47,994 nucleotides of DNA, from contig JAFAYL010000031.1 of the NCBI GenBank assembly GCA_019240405.1, positions 1-47,994 of the forward strand, read 5' to 3'. Both the position numbers and the translations under genes were made by a program. Position 1 is the stretch's first letter. Every line of letters begins with the position of its first letter. Source of the stretch: Acidobacteriaceae bacterium (GTDB taxonomy: Bacteria > Acidobacteriota > Terriglobia > Bryobacterales > Bryobacteraceae). The notes under the pieces were generated by a model, which was given only the letters and a program-made list of their open reading frames with translations, was not told the origin of the DNA and did not search any database. Below are positions 1-47,994 of the stretch, piece by piece.

Positions 1-499
1 TTGCTCGCATCTGGTTCAGCGTAAGCTCGCCATGATCGAAACGGCAATCCAGGCCCGAACGCATGGTCAGAAGATCCTCGATCCTGAGGCGCTCCTTGCG
101 CCCGTCCCGGGGAGAGATAGAGCGGTCGGAGAATACTGATAGCACCGATTGCTCAACTCCGGCTAGTCTTCCGTCGCCGATGGCGATGCCAATCAGCGTT
201 GACGTGATGCTTTTCGTCGCCGACGCCATGTCATGTTGCTCTCCTTCTTTGAACGGGAAGAAATAAGCGTCGAGAATCAGGTAGCCGTTGCGCTCGATGA
301 GCAGGCTGTGGATGGGGATATTGCGTCCCCGGATCGTCTTCAATGCGCTCGCCAGTGCCTCCGAATCGAATCCTTGTGCTTCAGGAGGGGACGTACGCCA
401 CGAATGTGTCGGCCAGTAACTCTCCGCGCTGCGCACGCGAATAGTGAGGGCCAGGGCCAGGACGAGCAAGCCTGTTGGCGCCAGAAATAGACGCCTCAC
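1..499 (-). CDS. Serine hydrolase (class C beta-lactamase family), partial
   Basis: This is the N-terminal part of a beta-lactamase-fold serine hydrolase (esterase, penicillin-binding or 6-aminohexanoate-dimer-hydrolase type); the gene runs off the left edge. Translation from a GTG at 499 gives a hydrophobic N-terminus (RRLFLAPTGLLVLALALT), which is a Sec signal or anchor, then a region reading WPTHSWRTSPPEAQGFDSE, typical of the lead-in to this family. The catalytic SxxK is seen as S-A-T-K in 'MASATKSITS', and 'IEDLLTMRSGL' is the conserved helix that follows. A Shine-Dalgarno-like AGGTGAT lies just before the GTG. The substrate cannot be predicted. The second (YxN) and third (KTG-like) motifs lie outside the window, so activity cannot be judged. 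Confidence 0.8.
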   Translation of the reverse strand, partial: MRRLFLAPTGLLVLALALTIRVRSAESYWPTHSWRTSPPEAQGFDSEALASALKTIRGRNIPIHSLLIERNGYLILDAYFFPFKEGEQHDMASATKSITSTLIGIAIGDGRLAGVEQSVLSVFSDRSISPRDGRKERLRIEDLLTMRSGLDCRFDHGELTLNQMRA

Positions 500-1102
500 A
501 TCATCACCTGTAGGGCCGATCCTGTTTCGCCCTGCACCTAAGGGCTTTTGAGTTTTGTAGTTGGTCCAGCCGACGTATCGTAACAATCATAAAGGCCGCT
601 TTTTGGCCATTGCGTCTTAAGAATGGTCCTTTGCGGGACGGAGTGATTAGCACAATGTTGTTCGTCGCATTGGCGCGGTTACCCTATGCTGCTTCCCGAA
701 ATTTCGGTTCCGAAATCACGCAAATTTTTTCGTGTGCGTTCGCGGGCTATTCGCGACTGATAGAACGCGCCCAGCTTAGAGGAATCTCAATGTCGACGTG
801 GATTAGCAAATAGTAGGCCGTCACACATGATCTGAACGTTTCGATGTGGGCTGGCGCAAACGCGCGGATGATCTCCGTATCGACTCTGAAGCGACTCAAA
901 AACAAATCGCAGAGCCACACAAGGCGATTTTGTCGGGAGTTAGGGGCGGCGGGCCCGAAAGTCATCATCGTCCGGTTTGCCGATAAATGTCCCGGAACCG
1001 CTGGATGCGGTACGCAGGTTTTCAACGAATACCTTACACCCTCTGTAAAAGCCTGACCCATTACTGTTCTTATCCGAGGTAGACTTCATGTCTGCATCGC
1101 AT
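500..1102. other. Intergenic stretch, no supported gene
   Basis: About 600 bases between two minus-strand genes. Short open frames exist on both strands, but they overlap each other, have no recognisable protein motifs and no convincing ribosome-binding sites. I see no tRNA, terminator or repeat here. It may hold the promoter of the partial serine hydrolase. Confidence 0.5.
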
Positions 1103-2479
1103 CTACGAGGGGCGGGTTGCAGCGTCAATAGTCCGGGGGGCGATGTTCTGATTTAAATAGAAAAAGTTCGTTGGGTCGTACTTCGTCTTGATCTTCACTA
1201 AGCGATCGTAGTTAGGCCCGTAGGCTGCGCGCACGCGATCGCCGCCCTCCTCGCCGAGATTGTTGACGTAGACTGCGTCTTCCAGGTGAGGCCGCAAGAC
1301 GTCGTACAGCTCACGAGTCCAGGCAAGGTTGGCCTCGCTTGCGGCCAGATCGCTCCATTGCGAGAGAAGTGAGAAGTCGAAGTGGTCGCCGCGATGGGGG
1401 AAGGCTGTCGCCGATGCAGGGACGCGGCCGGCCACACCGTGCATCTGCTGTAAATAAGCGATGGTTAGAGGAGACGGTTTGCGCGACATGCCCTCCACCA
1501 GGATCCCGATGGCATCGCCGGTGAGCGTACGAGCGAAATTAGATTTCCAATAATGCTGCTGGCCCCGCGGGAACGCGGCATCAAGAATCGACTGCAGCGG
1601 GACGTAGTCCATGGGCTGAATGCTATCGAGCATCGGCGTGCCGAAGGATCGGAGCGCCTTGACGGCTTGCTCGCCCTCGCGCAAGTCGCCACAGTAGCAG
1701 ACCACGATCGACACGATGGGCGTTCCATCGGGAAGACACAGCATGGCCAAAGCTGTTGAGAGTTCATCCGGACATGCGGCGGCGAATTCAAGATAGAAGC
1801 GCAGAACCGAGGCCGCCTGAGCATGGGGATAAACTGTCATTCCGGCCAACACAGGTCCGACCGCGTGCAGTTGGTACTTGAAGGAGGTGACTATGCCGAA
1901 GTTACCGCTGCCGCCACGCAGCGCCCAGTACAGGTCTGCATTCTCATCTGCGCTCGCACGCCAGAGCTGGCCATCGGCGGTTGCCACCTGGAAACAGAGA
2001 ACGTTGTCGCAAGCTAAGCCGTACTTGCCGTTCAACCAGCCGATGCCGCCTCCGAGCGTCAGGCCCGAGATTCCGGTATCAGAGACGATTCCGAGCGTGG
2101 TGGCGAGACCGTGCGCTTGCGTCTCGCGATCGAACTCGCCGAGGCGTAGACCCGGCTGAGCGCGTGCGACCCGCTTGACGGGATCCACATCGATGCCTTT
2201 CATTTCAGAAACATCAATCACCAGACCGCCATCGCAGACCGCTTTCCCGGCGACGCTATGTCCACCGCCGCGGACGGAAACCTCGAGATCGTGCTCGCGA
2301 GCGAAGTGGATGCACGTGACAACATCAGCCGCCACGGCACAGCAGGCGATCATCGCCGGGCGGCGGTCGATCATCCTGTTATAGACTGTGCGGGTTTGGT
2401 CATAATCGGCATCTCCCGGCAAAACCAATTCGCCTCGGAACTCTTCTTTAAAACGACTGATGGCGGCGGGTGAGATCAT
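1103..2479 (-). CDS. FAD-binding oxidoreductase, berberine-bridge-enzyme (BBE) type
   Basis: A 458-residue flavoprotein of the PCMH/FAD_binding_4 fold with a C-terminal BBE segment. Visible motifs are RGGGHSVAG near residues 70-78 (His74 is the expected 8-alpha-histidyl FAD attachment site), LGGGIGW near 142-148, ALRGGSGNFGIVTSF near 186-200, and the BBE tail YDPTNFFYLNQNI. The Cys that makes the second FAD bond in bicovalent BBE enzymes (G-x-C before the Gly-rich loop) is replaced, since the sequence reads LGIVSDTG, so single covalent attachment is expected. Such enzymes oxidise sugars, alcohols or aromatic side chains using O2; the substrate here is unknown. No signal peptide is seen, so it is probably cytoplasmic. 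It appears to be a single-gene unit. Confidence 0.9.
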   Translation of the reverse strand: MISPAAISRFKEEFRGELVLPGDADYDQTRTVYNRMIDRRPAMIACCAVAADVVTCIHFAREHDLEVSVRGGGHSVAGKAVCDGGLVIDVSEMKGIDVDPVKRVARAQPGLRLGEFDRETQAHGLATTLGIVSDTGISGLTLGGGIGWLNGKYGLACDNVLCFQVATADGQLWRASADENADLYWALRGGSGNFGIVTSFKYQLHAVGPVLAGMTVYPHAQAASVLRFYLEFAAACPDELSTALAMLCLPDGTPIVSIVVCYCGDLREGEQAVKALRSFGTPMLDSIQPMDYVPLQSILDAAFPRGQQHYWKSNFARTLTGDAIGILVEGMSRKPSPLTIAYLQQMHGVAGRVPASATAFPHRGDHFDFSLLSQWSDLAASEANLAWTRELYDVLRPHLEDAVYVNNLGEEGGDRVRAAYGPNYDRLVKIKTKYDPTNFFYLNQNIAPRTIDAATRPS

Positions 2480-2539
2480 GAATTCGCTATATTATCAACG
2501 TGGCCCGGCAGGAGACCGTGGCCGCGCGTGCCTTGCGCC

Positions 2540-4228
2540 TCACGGCACTACAGTAAAAGTACCCGAGCTTGTGGCCGTGCCGGCTGGGGTAGTGACAGTG
2601 ATCTTTCCGGTTTTGACACCGGTGGGAACCGTGGCCGTAATCTTAGAACTGGAGTTCACGGTGAAGGCGGTTGCCTTGACGCCGCCGAAGGTTACTGCCG
2701 ATGCCTTGGTGAAGCCGCCGCCCGTGATGACGACGGTGTCGCCCGCATCGCCGCTGGTCGGAGTGAAACCGGTAATGCTCGGCACAACGACGAACGCCTG
2801 ATTGCTCTTCAGAATTCCAATCCCGGTCGTAACGCTCACAGCGCCTGCCGTTGCGCCGCTGGGAACCGTGGCGGTGAGGTAGGTGTCGGAATGCACCGTG
2901 AACTTCGCAGAAGCTCCGTTGAAAGAAACCGCCGTTGCGCTGGTAAACCCTTGCCCGAGGATGCCGATTGACGTTCCCACCGTGCCCCATGTGGGCACCA
3001 AACTAACAAACGGCAGCAGCTCAGTGTCCAGGGTGTAGAAGGTGCCCTGACCAAATTTTCCACCGTTGTAGGCCTCTCCATAGAGGTCCCCATTCGTGTG
3101 CTGGAACAAGGTAACTTGCGGATCGGCGCCGGTGGTTTGGTCGAAGTTGTAGATGACTGAGAACGCGCCCGCCGATGTGATTTTGTAAAGCGTTCCGTAA
3201 TTCTTGCTTCCTCCGAGTGTCGTTGCGCCATAGAAGTTGCCGTCCGTCGCCTCGACCAGACCGGCGGTGGGCCGTTTCCCGTCCGTCGTCCCGTTAAAAC
3301 TGTGCAGAACAGTCAATTGGCCGGATGGAGTGAGCTTGAAGATCACGCCATCTCCGTTGGCGTCGCCGCCTTCGGAGGTCGTGCCATAGAAATTACCATC
3401 GCTTGCTTGCACGACCGGAGCCACCGGTGCTGCCCCATCAGTCTTGTCAAATTCGTGGAGGAATGTGACGGTACCGGAGGGTGTCATTTTGAAGACGGTG
3501 CCGCAAGCCTCAGTGTTAGAAGCACCGCAATTGCTCGGCACCTTACCGCCCAGGGTTGTGGTTCCGTAGAAGTTGCCGTCGGCTCCTAAAATGAGGGGAG
3601 CCTGCGGGTTGAAGCCGGCAGCAGTATACACAAATCTATGAAGGATCGTGTACGCGCCGGCCGGCGTGATCCTGTACACCACCCCACTGTTAGTTCCATC
3701 ACCACTGTGAGGGGTCGTGCCGTAATAGTCTCCATCTCTGCCCTCAACCGGAGGCGCCGTGGGAAATGCCCCATCTATGCATGGGGAAGTACATGTAGTA
3801 TCGAAGCTATACAGCGTGGTGAGAGCTCCGCTGGGAGTTACCTTGAACACTGTCCCCCAACTTTTGGTTCCGCCAGCAGAGGTTGTGCCATAGAAGTCGC
3901 CATCTGTCCCGAGCGTGAGGCCACTATGGGGATTGTAGGCTGCTCCGGCTGTGTCATTGAAGCTGTCAATTACTGTGAGCGTGCCCGAAGGTGTGACCTT
4001 GAACACAGTGCCGCAGAAGCTGCAAAGAGTGCCGCCGTAGGGGGTCGTGCTGTATAAGTTGCCGTCGCGCCCCTGCGCCAGAAGGCCCGTATACACCGGG
4101 ACATTCGGATCGCCCGTATGGGCGCCGAAGTTGTAGAGGACGGAATAAGTTTGGGCGTGGGCGATGCTCGCGGTAGCTAAGACGAGCGCCGCGAGTGCAA
4201 CGCCCGAAGATAAGAGTGGTGATTTCAT
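2540..4228 (-). CDS. GloVer-type tandem-repeat protein with two C-terminal IPT/TIG domains
   Basis: A secreted or surface protein of about 562 residues. I chose the ATG at 4228, because it gives a clean signal peptide (MKSPLLSSGVALAALVLATASIAHAQ); the frame stays open a further 42 codons upstream. The body has seven repeats, each with a core like DGNFYGTTxxGG followed by GTVFKxTPSGxLTxLxxF, spaced about 50-60 residues; these probably form beta-propeller-like blades. Two IPT/TIG immunoglobulin-like domains follow at the C-terminus (G-x-I-L-G-Q-G-F-T and V-V-I-T-G-G-G-F-T motifs). No catalytic residues are recognisable. Such 'choice-anchor tandem repeat GloVer' proteins are common and multicopy in Acidobacteriota and have no proven function; adhesion or carbohydrate binding is only a guess. 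Confidence 0.88.
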   Translation of the reverse strand: MKSPLLSSGVALAALVLATASIAHAQTYSVLYNFGAHTGDPNVPVYTGLLAQGRDGNLYSTTPYGGTLCSFCGTVFKVTPSGTLTVIDSFNDTAGAAYNPHSGLTLGTDGDFYGTTSAGGTKSWGTVFKVTPSGALTTLYSFDTTCTSPCIDGAFPTAPPVEGRDGDYYGTTPHSGDGTNSGVVYRITPAGAYTILHRFVYTAAGFNPQAPLILGADGNFYGTTTLGGKVPSNCGASNTEACGTVFKMTPSGTVTFLHEFDKTDGAAPVAPVVQASDGNFYGTTSEGGDANGDGVIFKLTPSGQLTVLHSFNGTTDGKRPTAGLVEATDGNFYGATTLGGSKNYGTLYKITSAGAFSVIYNFDQTTGADPQVTLFQHTNGDLYGEAYNGGKFGQGTFYTLDTELLPFVSLVPTWGTVGTSIGILGQGFTSATAVSFNGASAKFTVHSDTYLTATVPSGATAGAVSVTTGIGILKSNQAFVVVPSITGFTPTSGDAGDTVVITGGGFTKASAVTFGGVKATAFTVNSSSKITATVPTGVKTGKITVTTPAGTATSSGTFTVVP

Positions 4229-4420
4229 TTGTGTCTCGATTCTTTCTATGTAATGCGATGAACTAATACAGCTGTCTGAACGGGTATCTTTGGGGGTCTT
4301 TCCTGGCTCAAGTAAGTGCCGGTTGCTCGCGGCGCGAGGACTCTCGTTCCACATTGCACCCGGCCCGGCAACACCGCAATGAAGCGCAGGTTACCTGAGA
4401 GTCAGTAACATCAGTTGGTT

Positions 4421-4918
4421 TCACTGGGTTTGGGAATCGGATGAGTGCGCCGCCGACCGAGTCATGCAGACATGCCCCTCGTAGCGCAATATGACTTGGC
4501 CTTTGGGAAGATCAACCGCGCCGTAGGCGGAGGTCAGGTTACCCCTGGCATTCTCGAAGCGCCCGGTTCCGCCGATGATCTTTACTCCTTTGATGTAAGT
4601 GGCGGCATACAGGCCCGATACGGGTGTCGGGAATAGCGTTGCATCGGCATTATCGAACAGGATGGTGTCGCCCGCCTCCGTCACCCAATGATGGTGATTG
4701 TGCAAAATGGTGGTCCCGTTTGGCCCCGAAGTGACGCTGAGCACGTGTACCCCAAGTCCGCCCTTGAAGTCACCGGTGGCCGTACCTAGCGTGTCGGTTG
4801 GGTCGACAAAGTTCGTTAAGATTGCCCCGCCCACGGGTTTACAGTGACGCTCTGAAGCACTGTCCTGGGCAAATAGCCACGGAGTGATCATGAGAGTTAG
4901 AACGCAAAGCTTCTGCAT
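4421..4918 (-). CDS. Secreted allene-oxide-cyclase-barrel-like protein
   Basis: A 165-residue protein with a signal peptide (MQKLCVLTLMITPWLFAQ). The ATG at 4918 is chosen because AAAGGAAG lies just upstream and the signal peptide starts there; the open frame extends 20 codons further. The mature part is rich in beta-strand and Gly, with IIGGTGRFENARGNL followed by a short strand ending in Y-E-G-H-V-C. The GGTGRFxxAxGxL signature is typical of the allene-oxide-cyclase-like/dirigent-like barrel seen in many bacterial exported proteins. An HNHHHW segment in the middle could bind metal. Bacterial members have no established reaction, so no function is assigned. Confidence 0.72.
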   Translation of the reverse strand: MQKLCVLTLMITPWLFAQDSASERHCKPVGGAILTNFVDPTDTLGTATGDFKGGLGVHVLSVTSGPNGTTILHNHHHWVTEAGDTILFDNADATLFPTPVSGLYAATYIKGVKIIGGTGRFENARGNLTSAYGAVDLPKGQVILRYEGHVCMTRSAAHSSDSQTQ

Positions 4919-5130
4919 GTTTTTACTTCCTTTCAATTGGCAAACCGCACAACAGCATCTTACGGTCGAATCGATCAACTAAGTTCTTAGTTGTGCATCA
5001 GGCGCAACTTAGGCAGCAACTAGCCTCGACTCTATGGTTTGCGCCGGTCTCTTAGACCGACCCAGCTTCCGTCCAACTTCTGATGCTCGTTTTTTGAGAT
5101 GATATAGCTACGAAAACGGGGGGTACGGGG

Positions 5131-7182
5131 ATTCTTCGGTTTGGCAGCTTCGAGATCGAGCCTCATAGTTACGAGCTGCGGAAAGCCGGAGTACTGCTCA
5201 AAATCCAAGAGCAGCCTCTTAAACTGCTCGTTCTGCTTGCCCAACGGCCCGGTGAGCTCGTCAGCCGGGATGAGATCCGAAACGCGCTCTGGGGAAACGG
5301 CACATACGTCGATTTCGAAGCCAGCATAAACTTCTGCATTAACCAGATACGCGCAGCGCTGGGTGACGATCGTCAGAGCCCGCGTTTCCTTGAAACCGTG
5401 CCGCGCCGCGGATACCGTTTCATCGCACCTGTGGACAAGGTCCCCAAGCCAGCGGTCACTGAAGACGACGCGAATTCCGTTGCGATTGTCGAGTTTAAGA
5501 ATCTCACGGGAGATCCTGAGGCGGCTTGGCTGGGCTCGGCGATCGCGCAGACTGTAACGGTTGACCTGCAGAAGCTCACGGGGCTTCGAGTCCTCAGTGC
5601 TGAGAAGACAGTACTCGCGATCTCGCGATTAGGTGTCGATAGAGTCTCGGAGAAGGAGATTCCGCTACTAAAGGATGCGTTACCGGCGACGTGGATCGTT
5701 TGGGGTGGATACCAGAAGATCGGCGTTCGCATCCGGATCACGGCGCATTTTAGCCGGACCGCAACAGGCGACTCGATGGGCTCGATCAAGGCGGATGGAA
5801 CACTCGAGGATATTTTCTACCTCGAGGATCAGATTGTCGCCGGCTTGCTGGATGTGCTGTCGATCAGTCTCTCTGACGCGGAGAAGCGGAAGATTGAAAA
5901 GCCCGAAACTACCAGTGTTCAGGCGTACGAATACTACGTCAGAGGACGTCAACAGTTAAATCAGTTTGGTAAAGCAAGTCTCGAGAGGGCGAAAGATTTA
6001 TTTGAAAAGGCGATCGCGATCCACCCCCACTACGCTCTCGCCAACTCCGGCCTTGGAAGTGCCTACATGTTCCGCTATATCGCTTCCGTCGATCCGCGGG
6101 AGCTAGAAATTGGCATCGGTCACCTGCAAAAGGCCATAAAGGAGGACCCTGAGCTGGCCGACGCCTACACTTGGCTCACGTATGCGTACGCGCGAAGCAG
6201 GCGCTACAATGATGCGCTCGAGACGGGAAAACGCGCCATCGAGCTTGATCCCCGAAGTTATATGGCTTATTACTTGCTTGGGTGCGTGTACTGCTTCCGT
6301 GCGGCTCTCGAGTACAGGTCCAGTTTGTTTAGCGATGCTATCGCGGAATTCCAGAAAAGCATCGCGGCTGAACCGAATTATCCGTGGAGTCATTTGCACC
6401 TGGGCTGGATGAGCATGCAGCGTGGTCAGTACGCCGCAGCGAAGAAGTATTTCGAAGACGCAATTACCATCCAGGACTCTGCAGCCGCATTGAAAGCGGG
6501 CCCCAGATTTTATGGAGCGCGCACGCTCCGTGCTGTGCTTTCGTTCCGCGAAGGACAGGCATCGCAGGCCGAGGAACTTCATCGCCACTCACTCGCGGAG
6601 CTTGGCCAATCCGATCACGTGTACCGCGAGGTACTTATGGCCATCTCATATTGCGGGCTAGGCGATGTCGCATTCCAAAACGCTCTTTATCAGGAAGCAT
6701 TGCAGCAATTCCGAATGGCAGAAGACTTGCTCTCAAGCCTAACGCATCTGGGCGGGGGACATGTTCTGATTCAAACTCTGCTGAGGCAGTGTCAAGCTTC
6801 CATTGCGCTCGACCGGATCGAAAGCGCGCATAGGTGCCTTGACCGGGCGCGCGACTTGCTGGCGCACAAACAAGGATTCGACTTCGGCTTTATGTGGGAG
6901 GCGTGGGATGCACAAAGCTACTACGATCTCGCGATCTGCCAGGCGCTCTTGGGCAAGTCTGACGACGCACTGACGTTTCTGACAAAAGCGATCGCATGCG
7001 GTTGGCGCGACCACCAGTTCCTAAATACGGACTTACGACTTAGCACACTCCGAGATACGCCGGAATTTCGAGATCTGATCCGAGCGGTTTCGGATGAATC
7101 CTCCACATGGAGCGGCGCGCCACCCTTTGAATTTGAGAGGCAGATCAATTCCCATGTCTCGATTGCTAATGGCATCGAGTGA
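5131..7182 (+). CDS. Winged-helix (OmpR/CadC-type) DNA-binding protein with TolB-like and TPR regions
   Basis: A one-component regulator of a type greatly expanded in Acidobacteriota. A complete Trans_reg_C winged helix is encoded from about 5134 to 5430: RFGSFEIEP, ELRKAG, QPLKLLVLLAQRPGELVSR, LW, then ETVPRRGYRFIAPV. It is followed by a TolB/FlgO-like nucleotide-binding-fold region (VAIVEFKNLTGDPEAAWLG) and then TPRs (for example ALANSGLGSAYMF and AIELDPRSYMAYYLLG) to the end. The start is unresolved. No ATG, GTG or TTG exists in frame between the stop at 5095-5097 and the helix, and the first usual start is the GTG at 5398, which would delete the DNA-binding domain. I give the frame from the ATT at 5131. 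No transmembrane segment was seen. Confidence 0.82.
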   Translation: MLRFGSFEIEPHSYELRKAGVLLKIQEQPLKLLVLLAQRPGELVSRDEIRNALWGNGTYVDFEASINFCINQIRAALGDDRQSPRFLETVPRRGYRFIAPVDKVPKPAVTEDDANSVAIVEFKNLTGDPEAAWLGSAIAQTVTVDLQKLTGLRVLSAEKTVLAISRLGVDRVSEKEIPLLKDALPATWIVWGGYQKIGVRIRITAHFSRTATGDSMGSIKADGTLEDIFYLEDQIVAGLLDVLSISLSDAEKRKIEKPETTSVQAYEYYVRGRQQLNQFGKASLERAKDLFEKAIAIHPHYALANSGLGSAYMFRYIASVDPRELEIGIGHLQKAIKEDPELADAYTWLTYAYARSRRYNDALETGKRAIELDPRSYMAYYLLGCVYCFRAALEYRSSLFSDAIAEFQKSIAAEPNYPWSHLHLGWMSMQRGQYAAAKKYFEDAITIQDSAAALKAGPRFYGARTLRAVLSFREGQASQAEELHRHSLAELGQSDHVYREVLMAISYCGLGDVAFQNALYQEALQQFRMAEDLLSSLTHLGGGHVLIQTLLRQCQASIALDRIESAHRCLDRARDLLAHKQGFDFGFMWEAWDAQSYYDLAICQALLGKSDDALTFLTKAIACGWRDHQFLNTDLRLSTLRDTPEFRDLIRAVSDESSTWSGAPPFEFERQINSHVSIANGIE

Positions 7183-7499
7183 GCACCAGCAGCGTTCCGC
7201 AGCATAACAGACCGATGATGGAGATGCCGCTATGAACAAGGCCCATCTTATCGAGCAACAGCCCTGATTACCCGCCGCTAGTCAGCATGTGTTTACCGAC
7301 TCTGCGCCCTGTGGCCGAAATACCGCGTTACCGGAAATTGGGTCACCTTGCTGGCCCGGCCTTGATAGTTTCCGCATTACCGTCGGATCACGACATTACG
7401 GAACATAGCCGGACGCAAGTCCGTTTGCCGGTACAATCCGGCTTCAGTCTCCGGAGAGCCCGCCGTTCGGACGCGCTCGTGACGACTACATTTCCGGCC
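7183..7499. other. Intergenic stretch between convergent genes, nothing recognised
   Basis: About 317 bases between the 3' ends of the TPR regulator and the DJ-1/PfpI gene. A plus-strand open frame across it has no recognisable motif and runs into the opposite gene. I see no terminator with a T-tract, no RNA gene and no repeat. Confidence 0.45.
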
Positions 7500-8222
7500 T
7501 TACGGCTTCTCTGCGGAGATCAAGGAAATCTCTAAGCGCCGGGCGGCACGTTCGGCTGTCCTCTGTCGCTGCTCCGTGATCGCTTGAACAGCGCGCCGCG
7601 CCTGTTCCAGGACGGCCGGTGGCGCAGTCTTAGGAGTTCCGCTGTTGAACGGAGGTTCCGGCGCGTACTGCATCTGAAGCTGAATAATCTGGGCAGCCTC
7701 GTCACCGCGGAGCGCGGCCGCAACCCGCAGCGCGCCATCAATACCGGCGGTGACGCCCCCAGCGCAAACCAACTTCCCGTCGACCACGAGTCGCTCATCG
7801 CAGGGAATGGCGCCAAAGTACGGCAGAAGATGCAATGCGCTCCAGTGTGTCGTTGCTCTTCGCCCTTTCAGCAAACCAGCCGCGCCGCAAATGAGAGCGC
7901 CGGTGCACACAGAGAACACGTATCGTGCACCCTGGGCCTGCCGCCGCACCCAATCCAGCAGATCGGTGTCTTCCATCAGAGCTTCCTGTCCGAAACCACC
8001 GGGCACATGCAGGAGATCGAGTTGGTGTGCTTCAGCGAGCATGGCATCCGGCACTAACCGTAAGCCCCTTATGTCTCGCATAGGGGTGAGGGTCTTCGCA
8101 AAGATTCGGTGAGTCGAGTTAGGGATACGGGAAAGCACCTCGAACGGTCCCGTCACATCCATTTGATCGAAACCCTCGAACAAAAGAGAGCCGATCTGAA
8201 GTTCGGTTTCCTGTGGAACCAT
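7500..8222 (-). CDS. DJ-1/PfpI family protein, isonitrile hydratase-like
   Basis: A 240-residue class I glutamine amidotransferase-like protein. The nucleophile elbow is clear: VFSVCTGALICGAAGLLKG, with Cys106 followed by Thr, and the later RRATTHW stretch. Asp22 in FEGFDQMDVTGPFEVL corresponds to the aspartate needed in Pseudomonas isonitrile hydratase (InhA), and LLHVPGGFGQEAL supplies the oxyanion loop. In that family the protein hydrates isonitriles to N-formamides, but the same fold forms the sensor half of GlxA/FtrA transcription factors. Here there is no AraC-type DNA-binding domain, so an enzyme is favoured. The last 50 residues (after about 190) are Arg/Ala-rich and probably helical, longer than usual. 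Confidence 0.85.
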   Translation of the reverse strand: MVPQETELQIGSLLFEGFDQMDVTGPFEVLSRIPNSTHRIFAKTLTPMRDIRGLRLVPDAMLAEAHQLDLLHVPGGFGQEALMEDTDLLDWVRRQAQGARYVFSVCTGALICGAAGLLKGRRATTHWSALHLLPYFGAIPCDERLVVDGKLVCAGGVTAGIDGALRVAAALRGDEAAQIIQLQMQYAPEPPFNSGTPKTAPPAVLEQARRAVQAITEQRQRTAERAARRLEISLISAEKP

Positions 8223-8342
8223 GTCCCAAGTATGCGACGCAGGCGCAGCCGGGATCTTTCGTGGGATCGTCAGGCTTCAGCGCTCCCACCCCCATGAAGC
8301 ATGCCCGCTTTCCAGTTGAAACAGGCGACCCAGGTATAGGCA

Positions 8343-9104
8343 TCATGCCACGCTGGCATGACGAACGGGAATGCTTTTGACAACAGCCAGTTCCAGTTCT
8401 TTGACCAGGATGGGAAGTTCGCGATGTCCGTGGACGCGATTCCACCTGGATTCAGCCAAAGTAGTGCGCTGGCAACCCAGCGAAGGTATTGATCGCCGCC
8501 GTGCCAGCGCTTAACGTTGCGATACACCATCTCGACGATGGAAAACGCGGATTCAATGATATTGGTACTGGCCAGACTGGGGCGCAGTTTGCTGGGAACG
8601 CGCAGGCGGTGCACGGTGAGGGTTCCTCCCTGCTTTCCTCCAAGCTGCGGGCCGCGCTGAGGTTCAGATGCATGAGCTGATGCAGCAGCGAGTCGCAGGC
8701 ACGTTGGGCTTCCACGTAATCGCGGGTGGCATAGGCATTGCGCAGCTTGCAGCGGATCGCCATCTGATGTTCTTCACTGAAGTGGTCGACCACGTTGCGG
8801 ATTTTATGCACCTGACAGCGTTGGATCAGAGCGCACGGGCCGGCGGCTGGCAGCAATGAAGTGCTCACTCACGATCGACTTCTCCACGCCGTAACCCTGC
8901 TGCAGTTCGCGCACCACCTCGCTGTAGCGGCGGCTCGTCAAACCGTGCATGATCTTGTGCCAGACCGGGCCCTCCATCAGCGAAGCTTTCCGCAGCATTT
9001 CATAGCAGCCTAGCGGTAACTCGCGTTAGCGTGTATCGCGCACGCGCCGCCGCTGCAACGGCACTTCATTGCCGCTAACCGGGTTCGCGACCAATGTACC
9101 TCGG
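8343..9104 (-). pseudogene. Decayed IS256-family (Mutator-type) transposase
   Basis: Read on the minus strand, pieces of one IS256-type transposase appear in three frames. The N-terminal part (GNEVPLQRRRVRD, then SLMEGPVWHKIMHGLTSRRY and KSIVSEHFIAAS) has an in-frame TAA at 9026-9028. It then jumps near 8840-8855 to another frame at RCQVHKIRNVVDHF, skipping roughly 100 residues that would hold the first two catalytic aspartates of the DDE triad. Further shifts near 8640 (TLTVHRLRVPSKLRPSL, ASTNIIESAFS) and near 8450 (HRELPILVKELE) lead to a stop at 8343. The element cannot make a transposase. I found no intact terminal inverted repeats or target duplication by eye. Confidence 0.88.
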
Positions 9105-9551
9105 TTATCGCTCCTCCAGTATCAGACGCGACTCGTCGAGACTGGTGGGATTTACTCGAATCCAGAAGGGATTCCGCTTTAGTTCTTCTAGCAGCTTGAT
9201 AGCTTCCTCTTCAGTGTGAAAATACGCTTCGTAGAATCCCCCATAACAACTTCCTTGAATGGAATATGAGTAACTTACTTGCATAGAATAGACGCGGCGT
9301 CGCCCACGAATTTCGGCCTGTGTTCCGCTTTCGAGTTGCGCCTGCACACGCATCCACCTTCGTGCCGCGCACCCTCGCCTCCATTCGTCTAAAGACCGGA
9401 GGAGAGCCGCTCCTCCCGCGATGCTGATAACGGCAACAAAGCCCAACTCCGGTTTTTTATCGAAAGCCAGCATAGCGGCCAAACACAGACCGGAAACAAT
9501 CCCGAATGTGACAGTTCTGTTACCGTTAATTTCCTTGAAAATGAGCTTCAC
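9105..9551 (-). CDS. Small membrane protein, DUF3592-like
   Basis: A 148-residue protein with two probable membrane helices (about residues 14-32 and 36-52). A soluble domain follows, with RRWMRVQAQLESGTQAE, a Tyr-rich strand (VSYSYSI), and then TEEEAIKLLEELKRNPFWIRVNP. This resembles DUF3592-type proteins, where a W-x-x-x-x-A-x-V motif follows the helices and a 'YVNPxxPxxS' stretch ends the domain; here the end reads RVNPTSLDESRLI. The function is unknown. Its 3' end abuts the IS256 remnant, so flanking sequence may have been lost when that element inserted. Confidence 0.7.
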   Translation of the reverse strand: MKLIFKEINGNRTVTFGIVSGLCLAAMLAFDKKPELGFVAVISIAGGAALLRSLDEWRRGCAARRWMRVQAQLESGTQAEIRGRRRVYSMQVSYSYSIQGSCYGGFYEAYFHTEEEAIKLLEELKRNPFWIRVNPTSLDESRLILEER

Positions 9552-9765
9552 CTCGACACTCGCCTATAGCCCGCCTTGTTCAGATCGGACGATTGTGCCA
9601 ACACATTTCCCGGAGGCCTCAGGATTATGTAGCCAGCCAAGGAGGGCAAACACCCCATTCACAAAACTTCCAAAAATTCCTTCTCCCCGACTTCCAACCA
9701 CTTACAACCGATTCTGAAACTTGAAAGTTCGTTTTCGTCCATCTGCGTGCTACCGTGTAGCCGCC

Positions 9766-10449
9766 ATGGAATTCTCTTCCACCGCCAACTCATCAGCCTC
9801 CGCGGCCCGTGTCACCGCTAACCGCGCGAATTCCCAGCTCTCTACCGGTCCGAAAACGCCGGAGGGCAAAGCTAAATCCTCCTTGAACGCCGTTAAGAGC
9901 GCTCTGACTGGCCGCACCGTCCTGCTCCCGAGCGACGACGCCGCAGTCTACGAGCGCCACGTCGCCCGTTTCGCTTCCCAATTCAACCCCGTCGGCGAGC
10001 GCGAAACCGAGCTTGTCCAATCTCTAGCGGATACCCAATGGCGTCTCAACCGCATTCCATCATTGGAAATGGGCATTTATGCCGTAGCGCGCCTGAATTT
10101 CAAGAATATGTTTCAGGAAGAACAGCCAGAAGTCCGCGAAGCGCTCATTCAAGCCCATACCTTCATTACCCACCAGAGGCAGCTCAACAATCTCAGCATT
10201 CAAGAATCCCGCCTTCGCCGCAACTACCAAAAGGACCTAACCGAACTCCGCCAGCTCCAACAAGCGCGCCTCAAAACCTCTGTAGGGGCGACGCATGCGT
10301 CGCCCGCGTTGTCCGCTCAGCTTGCTTCGCCCGGGAAATCCGCACTCGCTCCCGAAAATGGCTTCGTTTTTTCATCAGCAACCGCGAACGCACCTGAACC
10401 TGCCCCTACCTCGCCCGACAAAGACGAAATTCGCACGCGCGCCGCCTGA
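9766..10449 (+). CDS. Protein of unknown function with STGPKTPEGKA motif
   Basis: A 227-residue protein with the N-terminal signature NRANSQLSTGPKTPEGKAKSSLNAVK seen in many uncharacterised proteins of Acidobacteriota and Planctomycetota. The ATG at 9766 is preferred to a TTG at 9721 because the family motif follows soon after. A helical, charged middle follows (residues about 65-170, with many Gln, Arg and Leu), and then a low-complexity Ala/Pro/Ser tail. The tail begins exactly where a 20-base perfect palindrome lies (10286-10305), read as GATHASP. No signal peptide, membrane helix or catalytic motif is visible. No function can be proposed. Confidence 0.7.
   Translation: MEFSSTANSSASAARVTANRANSQLSTGPKTPEGKAKSSLNAVKSALTGRTVLLPSDDAAVYERHVARFASQFNPVGERETELVQSLADTQWRLNRIPSLEMGIYAVARLNFKNMFQEEQPEVREALIQAHTFITHQRQLNNLSIQESRLRRNYQKDLTELRQLQQARLKTSVGATHASPALSAQLASPGKSALAPENGFVFSSATANAPEPAPTSPDKDEIRTRAA
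10286..10305. repeat. 20-bp perfect palindrome inside a coding sequence
   Basis: The sequence GGGCGACGCATGCGTCGCCC reads identically on both strands. The flanking GTAGG on the left is not mirrored on the right. It is in frame within the STGPKTPEGKA gene, so it adds a short GATHASP-type insertion. It resembles dispersed GC-rich palindromic repeats found in several bacterial genomes; other copies in this window were not seen. Confidence 0.75.
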
Positions 10450-10473
10450 AACCACAATGGCGACACTGATAGA

Positions 10474-11286
10474 GTGATCTTCGGTATACGCAACTGGAAA
10501 TTCAGCGCTCTTGCTGCGCTCGTCTACCTTCCGCTTTGCGCCCAGCAGCCGAATCAATCCATCCCCCAACCGCGCGAGCAAAAAAACGAAGATCCTGCCT
10601 CCGTCGAGCGCGGCCGCGCGGAATTCAAATCAAGCTGTGGATTCTGCCACGGCAACGATGCCACAGGCTCGCGTGCGCCTGATCTGCTTCGTTCTGTAAT
10701 AGTGAGCCATGATGATCACGGCAATCTGCTCGCCCCTGTCATCCGGAACGGCCGCCCCGACAAGGGAATGCCGAGCTTCACAACTTTAAAAGACGATCAG
10801 ATCGAAGGCATAGTAGCCTTTCTGCACCATCAGGCCAATGCAGCGCTGAAGAGCGCTACGGTTCCAGGCGATTATCCGTTATCTAAACTTCTCACCGGGA
10901 ATCCCTCGGCGGGCAAGGCGTTTTTTTACGGTCTAGGAGGCTGCTCAAACTGCCATTCAATCACCGGCGACTTGAAGGGAATCGCAAAAAGATATTCGCC
11001 GCTCGAGTTGCAGCAGCAAATCGTTTACCCCGCAGGCGAAAAACGTGCCATCTCTGAAACTGCCGTGATAACGCTGAAAAACGGCGAGCATTACGAAGGG
11101 AAGATAGTGCACAAGGATGACTTCATCATCGGCATTACTTGTCAGGACGGTTGGTATCGATCCTGGCCGCTGAACAATGTCGAAGTGAGCATACGAGATC
11201 CACTCGCGGCCCATCGCGAATTGATGGGTAAGTACACGGACGCGGACATACACAATCTGTTTGCATATCTGGAGACATTGAAGTAA
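10474..11286 (+). CDS. Di-heme cytochrome c, exported
   Basis: A 270-residue periplasmic electron carrier starting at GTG 10474. A hydrophobic N-terminus ending near LCAQQ is the export signal. The first heme site is CGFCH (Cys55, Cys58, His59), with Met99 in RPDKGMPSF as the likely axial ligand. A second CxxCH (CSNCH, Cys157-His161) follows. After that comes a domain reading AVITLKNGEHYEGKIVHKDDF and ending in a helix (DIHNLFAYLETL). The second half matches the 'heme-binding domain then beta-rich tail' arrangement of acidobacterial cytochromes encoded with quinoproteins. Only four bases separate its stop from the next gene's start, so the two are probably co-transcribed and act together. Confidence 0.88.
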   Translation: MIFGIRNWKFSALAALVYLPLCAQQPNQSIPQPREQKNEDPASVERGRAEFKSSCGFCHGNDATGSRAPDLLRSVIVSHDDHGNLLAPVIRNGRPDKGMPSFTTLKDDQIEGIVAFLHHQANAALKSATVPGDYPLSKLLTGNPSAGKAFFYGLGGCSNCHSITGDLKGIAKRYSPLELQQQIVYPAGEKRAISETAVITLKNGEHYEGKIVHKDDFIIGITCQDGWYRSWPLNNVEVSIRDPLAAHRELMGKYTDADIHNLFAYLETLK

Positions 11287-11290
11287 GCGT

Positions 11291-12853
11291 ATGAAATCCG
11301 CTTCGGTGGTCTTACTGTTCGCCGTCATCACACTTTCATATGCAGCGGTGGATGAGGGCCTGCACCCAGAGAATTTGACAAAGCCGCTTTCCGAAAGCTG
11401 GCCGACTTTCAACGGCGACTATTCCGGAAAGCGCTTCAGTACACTCTCGCAGATTAATCAGAGTAACGTTCGCAAATTGACGCTCGCATGGGTGATGCGG
11501 CCGCAATCCGTAGCGATCAAATCCATGCCGCTCGAAGTCAACGGAATTCTGTATCTCACGACTCCCGATAACGTCTGGGCGACCGACGCGCGAAGCGGCC
11601 GGATCATCTGGCATTATTACCGCGAATCTCAAGGAGATCACATCGGTCATCGAGGCGTCGGCATGTACAAGGACTGGCTCTATTTTGAGACGCCCGATTG
11701 CCATTTGATTGCCTTGAGCGCGAAAGATGGCAAGGTTCGCTGGAATATCGAGTTGGCCGATCCGAAGCTCGGATATTTCGCCACTATGGCTCCGCTGGTC
11801 ATCCGCGATCACGTGATCGTCGGCGTCTCCGGTGATGTAACGGACATCCCGGGATTCCTCGAATCTGTCGACCCTGAATCCGGCAAAGTGCAATGGCGGT
11901 GGAATACGGAACCCGCGCCGGGCGAGTCCGGTTCAGAGACGTGGCCTCAGGGTACAGACGCGATCGCGCATGGCGGCGGCATGACCTGGATGACCGGCAC
12001 CTACGATCCGCAACTGAATCAGCTTTACTGGGGTATCGGAAACCCGAATCCGGTATTGAATGGAGACATCCGCAAGGGCGATAACCTCTATACCTGCTCT
12101 ATCGTTTCACTCAATCCGGATACCGGCAAATTAAATTGGCATTTCCAGCCTTCACCGCACGATACGCATGATTGGGATGCGGTACAAACGCCCATCATCT
12201 TCGACGACAGTTACCATGGCGTGACGCGCAAGCTACTCGCGCAGGCCAGCCGTAACGGTTACTTCTTTCTCCTCGATCGCACGACGGGAGAACATATCCT
12301 CACGGCCCCATTCATTCCGACAAACTGGGCAAAAGGAATAGATTCGCGTGGCGAGCCCGTTCCGAATCCGGCTAAAGAAGCGAAACCTGACGGCGTACTC
12401 GTTTCTCCCGGCTCAGATGGCGCAACCAACTGGCTTGCGCCAAGCTTCGACCCGGTTACAAAATTGTTCTACGTCAGCGCCCGCAGGTTGTGGAGCATCT
12501 TCTATATGACGGCAGAGGGTAAGCCTGAAGGCTGGGCGGGACGCGACCGCAATTTGTGGGCAAGCTCGGTGCTTGAGGCTATCGACTATCAGACTGGGAA
12601 GATCCGCTGGACCCACGAGCTTGGCGATGGCGAAGGCACTGCCGGAATACTGACAACCGCAGGAAATCTTCTCTTTACTGCCGACAATTCAGATAACTTA
12701 CTCGCGCTCGATCCTGGCACCGGAAAGACTCTGTGGCACGTCAATCTCGGCTCGCGAATGCATACAGCCCCTTCCACCTATGAGCTGGACGGCCGCCAGT
12801 ATCTCCTTACTCCTGCCGGCAACGTGGTCTTCGCCTGGATTCTGCCTGACTGA
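11291..12853 (+). CDS. PQQ-dependent dehydrogenase-like quinoprotein (acidobacterial group)
   Basis: A 520-residue, exported eight-bladed propeller of the methanol/alcohol dehydrogenase type. A short signal peptide (MKSASVVLLFAVITLSYA) precedes W-P-T-F-N-G-D-Y-S-G-K-R-F-S-T-L, a typical first motif. Blades carry Trp docking repeats such as GRIIWHY, GKVRWNIE, GKVQWRW, GKLNWHF, GKIRWTHE and GKTLWHV. The PHDTHDWDAVQTPI stretch occupies the position of the catalytic Asp. The vicinal Cys-Cys that covers PQQ in methanol dehydrogenases is absent. This fits the acidobacterial class named 'acido-empty-quinoprotein', where PQQ binding is doubtful. The cytochrome just upstream is its probable electron acceptor. 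Substrate unknown. Confidence 0.87.
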   Translation: MKSASVVLLFAVITLSYAAVDEGLHPENLTKPLSESWPTFNGDYSGKRFSTLSQINQSNVRKLTLAWVMRPQSVAIKSMPLEVNGILYLTTPDNVWATDARSGRIIWHYYRESQGDHIGHRGVGMYKDWLYFETPDCHLIALSAKDGKVRWNIELADPKLGYFATMAPLVIRDHVIVGVSGDVTDIPGFLESVDPESGKVQWRWNTEPAPGESGSETWPQGTDAIAHGGGMTWMTGTYDPQLNQLYWGIGNPNPVLNGDIRKGDNLYTCSIVSLNPDTGKLNWHFQPSPHDTHDWDAVQTPIIFDDSYHGVTRKLLAQASRNGYFFLLDRTTGEHILTAPFIPTNWAKGIDSRGEPVPNPAKEAKPDGVLVSPGSDGATNWLAPSFDPVTKLFYVSARRLWSIFYMTAEGKPEGWAGRDRNLWASSVLEAIDYQTGKIRWTHELGDGEGTAGILTTAGNLLFTADNSDNLLALDPGTGKTLWHVNLGSRMHTAPSTYELDGRQYLLTPAGNVVFAWILPD

Positions 12854-13087
12854 TCCGATCTGCCCAAACTGCAACTCCGCCCGGCAGAGGATACCCTTTC
12901 CTAAGATTTCCTTGGGTCTGGAGAACAAGCTGTTAACGACCCCACCTTCTAATTAAAGTCCACTACTAAACGGCCGATACGACTCACGTACCAGCCGCCA
13001 AATCGCAAGGACTCGCGCGTCAGCAGGATTCTGTTGGCATCCCTCTGCGCGCGTTCACTGCGCAAAGGAAGGAAAGGAGCGTTTGCT

Positions 13088-14923
13088 TTGACACTCAATC
13101 GTTTTTCTATTGCACCAATCTGTCTCGTTTTGTTTTCACCGCTGGCGCAAATTCATGCGCAGACGGCGAACCCCTACAGAACTGAAATGGATACCGAGCT
13201 TGGATCCATCTTCACCCCTCCTGCCACGGGCTTCCATTATTCAGATTTCGGGGCCTATATTGGAGCGGATCAATATAGCACCATACTCGCTCCCAGGGCG
13301 ATTAAGGGGCACTACGGGCACTTCAACCATTTCGGCCCCTTCGATGAGAAGCTCGGGTTTCCATATACCGGATTGCGTAACTATGAAGCACAGGAAGTTG
13401 CGGCCGGACGCGACCCCATTTTCGTGACTGCCACTTACGAAGGCAAGAAGCGTCCCGTACTCTTCAACGCGTATCTAGGACTCGACTCACACGGCAAAGC
13501 AACTACACCGCCGAGCAGCTGGATGTATGCGGTGAATGTGGCGGACGAGAGATTTATTAAATTCTGGCTCAATGAATATGTCCGGCCCGCCGAGCTATTG
13601 CCAATGCAAAAGCTGAATAATGTCTGGGTCTATCTTGACGGCTGTGCTTTTTTCTATGCCGCCTATGGAGTGTTGGATGACAACAATACGTTCATACCAG
13701 GCGTACCGTGGGATCCGCCCTTCCAGCAGAACTCAACCGAGTACTTGAATTCCATCGCATACTTCTTCAACCAGGTCGCTCAACTCGCGCCCGACATAAA
13801 GATCAACACAGATTTCGGCAGCATGTCCGATCCCACCCAGTTCTCGTCCATTTATGCCAACGTCGGAAGCGCGCTCTCCGAAGACGATTACAGTTGGACT
13901 GTATCACCTTCGCAATATGTGAGAGATCACTATTACCTCGAGCCGATGCAATGGCTAAGCTGGCTGGCGGCCCATAACCGCCCAGTTATTGTCGGATCCC
14001 TGTACTTACCATCGAACTGGCAAAACGGCGCTTTATTATCCGCGTTCGTAAACTATGAACTCGTGAAGGGCGCCAACTTCTTTTTCGCGCCGCGCACAGG
14101 CACCACTTCGATTCCTCCTTCCGCATGGGAAGGTTGGAACGCCGCGCTCGGAAATCCCGTCGGCACTTTTCAAAGCACGTTGCGAACAGGTAAGGGAACA
14201 AGTGTCAGCAGCCGCCTGTTTTGGCGAGAGTTCACCGAAGGCTATGTGTATCTCAATATGACGGGCATTACTCAGACCGTGACGTTGCCGGCGGGCAAGT
14301 GGGTCGACCCGAGCAACAATCCAGTCACGAAGCTCACACTCCCGACTTCCACGGCCACTTTCGTCACTGCAGCAAGATCCAGCGCAGTCACCGCGCCTGC
14401 TCCCGCGATTGAGCCGCGTACTCCATACAGCATAACGGGTCCAGCAACAATCACAATCGCGAGCAAAATACCCGGCGCGACAATCCACTACACCCTGGAT
14501 GGCAAGACTCCAACATCTTCGTCGCCCGTCTATTCAGGACCTATTGAGTTGAATAGCAGTGCTGTGGTTCAGGCCCAGGCGGTTGCGTCGGGTTACAACC
14601 CCAGCGCGATCTCGAGTGCCTCGTACAAGGTCATTGCCACGCCGCCGACTGTGCAATTTGCAACATCTTCGGACACCGGTTACTCGGAGATCACTACGTG
14701 CTATCCGGTTCTAGCTCTTTCCGCCATACCAGACGGACCTGTTATCGTGACTTACTCGGCACGGCCTGCCGTCGGTGCCCCCATAATCGGCACTGCGACA
14801 TTCTTGGCAGGAGAGGTCTATACGTTCTTCCCCGTTCCGGTCTCCGGCTCGGTAAAGGTGACGATAACCTCGGCTGTCGGCGCTGTCGTAGGAGCCGCGA
14901 ACACATTTGAATTCTCGAATTAA
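13088..14923 (+). CDS. Secreted protein with chitobiase/beta-hexosaminidase C-terminal domain; putative glycosidase-like core
   Basis: A 611-residue protein. I place the start at TTG 13088, preceded by AAAGGAG at the right distance and opening a signal peptide (MTLNRFSIAPICLVLFSPLAQIHAQ); the frame stays open to 13034. Residues about 30-430 include VWVYLDGCAFFYAAYG, DIKINTDFGS, LSEDDYSW and VKGANFFFAP, which look like strands of a TIM-barrel carbohydrate enzyme, but I cannot assign a GH family or the acidic pair. Residues about 440-520 are a CHB_HEX_C_1-type domain (GATIHYTLDGKTP, SPVYSGP, VQAQAVASGYNPS). A final beta domain follows. A hairpin terminator lies just downstream. It sits at the left edge of the glucan island. 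Confidence 0.72.
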   Translation: MTLNRFSIAPICLVLFSPLAQIHAQTANPYRTEMDTELGSIFTPPATGFHYSDFGAYIGADQYSTILAPRAIKGHYGHFNHFGPFDEKLGFPYTGLRNYEAQEVAAGRDPIFVTATYEGKKRPVLFNAYLGLDSHGKATTPPSSWMYAVNVADERFIKFWLNEYVRPAELLPMQKLNNVWVYLDGCAFFYAAYGVLDDNNTFIPGVPWDPPFQQNSTEYLNSIAYFFNQVAQLAPDIKINTDFGSMSDPTQFSSIYANVGSALSEDDYSWTVSPSQYVRDHYYLEPMQWLSWLAAHNRPVIVGSLYLPSNWQNGALLSAFVNYELVKGANFFFAPRTGTTSIPPSAWEGWNAALGNPVGTFQSTLRTGKGTSVSSRLFWREFTEGYVYLNMTGITQTVTLPAGKWVDPSNNPVTKLTLPTSTATFVTAARSSAVTAPAPAIEPRTPYSITGPATITIASKIPGATIHYTLDGKTPTSSSPVYSGPIELNSSAVVQAQAVASGYNPSAISSASYKVIATPPTVQFATSSDTGYSEITTCYPVLALSAIPDGPVIVTYSARPAVGAPIIGTATFLAGEVYTFFPVPVSGSVKVTITSAVGAVVGAANTFEFSN

Positions 14924-14944
14924 TTAAAATTTCTGGGCTGATTC

Positions 14945-14983
14945 GGGCCGGGCAGGGCTTCCCTTCTCCGGCCCTTTCTCTTT
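14945..14983 (+). terminator. Rho-independent terminator after the 13088 gene
   Basis: A 7-bp stem, GGGCCGG (14945-14951) pairing with CCGGCCC (14968-14974), carries an inner AGGG/CCCT stem with a CTT loop (14954-14964). It is followed by TTTCTCTTT. It lies about 20 bases after the stop, and the tail is pyrimidine-rich though not a pure T run. Confidence 0.65.
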
Positions 14984-15036
14984 CACTCTCCGCCATCTTT
15001 CAAGCAAATGGCGCCGCAAGCCTGGCGTCTGCAAGA

Positions 15037-16245
15037 ATGATTCGCATGATCAGAACGTCCGCCCTTTTCGGTGGCGTAGCCGCTCTCTTTTTTGCCAGTG
15101 GGATGGCATCCGGTCAGGCCGGCGAGAGTGTTCAGCAGCAGATACAAGCGCATGCGCGACAGGCTCAGGAAGACCTTCGAGATAAGCGGCCAGATGTCGC
15201 GGCTAAAGAATTCACCGCCATTGTTGCGCTCGATCCAAACAATATAGAGGCGCGCGGCAACCTTGGCGTGCTGCTGTTTTTTCAACATGATTTCACGAAC
15301 GCTGCGCCTCAGCTTCGCGCGGCGCTTCAGCTCCAGCCTTCGCTCTGGAAGATCGAGGCTCTCCTCGGAATGTGTGAGAGGCGCATTGGACAAGCAGCTG
15401 ATGCGCAGGCAGACCTGGAAAAGTCTTTTCCGCAATTGACCGATGAAAAGCTTCGCATCCAGGCAGGAATGGAGCTGATCGAGATCTACTACGGCTCGGG
15501 AACTCTCGACAAAGCCGCCGGCATCGTGAGCGCGTTACGGCAGCTCAGGCCAACCGACGTCGATATTCTCTATACCGCCAATCGCATTTACTCGGACTTA
15601 GCGGACGAAAGTATGTTGAGCTTGGCTATGCTCGCTCCGGATTCCGCGCGGATGCATCAGATGATGGCGCATGAAGCGGCAAGGCAAGGAAACACGCAGG
15701 GCGCGATCGCGCAATATCGCGAGGCCATGAAGCTCGATCCAAATATTCCCGGCCTGCACTTCGAACTTGCGGAGGCACTCGCCGGTTCTTCGCAGCCTTC
15801 TGACCGGGCCGAAGTCGAGCGCGAGTACAAAGCCGCATTGACAGCCAATCCTTTCGATGAACGCGCCGAATGCAGGCTCGGCGAGATCGCGGCGCGTGAG
15901 TCTGATGTGAAAGCTGCCGAAGCGCATTATTCACGGGCGCTGCAATTGCAGCCCAATGATGCCGGCGCGAACCTCGGTCTCGCGAAAACGTTGATCGCGG
16001 TGAACCAGTCCGATAAGGCCATTCCGCTGCTCGAGCGTGCGGCCCAAATCGAGCCGTTTAATGCTGCGATTCACTATCATCTATCAACCTTGTACCGCAA
16101 TGCAGGCCGGACTGACGACGCAAAGCGCGAGCTGGTGGAATTCCGGCGACTTAGAGGAATGAAAGCTCGCCTCACCCAGATTTACCAGGCCATGCGTCTC
16201 CAACCCTCCGAGCAAGAACGCCCCGACCAGGATGTGCCGAAATGA
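15037..16245 (+). CDS. Exported TPR-repeat protein
   Basis: A 402-residue protein with a signal peptide (MIRMIRTSALFGGVAALFFASGMASGQ) and then a chain of tetratricopeptide repeats. Examples are VAKEFTAIVALDPNNIEARGNLGVL, AIAQYREAMKLDPNIPGLHFELAEAL, AEAHYSRALQLQPNDAGANLGLAKTL and AIPLLERAAQIEPFNAAIHYHLSTL, extending to about residue 385. There is no catalytic domain, so it is likely a periplasmic scaffold or partner for other exported proteins. The next gene (GH30) starts 19 bases after its stop, which suggests one transcript with the glycoside hydrolase. An internal ATG at 15046 could also serve as the start. Confidence 0.82.
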   Translation: MIRMIRTSALFGGVAALFFASGMASGQAGESVQQQIQAHARQAQEDLRDKRPDVAAKEFTAIVALDPNNIEARGNLGVLLFFQHDFTNAAPQLRAALQLQPSLWKIEALLGMCERRIGQAADAQADLEKSFPQLTDEKLRIQAGMELIEIYYGSGTLDKAAGIVSALRQLRPTDVDILYTANRIYSDLADESMLSLAMLAPDSARMHQMMAHEAARQGNTQGAIAQYREAMKLDPNIPGLHFELAEALAGSSQPSDRAEVEREYKAALTANPFDERAECRLGEIAARESDVKAAEAHYSRALQLQPNDAGANLGLAKTLIAVNQSDKAIPLLERAAQIEPFNAAIHYHLSTLYRNAGRTDDAKRELVEFRRLRGMKARLTQIYQAMRLQPSEQERPDQDVPK

Positions 16246-16264
16246 GCGGTTATCATCGATCAGA

Positions 16265-17674
16265 ATGCCAAGTCGCCTGACTCGCCGCCAGATCCTCAAA
16301 GTTGCGCCCGCCGGCATAGCTGCTCTCGCCTCCACAAACGCAAGCGTTCAATCAGGCGGCGAAATTGCTATCCGCGTAACCGCCGGTCACAAGCGTTTCG
16401 CGGAGGAAAATGCGCTCCGCTGGCAGTCGGATCGCGGCGCATCGCCCAAATCGATAACTATCAATCCAGATAACGGCTATCAGGAAGTGCTTGGCTTCGG
16501 AGCGGCATTAACCGATTCGGCCTGCTACACGCTGCATCAGCTTCCACCGACCGCGCGCGAAGAATTGTTTCATGAGCTGTTCCATCCATCTGCGATGGGC
16601 TTCAGCGTGTGCCGCATCTGCATCGGCTCAAGCGATTATGCGGCGAAAGTTTACAGCTTTGACGAAGGCGAGCCCGATCCGGATTTGAAGCGTTTTTCCA
16701 TTGATCACGATCGCGAGTACATTATTCCAATCCTGAAGGAGGCGCGCCGCGTGAATCCGGATCTTTTCCTGCTCGCTTCGCCGTGGAGCCCACCCGGCTG
16801 GATGAAGGCCAACAACTCGATGTTCGGCGGATGCATTCGAAAGCGATACTTCCCCGCTTATGCCAGTTATTTTTTGAAGTTTCTTCGAGCCTACTCGGAG
16901 GCCGGCGTTCCGGTTAATGCAGTCACGATCCAAAACGAGGTGGACACAGATCAGGACGGGCACATGCCCGCGTCACTCTGGGGTCAAGAATATGAGGTGG
17001 AGTTTGCGGCGGCTCATCTTGGACCGTTGCTCCAAAAGGAGAATGGCGATACAAAGATCTGGATCATCGATCACAACTACAACCTGTGGGGGCGCGCCAT
17101 CTGCGAGCTCGATGATGCGGGTGTAAATCAATATGTGGACGGAGTGGCATGGCATGGCTATCTCGGCGAGCCTTCTGCGATGACGCGCGTGCACGAGGCC
17201 CATCCCGAAAAGCACGCCTATTGGACCGAAGGAGGTCCCGACCTTCAAAATCCGAAGTACGCGGTCGAGTGGACGCGCTGGAGCTCAACCTTCACCGGCA
17301 TTCTTCGCAATTGGGCGCGCTGCATCATCGGCTGGAATCTCGCGCTCGATGAAGCCGGCAAGCCCAATATCGGTCCGTTTAGCTGCGGCGGTATCGTCAC
17401 CATCAACTCTCAATCGAAACAGATTACTCAAAGCGGAATGTATGCGGCGTTTTCGCACTACTCGCGCGCGATTCGACGAGGCGCGCGTCGCGTGGATTCA
17501 GCTGGCGATATCAAGAGCGTGTCACATGTCGCTTTCGTGAATCCCGACCAGACGCAGATCGCAATTTTGACGAATGCGGGACAAGAGCAAGCCGTCGTGT
17601 TGCGGATCTCTGGAAAACAAACAGAGGTCCGTCTACCAGGCGATTCGGTTACTACTTTGACTTGGCGCTCCTAA
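16265..17674 (+). CDS. Glycoside hydrolase family 30 (glucosylceramidase / beta-1,6-glucanase type)
   Basis: A 469-residue exported retaining glycosidase. The ATG at 16265 gives a Tat-like leader (RLTRRQILKVAPAGIAALA). GH30 marks are QEVLGFGAALTDSACYTL, SVCRICIGSSDYA, LLASPWSPPGWMKAN, VNAVTIQNEVDTDQDGHMP with acid/base Glu225, and HAYWTEGG with nucleophile Glu322. The C-terminus forms the side beta domain typical of the family. Known activities include glucosylceramidase, endo-beta-1,6-glucanase and xylanase. Nearby GH3, GH5 and GH16 genes favour beta-1,6-linked glucan as substrate, which is an inference. It converges with the GMC gene five bases away. Confidence 0.9.
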   Translation: MPSRLTRRQILKVAPAGIAALASTNASVQSGGEIAIRVTAGHKRFAEENALRWQSDRGASPKSITINPDNGYQEVLGFGAALTDSACYTLHQLPPTAREELFHELFHPSAMGFSVCRICIGSSDYAAKVYSFDEGEPDPDLKRFSIDHDREYIIPILKEARRVNPDLFLLASPWSPPGWMKANNSMFGGCIRKRYFPAYASYFLKFLRAYSEAGVPVNAVTIQNEVDTDQDGHMPASLWGQEYEVEFAAAHLGPLLQKENGDTKIWIIDHNYNLWGRAICELDDAGVNQYVDGVAWHGYLGEPSAMTRVHEAHPEKHAYWTEGGPDLQNPKYAVEWTRWSSTFTGILRNWARCIIGWNLALDEAGKPNIGPFSCGGIVTINSQSKQITQSGMYAAFSHYSRAIRRGARRVDSAGDIKSVSHVAFVNPDQTQIAILTNAGQEQAVVLRISGKQTEVRLPGDSVTTLTWRS

Positions 17675-17679
17675 TTGCG

Positions 17680-19335
17680 CTAGGTCTTATTGTTTTCGAT
17701 CAGGTACTCTGACGTCCGTAGCGAAAAGGCCAGAATGGAAATGGTCGTTGTCTTGTCCGTGCAATTCGGAAACACGCTGGCATCGCAGATGTAGAGATTC
17801 GGAACATCGTGGGTTTGGCCGAAGCGGTTCGTCACAAACTTCTTCGGATCATTCCCCATGCGGCAGGTTCCCGTTTCATGCAGGCTTGTTCCGGGCGTGT
17901 CGATCTCGCCAGCGCCGAGGTATTCGGCGCCGCTTGCGTGAAGAAGTTGCTCGCAGGCTTGCTTCCCGTGCTCCCACATCAACAGCGTGTTCTTGTCCCA
18001 TTGAAAATGAAGGCGCGCGGCGGGAATTCCATAGACGTCCTTCACAGTTGGGTCAATGTCGACGTAGTTGGAATCGCTGCGCTGCGTGGGCGCCTGAATA
18101 TAGAAGCCGATCGGCGTCGGGTAGCGGCGTTTGATTTCGCGCTTAAATTCACTGCCGAAACCCTCGATCTGATCGAAGTACGACGGAAAACCGCCGCAGC
18201 CGCCGTCGGGATAGACGGAGTATCCGCGAATGAACTTCTCGCTTCGCGGATTTTCGAGATTCTGCCAGCGGGGCAGCCAAGCAACCGTGCTCGCCGAAAC
18301 ATTATCGGGAAAACTGGGTTGGCCGAGAAGTTGTGGAAAGTAGCCGCGCACTATTGTCCCATAAAGGTGATCACATAAATTTCGGCCCACCTGCCCGCTC
18401 GAGTTGGCTACCCCTGTTGGCCACTGGCGCGATTTGGAATTCAGAAGAATGCGCGCCGATTCGACACAAGATGCCGCGACGACTACATTCTTTGCGAAAA
18501 CTTCCACCTCTTGCCGTGTGGTGCGATCGATATAAGCGACACCGGCGGCGCGGCCGTTCTCGTCAACGACGATGTTCTTCGCGAGCGCATTGGTCCGGAT
18601 TTCGAGATTGCCCGATTTCTCTGCCTCGGGCAAGAAAAACCACGGAGTCGAAAAGAACGAACCAGTATCGCAGCCTTCCGAGCAGTTCGCGCAGTAATGG
18701 CACGCCGGATGCCCGGCGTGATTTCGCGTGAGCTGCGCAATGCGATCCGGCAGATAGGGAATTCCGATCTTCTTCGCGCCGCTCTCGAGAATCCGATCGA
18801 TGCAGCGAAAGTTCATCGGCGGCAAATATTCGCCATCCGGATTGCTCGCCCGATTTTGCACGGTGCTAGCTACGCCGATCATGCGCTCGACGCGGGTATA
18901 GTATGGAGCGATTTCGTCGTACGTGATCGGCCAGTCAACGTCGTAGCCGTCGCGTGTGGCAGCTTTAAAATCGATTTCGCTGAATCGCGCTGAGGACCGG
19001 CCCCAGAAGTTCGTCTTGCCCCCGACGGCAAAGCAGCGGCGCCATGTCCATTCGGTTCCGGGTGCAGTTGTGAAAACGATCTCGTGCTCCCAGATTCCAT
19101 CCGTGTACTCGTTGTCCATGTAGCCGATCGACTGCTTGCGTTTCTTTGGATCGTTGAATCCACGAAACTTCATGTCGTATGGCTGCTTGTGATTGCGAAA
19201 GTCCTTGCGAGGGTCGAGGCGGCGGCTCCCATTCAGAGCGCATACCTTCGCTCCCGCCTGGCAGAGGCGATGAATCACCATCCCGCCGCCCGCGCCGGTT
19301 CCGATCACAATCACGTCGTAAATCTGTTTTGACAT
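17680..19335 (-). CDS. GMC-family oxidoreductase, large subunit (sugar/glucoside dehydrogenase type)
   Basis: A 551-residue FAD enzyme. The dinucleotide-binding motif is IGTGAGGGMV (residues 11-20). Four cysteines in HPACHYCANCSEGC (Cys212, 215, 218, 222) form a CxxC-x2-C-x3-C set like the iron-sulfur site of FAD-dependent glucose and glucoside-3-dehydrogenases. The C-terminal GMC domain has LHETGTCRMG (catalytic His) and ASVFPNCTDKTTT (second catalytic position, here Asn). The start codon directly abuts the stop of the small-subunit gene (TAAATG), so the two are translationally coupled. No signal peptide is present, consistent with co-export on the Tat-carrying small subunit. Likely substrates are glucose or beta-glucosides released by the neighbouring hydrolases. 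Confidence 0.9.
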   Translation of the reverse strand: MSKQIYDVIVIGTGAGGGMVIHRLCQAGAKVCALNGSRRLDPRKDFRNHKQPYDMKFRGFNDPKKRKQSIGYMDNEYTDGIWEHEIVFTTAPGTEWTWRRCFAVGGKTNFWGRSSARFSEIDFKAATRDGYDVDWPITYDEIAPYYTRVERMIGVASTVQNRASNPDGEYLPPMNFRCIDRILESGAKKIGIPYLPDRIAQLTRNHAGHPACHYCANCSEGCDTGSFFSTPWFFLPEAEKSGNLEIRTNALAKNIVVDENGRAAGVAYIDRTTRQEVEVFAKNVVVAASCVESARILLNSKSRQWPTGVANSSGQVGRNLCDHLYGTIVRGYFPQLLGQPSFPDNVSASTVAWLPRWQNLENPRSEKFIRGYSVYPDGGCGGFPSYFDQIEGFGSEFKREIKRRYPTPIGFYIQAPTQRSDSNYVDIDPTVKDVYGIPAARLHFQWDKNTLLMWEHGKQACEQLLHASGAEYLGAGEIDTPGTSLHETGTCRMGNDPKKFVTNRFGQTHDVPNLYICDASVFPNCTDKTTTISILAFSLRTSEYLIENNKT

Positions 19336-19950
19336 TTAGAATCGCGGTGGCGCCAAGTGCCGGTGCTCGGGATCATCTTTGTGGGGACACTCGGGAGACG
19401 CTGAATAGAGCTTCAATCCGGGATAATCGAGTTGCTCCAGTCCAATTCGGCTGGTGTAGTAACCCATCACTGTATACTCGCGAAGCAACTTGAAAAACTC
19501 CTGGCCCTGTATTTCCGTCGGGAACTGCTGGTCGCGGTATGCCAGACGCCGGAGGAGCGCCTGCTGCTGAGCGGTCGAGATATCTGAGAATCCGGAGCCA
19601 TAGTTTTCCGTTGCGAATGCATCGAGCCACGCCACTCCGGTCCTGAAGCGGTATTGAATGTCATCATCGTGGGCAACCATGAAGTCGATGAACTCGCTCA
19701 CGCCGGCATCTCTCGCGCCGGGAGTGCCGTCGTTGGGAATGATGAGCTCCGTACTTTGGTCGATGATCTTGTATTCAGCCGGAGTGAAGAATTGCGGCGT
19801 GTAAGTTGCTGGCCGAGGCTTTGGCGCATTCTCTGTGTGCGCATGCTCGGCAGCACAGATCCAACGGCTGAAGCCGCCAAATTGACTCATGGCTGCTACT
19901 TTTGCGAGCATCGCCAAGACCTCGCGTCTATCTGGTGACTGGTTCGCCAT
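19336..19950 (-). CDS. Gluconate 2-dehydrogenase subunit 3 family protein (GMC small subunit)
   Basis: A 204-residue partner of the GMC enzyme. The N-terminus DRREVLAMLAKVAAMSQFGG has twin arginines and a hydrophobic stretch, a Tat signal that can carry the folded large subunit across the membrane. The family core is seen as FFTPAEYKIIDQSTELIIP and then ARDAGVSEFIDFMVAHDDD, with GYYTSRIGLEQLDYPG near the C-terminus. In characterised homologues this subunit acts in maturation and export of the flavoprotein, and does not do catalysis. It is divergent from the GH3 gene, with only 50 bases between the two starts, so promoters for both must share that gap. Confidence 0.88.
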   Translation of the reverse strand: MANQSPDRREVLAMLAKVAAMSQFGGFSRWICAAEHAHTENAPKPRPATYTPQFFTPAEYKIIDQSTELIIPNDGTPGARDAGVSEFIDFMVAHDDDIQYRFRTGVAWLDAFATENYGSGFSDISTAQQQALLRRLAYRDQQFPTEIQGQEFFKLLREYTVMGYYTSRIGLEQLDYPGLKLYSASPECPHKDDPEHRHLAPPRF

Positions 19951-20000
19951 TCGCTTTATATGATGGTGTGCGCAGTTTCTACGATTCCGGAGAGATCCGC

Positions 20001-22187
20001 ATGAACAAGTCCTGCCTCGCTCACCTCGCCCTTGCTGCTACTTTCGCATGTTGCGTTGGAGAAGCCGCCGCCCAACAATCCCAGTCTCGTCCTTGGATGA
20101 ACCCGCACTTATCACCCGACGAGCGCGCGGACATGGTTCTGAAGGAAATGACCCTCGACGAAAAGATCGATCTGCTGCATGGGAACGGCATGCCGGGTTG
20201 GCATGGAAAAACCTTTCCCAATGCCTATCTCGGCAACGGCGGTGCGGGATTCGTGCTCGGCGCTTCCAGGCTCGGCATCCCAATGATTCAGATGAGCGAC
20301 GCGGCGTATGGCGTGAGATCGAGTGGCGACAACGGGCGTTACTCGACAGCGCTGCCCTCCAACATTGCAGCCGCTTCGAGCTGGGATCCCCAAGCGGCCT
20401 GTTGGTACGGAGGGCTCATTGGCCGCGAGTTGCGCGCGCAAGGCTACAACATGACGCTCGGCGGCGGCGTGAACATCACGCGCGAGCCGCGCAACGGAAG
20501 AACGTTCGAGTATCAAGGCGAGGATCCGATTCTTGCCGGCACGCTGGTTGGTAATCGCATTAAATGCGAGCAGGCCGAGCATGTGATCGGCGATATCAAA
20601 CACTACGCGGTTAACGACCAGGAAAGTGGCCGCAACGAAGTCAATTCGGTGATCGGAAAACGCGCCATGCGCGAAAGCGATTTGCTTGCATTCGAGATCG
20701 GCATTCAAATCGGGAACCCCGCTGCGGTGATGTGTTCCTATAACGCCGTGAACGGCGATTTCTCCTGCGAGAACAAATATCTCCTGACAGACGTCCTCAA
20801 AAAGGACTGGAACTTCAAAGGATTCGTGGTTTCCGATTGGGGCGGGACGCACAGCACAGTAAAGGCCTCGGCCGCTGGATTGGACAACGAGGAGCCTGAG
20901 GATCTGTTCTACGGCGAGAAGTTGAAGCAGGCCGTGCAGGATGGCAAAATCTCCAATGCCGAGCTCGACGATCACGTGCATCGCGTGCTGCGTTCCGAGT
21001 TCTTGAGCGGCGTTGTGGATTGGCCTGCAGAGAAGAGGGTAGTCGATGTGGAAGGCGGTTTCGAAATCTCGCGGCGGATCGCCGAGCAAAGCATCGTGCT
21101 GCTGAAGAATACCGGAATGCTGCCGCTCGATCCCGAAAAAATCCGCTCCATTGCCGTCATCGGGCCGCACGCAAACGAAGGAATGATTTCGGGCGGCGGA
21201 TCGGCGCAGGTGGACGCGCCCGGCCGCCCGGCCGCTAAGTGGCAGGAACAGATTTGGTTTCCGACATCGCCTTTGAAAGCCATCCGAGCAAAGGCCCCGA
21301 ACGCGGACATCAAATTCGATGCCGGCACAGAACCCTCCGCCGCTGCTGCGGTGGCCAAGCAGGCCGATGTCGCGTTCGTTTTTGTGTACCAATGGACAAG
21401 CGAAGGAATGGATCTCCCGAACTTATCGCTACCTGAGAACCAGGACGCACTGATTGAGCAAGTGGCAACGGCGAATCCGCGGACTGTTGTCGTACTCGAG
21501 ACCGGCACCGCTGTCACGATGCCTTGGGCTGACAAAGTCGGCGGGATCGTCGAAGCCTGGTATGCGGGCAGCAAAGGTGCCGATGCAGTCGCAAATATTC
21601 TTTTCGGTGACGTGAACCCGAGCGCGAAACTGCCGATCACATTTCCGCGCAGCGAGGCGGATCTGCCGCACCCGAATCTGGTGATGCCACCGCCAGGAGC
21701 AACCGGACCGGAGGCAGTGATGAGAACAGGCGAAGCCAAGCCGACGTTCGAGGTTCATTACGATGAAGGCTTAAAGGTCGGCTACAAATGGTACGACGCA
21801 GAGAAAAAACCTGTCCTGTTTCCATTCGGGTACGGACTCTCCTACACGACATACTCATACTCCGGGCTGAAGGTCGCGCCCGGCGAGAAGGTCACGGTGA
21901 GCTTCACGGTTCGCAATACCGGGAAGCGGGCCGGAGCCGAGATCGCCGAAGTGTATGCTTCTTTGCCGAGCGAAGCAGGCGAGCCTCCGAAACGGCTGGT
22001 CGGTTGGAGCAAGATCAAACTAAACCCTGGCGAAAGCAAGGAAGTAACTCTAATGATCGACCGTAAATATCTGTCGATCTACGATGAATCGCAAGATGCC
22101 TGGAAACTTGTTCCCGGGCAGTACACGTTCATGGCCGGAGGATCGTCACAAGAGCTTCCGCTGCGGCAGACCGTCAGCTTGAATTAG
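20001..22187 (+). CDS. Glycoside hydrolase family 3, beta-glucosidase-like, exported
   Basis: A 728-residue protein; the ATG at 20001 has GGAGAG upstream and begins a signal peptide (MNKSCLAHLALAATFACCVGEAAAQQ). The N-terminal barrel carries DKIDLLHG, DEIRMSDAAYGVR-like motifs, DIKHYAVNDQE and the nucleophile Asp279 in GFVVSDWGGTHS. The alpha/beta sandwich follows (LLKNTGMLPLD, IAVIGPHAN, EAWYAGSKGADAVANILFGDVNPSAKLPITFPRS), then a fibronectin type III-like domain (YEDGLKVGYKWYD-like start, VSFTVRNTG). The usual activity is removal of glucose from the non-reducing end of beta-glucan oligosaccharides. Its stop overlaps by four bases the stop of the convergent TonB-receptor gene. Confidence 0.92.
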   Translation: MNKSCLAHLALAATFACCVGEAAAQQSQSRPWMNPHLSPDERADMVLKEMTLDEKIDLLHGNGMPGWHGKTFPNAYLGNGGAGFVLGASRLGIPMIQMSDAAYGVRSSGDNGRYSTALPSNIAAASSWDPQAACWYGGLIGRELRAQGYNMTLGGGVNITREPRNGRTFEYQGEDPILAGTLVGNRIKCEQAEHVIGDIKHYAVNDQESGRNEVNSVIGKRAMRESDLLAFEIGIQIGNPAAVMCSYNAVNGDFSCENKYLLTDVLKKDWNFKGFVVSDWGGTHSTVKASAAGLDNEEPEDLFYGEKLKQAVQDGKISNAELDDHVHRVLRSEFLSGVVDWPAEKRVVDVEGGFEISRRIAEQSIVLLKNTGMLPLDPEKIRSIAVIGPHANEGMISGGGSAQVDAPGRPAAKWQEQIWFPTSPLKAIRAKAPNADIKFDAGTEPSAAAAVAKQADVAFVFVYQWTSEGMDLPNLSLPENQDALIEQVATANPRTVVVLETGTAVTMPWADKVGGIVEAWYAGSKGADAVANILFGDVNPSAKLPITFPRSEADLPHPNLVMPPPGATGPEAVMRTGEAKPTFEVHYDEGLKVGYKWYDAEKKPVLFPFGYGLSYTTYSYSGLKVAPGEKVTVSFTVRNTGKRAGAEIAEVYASLPSEAGEPPKRLVGWSKIKLNPGESKEVTLMIDRKYLSIYDESQDAWKLVPGQYTFMAGGSSQELPLRQTVSLN

Positions 22188-25100
22188 AAGGACAGCCTAG
22201 CGCCGAGCTGAACCGTGCGGGGTCCTTGAGTGTAAAAAATCCCGGATCCGCCGGAGGCTCCCACGTAATTGTTTGGGAGGCCGAAATTCGGATGGTTGAG
22301 CGCATTCATTGCGTCCACCCGAAGTTGCAACTGGCCCGCCTCCCGGCGTGGCAGCGGGAAGCGGAAACTCTTACCCATTGAAAAATCGAAACTCACGAAA
22401 TCAGGCCCTCGCAAAATGTTTCGCCCCGCTGTGCCATATGTGCCGTTAGGCGGTATTGCCCACGCCGGATTGGTGCAGCCACTGGGATTGGTCGTTCCGT
22501 CGGGCAACAGAGTACAGGTGTTGAACCACTCCTGAATGTTCGGATTCGCTACGTTCGGGTTTCCAATGAGATTCGGATACCAGCTAGCATTACTAGACAA
22601 AGTACCGCTGTTATTGACAGTTCCGACAAAGACGGTAAATGGATATCCGGATTGGACGACAAAAATCGTAGAAGCCTGCCAGCCGCCGAAGATAGCATCC
22701 ACAAATCCTTCGCGGTTGAGAAATGCTTTCCCTTTTCCAAACGGCAACTGATACACGACATCGCCTTTGAACATATGACGCAGATCAAAGTTTGAAGGGC
22801 CGTAGTTCATCGAAGGATTCCACGCATTCTGATAAGGCTGGCTTCCGGCGCCCGCACCATAGCCCGAAGAATCCTGGTCATCTAACATCTTTGCGAAGGT
22901 GTAATTTGCGTCAAACTGGAACCCATGTGTGAACCGCTTCGTCATCGAGAGTTGCAGTGAATCGTAATTGGAAATCGCGTTATACCGGCTGCCGTTGATG
23001 GTCTGGAACTGTGGAAAGGGTCTTAATACCTGCGGGTTGAGTTTCGCGAGGGTCAACGCAACGCTTTCCTTAAGCAAGTTAGGCGGCACCTGGTTTATGT
23101 CGTCGGGAAAATACAAGCCGGTCGCGTGACTCCCGACATAGGCCGCCTCGGCCAACATGTCGTGCGGAAATTGCTTTTGGATACTGAAAGACCACTGGTA
23201 ATTGCGAGCTACAGGCGTGTTGTAGGGATAGTAATTCACCGATTGACCGTTGTACGCTCCGGGATTGCGCGAGGCTATGACATAGTTCAATGGTGGATTC
23301 GGGTTCGAGAGAATGAAAACCGGGTGGATCTGGTCCATTTCGGTTAATGACCCTACACTGTTCGTGCCCAACCCCTTGGCGTTGTCCGCGTAGGTATCCA
23401 TGGTCCAGTTGTAACTGTAAATCCCGAAGCCGCCCCGCACCACCCAGTTGTTCAGTGGAGACCACGAGAAACCTACGCGAGGAAGAAAGACCTTGTGATT
23501 GGCGGCCTGAATCGAATTTCTTCCGTTGTTCGGGGCGAACCACATGGCGCCAAAGGTGTTAGTTACCGGATTGAGAATCGTCGGATCGAAATCGCCGATG
23601 CGGTTCTTAACCTCATGCCATCCACCGTGGATCTCATAACGCACGCCTATGTTCAGAGTTAAATTCGGCCGGACCTTAAAGTCGTCATTCACAAAAAACT
23701 GCGGGCTCTTTTGCCGCATGCCCACAATCGGCGTGACCGAAGCGCCCCAGGACGAGACATACCCCAGGAGGAAGTCGGCGTACCCAAGTCCGCCCGTGCC
23801 GGAAGGCCCCGATTGGGTGAAGACGCCACTGAAGCTAAGGTTCGCTGCGTTAATGTTTCCCCACGGAGTGGAATTGTCCTGATAAGCTAACAGCTCGCCA
23901 CCGAACTTCAGGATGTGCCTGCCGCGGATCATGGTTACCACATCCGAAGGTTCGAAGCTGTTCTCTACATAAATGGCATTGGTGCCTGCAGCGACTGAGG
24001 TGCAGCAAGGCCCGCCTCCGCTTATATTCACAGTAGGAGCTACGTCCGCTTTTGCGTACTGTATCCCCAGCGCTTGCGGGACGCCTTGGCCGAGCGTCTT
24101 GGGGTAAAACCAGTTGCCCTGCCGAGTAAAGCCGAAGCGGAACTCGTTTATAACATTCGGACTAAGCGTCCATACATCGGAGACTTGGGCATTCACGCTA
24201 GATATGTCGTAAAACGGGCTGCTATATGGGCTATTAGTCCATGGGTAATCAAACGTAGTGCCACTCCCGCGATGGTCCCGCTCGGTAATGGAGAAAGTTA
24301 GGCGGTTCCGGTCCGACAAATTGTAATCTAGCCGTCCAAAGTACTTTAGGAAAGGTGACGAACTCACGAGCAACCCTTGCCAGTTATTTATGTACCCCGG
24401 GAGATTAGGCTTCGGATACACATTTTGAATTCTAAGTGCCACCGGATCGAGCGGAATGTTAATCGTGTTATTCGGGAACGGCTGGCGTGTGACAGGATTA
24501 TAAATATTCGGGAACTGAGGGGAGTTGAAATCGCCGGCTCGCATATTAACCGTCCCAAAACTACCATCCGTCGGCACCGTATCAAACTCAAAGTAATGTG
24601 AGTTGTTTATGGTCTTGTCTACGTCAAAGAAGAAGAAGAATTTATTCTTTAGGATCGGACCGCCGATAGCGCCGCCAAAGTTGTTGTAGCGCAAATTTCC
24701 AACGCTGGGAGCAAAGAAATCTCTCGCGTTCAAAAAGTCATTCTGGAAGTACTCGTATACGGCGCCGTGAAATTCGTTTGTTCCGCCTTTGCTGATTTGA
24801 TTGAACGCCGCGCCGCCAATCCCGTATTGCGCCGAGTAAGTCGAGGTTTGGATCTGGAGCTCGGACATGGTCTCCAGAACCGAAGTATCGGTATTACCAC
24901 TGTGCGGCAACGTAGTTGACGCGCCGTCGGCAAGGAAATTCGCGTAATAAGGCAGATTCCCGTTTACGGCAATCCCCTGGCCGCTCCCAACGGCTCCGGG
25001 GAGCACTTTCGTGTAGTTTTCCCAGTCCTGACCCACATTCGGCAGATTTATCAACGTGTTCGCGTCGAAGGTCGTCGACTGCTCGGCGGTTTCGGTCTTC

Positions 25101-25504
25101 AACATGGTCGCTTCGGCTGTAACCTCCACCTGTTGTTGGGCTGTTCCGACGGTTAGCTGGGCATCCAACGTGAGCGTCTGAACCTGCAATGTAATCCCAT
25201 CGCGAACGAAATCGTTGAAACCCTTGGCGTTGAAAGTAACTTTGTAGTTTCCCGGGAGAAGGGAAACCGCGTCATAGATGCCGCTCTGGTTCGTTGTCAC
25301 GCTCCTGCTTACGCCAGTGTCGACATTGAGAATTGTCACGGTGGCATCCGGCAATACCGCTCCACTAGGATCAGTAACTGTACCGCGAATTTCGCCGGAA
25401 TTCGTGTTTTGCGCAAGCGCGAAGCTAGCGCCCAAAAGGGCCACAAACAGTATCGAAGACAACCGGAACCAGCTCTGGCAACGCGTTGATGAGCAACTTG
25501 GCAT
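22184..25504 (-). CDS. Oar-like TonB-dependent receptor with carboxypeptidase-regulatory domain
   Basis: An outer-membrane transporter of about 1106 residues. I place the start at ATG 25504, with GGAAGGAG six bases before it, in place of a TTG at 25510. The signal peptide (FRLSSILFVALLGASFALAQ) is followed by a CarboxypepD_reg domain (GEIRGTVTDPSGAVLPDATVTILN), a plug region (SELQIQTSTYSAQYGIGGAAFNQISKGGTN) and a long barrel (NLTLNIGVRYEIHGGW, GGWQASTIF). It ends in an aromatic residue (QLGARLSF), as expected for BAM assembly. This large receptor type is numerous in Acidobacteriota. Its place among GH3, GH5, GH16 and GH30 suggests oligosaccharide uptake. There is no adjacent SusD-like lipoprotein. 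Confidence 0.9.
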   Translation of the reverse strand: MPSCSSTRCQSWFRLSSILFVALLGASFALAQNTNSGEIRGTVTDPSGAVLPDATVTILNVDTGVSRSVTTNQSGIYDAVSLLPGNYKVTFNAKGFNDFVRDGITLQVQTLTLDAQLTVGTAQQQVEVTAEATMLKTETAEQSTTFDANTLINLPNVGQDWENYTKVLPGAVGSGQGIAVNGNLPYYANFLADGASTTLPHSGNTDTSVLETMSELQIQTSTYSAQYGIGGAAFNQISKGGTNEFHGAVYEYFQNDFLNARDFFAPSVGNLRYNNFGGAIGGPILKNKFFFFFDVDKTINNSHYFEFDTVPTDGSFGTVNMRAGDFNSPQFPNIYNPVTRQPFPNNTINIPLDPVALRIQNVYPKPNLPGYINNWQGLLVSSSPFLKYFGRLDYNLSDRNRLTFSITERDHRGSGTTFDYPWTNSPYSSPFYDISSVNAQVSDVWTLSPNVINEFRFGFTRQGNWFYPKTLGQGVPQALGIQYAKADVAPTVNISGGGPCCTSVAAGTNAIYVENSFEPSDVVTMIRGRHILKFGGELLAYQDNSTPWGNINAANLSFSGVFTQSGPSGTGGLGYADFLLGYVSSWGASVTPIVGMRQKSPQFFVNDDFKVRPNLTLNIGVRYEIHGGWHEVKNRIGDFDPTILNPVTNTFGAMWFAPNNGRNSIQAANHKVFLPRVGFSWSPLNNWVVRGGFGIYSYNWTMDTYADNAKGLGTNSVGSLTEMDQIHPVFILSNPNPPLNYVIASRNPGAYNGQSVNYYPYNTPVARNYQWSFSIQKQFPHDMLAEAAYVGSHATGLYFPDDINQVPPNLLKESVALTLAKLNPQVLRPFPQFQTINGSRYNAISNYDSLQLSMTKRFTHGFQFDANYTFAKMLDDQDSSGYGAGAGSQPYQNAWNPSMNYGPSNFDLRHMFKGDVVYQLPFGKGKAFLNREGFVDAIFGGWQASTIFVVQSGYPFTVFVGTVNNSGTLSSNASWYPNLIGNPNVANPNIQEWFNTCTLLPDGTTNPSGCTNPAWAIPPNGTYGTAGRNILRGPDFVSFDFSMGKSFRFPLPRREAGQLQLRVDAMNALNHPNFGLPNNYVGASGGSGIFYTQGPRTVQLGARLSF

Positions 25505-25522
25505 CTTCAACTCCTTCCTGCC

Positions 25523-25552
25523 TTGACGAACACGTCACATTCCGTTCGTCAA
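25523..25552. promoter_or_regulatory. 8-bp inverted repeat upstream of the TonB-receptor gene
   Basis: TTGACGAA (25523-25530) and TTCGTCAA (25545-25552) are exact reverse complements separated by 14 bases. They lie in the gap between the GH5 and receptor genes, 18 bases upstream of the receptor start. It could be an operator for a dimeric repressor or a leader hairpin; there is no T-tract, so simple termination is unlikely. Confidence 0.55.
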
Positions 25553-25601
25553 GTCGAGACCTTCCTGTGACATAGACTCACCCGAAGGGGAACGGTATCG
25601 C

Positions 25602-26828
25602 TCAGAATGAAGGCTGCTTCACCCCGAGAGCCTTCAGATAACCCGAATTCACCCGGCACTTCTCCAGGCGGATTTTATCGAGCAGATCTTCTAATGCCTG
25701 GCGAGAGTGTTCGAGCGACGGGCGCGCCGCAATGCGTTTCTCTGCCGATCCGGTTCCCCCGGGGAGCTTGGCAAACGCGACGATCTCATCCCAGTGCGCG
25801 GGCTTTGGAATGGAGACGACGCAAGAAGACTTTTCCATCTTCTTGTACGGCCAGAAGCACCAGCCGATCTTGTTCTCTCCCAAAACACGGACAAACTGCT
25901 GAATCCATTCATCAGTGTTCTCGCCAGATTCTCCCAACCAAACCGGCACGTTGTAGCGGTCGCGATAATCGAGATACTCCTGAATGACATCTTTGGTGGG
26001 AGACGTCCAGTATTTGTGAAATTGGTAAACGACATTCGAATCGAATGGCGGTCCGAAGACTTTGAAGTTACTGTCCCATTGAGCGCCACCGAGGATAATG
26101 ATGTGATTCTTGTCCACTTCACGGATGGCTTTGGTGATGCGGCGATAAAGCGGTTCTAATTGGCTGTTGTATTTCAGCAGTTGCGGGTAATGAGGAATTG
26201 GCTCATTTAGCAAATCGTAACCAATAATGATGGGCTCGTCGCGGTAGTGCCGGGCGATTCGTCTCCAGACCTCGATTGTTAATTCCTGATCCTGCTGACT
26301 TTCGAACAGCCAAGGATATCCCCAGCTATCATCGATGTTTGTTCCGGTTTGTCCACCGGGCGCGCAGTGCATGTCCAAGATAATCCAGATTTTGGCTTGG
26401 CGGCACCAGGCAACCGCGGCGTCAAGCAATCCAAAGCCTTCATTTTCGGACAAAAAGAATTTGTAGTGGAACGGAATTCGGACGGAGTTGAAGCCGGAGG
26501 ATCGGACGAGATCAATGTCGGCTTTCGTGATGTATTGCTGACGATATTTTTTCCAAAACTCCTCTGCTGCTGCGGGCCCGATTAGCTCGTTAAAGAATGC
26601 CTCGATCTCGCGAGGAGATGCGGGCCCTTCTTCAAACAGAAACATGTATCCTTCTGGCTCAAGCCAATTTCCCAGATTAATGCCGCGAAGTTGGAGCCTC
26701 TGGCCATCGGGGCCGACCAGATTTTTCCCCTGCCTCCGAACGAAACGAACGGATGCGGCGTGCTCCTGACCTATAGCTGCTGCGGCGTTGGCGGCCAGGG
26801 ACGTCTTTACGAAACTGCGTCGGGTCAT
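25602..26828 (-). CDS. Glycoside hydrolase family 5 (beta-glucanase type), Tat-exported
   Basis: A 408-residue retaining glycosidase; the ATG at 26828 gives a twin-arginine leader (MTRRSFVKTSLAANAAAAIG). GH5 landmarks are QLRGINLGNWLEPEGYMF, GFNSVRIPFHYKFF, IWIILDMHCAPGGQ, the acid/base Glu209 in YDLLNEPIPHYP, and the nucleophile Glu300 in VWLGESGEN. The opening RGINLGNWL and the DMHxxPGGQ motif resemble exo-beta-1,3-glucanases and related GH5 branches more than classic endo-cellulases, though the subfamily needs a tree. The start lies one base after the esterase stop, and the receptor gene follows 91 bases downstream, so the three genes look like an operon. Confidence 0.9.
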   Translation of the reverse strand: MTRRSFVKTSLAANAAAAIGQEHAASVRFVRRQGKNLVGPDGQRLQLRGINLGNWLEPEGYMFLFEEGPASPREIEAFFNELIGPAAAEEFWKKYRQQYITKADIDLVRSSGFNSVRIPFHYKFFLSENEGFGLLDAAVAWCRQAKIWIILDMHCAPGGQTGTNIDDSWGYPWLFESQQDQELTIEVWRRIARHYRDEPIIIGYDLLNEPIPHYPQLLKYNSQLEPLYRRITKAIREVDKNHIIILGGAQWDSNFKVFGPPFDSNVVYQFHKYWTSPTKDVIQEYLDYRDRYNVPVWLGESGENTDEWIQQFVRVLGENKIGWCFWPYKKMEKSSCVVSIPKPAHWDEIVAFAKLPGGTGSAEKRIAARPSLEHSRQALEDLLDKIRLEKCRVNSGYLKALGVKQPSF

Positions 26829-26829
26829 G

Positions 26830-27897
26830 TTATCTCCCCAGATTCTTATCAAAGAACGCGGTCATGATTCCATACGCTTCTTTTGATTCGGGCAAATCGG
26901 GATTATTCCAGAAAGCATGCGGCAGAGCTTCGAAAACAACGAGCCGAGCATCCACGCCGGCGCGGAGGAATGCGCGGTGCAGAATGGTGGTGCCACTCAG
27001 CAGAAGATCGCGCGTACTTGTAATGAAGAGGGTTGGCGGCAGCCCGTGCAAGTCCGCGTAGATTGGTGAGAGAACAGGATCATTCAAATCTGTTGAGCGG
27101 GCATACGAACTCTGAGGCGCTTCTCTGGAGGGCGGAGTGAGGGATCCTGAGAGGCCATTCAGGCCGAATAGCGCTTGCGAATCGCCGAACCGGCTGAAAT
27201 CTCCATGTCCGGAGAATATGCCAAGCGCCGCGGGAAGGGGTTGTCCGGATTGGCGAAGCTTCACCGCTACTTCCCCGGTAAGAATAGCGCCTGCCGATGT
27301 TCCATAGAGAGCGATGTTTTGGGGCTTGTAAGCTTTCAGGAGCTCTTTGTAGACCGCGACCGTGTCGTCAACCGCAGCGGGAAACGGATGTTCCGGCGCA
27401 AGCCGGTAAAGAACCGCAATCACCTTGGTTTGCGCAAGGTTGGCGATGGGAATTGTTTCGGTGAGCGAGCCGGAATCGGCGTTGAAACCGCCGCCATGGA
27501 CATTAATCAGCAGACGGCAGCGATTGCTTTCCGGGATTGTCAGCGGGGTGATGACTCTGGTGGGCACGCCCGCGATGGTTTCTTGTCCGACGTTTACCGG
27601 ATACTGCGAGCGCGACCGCTCCCCTGCTCCACGTTGCCATTTATCAATATTGGCCCGGCGTTTTTCCAGAGTCTCAGGCCGTGCAGCATCCGAGACGCGC
27701 CGCGCGAGGACTTTCTGCGCTTCGGGACTGACGGTTGCCGGAACTGGAACCACTCTTGTGACGTGTGCCGTGCCGCCGGCGTCGATGAAGCTTGTGTCTT
27801 GTTGCGGTAGCGGCATTCCTGATGCCGGTATTAAAAAGGCGGCGAGCACTATCAGTCGACTGCGTGCTCTCGTTGGCTGGATTCGTTTCGCGATCAT
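26830..27897 (-). CDS. Alpha/beta hydrolase, HSL-type esterase, exported
   Basis: A 355-residue esterase with a hydrophobic leader (SRLIVLAAFLIPASG). The hormone-sensitive-lipase signature is complete: oxyanion-hole HGGG at 134-137, nucleophile elbow GTSAG with Ser201, Asp297 in STRDLLLSG and His327 in ALPHAFW. Such enzymes cleave short-chain esters. In this context removal of acetyl or other acyl groups from glycans is plausible, which is an inference. Its stop is immediately followed by the GH5 start. The start codon faces that of GH16 across only 32 bases. Confidence 0.88.
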   Translation of the reverse strand: MIAKRIQPTRARSRLIVLAAFLIPASGMPLPQQDTSFIDAGGTAHVTRVVPVPATVSPEAQKVLARRVSDAARPETLEKRRANIDKWQRGAGERSRSQYPVNVGQETIAGVPTRVITPLTIPESNRCRLLINVHGGGFNADSGSLTETIPIANLAQTKVIAVLYRLAPEHPFPAAVDDTVAVYKELLKAYKPQNIALYGTSAGAILTGEVAVKLRQSGQPLPAALGIFSGHGDFSRFGDSQALFGLNGLSGSLTPPSREAPQSSYARSTDLNDPVLSPIYADLHGLPPTLFITSTRDLLLSGTTILHRAFLRAGVDARLVVFEALPHAFWNNPDLPESKEAYGIMTAFFDKNLGR

Positions 27898-27929
27898 TGT
27901 TTCTATTGATCTACTATCATGAATCGCTA

Positions 27930-28718
27930 ATGCGCAATGGGCTGGTTTTCATTCTGCTGTTCATCGCGCTGCCGGTTCATGCGCAAACAGATTGGAAGCT
28001 GGTCTGGAGCGACGAATTCGACGGCGCGCGAAACACTGGACCGGACCTCTCGAAATGGACCTTCGATTTAGGCGGTGGTGGCTTTGGGAATCGGGAACTC
28101 GAGATTTATACAAACAAAACCGAAAACATATTCAACGATGGCCAGGGACATCTGGTTATACGCGCAGTGAAGGAGCGGTCGGGGAGCTTTACGTCCGCGC
28201 GCATAAAGACAGAGGGAAGATTCACGGTCAAATACGGCAAGATTCAGGCACGAATCAAGATCCCTTCGGGGCAAGGGATGTGGCCGGCGTTCTGGATGCT
28301 GGGCGACGACATTGGGAAGGCCGGCTGGCCGGATTGCGGCGAGATTGACGTGATGGAGAACATCGGGAGGGAACCGTCGACGGTACATGGAACCGTGCAT
28401 GGGCCGCGGTACTCGGGTAAGGATGGGATTACATCGCAATATTCACTGCCGGACGGTTCGGCATTGAGCCGGGACTTTCATATCTATTCGGCCGTGTGGT
28501 CGTCGGGATCGATAACGTTTCTCCTCGATGGCAAAACGTACGGAACGGTGACTCCGGGCTCGCTTCCGAGAGGCGCGAAATGGGTGTTCGATCATCCGTT
28601 CTTCATATTGCTGAACCTTGCGGTGGGAGGCACCTGGCCGGGCAATCCCGACAAGACGTCTCAGTTTCCGCAGGAGATGGTGATCGATTGGGTGAGGGTC
28701 TGGCAGGCTGCTCGATGA
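27930..28718 (+). CDS. Glycoside hydrolase family 16 (laminarinase-like beta-1,3-glucanase)
   Basis: A 262-residue secreted enzyme; ATG 27930 opens a signal peptide (MRNGLVFILLFIALPVHAQ), whereas the longer frame from 27792 lies antisense to the esterase. The jelly-roll fold begins with WKLVWSDEFDG. The catalytic ExDxxE reads GEIDVMENIG (Glu138, Asp140, Glu143), and the extra Met before the last Glu marks the beta-bulge form typical of bacterial beta-1,3(4)-glucanases. FHIYSAVWSSGSITFLLDG and PFFILLNLAVGGTWPG are further family blocks. It would cut the beta-1,3-glucan backbone and feed GH3 and GH30. A toxin-antitoxin pair overlaps its end. Confidence 0.93.
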   Translation: MRNGLVFILLFIALPVHAQTDWKLVWSDEFDGARNTGPDLSKWTFDLGGGGFGNRELEIYTNKTENIFNDGQGHLVIRAVKERSGSFTSARIKTEGRFTVKYGKIQARIKIPSGQGMWPAFWMLGDDIGKAGWPDCGEIDVMENIGREPSTVHGTVHGPRYSGKDGITSQYSLPDGSALSRDFHIYSAVWSSGSITFLLDGKTYGTVTPGSLPRGAKWVFDHPFFILLNLAVGGTWPGNPDKTSQFPQEMVIDWVRVWQAAR

Positions 28719-28978
28719 ATTTGGACTTGGGAATGCGGAGCTTGGAGGAAACCAGACTCCAATTGCCTTCTTATGAGCGCAGGCGTAGACTCGAGGTCAT
28801 GAGCACATCGCCCACACGACCCGACGGCGAACCTGATTTAACACCCGAAGATGAGCAAGCGGTCCAGGACCGCATGAAGACATACGAACAGGATAAAGAA
28901 AACACCGTGGACGCGAAGGATCGGATTGAGCAGCTCATCAGGGAGCGCAAGCATAAACGCATCCCGCAACCGCATTGA
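28715..28978 (+). CDS. Type II antitoxin, addiction-module (Unstab_antitox-like)
   Basis: An 87-residue protein if begun at ATG 28715, which overlaps the GH16 stop in ATGA; an alternative is ATG 28733. LEETRLQLPSYERRRRLEV resembles the N-terminal 'LPxxERLxLA' helix, and LTPEDEQAVQDRMKTYEQDKENTVDAKDRIEQLI resembles the tail that wraps the ParE/RelE toxin. The C-terminus is rich in Lys/Arg. Its stop overlaps the TTG start of the toxin gene by four bases (TTGA), the usual coupling of such pairs. The toxin is broken, so this antitoxin may be a free-standing relic. Confidence 0.7.
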   Translation: MNLDLGMRSLEETRLQLPSYERRRRLEVMSTSPTRPDGEPDLTPEDEQAVQDRMKTYEQDKENTVDAKDRIEQLIRERKHKRIPQPH

Positions 28979-29307
28979 AGCGAGTTCGGTTAACGCGGAT
29001 CGCCGACCAGGAGATCCAAACCTCCGCTGATTGGTACGACCAGCAATCGGATGGCTTGGGTGGAAAATTTCTGCTTCGTGTGCGTGAGGCGATTGAATGC
29101 ATCGCCGTGAACGCGCAGGGTTAGGAGAAGAAAGTTGGCGATGTGCGGCGTTGCATGGTGCGAGGATTTCAAGACGGACTCTGGTTCAAGATCGAGCCAG
29201 ACGAAAGCATTGTCATTGCCTGCTTGCACGGCCGCCGATCGCCGACTCTGGTAAAAGAACGCGCGGCCGGGATGATCTCAGTGCGGAAGCCTCCTGAGCC
29301 GTCTTAA
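28975..29307 (+). pseudogene. ParE/RelE-family toxin with an in-frame amber stop
   Basis: One reading frame from TTG 28975 to TAA 29305-29307 gives a RelE/ParE-like protein: QEIQTSADWYDQQSDGLGGKF, LRVREAIECIAVN, then a TAG at 29122-29124, then VGDVRRCMVRGFQDGLWFKIEPDESIVIACLHGRRSP. Both halves fit one toxin of about 110 codons, and the frame is unbroken apart from the TAG, so this is a nonsense mutation and not a frameshift. The C-terminal half carries the conserved Arg-rich and ACLHGRR strands; without read-through no active toxin would form. Confidence 0.82.
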
Positions 29308-29462
29308 GCGCCCGAATCTTGTTCGCGATTGTGCGCGCGATATAGAGACTTCTCCATGGTCAGCGTCGAATGCGCGGCCTCTTCGTCGGCAAAACTAGGG
29401 CCGCTTCCTCACGAATGGGTCTCGGTATTTTGCACGCGACGTTCTCTGGCTGAGGTTTGGAT

Positions 29463-29482
29463 AACATCGGCTGACCGATGTT
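29463..29482. repeat. Small perfect inverted repeat
   Basis: AACATCGG and CCGATGTT are exact complements around a CTGA loop. It lies in the gap between the toxin remnant and tRNA-Phe. There is no T-tract, so its role, if any, is unclear. Confidence 0.35.
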
Positions 29483-29543
29483 CGGATATTATTCGGACGA
29501 TTAGAACCTTATGTTTCTGGCTGCTTGTAAGTACTTGAAAATG

Positions 29544-29619
29544 TGGTGGCCAGGGACGGAATCGAACCGCCGACGCCAGCCTTTTCAGGGCTGCGCTCTA
29601 CCAACTGAGCTACCTGGCC
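29544..29619 (-). tRNA. tRNA-Phe (GAA)
   Basis: Reverse complement of 29544-29619 folds as a standard tRNA: acceptor stem GGCCAGG pairing with CCTGGCC, a GCTC-type D arm, anticodon stem CAGCC/GGCTG around loop CTGAAAA with anticodon GAA, and T arm with GGTTCGATTCC. The 3' CCA is encoded. Confidence 0.97.
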
Positions 29620-29747
29620 GTTGGATTAGAAGACCTTAGTCTAACAAACGAGCCGGTCAGGGCCATGGGTTCTAGGCCGGACATCGGTGGGGAAAGCTTG
29701 TTCGTAGGACGTCTAATGTTGATATACTCGGCACATCCGGACTCCAC

Positions 29748-30026
29748 ATGGGTGAACAGCGGCTTGGAGACATCATTGATGACCACTGCGTGAAATGCCG
29801 CAGGATTACGAACCACTCGATTGTGTCGCTGGTGAATGGGCAAGCAGCAAAGGTTCGATGCCGGACGTGCTATCACGATCATGATTATCGTCACGAGCAA
29901 GCGCCTCCTTCAAAGAAAGACCTGAAGAAAGCGGAAGCGCAGGCCGCGATGGCGGCTGGCAATGGTAGCGCCGGTAGTGAGAAGCCCCAGAGCGCGAAAG
30001 TTGATACTAGTGGTGAGAACGTCTGA
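29748..30026 (+). CDS. Small zinc-ribbon protein of unknown function
   Basis: A 92-residue soluble protein. Four cysteines form a CxxC...CxxC pair (HCVKCRRITNHS and VRCRTCYHDHDYRH, about 20 residues apart), expected to bind one zinc in a ribbon; several His residues lie close by. The C-terminal half is Lys/Ala/Ser-rich (KKDLKKAEAQAAMAAG) and probably disordered. It is 18 bases upstream of the CCA-adding-type enzyme gene and likely co-transcribed with it, close to tRNA-Phe. An RNA-linked role is possible but not shown. Confidence 0.65.
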   Translation: MGEQRLGDIIDDHCVKCRRITNHSIVSLVNGQAAKVRCRTCYHDHDYRHEQAPPSKKDLKKAEAQAAMAAGNGSAGSEKPQSAKVDTSGENV

Positions 30027-30044
30027 AACCGGACGTTTCCCCGT

Positions 30045-31382
30045 TTGGCCACACCTGTTAGCGCTGCACGCGAGACATTAGCCACGGCAATTATCCGCGA
30101 CTTGCGCGCGCGCGGACACAAAGCCTATCTTGTGGGCGGTTGTGTGCGCGACCGGCTGCTGGGCATTGCGCCGAAAGACTTTGATGTCGGCACGGATGCC
30201 ATTCCCGAACAGGTTTGCCGATATTTCGCCAGTTCGCAGCTAGTAGGAGCTCATTTCGGCGTGGTGATCGTTGGCACGCCGGATGGTATTCACGTTGAAG
30301 TAGCCACATTTCGCAGCGAGAGCGCGTATTCGGACGGGCGCCGGCCGGACGCAGTGCGATTTGAAACGAATCCCGAACTCGATGCGAGACGACGCGATTT
30401 CACGATTAACGGGCTTATTCAAGATCCCATTTCGGGTGAAGTACTGGATTACGTGGGTGGAAGGGCGGATCTTGAGGGGCGGATTGTGCGCGCAATCGGC
30501 GACCCTGAACAGCGCTTCCGTGAAGATCACCTTCGCATGCTGCGCGCGGTTCGTCTTGCCGCACGCCTTCAATTCGCTATTGCGCCAGAGACGCTTGCGG
30601 GTATCCAGCGGCTCGCTCCGGCGATCATCAAGACTTCACCCGAACGGATACGCGACGAATTGATTCGCATTCTGACGGAGGGCGGGGCGCAGCGCGGCTT
30701 GGAGTTGCTTGACCAAACGGGTCTTTTGCCGCAAATCTTGCCGGAGGTGAAAGCATTTCAGGGCGTTCAGCAACCACCGGAATTTCATCCCGAGGGCGAT
30801 GTGTGGACCCATGTGTTATTGATGCTCGAATGGATGCGTGCTGCTACACCGACGCTGGCGTTCGGCGTTCTTCTTCACGATGTTGGAAAGCCTGTGACGT
30901 TTCGCGTTGCGGACCGCATTCGCTTCGATGGTCACGCCGAAATTGGCACGGAAATGGCGCGACAGATTTTATCGCGGCTTCGGTTTTCGAACGAAGATGC
31001 CGATCGGGTCGAGTCTTTGGTGGCGAATCACATGCGGTTCAAGGATGTGCTCCAAATGAGGGCAAGCACGTTGAAGCGTTTTTTGCGGCTGCCGCATTTC
31101 GATGAGCACCTGGAGCTTCACCGGCTGGATTGCCTGGCAAGTAACGGAAGTACTGAGACGTACGATTTTGTTCGAGCCAGACTCGCGGAACTGGACGAAC
31201 AGGAACTGCGTCCTGCGCGATTGATCAGTGGCCGCGACCTGATTGAAGCGGGCTACATTCCGGGTCCTGAGTTTGGGCGTGCTTTGGAAGTTATTGAAAC
31301 CGCTCAGCTTGAGGGTGAAATCCAGACGCGGGAACAAGCCCTGGACCTCGCCAGATCAGTACTTGATGGCGTGAATGGGTGA
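30045..31382 (+). CDS. cca: CCA tRNA nucleotidyltransferase / poly(A) polymerase family
   Basis: A 445-residue class II nucleotidyltransferase. The head domain shows AYLVGGCVRDRLLG and DFDVGTDA (metal-binding Asp pair), then RRDFTINGLIQDP and FREDHLRMLRAVRLAARL, the family's nucleotide-recognition and neck blocks. Near residues 260-290 an HD domain appears with GVLLHDVGKP, followed by HAEIGTEMARQILSRL. Members either add CCA, add only A's to tRNA, or polyadenylate RNA; sequence motifs alone do not decide, and both tRNAs in this window already encode CCA. The start is TTG 30045 with no strong ribosome-binding site, so a different N-terminus is possible. Confidence 0.85.
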   Translation: MATPVSAARETLATAIIRDLRARGHKAYLVGGCVRDRLLGIAPKDFDVGTDAIPEQVCRYFASSQLVGAHFGVVIVGTPDGIHVEVATFRSESAYSDGRRPDAVRFETNPELDARRRDFTINGLIQDPISGEVLDYVGGRADLEGRIVRAIGDPEQRFREDHLRMLRAVRLAARLQFAIAPETLAGIQRLAPAIIKTSPERIRDELIRILTEGGAQRGLELLDQTGLLPQILPEVKAFQGVQQPPEFHPEGDVWTHVLLMLEWMRAATPTLAFGVLLHDVGKPVTFRVADRIRFDGHAEIGTEMARQILSRLRFSNEDADRVESLVANHMRFKDVLQMRASTLKRFLRLPHFDEHLELHRLDCLASNGSTETYDFVRARLAELDEQELRPARLISGRDLIEAGYIPGPEFGRALEVIETAQLEGEIQTREQALDLARSVLDGVNG

Positions 31383-31455
31383 ACGAATAATGTGTATCTT
31401 GGCCTGCAGATCGTCATCCAAGGTGGAGACTCATCCTGAAGGGAGCCACATCGAC

Positions 31456-32688
31456 ATGCCAGTTTTGGAAATTGCGACGAGTAAGTTAATTGATGATCTG
31501 CGATCCGCAAGGCGTGAAAGCGACAGGCTATTTTCAATTCTCAAACCCGAGACACTCTATGAACGGCCGATCGCGGAGCGGCATCGGGTGATTTTTTACA
31601 TCGGGCATCTGGATGCATTCGATTCCATTCAGATCTGCGGGGAAACTCTTGGAATCAAGTCGCTGGATCCGCAGTTAGATGATTTGTTTCAAGCCGGCAT
31701 TGATCCCGACTCGGTTCATCTTCCAGCGGACACACCGGAGGATTGGCCGAATCTGCAACAAGTCGAGGCGTATGTTGAACGGTGCCGAAGATCGGTAGAT
31801 GAGAACCTCGAGCGAGCTCCCGAAGACGCTATTTGCATTGCGCTCGAGCACCGGGAAATGCACCTCGAAACGCTAGCATACATGTTTCACAATTTCCCCT
31901 ACGAAAAGAAAACTGCGCCGTACGCGTCCGAGTACCGCAATACCTCTTCATTCGAACCACAGAACGATTGGCGCGAAATTCCAGAAGGTGAAGCGGTTTT
32001 GGGAAAGCCGCGCGACGGCTCGTTTGGTTGGGATAACGAGTACGACGAGTTTAAGGTGCGAGTCCCGGCGTTCCGAATGCAGCGGTTTAACGTTACTAAT
32101 GGCGAATATCTCCGGTTTGTACGGGATCACGGTGCTGCGATGCCGCATTTTTGGAGTGAGCGTGGCGGCACGATTTATTTCCGCGGCATGTTTGACGAGA
32201 TTCCTTTGCCCCTTGACTGGCCTGTTTACGTGACGCAGCGCGAAGCCGAAGCGTATGCAGATCGGCTTGGAACCCGGTTGCCAAGCGAAGAAGAGTTTCA
32301 TCGTGCGGCATACGGCAGCCCGTCTCACGACGTCCACCGTTATCCGTGGGGAAATGAAGCGCCGATGCACAAATTCGGGAATTTTGATTTCAAGCGCTGG
32401 GATCCCGAGCCTGTGCATGCGACACCGGCCGGGGACAGCGCGTTTGGAGTGAGCCAGTTAGTGGGTAACGGCTGGGAATGGACGAGGACGCCGTTCGCAG
32501 CTTTTCCGGGTTTTAAAGCGCATGAAACGTATCCCGGGTATTCGGCGAACTTCTTCGATGGCGAGCATTACGTGCTCAAGGGCGGCTCGCCACGAACTGT
32601 GGCTCGGCTGCTGCGAGCTTCGTTCCGAAACTGGTTTCGGCGCGACTACCCGCATGTGTATGCGACATTCCGGTGTGTAGAAAGTTAG
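31456..32688 (+). CDS. egtB: EgtB-type sulfoxide synthase (ergothioneine pathway)
   Basis: A 410-residue non-heme iron enzyme that joins a sulfur donor to hercynine using O2. ATG 31456 follows an AAGGGAG ribosome-binding site. The N-terminal DinB-like half holds the three-His iron site: His51 in YIGHLDAFD and His132/His136 in EHREMHLET. The C-terminal half is a formylglycine-generating-enzyme-like fold (FNVTNGEYLRFV, GTRLPSEEEFHRAAYG, QLVGNGWEWTRTPF, RASFRNWFRR). No egtA, egtC or egtE is next to it. A related EgtB from Chloracidobacterium uses cysteine directly in place of gamma-glutamylcysteine, and that is the likely mode here, by inference. Followed six bases later by egtD. Confidence 0.88.
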   Translation: MPVLEIATSKLIDDLRSARRESDRLFSILKPETLYERPIAERHRVIFYIGHLDAFDSIQICGETLGIKSLDPQLDDLFQAGIDPDSVHLPADTPEDWPNLQQVEAYVERCRRSVDENLERAPEDAICIALEHREMHLETLAYMFHNFPYEKKTAPYASEYRNTSSFEPQNDWREIPEGEAVLGKPRDGSFGWDNEYDEFKVRVPAFRMQRFNVTNGEYLRFVRDHGAAMPHFWSERGGTIYFRGMFDEIPLPLDWPVYVTQREAEAYADRLGTRLPSEEEFHRAAYGSPSHDVHRYPWGNEAPMHKFGNFDFKRWDPEPVHATPAGDSAFGVSQLVGNGWEWTRTPFAAFPGFKAHETYPGYSANFFDGEHYVLKGGSPRTVARLLRASFRNWFRRDYPHVYATFRCVES

Positions 32689-32694
32689 AACGCG

Positions 32695-33660
32695 ATGCCT
32701 GCGCCGGTTGGATTGCAGTTATCTCAATTCGCCTTAGATGTTGCAGATGGTCTCGGGCGCGCAGGACAGAAAGAAGTTCCACCGCGTTATTTCTATGACG
32801 ATTTGGGAAGCATTCTTTTCGAAGCGATCACGCTGCTTCCCGAGTATGGATTGACACGAGCGGACGAACGCTTGTTGGGCTCGCATTCGGACGCGATTGT
32901 TTCTGAAACCGGTCCTGTTGCACTGATTGCGGAATTGGGGAGCGGAAGCGGACGCAAAACCCGATACATTCTCGAAGCTGCGCTGCGAAGGCAGCGCGAA
33001 GTGACTTACAGGCCAATCGATGTTTCTGCGTCGGCGCTCGAGGCGTGCGAACGAGAGCTGTCGAATATTTCAGAAGTGCAGCCGATTTGTGCCGATTGGA
33101 TGGAAGGTCTGAACGAAGTCGCGCAAAACCGGGCAACCGATGAACCACTTTTGCTGTTGTTCTTGGGCAGCTCCATTGGGAATGTGAAGAGATGTGAGAT
33201 AGTCGAATTTCTCCGGCACATTCGATGGAATCTTCGAGCGGGAGATTTCTTTTTGGTGGGCGCGGATCTAGTCAAGAATGAGCAGCGGATGATTGCCGCG
33301 TATGACGATCCGACGGGAGTAACGGCGGCCTTTAACCTGAATCTGCTGGGCCGGATGAACCGGGAGCTGGACGCCGATTTCGATCTACGATCGTTTGTAC
33401 ATGAGGCCCGCTGGAATTCGAGCGAGCGATGCATCGAGATGCATTTGCGCTCCCAGCGCGATCAGGTGGTTCACGTGGGAGAACCGGACCTGAGGGTCGG
33501 ATTTCGGGAAGGAGAGACGATCTGCACGGAGTTGTCCCATAAATTCACCCAAGCCGAGCTAATCTCATATGCCCATTCGAGCGGATTCGATCCGGTAACC
33601 ATGTGGATGGACCGCACGTGGCCTTTCGTCGAAGCGCTGTGGCGCGCAGACGAGCGATGA
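32695..33660 (+). CDS. egtD: L-histidine N-alpha-methyltransferase
   Basis: A 321-residue SAM enzyme that trimethylates histidine to hercynine. Conserved blocks are PPRYFYDDLGSILFEAITLLPEYGLTR split near residues 28-54, the SAM loop AELGSGSGRKTRYIL, RPIDVSASAL, and LLLFLGSSIGN. The TELSHKFTQAELI block near the C-terminus is also typical. The pair with egtB matches the first two steps of ergothioneine synthesis. The next gene's ATG overlaps this stop (ATGA), which suggests the methyltransferase is made together with EgtD. Confidence 0.93.
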   Translation: MPAPVGLQLSQFALDVADGLGRAGQKEVPPRYFYDDLGSILFEAITLLPEYGLTRADERLLGSHSDAIVSETGPVALIAELGSGSGRKTRYILEAALRRQREVTYRPIDVSASALEACERELSNISEVQPICADWMEGLNEVAQNRATDEPLLLLFLGSSIGNVKRCEIVEFLRHIRWNLRAGDFFLVGADLVKNEQRMIAAYDDPTGVTAAFNLNLLGRMNRELDADFDLRSFVHEARWNSSERCIEMHLRSQRDQVVHVGEPDLRVGFREGETICTELSHKFTQAELISYAHSSGFDPVTMWMDRTWPFVEALWRADER

Positions 33661-34235
33661 CGAAATCGGGAACACGCGAATATTTTATCCGCCTCTACGA
33701 AGGGAACGAGGATCCCTGGAACTACGAGACGAGCGAATACGAAGCAGAAAAGTATGAGGCGAGCTTACGGGCTCTTCGCCGCAAACAGTACTCCAATGCT
33801 CTAGAAATTGGCTGCTCGATTGGTGTATTTACGGAGAAGTTAGCGCAACGATGCCGTAGATTACTTTCGATCGATGTTAGTGCGACTGCGTTGAAGAAGG
33901 CTCTACAGCGATGCCAGGTCTATCCACAGGTCCAGTTCGCTTTAGTTACGGTCCCTGAAGAATATCCCGAGGATACGTTTGATCTTACGGTTCTGTCGGA
34001 AGTTGGTTATTACTTGTCACTCGAAGATCTTGCAAAGTTAGGCGAGAAGATGACGATGCATACTGCGTCGGCCGGCCATTTGTTGCTGGTTCACTGGTTA
34101 GCAGTTGTGCCGGGCTACCCGCTCCAGGGAGATGATGTACACGAACTGCTGCTGAAGCAGCCAGGATGGGAATTGATGACACAAGCTCGTACCGATCTGT
34201 ATCGAATTGATGTTTTGGAGCGGCAAGGCGGGTAG
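33657..34235 (+). CDS. NodS-like class I SAM-dependent methyltransferase
   Basis: A 192-residue methyltransferase. Its opening FIRLYEGNEDPWNYETSEYE is the typical NodS-family lead, followed by the SAM motif ALEIGCSIGVFTEKLA, then LSIDVSATALKKA and FDLTVLSEVGYYLS. NodS methylates the deacetylated glucosamine nitrogen in rhizobial Nod factors; free-living homologues often sit with a GT2 and a PIG-L deacetylase, both of which are encoded just beyond it on the other strand. Its start overlaps the egtD stop. Its last 83 codons overlap, on the opposite strand, the 3' end of the GT2 gene. Whether it serves the ergothioneine or the glycan genes is open. Confidence 0.85.
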   Translation: MTKSGTREYFIRLYEGNEDPWNYETSEYEAEKYEASLRALRRKQYSNALEIGCSIGVFTEKLAQRCRRLLSIDVSATALKKALQRCQVYPQVQFALVTVPEEYPEDTFDLTVLSEVGYYLSLEDLAKLGEKMTMHTASAGHLLLVHWLAVVPGYPLQGDDVHELLLKQPGWELMTQARTDLYRIDVLERQGG

Positions 34236-35385
34236 AGCGACGGAAAGCCGCAAGGAGCTCATCGACAACATTCTTCATCGGCGCTAGCCGTAACTGATCG
34301 GGCCACATCTTACGGCACGCCTCATAGAAGGCTATACGCTCCAGGAGCACGCCAAAACGCGGAGCGCTTTGCAATTCCGCCATGAGATGCGCGAAATGTA
34401 TTCCGGTAATTCGCGCGATGTCGCGAACCCGGCGCTCAGATATTGCAGCCGTGTCCCGGTAATCAAGCCATAGGAGGCGCAAGCGACGGCGGGCGATAAA
34501 GAGATACTCCAGAAACTCACGGCGCTCGACCGGGACGCGCATAACCTTTTTTCCGCGGGATTGCCAGTAAGTCAACTCGCTGGACAAGCCGAACCGCGCT
34601 CTTCCCGCAAGGCGAGCGGAAGTGAAGACCCGAACCTTGTTGCTGTGCCGAAGGCGCACGTCGTGACGCATCAACGCCTGATACAAAGCAATGTCCTCGA
34701 GATAGCGCCGCGGCGGCATGCGGCCGATGCGTTTGTAAACACGCGGAGTGACGGCGAAGCTCGCGCCAAAATGCTGATGATGGCGCGGCCAAGGATCATG
34801 GGCCTGCGGATCTAAAGAATCTTCCACCCAAGCAACTAAGCGCCTATACAAATGATCGTAGCGTTGGATGGCGCGAGTTGCGGGATCGAGAAGGCACTCC
34901 TCACACGCAGGTATGACTATCCGGCCACCTACCGCTTCCGCGCCGCTCGTAAGTTCCTCACGGTTGCGCGAGATCCAGTTCGGCGCCACTTGGCTGTCCG
35001 AGTCTGTCGACAGAATCGGGCTATCATGTAGGTCGCGCGACTCCAATCGGCGGCAAGCTTCATCCATGAGCAGGCGGCGCACATAGCCGTTGTGGGAATG
35101 CGATTTCTTGAAATTTCTCTCGACAATGTGGAGCTGGAAGGTGGGATAAAGCCGCTTAAATTGCTCGGCCACTTGGCGAGAGCGGTCGCGAGTGTTGTTG
35201 ATCAGGAGAATTACTTCGTAACGCTCGTGTGCGATGGGTTCGCCAGAGTCTGTTTTCTGTTCCGCGAGCGCACGTAAAGCCGAAGGTAATAGCTCTTCCT
35301 CATCTTTCGCAGGAACACTAACGCAAACCTCCAGGCGTTCGCCTGGAGGCTCCGATACGAGCACGTCCCCAGAGCTTTTAGGCAT
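33985..35385 (-). CDS. Glycosyltransferase family 2-like protein
   Basis: A 466-residue protein. The GT-A domain starts VCVSVPAKDEEELLPSALRAL, with the nucleotide-sugar loop EVILLINNTRDRS and a DxD-type site in ILSTDSDSQVAPNW. PPRRYLEDIALYQAL is the acceptor-side block with the usual acidic residues. No membrane helices are seen, so it is likely cytoplasmic. Residues from about 384 onward are encoded opposite the methyltransferase gene and have no family features (a Ser/Ala-rich tail), suggesting the native stop was lost or the tail is read-through. The start overlaps the PIG-L stop by eight bases, so they form one operon. Confidence 0.82.
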   Translation of the reverse strand: MPKSSGDVLVSEPPGERLEVCVSVPAKDEEELLPSALRALAEQKTDSGEPIAHERYEVILLINNTRDRSRQVAEQFKRLYPTFQLHIVERNFKKSHSHNGYVRRLLMDEACRRLESRDLHDSPILSTDSDSQVAPNWISRNREELTSGAEAVGGRIVIPACEECLLDPATRAIQRYDHLYRRLVAWVEDSLDPQAHDPWPRHHQHFGASFAVTPRVYKRIGRMPPRRYLEDIALYQALMRHDVRLRHSNKVRVFTSARLAGRARFGLSSELTYWQSRGKKVMRVPVERREFLEYLFIARRRLRLLWLDYRDTAAISERRVRDIARITGIHFAHLMAELQSAPRFGVLLERIAFYEACRKMWPDQLRLAPMKNVVDELLAAFRRSTRLAAPKHQFDTDRYELVSSIPILAASAAVRVHHLPGAGSPAQLLTSEPATNGRPTQYASSSSRLTLQDLRVTSNNQLPTEP

Positions 35386-36148
35386 ACCGATCGCGAGTGA
35401 GAGCCCTCCAAGCTCGGCTGCGCTTAGGTACCCAAATGCGCTCGCCGCCGTGATAATTCACCGCAAACCCGGCGATTTCGGCTGCGTCAGCGCCACTGAT
35501 CTGCGATTTGTACTGCCTGATTACTTCACGCTTGCGCGATATCTGACTCTTGTGGCGCACGATAAACGGCTTGAGCGGCGCATTCGTGGTTTGTTCAATT
35601 TGGTGGATTGTCTCCCGGACCGAAGCAGTCGTGACCCAAGCTGCGTATGGAAGATCCTCGTAAAAGGCCAACTTATGAGGTGCAGAACTCTTGATGACAG
35701 CGGCGCGCACAATTAGATGATCGACATGATCTCCAAGCGCCAAAGGAGCCAGGACTAAAGCTCGCAGAAGAAAACGCTTAAAGCAGTTACTAAGCGCGTC
35801 TACTTCGGAATAAGTGCCAGCCGTGTTGCCTTCAGAAGCTTTACAAACGGAATCAACATTGATGCCGAGCCTTAAAGTCGCATCGAGCAAGTTGAGAGGC
35901 TGGACTTTGATTCGTTTGTCAATCAAATTGAAGACGCGCCGGTCCTCCCGGCGCCGGAGATAGGTAACGGCCGATCTTACCGCCTCGCGGCCAGTCTCAG
36001 AAAGATTCGCGCGAGGAGCATATTCGCTAACGGTGAAAACCGTGACCACGTTGACTTGAATCGGGAGAGAACACCATCTTGAAAGGCAAAGATAGAGGGA
36101 AAAGGGGACATCGTCGCGATGTGGCGAGACGATGGTCAGCTCACGCAT
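35378..36148 (-). CDS. PIG-L family N-acetyl-sugar deacetylase
   Basis: A 256-residue LmbE-like protein; ATG 36148 begins MRELTIVSPHRDDVPFS, directly at the first family motif, so the longer frame to 36265 is not used. The zinc and base residues of the usual HPDD motif are kept (His, Asp, Asp), though Pro is Arg and the usual Glu after it is Val. The second zinc site is LGDHVDHLIV (H-x-x-H). The family removes acetyl groups from GlcNAc-type sugars or from related substrates. With the GT2 and the NodS-like methyltransferase it could build a modified amino sugar, by inference. It lies 11 bases after the glf stop. Confidence 0.83.
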   Translation of the reverse strand: MRELTIVSPHRDDVPFSLYLCLSRWCSLPIQVNVVTVFTVSEYAPRANLSETGREAVRSAVTYLRRREDRRVFNLIDKRIKVQPLNLLDATLRLGINVDSVCKASEGNTAGTYSEVDALSNCFKRFLLRALVLAPLALGDHVDHLIVRAAVIKSSAPHKLAFYEDLPYAAWVTTASVRETIHQIEQTTNAPLKPFIVRHKSQISRKREVIRQYKSQISGADAAEIAGFAVNYHGGERIWVPKRSRAWRALTRDRYA

Positions 36149-36159
36149 GAACTCTGGTG

Positions 36160-37332
36160 CTAAATTCCGAGAGCGGGAACAGCGGAGATCCTTTGACCGA
36201 CCGACGCAGCAGCGGCTGCGGCTTTCGGGTATTCGAAACCGGGAGCAGCGGTTATCTGTTTGCACAGCGTTAAGGCTTGAGCCACAACCTGATCCATATT
36301 GTAGTAGCGGTAGGTGCCTAGCCGGCCTACAAAGTGCACGCCTTTCGTAACTGCTGCTACCGCCGCATACTGCTTGTAAAGCGCGGCGTTTTCAGGCGTG
36401 GGAACCGGGTAATAGGGATCTCCACTGCTTGATGGATGCTCGTATACAATACCTGTCCGGCGATGAACTTGTCCTGTCAAATGCTTGAACTCAGTTACAC
36501 GGGTGTACGCGTGCTCGTTTGGGTAATTTATCACAGCTACAGGCTGTAGATATTCAACATTGACGGTCTCGTGTTGAAAACGCAGAGAGCGGTAAGGCAG
36601 CTCACCATAACGAAAATCGAAATATTCATCAATGGGACCTGAGTATATCAATTCCGAGAATTCGATATCATGCACTACATCGCGATAATCTACGCCGAGC
36701 GCGATAGTAATGTTCGGATGGTCCAGCATATTCTGAAACAGGCGAGTGTAGCCGTGTTTCGGCATGACTTGAAAACGATCTGTGAAGTAGCGACCGTCTC
36801 GATTGGTTCGGACCGGGATTCGGGCAGTCACCTGCGCATCTAATTCGGAAGGATCTCTACCCCATTGCTTTCTCGTGTAATTGCGGAACATTTTTTCATA
36901 GAGATCGCGGCCAACCTTGCTCACGACCACGTCTTCTGAGGTTCGGATAGCAGATCGGGCTTCGGCGCGCGCAGCGAAGAACGTCTCTAGCTCTTCCGAT
37001 GTGAGATTCAGCCCGTACAGTAAGTTGACGGTATCTAAGTTGATTGGGATGGGGACGAGCTTTCCGTCTACGGAGGCGAGGACTCTATGCTCATACGGCC
37101 GCCATGCCGTGAAGTGAGATAGATACTGATAGACCTGTTCCGAGTTTGTGTGAAAGATGTGCGGGCCATAACGATGGACGAGGATTCCATCTTCGTTGTG
37201 ATGATCGTACGCATTACCGCCAATATGGTTGCGACGATCGACAATGAGAATCTTCTTGCCAAAGCCGCGCGCGAGGCGCTCTGACACGACGCTTCCGGCA
37301 AATCCGGCGCCAACGACCAAGTAATCAAACAT
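36160..37332 (-). CDS. glf: UDP-galactopyranose mutase
   Basis: A 390-residue flavoenzyme that converts UDP-galactopyranose to UDP-galactofuranose. The FAD motif is DYLVVGAGFAGSVVSERLA, then the family blocks GGNAYDHH, GPHIFHTN, PIPINLDTVN, RKQWGRDPSEL, RIPVRTNRDGRYFTDRFQ, YSGPIDEYFDFRYGELPYRSLRF and HFVGRLGTYRYYNMDQVV. Galactofuranose goes into bacterial O-antigens, capsules and exopolysaccharides but not into mammalian glycans. Its start overlaps by eight bases the end of the GH/GT fusion gene. Presence here implies that the glycan built by this operon contains galactofuranose. Confidence 0.96.
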   Translation of the reverse strand: MFDYLVVGAGFAGSVVSERLARGFGKKILIVDRRNHIGGNAYDHHNEDGILVHRYGPHIFHTNSEQVYQYLSHFTAWRPYEHRVLASVDGKLVPIPINLDTVNLLYGLNLTSEELETFFAARAEARSAIRTSEDVVVSKVGRDLYEKMFRNYTRKQWGRDPSELDAQVTARIPVRTNRDGRYFTDRFQVMPKHGYTRLFQNMLDHPNITIALGVDYRDVVHDIEFSELIYSGPIDEYFDFRYGELPYRSLRFQHETVNVEYLQPVAVINYPNEHAYTRVTEFKHLTGQVHRRTGIVYEHPSSSGDPYYPVPTPENAALYKQYAAVAAVTKGVHFVGRLGTYRYYNMDQVVAQALTLCKQITAAPGFEYPKAAAAAASVGQRISAVPALGI

Positions 37333-39658
37333 GCGTGGCGCCTTCTGTTGAGACGATCACATTGGGGGAGGGCCGCCGAATCGGTTGAGCACCGGCGGGC
37401 GCACAGCGTTTCAGAAGAAGCGTATTGTCAATCAGCTCGCTCATGCGATTCCATGTTTTGTCCCACGATGATTGTGAGAGAAACTGATCGACTTTCGCCC
37501 GGAAGTCAGCACGGAGAGGGCTCTGCAGCAGAGTTTCAACCGATCTGATAAACTCGCTGACTCCGTTGGCAATGGAGACAAGCCCCAGCTCGCCATACGG
37601 CCTTACCACATCCCGTATGGACGTCGAGACCACCGGAAGACCGGCTGCGAGATACTCGGGAGTTTTTGTGGGGCTGATAAAGCGCGTCGATTCGTTTAGA
37701 GCGAAGGGGAGCATAGCGACGTCCCAGCCTGACAGATATTCGGGTAAGTCTGTGTACTGTTTCATGCCGAGATAGTGAATATTGGCAGCTCTGGGCAAGG
37801 AAGCCTCATCAACCTTGACTACCGGACCGAGTAGGATAATTTGCCAATCCGGTTTTTCTGCAGCTAACGCTCTTAGTAAGTCAATATCCATCCGCTCATC
37901 GATCACGCCCGCGTAACCTAGGCGGGGACGGGGCAAATGAGACTGGTCTGCAGGCTCGATTTCGATGGCGTGAGCACGGGCAAAATGGGCTACATCTACG
38001 CTGCTGGAAAAAAGATGCACGCAAGGGTGCTGCCTGCGTTTGGATTCAAACAAGCTCGCCCCCCCGGTAAACACTAAGTCGGCGTGACGAAAGAGCGTTT
38101 CTTCGTTAAAGCGCATCGATGGAGGAGCGCCAACAAAGGCCGAAAGCTCATCCATGCAGTCGTAAATCGTAACTGCAGGGTTTAAATCCACCGCAAACTC
38201 GCGAGCCATTGGCGTGTAATACCAGGCGATGTAATCGACGATTTGGTTATTTTGGATGAGCGCATGGAGAAGACTTCGCTGAAGCTCCACGATTCGCTGG
38301 GGGCTTAAGCCGTGAGGCAGCACAGGTGTGTGGACACGCACTCCCGTTCTGGGGCAAACGGTAGATTTTAAGTGAGGCTCGACATTTTCGAAAACGGGTT
38401 CTTCGAGAAAGAAGACTCTCCGATTCCTTGCGAAACGGCTCATTAAATGCTGAGGACGCTGAAATACAAATCCCCAACGAAGATGGGATAGACAGACCAG
38501 GTCAAGGTTGTTACGGCTCATAATCGATTCGTCTTTCCAGGCAGGCAGTTTAGGTTGTTGCTCGAGAATTGCTTGGGCTAGAGGCCAGTAGAGATGGCGA
38601 TCGCCGGACGAGGGATCGGCATAGTCAAACAAACCATTGTGGCAATGGCGATCATTTTCCCAACCGGGGTGATTCAATATCGGGTAAAGGCATAGTCCTT
38701 GTACTGGGATACCTAGCTTCAGCGCCGCGCGAACTTCGTCGCAGATGTGAACGAACCACTCAGCGCGGTTTCCATCTTCAGTGCCGGTTTCAGATACGAA
38801 GATAGGTTTGCGATAGCGGCTCCAGACTTCTTGGATGATTTTGTGAAGAGGACGATACTCTGGATCACAACCAGTAAGAGTTGCTCCATTGTGTACCCAC
38901 TCATTCTGCGCGTAGAAGTTGACGCCGATAATATCGAGGTATTCAGGTTTACCTCCTAATTCAGGAGCCATTCTGCCGCATAACATATCCCAAGCTTGAA
39001 ATTGAGACAGCCGGTAATTCTCTGCTTCTATTTCATCTCCCGGGACGGTCGGATTTCCGATAATGTGAATTACAGGTTCGGGAGCAATTAGTCGCGCACT
39101 TGGTAATTCACTAAGAATGATTTTACTAGCCGATACAGCAGCTCGAATAAGATTGTGTTTCAATTCAGAGCCGCGGCCAATAGCACAGGGATAAATGCCG
39201 CCTTTATCTCCGGCTGCCCAGGAGAGAAAAGAAATCTCATTTACCGGAGCGAACATATTGCAGCGATAACCGCGCTTTTTCAAAAAGTGAATTAGCGCGC
39301 CGACAAACTCAGCGAACCGCCCTGCAAAATCCAGGCTGAAGATATCGACATCATCGGGCCAGCCGAAATGTAGCAAATCGAGCAAAATCTCGGTCCCGGT
39401 TTCTTCCGCGGCGTCAAGGATAACCGATGCGGAATCAAAGTTGTAGCGGCCGCGCGAACCCTCGATTAGATGCCATCGAGTACCGACGCGAACGGTTCGA
39501 ATTCCTAACGCCTGAAGGCGCTTATAGTCCTCACGTGCGAAACAATCGTGCTGAGTGGAAGCGAGAAGATCGAGTCTCCGGCCGGTTTTCAACTTGTGCG
39601 TAGAACACTCGAAACCTGCCTGAAGAAAGCTTCGAAAAATAGGATAAGTTGTTGACAA
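37325..39658 (-). CDS. Fusion of a clan GH-A glycosidase-like domain with a glycosyltransferase
   Basis: A 777-residue two-part protein starting at TTG 39658 with AAGGA before it. Residues about 1-370 are a TIM barrel like GH1/GH5: HDCFAREDYKRLQALGIRTVRVG, the acid/base Glu141 in MFAPVNEISF, GVNFYAQNEW and the nucleophile Glu290 in PIFVSETGTED. Residues about 384-750 form a GT-B glycosyltransferase: LVCLSHLRWGFVFQRPQHLMSR, DCMDELSAF, GYAGVIDERMD, WQIILLGPV and FISPTKTPEYLAAGLPVVST. An internal ATG at 38521 (Met380) sits at the junction and could start a separate GT. No signal peptide is seen, so the whole protein is expected in the cytoplasm, odd for a glycosidase. First gene of the glf operon. 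Confidence 0.82.
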   Translation of the reverse strand: MSTTYPIFRSFLQAGFECSTHKLKTGRRLDLLASTQHDCFAREDYKRLQALGIRTVRVGTRWHLIEGSRGRYNFDSASVILDAAEETGTEILLDLLHFGWPDDVDIFSLDFAGRFAEFVGALIHFLKKRGYRCNMFAPVNEISFLSWAAGDKGGIYPCAIGRGSELKHNLIRAAVSASKIILSELPSARLIAPEPVIHIIGNPTVPGDEIEAENYRLSQFQAWDMLCGRMAPELGGKPEYLDIIGVNFYAQNEWVHNGATLTGCDPEYRPLHKIIQEVWSRYRKPIFVSETGTEDGNRAEWFVHICDEVRAALKLGIPVQGLCLYPILNHPGWENDRHCHNGLFDYADPSSGDRHLYWPLAQAILEQQPKLPAWKDESIMSRNNLDLVCLSHLRWGFVFQRPQHLMSRFARNRRVFFLEEPVFENVEPHLKSTVCPRTGVRVHTPVLPHGLSPQRIVELQRSLLHALIQNNQIVDYIAWYYTPMAREFAVDLNPAVTIYDCMDELSAFVGAPPSMRFNEETLFRHADLVFTGGASLFESKRRQHPCVHLFSSSVDVAHFARAHAIEIEPADQSHLPRPRLGYAGVIDERMDIDLLRALAAEKPDWQIILLGPVVKVDEASLPRAANIHYLGMKQYTDLPEYLSGWDVAMLPFALNESTRFISPTKTPEYLAAGLPVVSTSIRDVVRPYGELGLVSIANGVSEFIRSVETLLQSPLRADFRAKVDQFLSQSSWDKTWNRMSELIDNTLLLKRCAPAGAQPIRRPSPNVIVSTEGATHV

Positions 39659-39803
39659 TACCGATCCTTAGTCTCCGAATCTGGAGAAGAGTACACATCA
39701 GACGCGCAGGCGAAGTGCGGCTAATGGCCTGCGCTTTATAGATTTGATTGCTTAATTTGTGTTACAAAAGCCCGTATTTTAACGGGTTAGTTTGGCGCAC
39801 TTA

Positions 39804-40853
39804 TCATTCGTTTAGTTGCAGTGCAGCAGATTTTCCAAGCGCAGTCAGCGCCTGGAATACTCGATTGAATCTGTTGTTCAGTATCTTACCAGATAGGGCG
39901 ACTTTCTCCCCATTGGGCGCGGGCAAGAGATATTGGCTGGTGGCGCTGAAAACCCTTTGCGTCGTCTCTGGGAAGAGCGCTTCGGCGCGCATCAAGAATT
40001 TGGCGGGTAGCGAGATTGTGCAGGTGTGCCGATTTGTTTCGAGCGCGTTGACTATGCAACGCGCCGCGTAACTGGCAGCTACGGAGAAACCCGGAAGATT
40101 CCCGAGTAGGCCAAACCATGCGAATTCACGTTCGGCTGATCCTTTGAATTGAGCATTCAGATAAGAACCGGTCCTCATCAGCCCGGGAATTGCGGTCAGG
40201 ACATGAATGCCTTGCGATTTGACCTCCGCACCTAGGCCGTTCGAGAATCCGACGAAAGCGTATTTAGCGCAGCAGTATGGAAGCAGATGAGGCACGCTAA
40301 CACGACCACCAATGGAAGTGATGTTGACAATGCTTCCGCTGCGCTGCTGCTTCATGAGCGGCAGCACAGCAAAGCTAAGATTGACGGGCGCCCAGAACAT
40401 GACGTTCATGGCGCGCTCGAAATCGGAGTGATCAAAACTCTCGAACGGCGCAGCGATAATGTGGCCAGCGTTGTTGACGAGCACATCGATTCTTCCATAG
40501 CGATCCAACACATTCCCCACGAGCGGCGATATCTGCGACTCATCGCTGATATCGCATGGAAAAACCGCAGCTTCGATACCGCGCGCGGCAAGACGGTTGC
40601 GCGCCTCTTCGAGCTCTTGCTGATCTCGCGCGCAAAGAGCCAAGCGAGCACCTCGATTTCCCAACTCGAAGCCGAGGCACAAGCCAAGGCCGCGGGAACC
40701 ACCGGTGATCAAGACAATCTTGTCGCGCAGGTCCAGCTTCGACACAGAGAGCTTTCGGACTATTTTGCCCGTAAGAAATAAACCGGCGGCAGAGGCGGTG
40801 CCGAGCATGAGCCAATCAAGAGGACCGCGTGAGTTACGCACAAAAAGTTTCAT
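39804..40853 (-). CDS. Short-chain dehydrogenase/reductase, membrane-anchored
   Basis: A 349-residue SDR. An N-terminal helix (LDWLMLGTASAAGLFLTG) precedes the fold. The cofactor motif is TGGSRGLG (residues 50-57), then NNAG at 127-130 and the catalytic triad Ser180, Tyr193 and Lys197 (YCCAK). The 60 or so residues after the SDR core form an extra region (about 250-349). Members with this layout act on lipids, steroids or quinones, but the substrate cannot be told. It is transcribed toward the glf operon with a 145-base gap and may have its own promoter. Confidence 0.86.
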   Translation of the reverse strand: MKLFVRNSRGPLDWLMLGTASAAGLFLTGKIVRKLSVSKLDLRDKIVLITGGSRGLGLCLGFELGNRGARLALCARDQQELEEARNRLAARGIEAAVFPCDISDESQISPLVGNVLDRYGRIDVLVNNAGHIIAAPFESFDHSDFERAMNVMFWAPVNLSFAVLPLMKQQRSGSIVNITSIGGRVSVPHLLPYCCAKYAFVGFSNGLGAEVKSQGIHVLTAIPGLMRTGSYLNAQFKGSAEREFAWFGLLGNLPGFSVAASYAARCIVNALETNRHTCTISLPAKFLMRAEALFPETTQRVFSATSQYLLPAPNGEKVALSGKILNNRFNRVFQALTALGKSAALQLNE

Positions 40854-40958
40854 TGTCAGAGCTTCGAACGGCGGTTACAGCTTAGCGATTATACGCTCTC
40901 AAAAGCAATACGATGATCTTCGATGATATTCTGAGAGACGTTTGGCGAGCGCGTTTAC

Positions 40959-41034
40959 GGGCCGGTAGCTCAGTTGGTAGAGCATCGCACTTTTAATGCG
41001 GTGGTCGCGGGTTCGATTCCCGCCCGGCTCACCA
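40959..41034 (+). tRNA. tRNA-Lys (TTT)
   Basis: A 76-base tRNA: acceptor GGGCCGG pairing with CCGGCTC (one G-T pair), D arm AGCTCAGTTGGTAGAGC, anticodon stem around loop CTTTTAA with anticodon TTT, and T arm GCGGGTTCGATTCCCGC. The 3' CCA is encoded. Confidence 0.97.
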
Positions 41035-41425
41035 ATCGTCGTTCATTTCAACAGCAATTTGTTGCATTTTACGCTGCCTGACGGTCGCGGTTCGCTGTGG
41101 GACTGGGCGAGGAGGATAACCGCCTCTTATGGCAACCATCCGTGCGAGAATATAATTACTTTCTGCTACTTAGGTTTTTAAAGAAGAACGCCAAAAGGCG
41201 CCTATAAAAAGAGGGGCTTGTGTAAAAACACAAGCCCGCAAAAAGGTAAAGGAACGTTTGTACCCATTTGACGCACATTTAGGGGAATTACACAAGTATT
41301 TTTAAAACGGCCGGATAAGAAATTACAAATAATTTAGAGGATTTAACGTGCCAGCCCCTAAATGGGCAAAAGCACGCCGCTTCCCTTCATAGTTGCAGGC
41401 AACAATATAAAGAGAACTAATCGGA
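41035..41425. other. Intergenic stretch with one strong hairpin
   Basis: About 390 bases between tRNA-Lys and the OmpA-like gene. I see no protein gene. It contains the hairpin terminator at 41206-41237 (annotated separately) and a minor GCC-AAAA-GGC repeat near 41190. The rest is AT-rich compared with its surroundings. Confidence 0.55.
41206..41237 (-). terminator. Rho-independent terminator of the OmpA-like gene
   Basis: A perfect 10-bp stem (GGGCTTGTGT at 41214-41223 and ACACAAGCCC at 41228-41237) with a 4-base loop. Read on the minus strand it is followed after three bases by TTTTT, the correct side for the gene ending at 41426, about 190 bases upstream. Confidence 0.85.
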
Positions 41426-43039
41426 TCACTGCTGCTGCGGGTTATTCGGAGGGGCGGGTGTCTGGCCCTCTGCGGGCGGAACTCCGATTTTTACTCCGAT
41501 GACCTCACCCGAAACGACGAGCTCGACACGGCGATTCAGCGCCCGGCCTGTGGGAGTGTCGTTGGAAGCTACAGGATAATTCTTGCCGTAGCCGACCGAT
41601 GTAATGGTCTGAGGATTGATTCCCTGACCAATCAAGAATTCGCGAACAGTGTCGGCGCGCTGCTCTGAAAGCCGCTGATTGAATTCGTCGGTACCAGTGC
41701 TGTCTGTATAGCCTTCGACTTGCAGATTGAGACCGGGATGTGAGATTACGATGCCGGAGATCTTGGCAAGTTTCTCGCGAGCGCCAGATTTCAGGGTGTA
41801 TTTGCCAGTATCGAATAGGACATCGCTCATGTTCACCACCAGCCCGCGAGCAGTCTCCCGAGTTTGCAAGACAGCATTAAATTGCTGGAGTAATTGCTCC
41901 CTGAGGGCGTTCTTTTCGGCTTCAGCTTGTTGGCGAAGGCGCTCTGCATCCGCGGCGGCCTGCTGAGCTTTTTGCGCCTCAGCGTCTGCCTGAGCACGAG
42001 CCGCATCGGCTTCGGCTTTTGCCTTTTCAGCAGCTTCTCTCTGCGCGGCCTCTTGTTGCGCTTGTTGTGCAGCGGCCTGGGCCTGCTGCTCGGCAGCCGC
42101 ACGTTGTTGCGCTTCTTCTTCGGCCTGTTTCTGCGCAGCGGCCTGGCGCGCCGCGGCTTGTTGGCGCTCTTGTTCAAGAGCTAATTGCTGCTGACGGCGC
42201 AAGGCGATGATCCGCGCATCTTCGGCCTTCTGCACGGCTTCTTTGGCAGTCATGGTGGCTGGTCTCCACTGCTTCCGCGCCTCATAATCCTGGGCTTGAT
42301 TCAGAAGATTTACCGCGTCCTGAAAGGTATCTCCTCCATACTGATCCGCCTTGGCGTAGCGAGCAATCTGAACCGCGTTCTGCGCCTCGTAGAGCTCGAG
42401 CGGACTCTTCTTGCTTGAATCGAGGATGATGGGGTGCAACTGCGAAGCCGGAACCTGGTAGGTGTATTCGCCGCGGGCAAGCAACTCGTATTTGGCGTCT
42501 ACGTATTCGACTTTGCCCATGGTGTCCTCACGAACAACGTTTTCCATGACGACGACATCGCTCGGCTGGTTCACGGCGAAATACGGTTCCGCGGTAATGA
42601 TTAGTCCGAACGACTGAAGCTCGGTAGTAAAGCTCCCGCTAAACTTGCCGCCCGAGTCGAGAACCACCTCGCCTAAATTCGCCGCATGGCCGTCGGGTGT
42701 GATCGCCCAAAGGACATACGTCAAGAACTCTGAACCAAAGTTCGTGGGCGAAGGGAGATCTTTGACATCTATTTTAGCTTCTGTGCGACCTAAGCGGCCG
42801 TTGACCTCGGCAGTTCCCTTGGCCGTAGGAGCTATCGACGTACCACGAAAATCGATCTTCGTCCAGCCGCTACGGTTGCGATAGCTGACCGCCTGTACAG
42901 AATGTGAGACCACCTGCACGCGGAATATTGGATTTTGGCCTGTTGAGGGGGCCTGCTGGGTATTCTGAGTCGGATTCGGTTCTTGCCCCAGGAGCATCGC
43001 CGGGAATAAGGCTAGAAGGCTAATGGTAAGAGCTTTCAT
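41426..43039 (-). CDS. OmpA-family protein with long Ala/Gln coiled coil
   Basis: A 537-residue envelope protein. ATG 43039 is chosen because it opens a signal peptide (MKALTISLLALFPAMLLGQ); the frame is open 95 codons further. Residues to about 260 include TEVNGRLGRTEAKIDVKDLP-like strands and a region with YTYQVPASQLHPIIL. Then comes about 120 residues of heptad-like Ala/Gln/Glu/Lys repeats, a strong coiled coil. The C-terminal OmpA domain has VLFDTGKYTLKSGAREKLAKI, the peptidoglycan-binding VEGYTDSTGTDEFNQRLSEQRADTV, and SVGYGKNYPVASNDTPTGRALNRRVELVV. It would link the outer envelope to peptidoglycan. Confidence 0.88.
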   Translation of the reverse strand: MKALTISLLALFPAMLLGQEPNPTQNTQQAPSTGQNPIFRVQVVSHSVQAVSYRNRSGWTKIDFRGTSIAPTAKGTAEVNGRLGRTEAKIDVKDLPSPTNFGSEFLTYVLWAITPDGHAANLGEVVLDSGGKFSGSFTTELQSFGLIITAEPYFAVNQPSDVVVMENVVREDTMGKVEYVDAKYELLARGEYTYQVPASQLHPIILDSSKKSPLELYEAQNAVQIARYAKADQYGGDTFQDAVNLLNQAQDYEARKQWRPATMTAKEAVQKAEDARIIALRRQQQLALEQERQQAAARQAAAQKQAEEEAQQRAAAEQQAQAAAQQAQQEAAQREAAEKAKAEADAARAQADAEAQKAQQAAADAERLRQQAEAEKNALREQLLQQFNAVLQTRETARGLVVNMSDVLFDTGKYTLKSGAREKLAKISGIVISHPGLNLQVEGYTDSTGTDEFNQRLSEQRADTVREFLIGQGINPQTITSVGYGKNYPVASNDTPTGRALNRRVELVVSGEVIGVKIGVPPAEGQTPAPPNNPQQQ

Positions 43040-43214
43040 AACCGAAAGAAAAGAGCACGGCGTTTGCCAATTAGTAAGTGCTGCAATTTGTTCGAATAAT
43101 ACACATGCAACCGGAAACCGTATCAGGTAGTATTTGCAGGTTTGGTGCGGATTTTCAGGTATTCCGAGGCGTAATGTGGGGCGGCGAACACCAGGTTGCG
43201 GATAAGATCGTAAT

Positions 43215-44471
43215 GTGACTCTGCCGCCCGAAATCAGCGAGGCGAAGCCACGGCGGCGATTTTCATCACCCTTACTACCGATTTTTTTGATTGTGGCGGT
43301 AGATGTACTCGGGTTCACGATCATTCTTCCGCTATTGCCGTTTTATTCGGAACGGTTGGGTGCATCGGCAACGGCAGTGGGCGAACTTGTGGCGACGTAC
43401 GCCGTCTGCCAACTGATCGCCGGACCGATTTTAGGGCAATGGTCGGACCGAGTGGGAAGGCGGCCAGTTCTCTTGATCAGCCAAGCGGGGACGCTCGGCG
43501 GATTTCTTTTGCTTGCATTTTCGACGCACATTTGGATGCTGTTTGTGGCGCGGGCGATTGATGGGGCGACGGCGGGGAATCTTAGCATTGCGCAGGCTTA
43601 CATCAGCGATATGACGAAACCGGAGGAGCGGGCAAAGTCCTTCGCGGTAATTGGAATTGCGTTCGGGTTGGGTTTCCTCGTAGGCCCGGCTATTTCGGGT
43701 TACCTGGCGCACTTTGGATATCAGGCGCCCATATTCGCAGCTTCCGGGCTTTCATTGACGACGATTCTGTGCACGTACTTCTTACTGCCGCGGCGGGAAG
43801 TGGTTCACGAACACCGTGAGGCGGAAGGGGACGCCGGACCCGGCGGGAGGCGTTTGCCGCTGATTTCGTGGGGCCAATATTCGCGGTATTTCCGCGATCG
43901 AGAGCTGGCCCGGCTCCTGGCCCAATGGCTCCTGTTCTCGTTTTCGTTCTCGACGTTCATATCCGGATTCGCCCTGTTTGCGGAGCGCAGGTATCAATGG
44001 AATGGCCATCCGGTGGGCGTTCGCGAGGTTGGGTATATCTTCGCGTTCAACGGGTTTCTCGGAATTATCATGCAAGGCGGTGTCGTGGGCCGGATGGTGA
44101 AGTGGCTGGGTGAGCGCAAGGTGGTCCGGCTTGGATTTGTTACAGCGATGCTCGGATACGCCGCAGTTGGATTGACGCGAACGATTGGGCAGCTCTTGTG
44201 GGTTACCGCGTTCACGTCCGTAGGTGGCGCAGGGCTGCGGCCGGCGCTTACGAGCTTGGTTACCCAGAAGGCCGGAAAACGGGAGCAGGGTGTGATCATT
44301 GGGCTGACACAATCGCTGATGTCGATTGCGCAGATCGCGGCGCCCGTCGTTTCTGGAGTGCTGATTGATCGCCGCCATTTAACGATCTGGGCGATTTGGG
44401 GGGGCGTGCTGGGTGGCGCAGCGTTGTTTTTTGAGCCGCGCCGTTACGCTCACGATTCGGCAGCGCTTTGA
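43215..44471 (+). CDS. MFS transporter (TCR/Tet-like efflux type)
   Basis: A 418-residue, 12-helix drug/solute antiporter starting at GTG 43215. Motif A reads GQWSDRVGRRPVL between helices 2 and 3, and helix 5 region GIAFGLGFLVGPAISGYL is motif C, the antiporter signature. A charged loop lies in the middle (EHREAEGDAG). The substrate cannot be predicted. Its stop is overlapped by the TTG start of the PAP2 gene (TTGA), so these are likely one operon; a joint role is not obvious. The upstream gene is divergent. Confidence 0.9.
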   Translation: MTLPPEISEAKPRRRFSSPLLPIFLIVAVDVLGFTIILPLLPFYSERLGASATAVGELVATYAVCQLIAGPILGQWSDRVGRRPVLLISQAGTLGGFLLLAFSTHIWMLFVARAIDGATAGNLSIAQAYISDMTKPEERAKSFAVIGIAFGLGFLVGPAISGYLAHFGYQAPIFAASGLSLTTILCTYFLLPRREVVHEHREAEGDAGPGGRRLPLISWGQYSRYFRDRELARLLAQWLLFSFSFSTFISGFALFAERRYQWNGHPVGVREVGYIFAFNGFLGIIMQGGVVGRMVKWLGERKVVRLGFVTAMLGYAAVGLTRTIGQLLWVTAFTSVGGAGLRPALTSLVTQKAGKREQGVIIGLTQSLMSIAQIAAPVVSGVLIDRRHLTIWAIWGGVLGGAALFFEPRRYAHDSAAL

Positions 44472-45367
44472 GGCCGGTGCGCCCTTGGCTGAAGCTTCGA
44501 ACTTCGGAATGGGTACTGATTGGCTTCTTTGCCTATGTAGCCGGGCTGTCGGTATTCTTTCCTGAGCGCCCTGGTCTGTCTTTTCAGCCGGCACTTTTAC
44601 TGGTCGGCGTGTCTGCCTTGCTCTGGTTGCTAGCACAGTTCGAGAGAATAGGCGGCCGCAGCAGGCAAGTCAGCATCGTTCGCGACTGGTTGCCGCTGGG
44701 GCTCACATTGATTGCATTTCGCGAGATGGAACTTTTTCTGCCGATGCGCTTCGGGCACCGGCTTGAGAGCGAATGGATCGCCTGGGACCTTCGAATTCTC
44801 AGCGAGTGGCACCTTCGAAATGTAATCGAGAGCTTGGGCGGCCTGATCCCGTTCATTTTGGAGCTTTCGTATTTGCTGGTATACGGCGCAGGATTTTTTT
44901 GTATCGCACTGCTTTACGCCCAGGGCCGGCGCGATCGAGTGGATCGGTTTATGACAGTCTACTTGACGGGAACATTGCTGGCCTATGCTTTATTTCCGTA
45001 TTTCCCGTCCGAGCCGCCGCGAATCCTATTTCCACAGCTCGACGCACCGCAGATCACAAGCTGGGTTCGGCGCGTCAATCTTTGGATTCTGAACGTGGGA
45101 ACGATTCACCTTGGTGTATTCCCGAGCGCGCACGTGTCTTCGGCATTTTCTGCAGCATGGGGATTATTTCAGGTTCTGGAGGGCCGAAAAACGCTTGGCT
45201 GGATTCTGCTTGTGTACGCGGCGACTCTGTCGGTGGCCACCGTTTATGGCAGATATCACTATGCGATCGATGTATTGGCCGGAATCGGCGTTAGCCTGAT
45301 AGCAGGACTACTGTGCTTGCTTGGGAGCACGCAGCAGTTGTATCCTGCGAAAAACGCCTCCGTTTAG
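44468..45367 (+). CDS. PAP2-family phosphatase, membrane-bound
   Basis: A 299-residue membrane protein with about six helices (for example EWVLIGFFAYVAGLSVFF and AGFFCIALLYA). The phosphatase motifs are late: FPSEPPR, then PSAHVSSAF (the PSxH motif with catalytic His) and GRYHYAIDVLAG (the G-R-x-H motif with the nucleophile His). This resembles the inositol-phosphorylceramide-synthase/AUR1-like branch of PAP2 enzymes. It probably acts on lipid phosphates or transfers phospho-headgroups. The start is TTG 44468, inside the MFS stop. Confidence 0.85.
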   Translation: MRPVRPWLKLRTSEWVLIGFFAYVAGLSVFFPERPGLSFQPALLLVGVSALLWLLAQFERIGGRSRQVSIVRDWLPLGLTLIAFREMELFLPMRFGHRLESEWIAWDLRILSEWHLRNVIESLGGLIPFILELSYLLVYGAGFFCIALLYAQGRRDRVDRFMTVYLTGTLLAYALFPYFPSEPPRILFPQLDAPQITSWVRRVNLWILNVGTIHLGVFPSAHVSSAFSAAWGLFQVLEGRKTLGWILLVYAATLSVATVYGRYHYAIDVLAGIGVSLIAGLLCLLGSTQQLYPAKNASV

Positions 45368-45392
45368 CAACCTTTAAAGGTCGACGTCCGTC

Positions 45393-46805
45393 ATGTTGTT
45401 AATCAAGCTTCGCCAGACCTCTGCCATGACGAAATCGCCCACCCTTCGTTTGCTCGTTGGGCTCCTTGTAACATTGGCGGCGGTCACGATTTTCTCCTGG
45501 TACACGCTTTACCAGCTAAACGGGTTGCGCAAGCTGCAGACCGACACGATCGATTTGAACCGGCACGACTCGCTGTTATTGTTGCGTGTGCAAAACGATT
45601 TGAATCAGCTCGGGCTGACGCTCCGCGATATGACCGAGACGCAACCGGCATCGGCAATTGAAGAGCATCGCAGCGAATTTTCGCATCTTCGAGCCGATCT
45701 CGAGGAAGCGATCCAGGCAGAGACGCAGTTGGGGCCCTTGGCGCGGCGAGCCGAGAGCCAGGCGCAGCTTTTGGGATCACTGCGGCATTTTTGGCAAACA
45801 TCGGATCAGGTTTTTTCGACCGCTGAAGCGGGGCACGAGAGCACAGCGAGAGAGTTGGCCTCAACCCAGCTCTCGGCAGAGCAGCTCATTCTGGCGGCGA
45901 GGGTTTCTCGACTCCTCGAGCGGAATAACGAGGCGGAGGAGCGCGCCGATGAGAAAGTAGCGACAATTTACGCAGGCGTCGAAAAGAATATCTATGTATT
46001 TCTCGCGGCAATGCTGGTGCTGATCGTCGTTACGACGCTGTATCTGATTTATTCGAACCGTCGGATTTTCGATCAGATCGAATCGCTGTCGCAGCAGCGG
46101 CGTGTGTTGGCGGCGCAACTCATTACGGTGCAGGAAGAGGTGTTGCGCTCGGTATCGCGCGAGCTTCACGATGAGTTTGGGCAGATTCTGACGGCGATTG
46201 GGGCGATGTTGGCGCGAGCAGAACGCAAAGGTCTACCGTCCGATTCGCCGATCCGGGAGGAATTGGGCGAGGTGCGCGAGATCACTCATCACACACTTGA
46301 AAAGATGCGCAGCCTGTCTCAAATGCTTCATCCGGCGGTGCTGGACGATTATGGGCTGGCGAAGGGAATCGAATGGTACACGGAGGTGTTTCAGCGTCAG
46401 ACCGGAATACAAACGACAGCGATTATTCGCGGCGAGCCTGTGCTCATTACGGGACAGCCGGCGACTCATTGCTTCCGGATTGTGCAGGAAGCGCTAAACA
46501 ATGCGGCGAAACACTCGGGCACGAAGCTGGCTGAAGTGGAGATGATATTTTCTTCTAACGCACTGACCGTGAACGTGAGAGATTTCGGACGGGGCATGCC
46601 GCGAGATAAGAACCGGAAGCCGGGTCTGGGATTAATTGCGATGCAGGAGCGCGCAGACTTGCTAAATGCCACGCTGAATATAGCGTCGGTTGAAAACGCC
46701 GGCATGACGGTATCGCTTGTGATGCCGGTACGGCGTGAGGAGCCGGTTGCTGAGCCGGTAGAGAATGAAAGTATGGGAGGAGTAGTGGTCACCAGCCATG
46801 AATGA
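45393..46805 (+). CDS. Sensor histidine kinase, NarL/LuxR-type (HisKA_3)
   Basis: A 470-residue kinase if begun at ATG 45393; ATG 45426 is a second candidate. Two membrane helices (LRLLVGLLVTLAAVTIFSWY and IYVFLAAMLVLIVVTTLYLIY) bracket a periplasmic helical sensor domain of about 160 residues. After a coiled segment, the HisKA_3 site is SRELHDEFGQILTAIG with His259. The ATPase part shows IVQEALNNAAKHS (N box), DFGRGMP (G1) and GLGLIAMQERADLLN (G2). The end overlaps the response-regulator gene by eight bases. The signal is unknown. Confidence 0.92.
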   Translation: MLLIKLRQTSAMTKSPTLRLLVGLLVTLAAVTIFSWYTLYQLNGLRKLQTDTIDLNRHDSLLLLRVQNDLNQLGLTLRDMTETQPASAIEEHRSEFSHLRADLEEAIQAETQLGPLARRAESQAQLLGSLRHFWQTSDQVFSTAEAGHESTARELASTQLSAEQLILAARVSRLLERNNEAEERADEKVATIYAGVEKNIYVFLAAMLVLIVVTTLYLIYSNRRIFDQIESLSQQRRVLAAQLITVQEEVLRSVSRELHDEFGQILTAIGAMLARAERKGLPSDSPIREELGEVREITHHTLEKMRSLSQMLHPAVLDDYGLAKGIEWYTEVFQRQTGIQTTAIIRGEPVLITGQPATHCFRIVQEALNNAAKHSGTKLAEVEMIFSSNALTVNVRDFGRGMPRDKNRKPGLGLIAMQERADLLNATLNIASVENAGMTVSLVMPVRREEPVAEPVENESMGGVVVTSHE

Positions 46806-47427
46806 GGAAATTACGGTTTTACTGGCGGACGATCACAGTCTTGTGCGCAGGGGCTTTCGACGCATGCTCGAAGACGACGAAGAGATGAAAGTAGTAGGCG
46901 AGGCGAGCAATGGTGTTGAAGCGATCCGGATGGCGCAGGAGCTTAAACCGAAAGTTGTCGTGATGGATCTTTCGATGCCTGAGCTTGACGGAGTGCAAGC
47001 GACAAAGGAAATTGTTCAGCATCTCCCGGGAACGGAGGTGCTGGTGCTGAGCATGCATGCGGACGATAATTACGTTCGCAACGCGCTAGATGCCGGCGCT
47101 AAGGGCTACTTACTCAAAAGCGCGATTGATGTCGACCTTGTGGGGGCGATCAAGGCAGTAGCGGAAGGGCAACGCTTCATCGGGTCTGGCCTGAAATACG
47201 TTGCGCAGGAGCGAGAAGACGAGCTCAATAAGCTTACGGCGCGCGAGAAGCAGGTTCTTCAACTTATTGCGCAAGGTAAGTCGAATAAAGAGATTGCCAA
47301 GCTTTTGGATCTAAGCGTTAATACCGTGTCGGTGCATCGAGCGAACCTGATGGAAAAGATGAATATCCACCGGACCGCTGAGCTGGTACTCTTCGCGATA
47401 CGAAAGGGTTTGGTAGTACCGCAGTAA
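46798..47427 (+). CDS. NarL/FixJ-type response regulator
   Basis: A 209-residue response regulator. The receiver domain has the acidic pair Asp11/Asp12 (LLADDHSLVRRG), phospho-acceptor Asp57 in VVMDLSMPELDG, the Thr/Ser position in VLSMHADDNY and Lys107 in GYLLKSA. The LuxR-type HTH is TAREKQVLQLIAQGKSNKEIAKLLDLSVNTVSVHRANLMEKM, split here near residues 145-190. It is translated with the upstream kinase and is its obvious partner. The targets cannot be told from this window. Confidence 0.96.
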   Translation: MNEEITVLLADDHSLVRRGFRRMLEDDEEMKVVGEASNGVEAIRMAQELKPKVVVMDLSMPELDGVQATKEIVQHLPGTEVLVLSMHADDNYVRNALDAGAKGYLLKSAIDVDLVGAIKAVAEGQRFIGSGLKYVAQEREDELNKLTAREKQVLQLIAQGKSNKEIAKLLDLSVNTVSVHRANLMEKMNIHRTAELVLFAIRKGLVVPQ

Positions 47428-47457
47428 CGAATCGGCGCGACCGGGGAAGCCGCGGCC

Positions 47458-47718
47458 TTACGCGCGGCGGGCAGACTTTGCTTCGGCGGCGGCCTTCTTG
47501 GTGGCTTGGATCTCGCGCGCCTTGGCGTACTTCTTCTGGAACCGATCAACGCGGCCTTCGGTGTCGACCAGCTTTTGCCTCCCAGTGAAGAATGGATGGC
47601 AATTGGAGCAGATTTCAACACGCAGGTCGCCTTTATGTGTGGAACGGGTGCGGAAGGTTGAGCCGCAAGCGCAAGTTACGTTGACTTCATCGTAAACGGG
47701 GTGAATCCCTGCTTTCAT
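47458..47718 (-). CDS. rpmE: Ribosomal protein L31
   Basis: An 86-residue ribosomal protein; the start ATG is 47718, at [16 protein letters not shown], and the longer frame upstream is not used. Four cysteines (Cys16, Cys18, Cys37, Cys40, in CACGSTF and [10 protein letters not shown]) form the zinc-ribbon of the C+ type A form. It has the family block [25 protein letters not shown] and a basic Ala/Lys tail ([22 protein letters not shown]) that is longer than in many L31 proteins. It converges with the response-regulator gene 30 bases away. Confidence 0.97.
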
Positions 47719-47770
47719 TGGGTTTCGGAAAATCCTTTCGGAACAGGTGGGATGAAAAGCTATTGTAACA

Positions 47771-47820
47771 TGCAAAACCCCGCTTAGGGCGCATGGATGC
47801 ACCGGGAAGCGGGGCTTGCA
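47771..47820 (-). terminator. Hairpin with T-tract upstream of rpmE
   Basis: On the minus strand AGCGGGG (complement of 47778-47784) pairs with CCCCGCT (complement of 47808-47814) and is followed by TTTT. The outer TGCAA and TTGCA ends extend the stem imperfectly. It may end transcription from a gene to the right of the window, or act as an attenuator in the rpmE leader, 53 bases before its start. Confidence 0.5.
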
Positions 47821-47994
47821 AATAAGCCTTACGGCTGTACTCTAGCCACGTTACGCGCGACGGGGCGGCCGGTCCACAGGAACTTCGGCCTCGTCACTGA
47901 ACGAAACCTGAACGTACGAACGGCGACTTTAAGAGTCGACCACCTCGCGCGTGGATTGTATGCTACAGTCACTACCAGAATTCATTTCGACTGG

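Follow-up and report, generated by a model that had tools for sequence, protein, structure and literature searches.

Probable lineage-specific version of a β-glucan utilisation locus of Terriglobia, with a TonB-dependent receptor and a TPR protein

Introduction

Among the closest described counterparts of the locus analysed here is the 1,6-β-glucan PUL BT3309-BT3314 of Bacteroides thetaiotaomicron, in which SusCD is accompanied by a GH30 lipoprotein and a glycan-binding lipoprotein of the cell surface (PMC5481569). Both loci share a GH30 of the BT3312 kind, a GH3, a TonB-dependent receptor and the theme of fungal β-glucan (PMC5481569). The acidobacterial locus differs by having no SusD and a TPR protein instead, by a type A GH30 with an RR signal, and by an additional GH5 and GH16; the loci of its relatives further contain a GH55-like protein. 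Bacteroidota SusC-SusD-VCBS/UnbV loci provide another comparison: on a plasmid of Hymenobacter volaticus (L305), genes follow one another in the same order as in Terriglobia (LacI, glycosidase, TonB receptor, the next gene, UnbV-like and, further on, GH3), but that next gene encodes a SusD where Terriglobia have the TPR protein. Spirosoma (L306), the other of the two Bacteroidota matches examined, has no SusC/SusD alongside. Plasmid pACPOL3 of Acidisarcina polymorpha (L307) carries carboxypeptidase-regulatory (receptor-type), CRTAC1/UnbV and TPR proteins beside GH172, LacI and fucP; since these enzymes differ, the plasmid locus presumably serves another sugar. Two further plasmid matches from Acidobacteriota (L303, L304) show CRTAC1-TPR neighbours, with no receptor in their incomplete gene tables. 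ASPIC/UnbV and TonB genes are listed among the paralogs analysed in Solibacter (PMC3174227). The papers that we found give no account of how polysaccharide fragments enter such bacteria.

Results and Discussion

Gene Content and Layout

The window, i.e., the whole stretch of DNA that was analysed, comprises 47,994 nucleotides of an Acidobacteriaceae bacterium (contig JAFAYL010000031.1). A preliminary description had listed four glycoside hydrolases (GH30, GH3, GH5, GH16) within about 15 kb, together with an HSL esterase, an Oar-like receptor, a GMC dehydrogenase with its Tat subunit (here Gdh3) and a protein with a chitobiase-like (CHB) domain; Pfam searches recovered every one of them at 13.0-28.7 kb:

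13034-14923, + strand: CHB_HEX_C/Fn3_assoc protein (CHB_HEX_C_1) with an N-terminal part of about 450 amino acids without family name (Pfam)
15037-16245, + strand: secreted TPR-solenoid protein, termed TPRb (Pfam, AlphaFold, Foldseek, neighbourhoods)
16232-17674, + strand: GH30 type A with RR (Tat) motif; likely start 16265 (Pfam)
17680-19335, - strand: GMC oxidoreductase (Pfam)
19336-19950, - strand: Gdh3, a gluconate 2-dehydrogenase subunit 3-like small subunit with RR motif (Pfam)
19902-22187, + strand: GH3, β-glucosidase-like, secreted; likely start 20001 (Pfam)
22184-25510, - strand: Oar-type TonB-dependent receptor, CarboxypepD_reg plus PF25183 barrel (Pfam, 707 bits)
25602-26852, - strand: GH5 with RR motif; likely start 26828 (Pfam)
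26830-27897, - strand: HSL esterase, GTSAG subfamily (NCBIfam, 449 bits, cut-off 380)
27792-28718, + strand: GH16, β-1,3-glucanase/laminarinase-like, secreted; likely start 27930 (Pfam)

The open reading frames were called mechanically, and the alternative starts were deduced from signal peptides. The TPR protein had been missing from the preliminary description. The receptor is flanked by GH3 and GH5, which places a TonB-dependent receptor beside CAZyme genes, and receptor, GH5 and HSL esterase form one same-strand run; overall, the genes are spread over several strand blocks, so that co-regulation is not evident. Among the ten proteins of the stretch, Pfam detected no sugar-sensing regulator, and the window copy has no UnbV, GH55-like or LacI gene.

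Gdh3, the proposed Tat subunit of the GMC enzyme, carries an RR motif, and so do GH30 and GH5. We rejected RR signals as a locus-wide feature: The motif occurs in 49/52 type A GH30 proteins, but in 3/36 type B GH30 and 3/11 GH5 proteins. The crude patterns also match eight of 84 receptors (RR) and eight of 36 type B GH30 proteins (lipobox) and are hence noisy.

Conservation in Relatives

In our assessment, the window holds a rearranged, lineage-specific version of a β-glucan utilisation locus that recurs in Terriglobia, a reading to which we assign a probability of about 0.68. Its conserved core pairs a secreted TPR protein with an Oar-type TonB-dependent receptor and includes GH30, in some genomes together with GH5; fuller copies have in addition GH3, a GH55-like β-helix protein, a LacI regulator and a UnbV/FG-GAP protein. 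The best marker of the conserved part is TPRb. We examined loci chosen by TPRb only, namely the best 80 of 104, which overlap with our other locus sets (L231, for example, is the L057 contig). A receptor lies at most 300 bp upstream of TPRb on the same strand in 60 of these 80 loci; ten have no receptor in the stretch, five of them with the TPR gene near a contig end. GH30 is found in 37 loci, a GH55-like protein in 20, GH5 in only four, a UnbV/FG-GAP protein (at least 55% identity) in 46 and a LacI match in 35. All five GH groups are missing from 32 loci, of which 26 are shorter than 18 kb and six are not. Outside the own genome, the distance from TPRb to a listed GH30 is 15 kb or less for 25 of 55 orthologs, compared with about 0.4 expected by simple random placement in a 4.5-Mb genome; as only listed GH30 rows were used, this linkage is a lower bound. 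The neighbourhoods cover all but the 12 lower-ranked of 56 TPRb matches.

Fuller copies, identified by tblastn in four other genomes (L155, L157, L158, L159), run co-directionally from receptor, TPR and UnbV to GH3, GH5, GH30 and GH55-like; in L155, each of the eight genes has a Pfam name, and one of them, LacI, stands between UnbV and GH3. Of the 20 stretches inspected in this way, most had been picked for TPRb near GH30 or GH5 and thus form a biased sample. The GH55-like protein (L057:1176-4151) contains two stretches of the pectate-lyase-like PF12708, a tandem that we take to mark GH55, and its best solved matches are 3eqn (E 6.5e-13) and 5m5z (E 1.3e-12), both presumably GH55 β-1,3-glucanases. 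The content of the relatives' loci fits β-1,3/1,6-glucan. UnbV is a frequent companion, not a universal one: In the own genome it lies near 8/12 receptor stretches chosen for TPR and 1/8 others, and together with its absence from the window this led us to reject it as a required partner.

The proposal of a conserved grouping thus stands for TPR, receptor, GH30 and GH5, which cluster in other genomes, often with the GH55-like protein. It does not stand for the full 15-kb set as one island, which is lineage-specific: In one genome of the same genus (G001), three different contigs carry GH30, the TPR/receptor pair and GH5, respectively; in another (G013) the order is TPR-GH30-receptor with no GMC, Gdh3 or GH3 in between. 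GMC, HSL, CHB and GH16, put forward as shared members, occur in 2, 1, 0 and 0 of the 80 loci. We rejected the complete set as a conserved unit because members other than TPR, receptor, GH30 and GH5 are rare or absent in the relatives' loci.

These scattered contigs and low counts favour a rival reading of the window as a mixed accretion of polysaccharide genes with several substrates: TPR, receptor and GH30 alone would be a unit, while a xylosidase-like GH5, HSL as a side-chain esterase, GMC/Gdh3 and CHB would serve other glycans. We judge this rather unlikely. It also draws on the nearest assayed GH5 relative (see below), but the conserved locus of other genomes contains GH5 orthologs (54-61% identity) next to GH30 and, in several, to the GH55-like protein as well, though in only four of the 80 loci. 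Moreover, GH16 adjoins type A GH30 in three (L049, L051, L056) of 40 GH30-centred loci, a selection from the better-ranked rows.

Enzymes and Substrate

We placed the enzymes in subfamilies by ranked matches to solved proteins, supplemented for GH30 by residue checks. The nearest solved relative of the window GH30 is the endo-1,6-β-glucanase BT3312 (5ngk, 211 bits), followed by SrfJ (2wnw, 167 bits) and glucocerebrosidase (141 bits); its best NCBIfam model is likewise BT3312, with 272 bits below the model cut-off of 700. The catalytic residues E236 and E333 align to Glu238/Glu339 of BT3312, and the plus-side H281 and N282 correspond to its His281/Asn282; all four are kept in 38/38 type A orthologs. 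At Asn244, Trp345, Cys393 and Cys396 of BT3312 (-1/-2 subsites), the window enzyme has Asp, Leu, Pro and Cys. Among the type A orthologs, Asn244 is replaced by Asp in 33/38 and Cys393 is found in 0/38, with Pro in all 38, whereas type B GH30 proteins of the relatives' loci retain Cys393 (15/16), Cys396 (16/16) and Asn244 (14/16). Trp345 is kept in 0/38 type A and 1/16 type B proteins, and the position of Asp286 is a gap in either type. Going by these alignments, the window GH30 is assigned to a Tat-type sister clade, type A, that lacks part of the BT3312 endo-1,6-glucanase fingerprint; as it lacks Cys393 and Asn244, its endo-1,6-activity is only putative. The suggested fit to β-1,6-glucan is backed by the nearness to BT3312, but the residue fingerprint is not that of a clean GH30_3. 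The claim of complete catalytic residues throughout was likewise borne out only in part: to the GH30 glutamates we can add the motifs EIDVME (an EIDxxE motif) in the GH16 and GTSAG in the HSL translation.

PF00722 matched the genome only once, at GH16. For this enzyme the assignment to β-1,3-glucan holds: its best solved matches, 3atg and 2hyk (E about 1e-80), are β-1,3-glucanases/laminarinases. The same assignment is weakened for GH5. Its best solved match is 9ku5 (GE32), with CelC and exo-1,3-glucanases next at lower scores, and GE39, a near-twin of GE32, is described as a β-xylosidase without glucanase activity (PMC6020330), which makes a β-xylosidase the nearest assayed relative. GH5 orthologs (E 1e-70 or better) occur in 40/399 genomes of the class, own included. 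The window GH3 is not the one found in the conserved locus, with which it shares only about 30% identity, and the nearest solved relatives of the GMC protein are FAD glucose and fructose dehydrogenases.

The CHB protein is not a conserved locus member: It has four full-length copies in the own genome and no full-length match in 199 other class genomes searched, with neither G001 nor G013 among the matches listed. As its CHB domain is a short C-terminal module, we rejected it as a chitin or glucan enzyme; outside this domain no Pfam or NCBIfam family matched, and its model (pLDDT 44.9) was too poor for a fold search.

Receptor and TPR Protein

As anticipated, no SusD was found: PF07980 and PF14322 each have 0 matches in 101 class genomes, own included, with a positive Bacteroides control. 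The Oar-class assignment of the receptor is likewise upheld by its CarboxypepD_reg domain and PF25183 barrel, the latter family being one that we take to be linked to Oar. Such receptors are ordinary in this genome, which has 61 PF25183 matches at 55 places. The window receptor scores 832-955 bits against receptors that neighbour TPRb in other families, and no more than 320 bits against own-genome receptors (20 stretches compared); none of these 20 stretches contains any of the five GH groups.

SusD itself contains TPR repeats. We rejected TPRb as a hidden SusD, as sequence, fold search and lipobox all gave no support: Its Pfam matches are TPR and TPR-like repeat models only, the AlphaFold model is all helical (pLDDT 90.9), TPR proteins, OGT among them, lead the Foldseek ranking with no SusD in the 50 rows listed, and by a crude pattern only 4/107 TPRb proteins carry a lipobox. 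TPRb, apparently a soluble secreted protein, is a conserved genomic partner of the TonB receptor. Its sequence fits none of the SusD families, a lipobox is mostly missing, and a SusD-like role is only putative.

The model is a plain TPR superhelix, and TPR proteins are common, as would suit general periplasmic housekeeping or assembly factors that lie near many outer-membrane genes and play no part of their own in taking up glycans. In the genome, several weaker TPR hits are far from any receptor. Weaker hits are also enriched near receptors at 4.5 kb (12/22), so that proximity is shared by more than one TPR type. At 1.6 kb or less, however, six of the seven nearest TPRb paralogs lie by a receptor, as opposed to 2/22 weaker hits, with 6.8% of the genome lying in this range. 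The window TPRb and receptor, moreover, each resemble the pair of other families more than the in-genome relatives with which we compared them, and TPRb orthologs are linked to β-glucan-type enzymes. We regard a mere housekeeping function as rather improbable.

A bolder idea, less likely than not, is that Terriglobia possess their own SusCD counterpart: an Oar-type receptor with a secreted TPR solenoid, often with a UnbV/FG-GAP protein, as a reusable glycan-uptake module with varied enzyme sets. Here the TPR protein might do SusD's recruiting, in the periplasm or outside, as neither a SusD homologue nor a lipoprotein.

Proposed Function and Significance

For the β-glucan utilisation locus that we favour, we infer substrate, membrane side of each enzyme, import and TPR role as follows. 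The secreted GH16 in the window, or the GH55-like protein in relatives, would cleave β-1,3-glucan of the fungal wall or laminarin type; the oligosaccharides would be imported by the receptor and trimmed to glucose in the periplasm by GH30 and GH5, with RR-type signals in the window, and the Sec-type GH3. The TPR solenoid, whose gene takes the position of SusD's in a Bacteroidota example, may dock on the receptor or hold enzymes. β-1,3- and β-1,6-glucanases are typical antifungal enzymes, but a locus for remodelling or defence (fungal-wall attack, predation) rather than food uptake is very improbable, as the dedicated TonB receptor and the LacI-type sugar regulators in relatives point to uptake. 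A mycoparasite role of GH30_3 is mentioned in the literature (PMC5481569).

Taken together, the locus probably pairs an outer-membrane importer with a secreted TPR protein in place of the SusD lid of Bacteroidota. The recurrent receptor-TPR-UnbV module tied to β-glucan enzymes is a concrete, testable unit by which loci of this kind can be recognised in soil genomes, and a natural point of comparison for the question of why SusD is required. Acidobacteriota abound in soil, and our analysis suggests fungal-wall-type β-glucan as a food source for the bacteria that carry this locus.

Gene content of the island

The region between 13.0 and 28.7 kb had been read in the preliminary description as a beta-glucan degradation and uptake island without SusC/SusD, and Pfam confirmed every protein listed for it. 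In addition, Pfam revealed a gene missing from that list, termed TPRb here, which encodes a TPR protein of 402 amino acids and is located immediately 5' of GH30. The genes are arranged in alternating strand blocks:

13034-14923, +, CHB (CHB_HEX_C_1 protein)
15037-16245, +, TPRb
from 16265, +, GH30
between GH30 and GH3, -, Gdh3 and GMC
from 20001, +, GH3
22184-25510, -, Oar-type TonB receptor (PF25183)
between the receptor and GH16, -, GH5 and HSL
from 27930, +, GH16

The starts of GH30, GH3 and GH16 are internal to three long ORFs and were inferred from signal peptides. The window spans contig C32 in full; the draft genome to which this contig belongs measures 4.45 Mb in 63 contigs, with 95.8% completeness and 3.8% contamination. 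The nearest named relatives of this genome as judged by TPRb, among the matches listed, are MAGs labelled Acidobacteriaceae and Bryobacterales, both assigned to class Terriglobia in the NCBI taxonomy. Directly upstream of the island (10474-12853), a cytochrome c gene is followed by a PQQ-dependent dehydrogenase gene, possibly a periplasmic sugar or alcohol oxidation pair. At 31375-33660, an FGE-sulfatase/DinB_2 protein and a histidine-specific methyltransferase (Methyltransf_33) form an EgtB/EgtD-like pair that adjoins a CCA tRNA nucleotidyltransferase.

Comparison with proteins of solved structure placed GH16, the sole PF00722 match found in the genome, next to beta-1,3-glucanases/laminarinases (E ~1e-80), GH3 next to beta-glucosidases and GMC next to FAD glucose and fructose dehydrogenases. 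The top match of GH5 is 9ku5 (GE32), followed by CelC and fungal exo-1,3-glucanases; according to PMC6020330, GE32, GE33 and GE39 are >94% alike, and GE39 is a beta-xylosidase. For GH30, the Bacteroides thetaiotaomicron endo-1,6-beta-glucanase BT3312 (211 bits) ranks before SrfJ (167) and human glucocerebrosidase (141); the other solved matches, mainly xylanases, reach at most 76 bits.

Conservation of the locus in relatives

TPRb (>=46% identity), the receptor (>=42%) and GH30 occur together in 8 of 40 GH30-centred neighbourhoods selected from the better-ranked matches (L043, L052, L053, L057, L058, L063, L067 and L071; three families), and GH16 adjoins GH30 in three further ones (L049, L051, L056). 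Orthologs of TPRb at E 1e-70 or better are present in 50 of 399 class genomes, our genome counted. Outside this genome, GH30 lies within 15 kb of TPRb for at least 25 of 55 matches among those listed, with ~0.4 expected. In the 40 TPRb stretches fetched, 20 of which are biased in that they were mostly picked for TPRb near GH30 or GH5, the colinear order receptor-TPR-UnbV-GH3-GH5-GH30-GH55-like is complete in L155, L157, L158 and L159, UnbV being a UnbV/FG-GAP (CRTAC1) protein. All four carry a gene of 353-387 amino acids between UnbV and GH3, which in L155 is LacI by Pfam; LacI genes were likewise identified in L052, L063 and L058. In L159, tblastn finds GH3, GH5 and GH30 co-directional with the other genes, whereas the mechanical ORF list places them on the opposite strand. 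The GH55-like protein (~990 amino acids, two PF12708 stretches) has GH55 beta-1,3-glucanases as its best solved matches.

A set of loci from named genomes was chosen by TPRb alone. Among the best 80 of 104, the receptor lies at most 300 bp upstream of TPRb on the same strand in 60, at 301-1500 bp in 4 and further away in 6; it was not found in the stretch in 10, and in five of these the TPR gene is near a contig end. The same 80 loci contain UnbV (46), GH30 (37), LacI (35), GH55-like (20), GH3 (13), GH5 (4), GMC (2) and HSL (1), and neither GH16 nor CHB in any. None of the five GH groups counted is present in 32 of the 80, of which 26 are stretches <18 kb; in the 33 loci of at least 18 kb, the receptor is always present (33/33) and at least one GH group in 27. 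As a control, 20 receptor stretches of our own genome yielded the five GH groups in 0/20, GMC in 2/20 and LacI in 2/20.

Measured against this locus, the window carries a rearranged copy with members missing: it is devoid of UnbV, GH55-like and LacI, and its GH3 differs from the locus GH3. In a genome of the same genus (G001), GH30, the TPR/receptor pair and GH5 are found on three separate contigs. GMC/Gdh3, HSL and CHB look like additions to the conserved core. CHB belongs to a secreted family with an N-terminal part of ~450 amino acids and four copies in the genome (window 13034-14923; contigs C26 and C35, stretches L214, L220 and L222); this part matched no Pfam or NCBIfam family and had no match in the 199 other class genomes searched.

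Genomic pairing of the TPR protein with the receptor

PF25183 gave 61 matches at 55 places in the genome. The seven TPR proteins nearest TPRb have a receptor within 1.6 kb in six cases and within 4.5 kb in all seven, the shares of the genome that near a receptor being 6.8% and 13.2%, respectively. For 22 weaker TPR matches the counts are 2 and 12, so at 4.5 kb these are enriched near receptors, too. UnbV is near a receptor in 8 of 12 own-genome stretches chosen for TPR versus 1 of 8 others. Compared with receptors adjoining TPRb in other families, the receptor of the window reaches 832-955 bits, as opposed to <=320 bits with those of the 20 fetched own-genome stretches; the corresponding values for TPRb are 367-472 bits and <=126 bits. 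Consequently, the nearest kin of the window pair is the same pair elsewhere.

We consider a SusD-like action of the TPR protein less likely than not. In Hymenobacter volaticus (Bacteroidota), a UnbV homologue lies in a run LacI-glycosidase-TonB receptor-SusD-VCBS, where SusD holds the gene place that the TPR protein has in Terriglobia; this arrangement was not seen around the UnbV match of Spirosoma, also Bacteroidota. TPRb is predicted to fold into a TPR superhelix (pLDDT 90.9); Foldseek ranks TPR proteins such as O-GlcNAc transferase highest, and no match described as SusD is among the top 50 listed. A lipobox pattern is present in 4 of 107 TPRb proteins.

Two types of GH30

BT3312 reference residues, taken from PMC5481569, were compared with 38 orthologs of the window GH30 (type A) and 16 GH30s of the relatives' TPRb loci (type B). 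The catalytic glutamates and the plus-side His281/Asn282 are kept in both types, single type B rows excepted, and the window enzyme has H281 and N282. Type B retains Asn244 in 14/16 and the disulfide cysteines in 15/16 and 16/16, whereas type A has Asp at the Asn244 position in 33/38 and Pro at the Cys393 position in 38/38 and thus lacks the disulfide. Trp345 is hardly ever present (0/38 type A, 1/16 type B) and Asp286 falls in an alignment gap in both, which counts against a simple BT3312 identity of either type. An RR motif occurs in 49/52 type A versus 3/36 type B enzymes. Judged by sequence, type B would be the better candidate endo-1,6-beta-glucanase, and the type A GH30 of the window is its sister form.

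Discussion

The conserved core is best explained, with a probability of about 0.68, as a locus for beta-1,3/1,6-glucan uptake that relies on an Oar-type receptor with a TPR partner instead of SusCD; transport, localisation and substrate are all points that we infer. Among the papers listed by our literature search, none was found to describe a receptor-TPR beta-glucan uptake locus.

Related gene runs occur elsewhere. Acidisarcina polymorpha pACPOL3 (L307) carries a receptor-type protein-CRTAC1-TPR run with GH172, LacI and fucP; of the three Acidobacteriota plasmid records examined, the other two (L303, L304) have CRTAC1-TPR neighbours, and their gene table, itself incomplete, annotates no receptor. 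CRTAC1/UnbV and TPR stand side by side near GH172 in L307 and near GH88 in L303 (Granulicella tundricola pACIX901), which suggests that other glycans, too, are handled by this module. In an Alteromonas match, a TonB receptor lies two genes from the FG-GAP protein, with no sugar theme. A MAG labelled Verrucomicrobia bacterium Tous-C9LFEB (L302) contains receptor, TPR (46% identity), UnbV, LacI and a type B GH30; either transfer or mislabelling of the bin would account for this.

The locus is complete or almost complete in L155-L159, L266, L271 and L276; GH3 was not seen in the L266 stretch, nor a GH55-like gene in that of L271. L266, L271 and L276 are named strains, namely Edaphobacter aggregans DSM 19364, E. 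modestus DSM 18101 and Acidobacteriaceae bacterium KBS 146, respectively, and would lend themselves better to experiments than the genome of the window.
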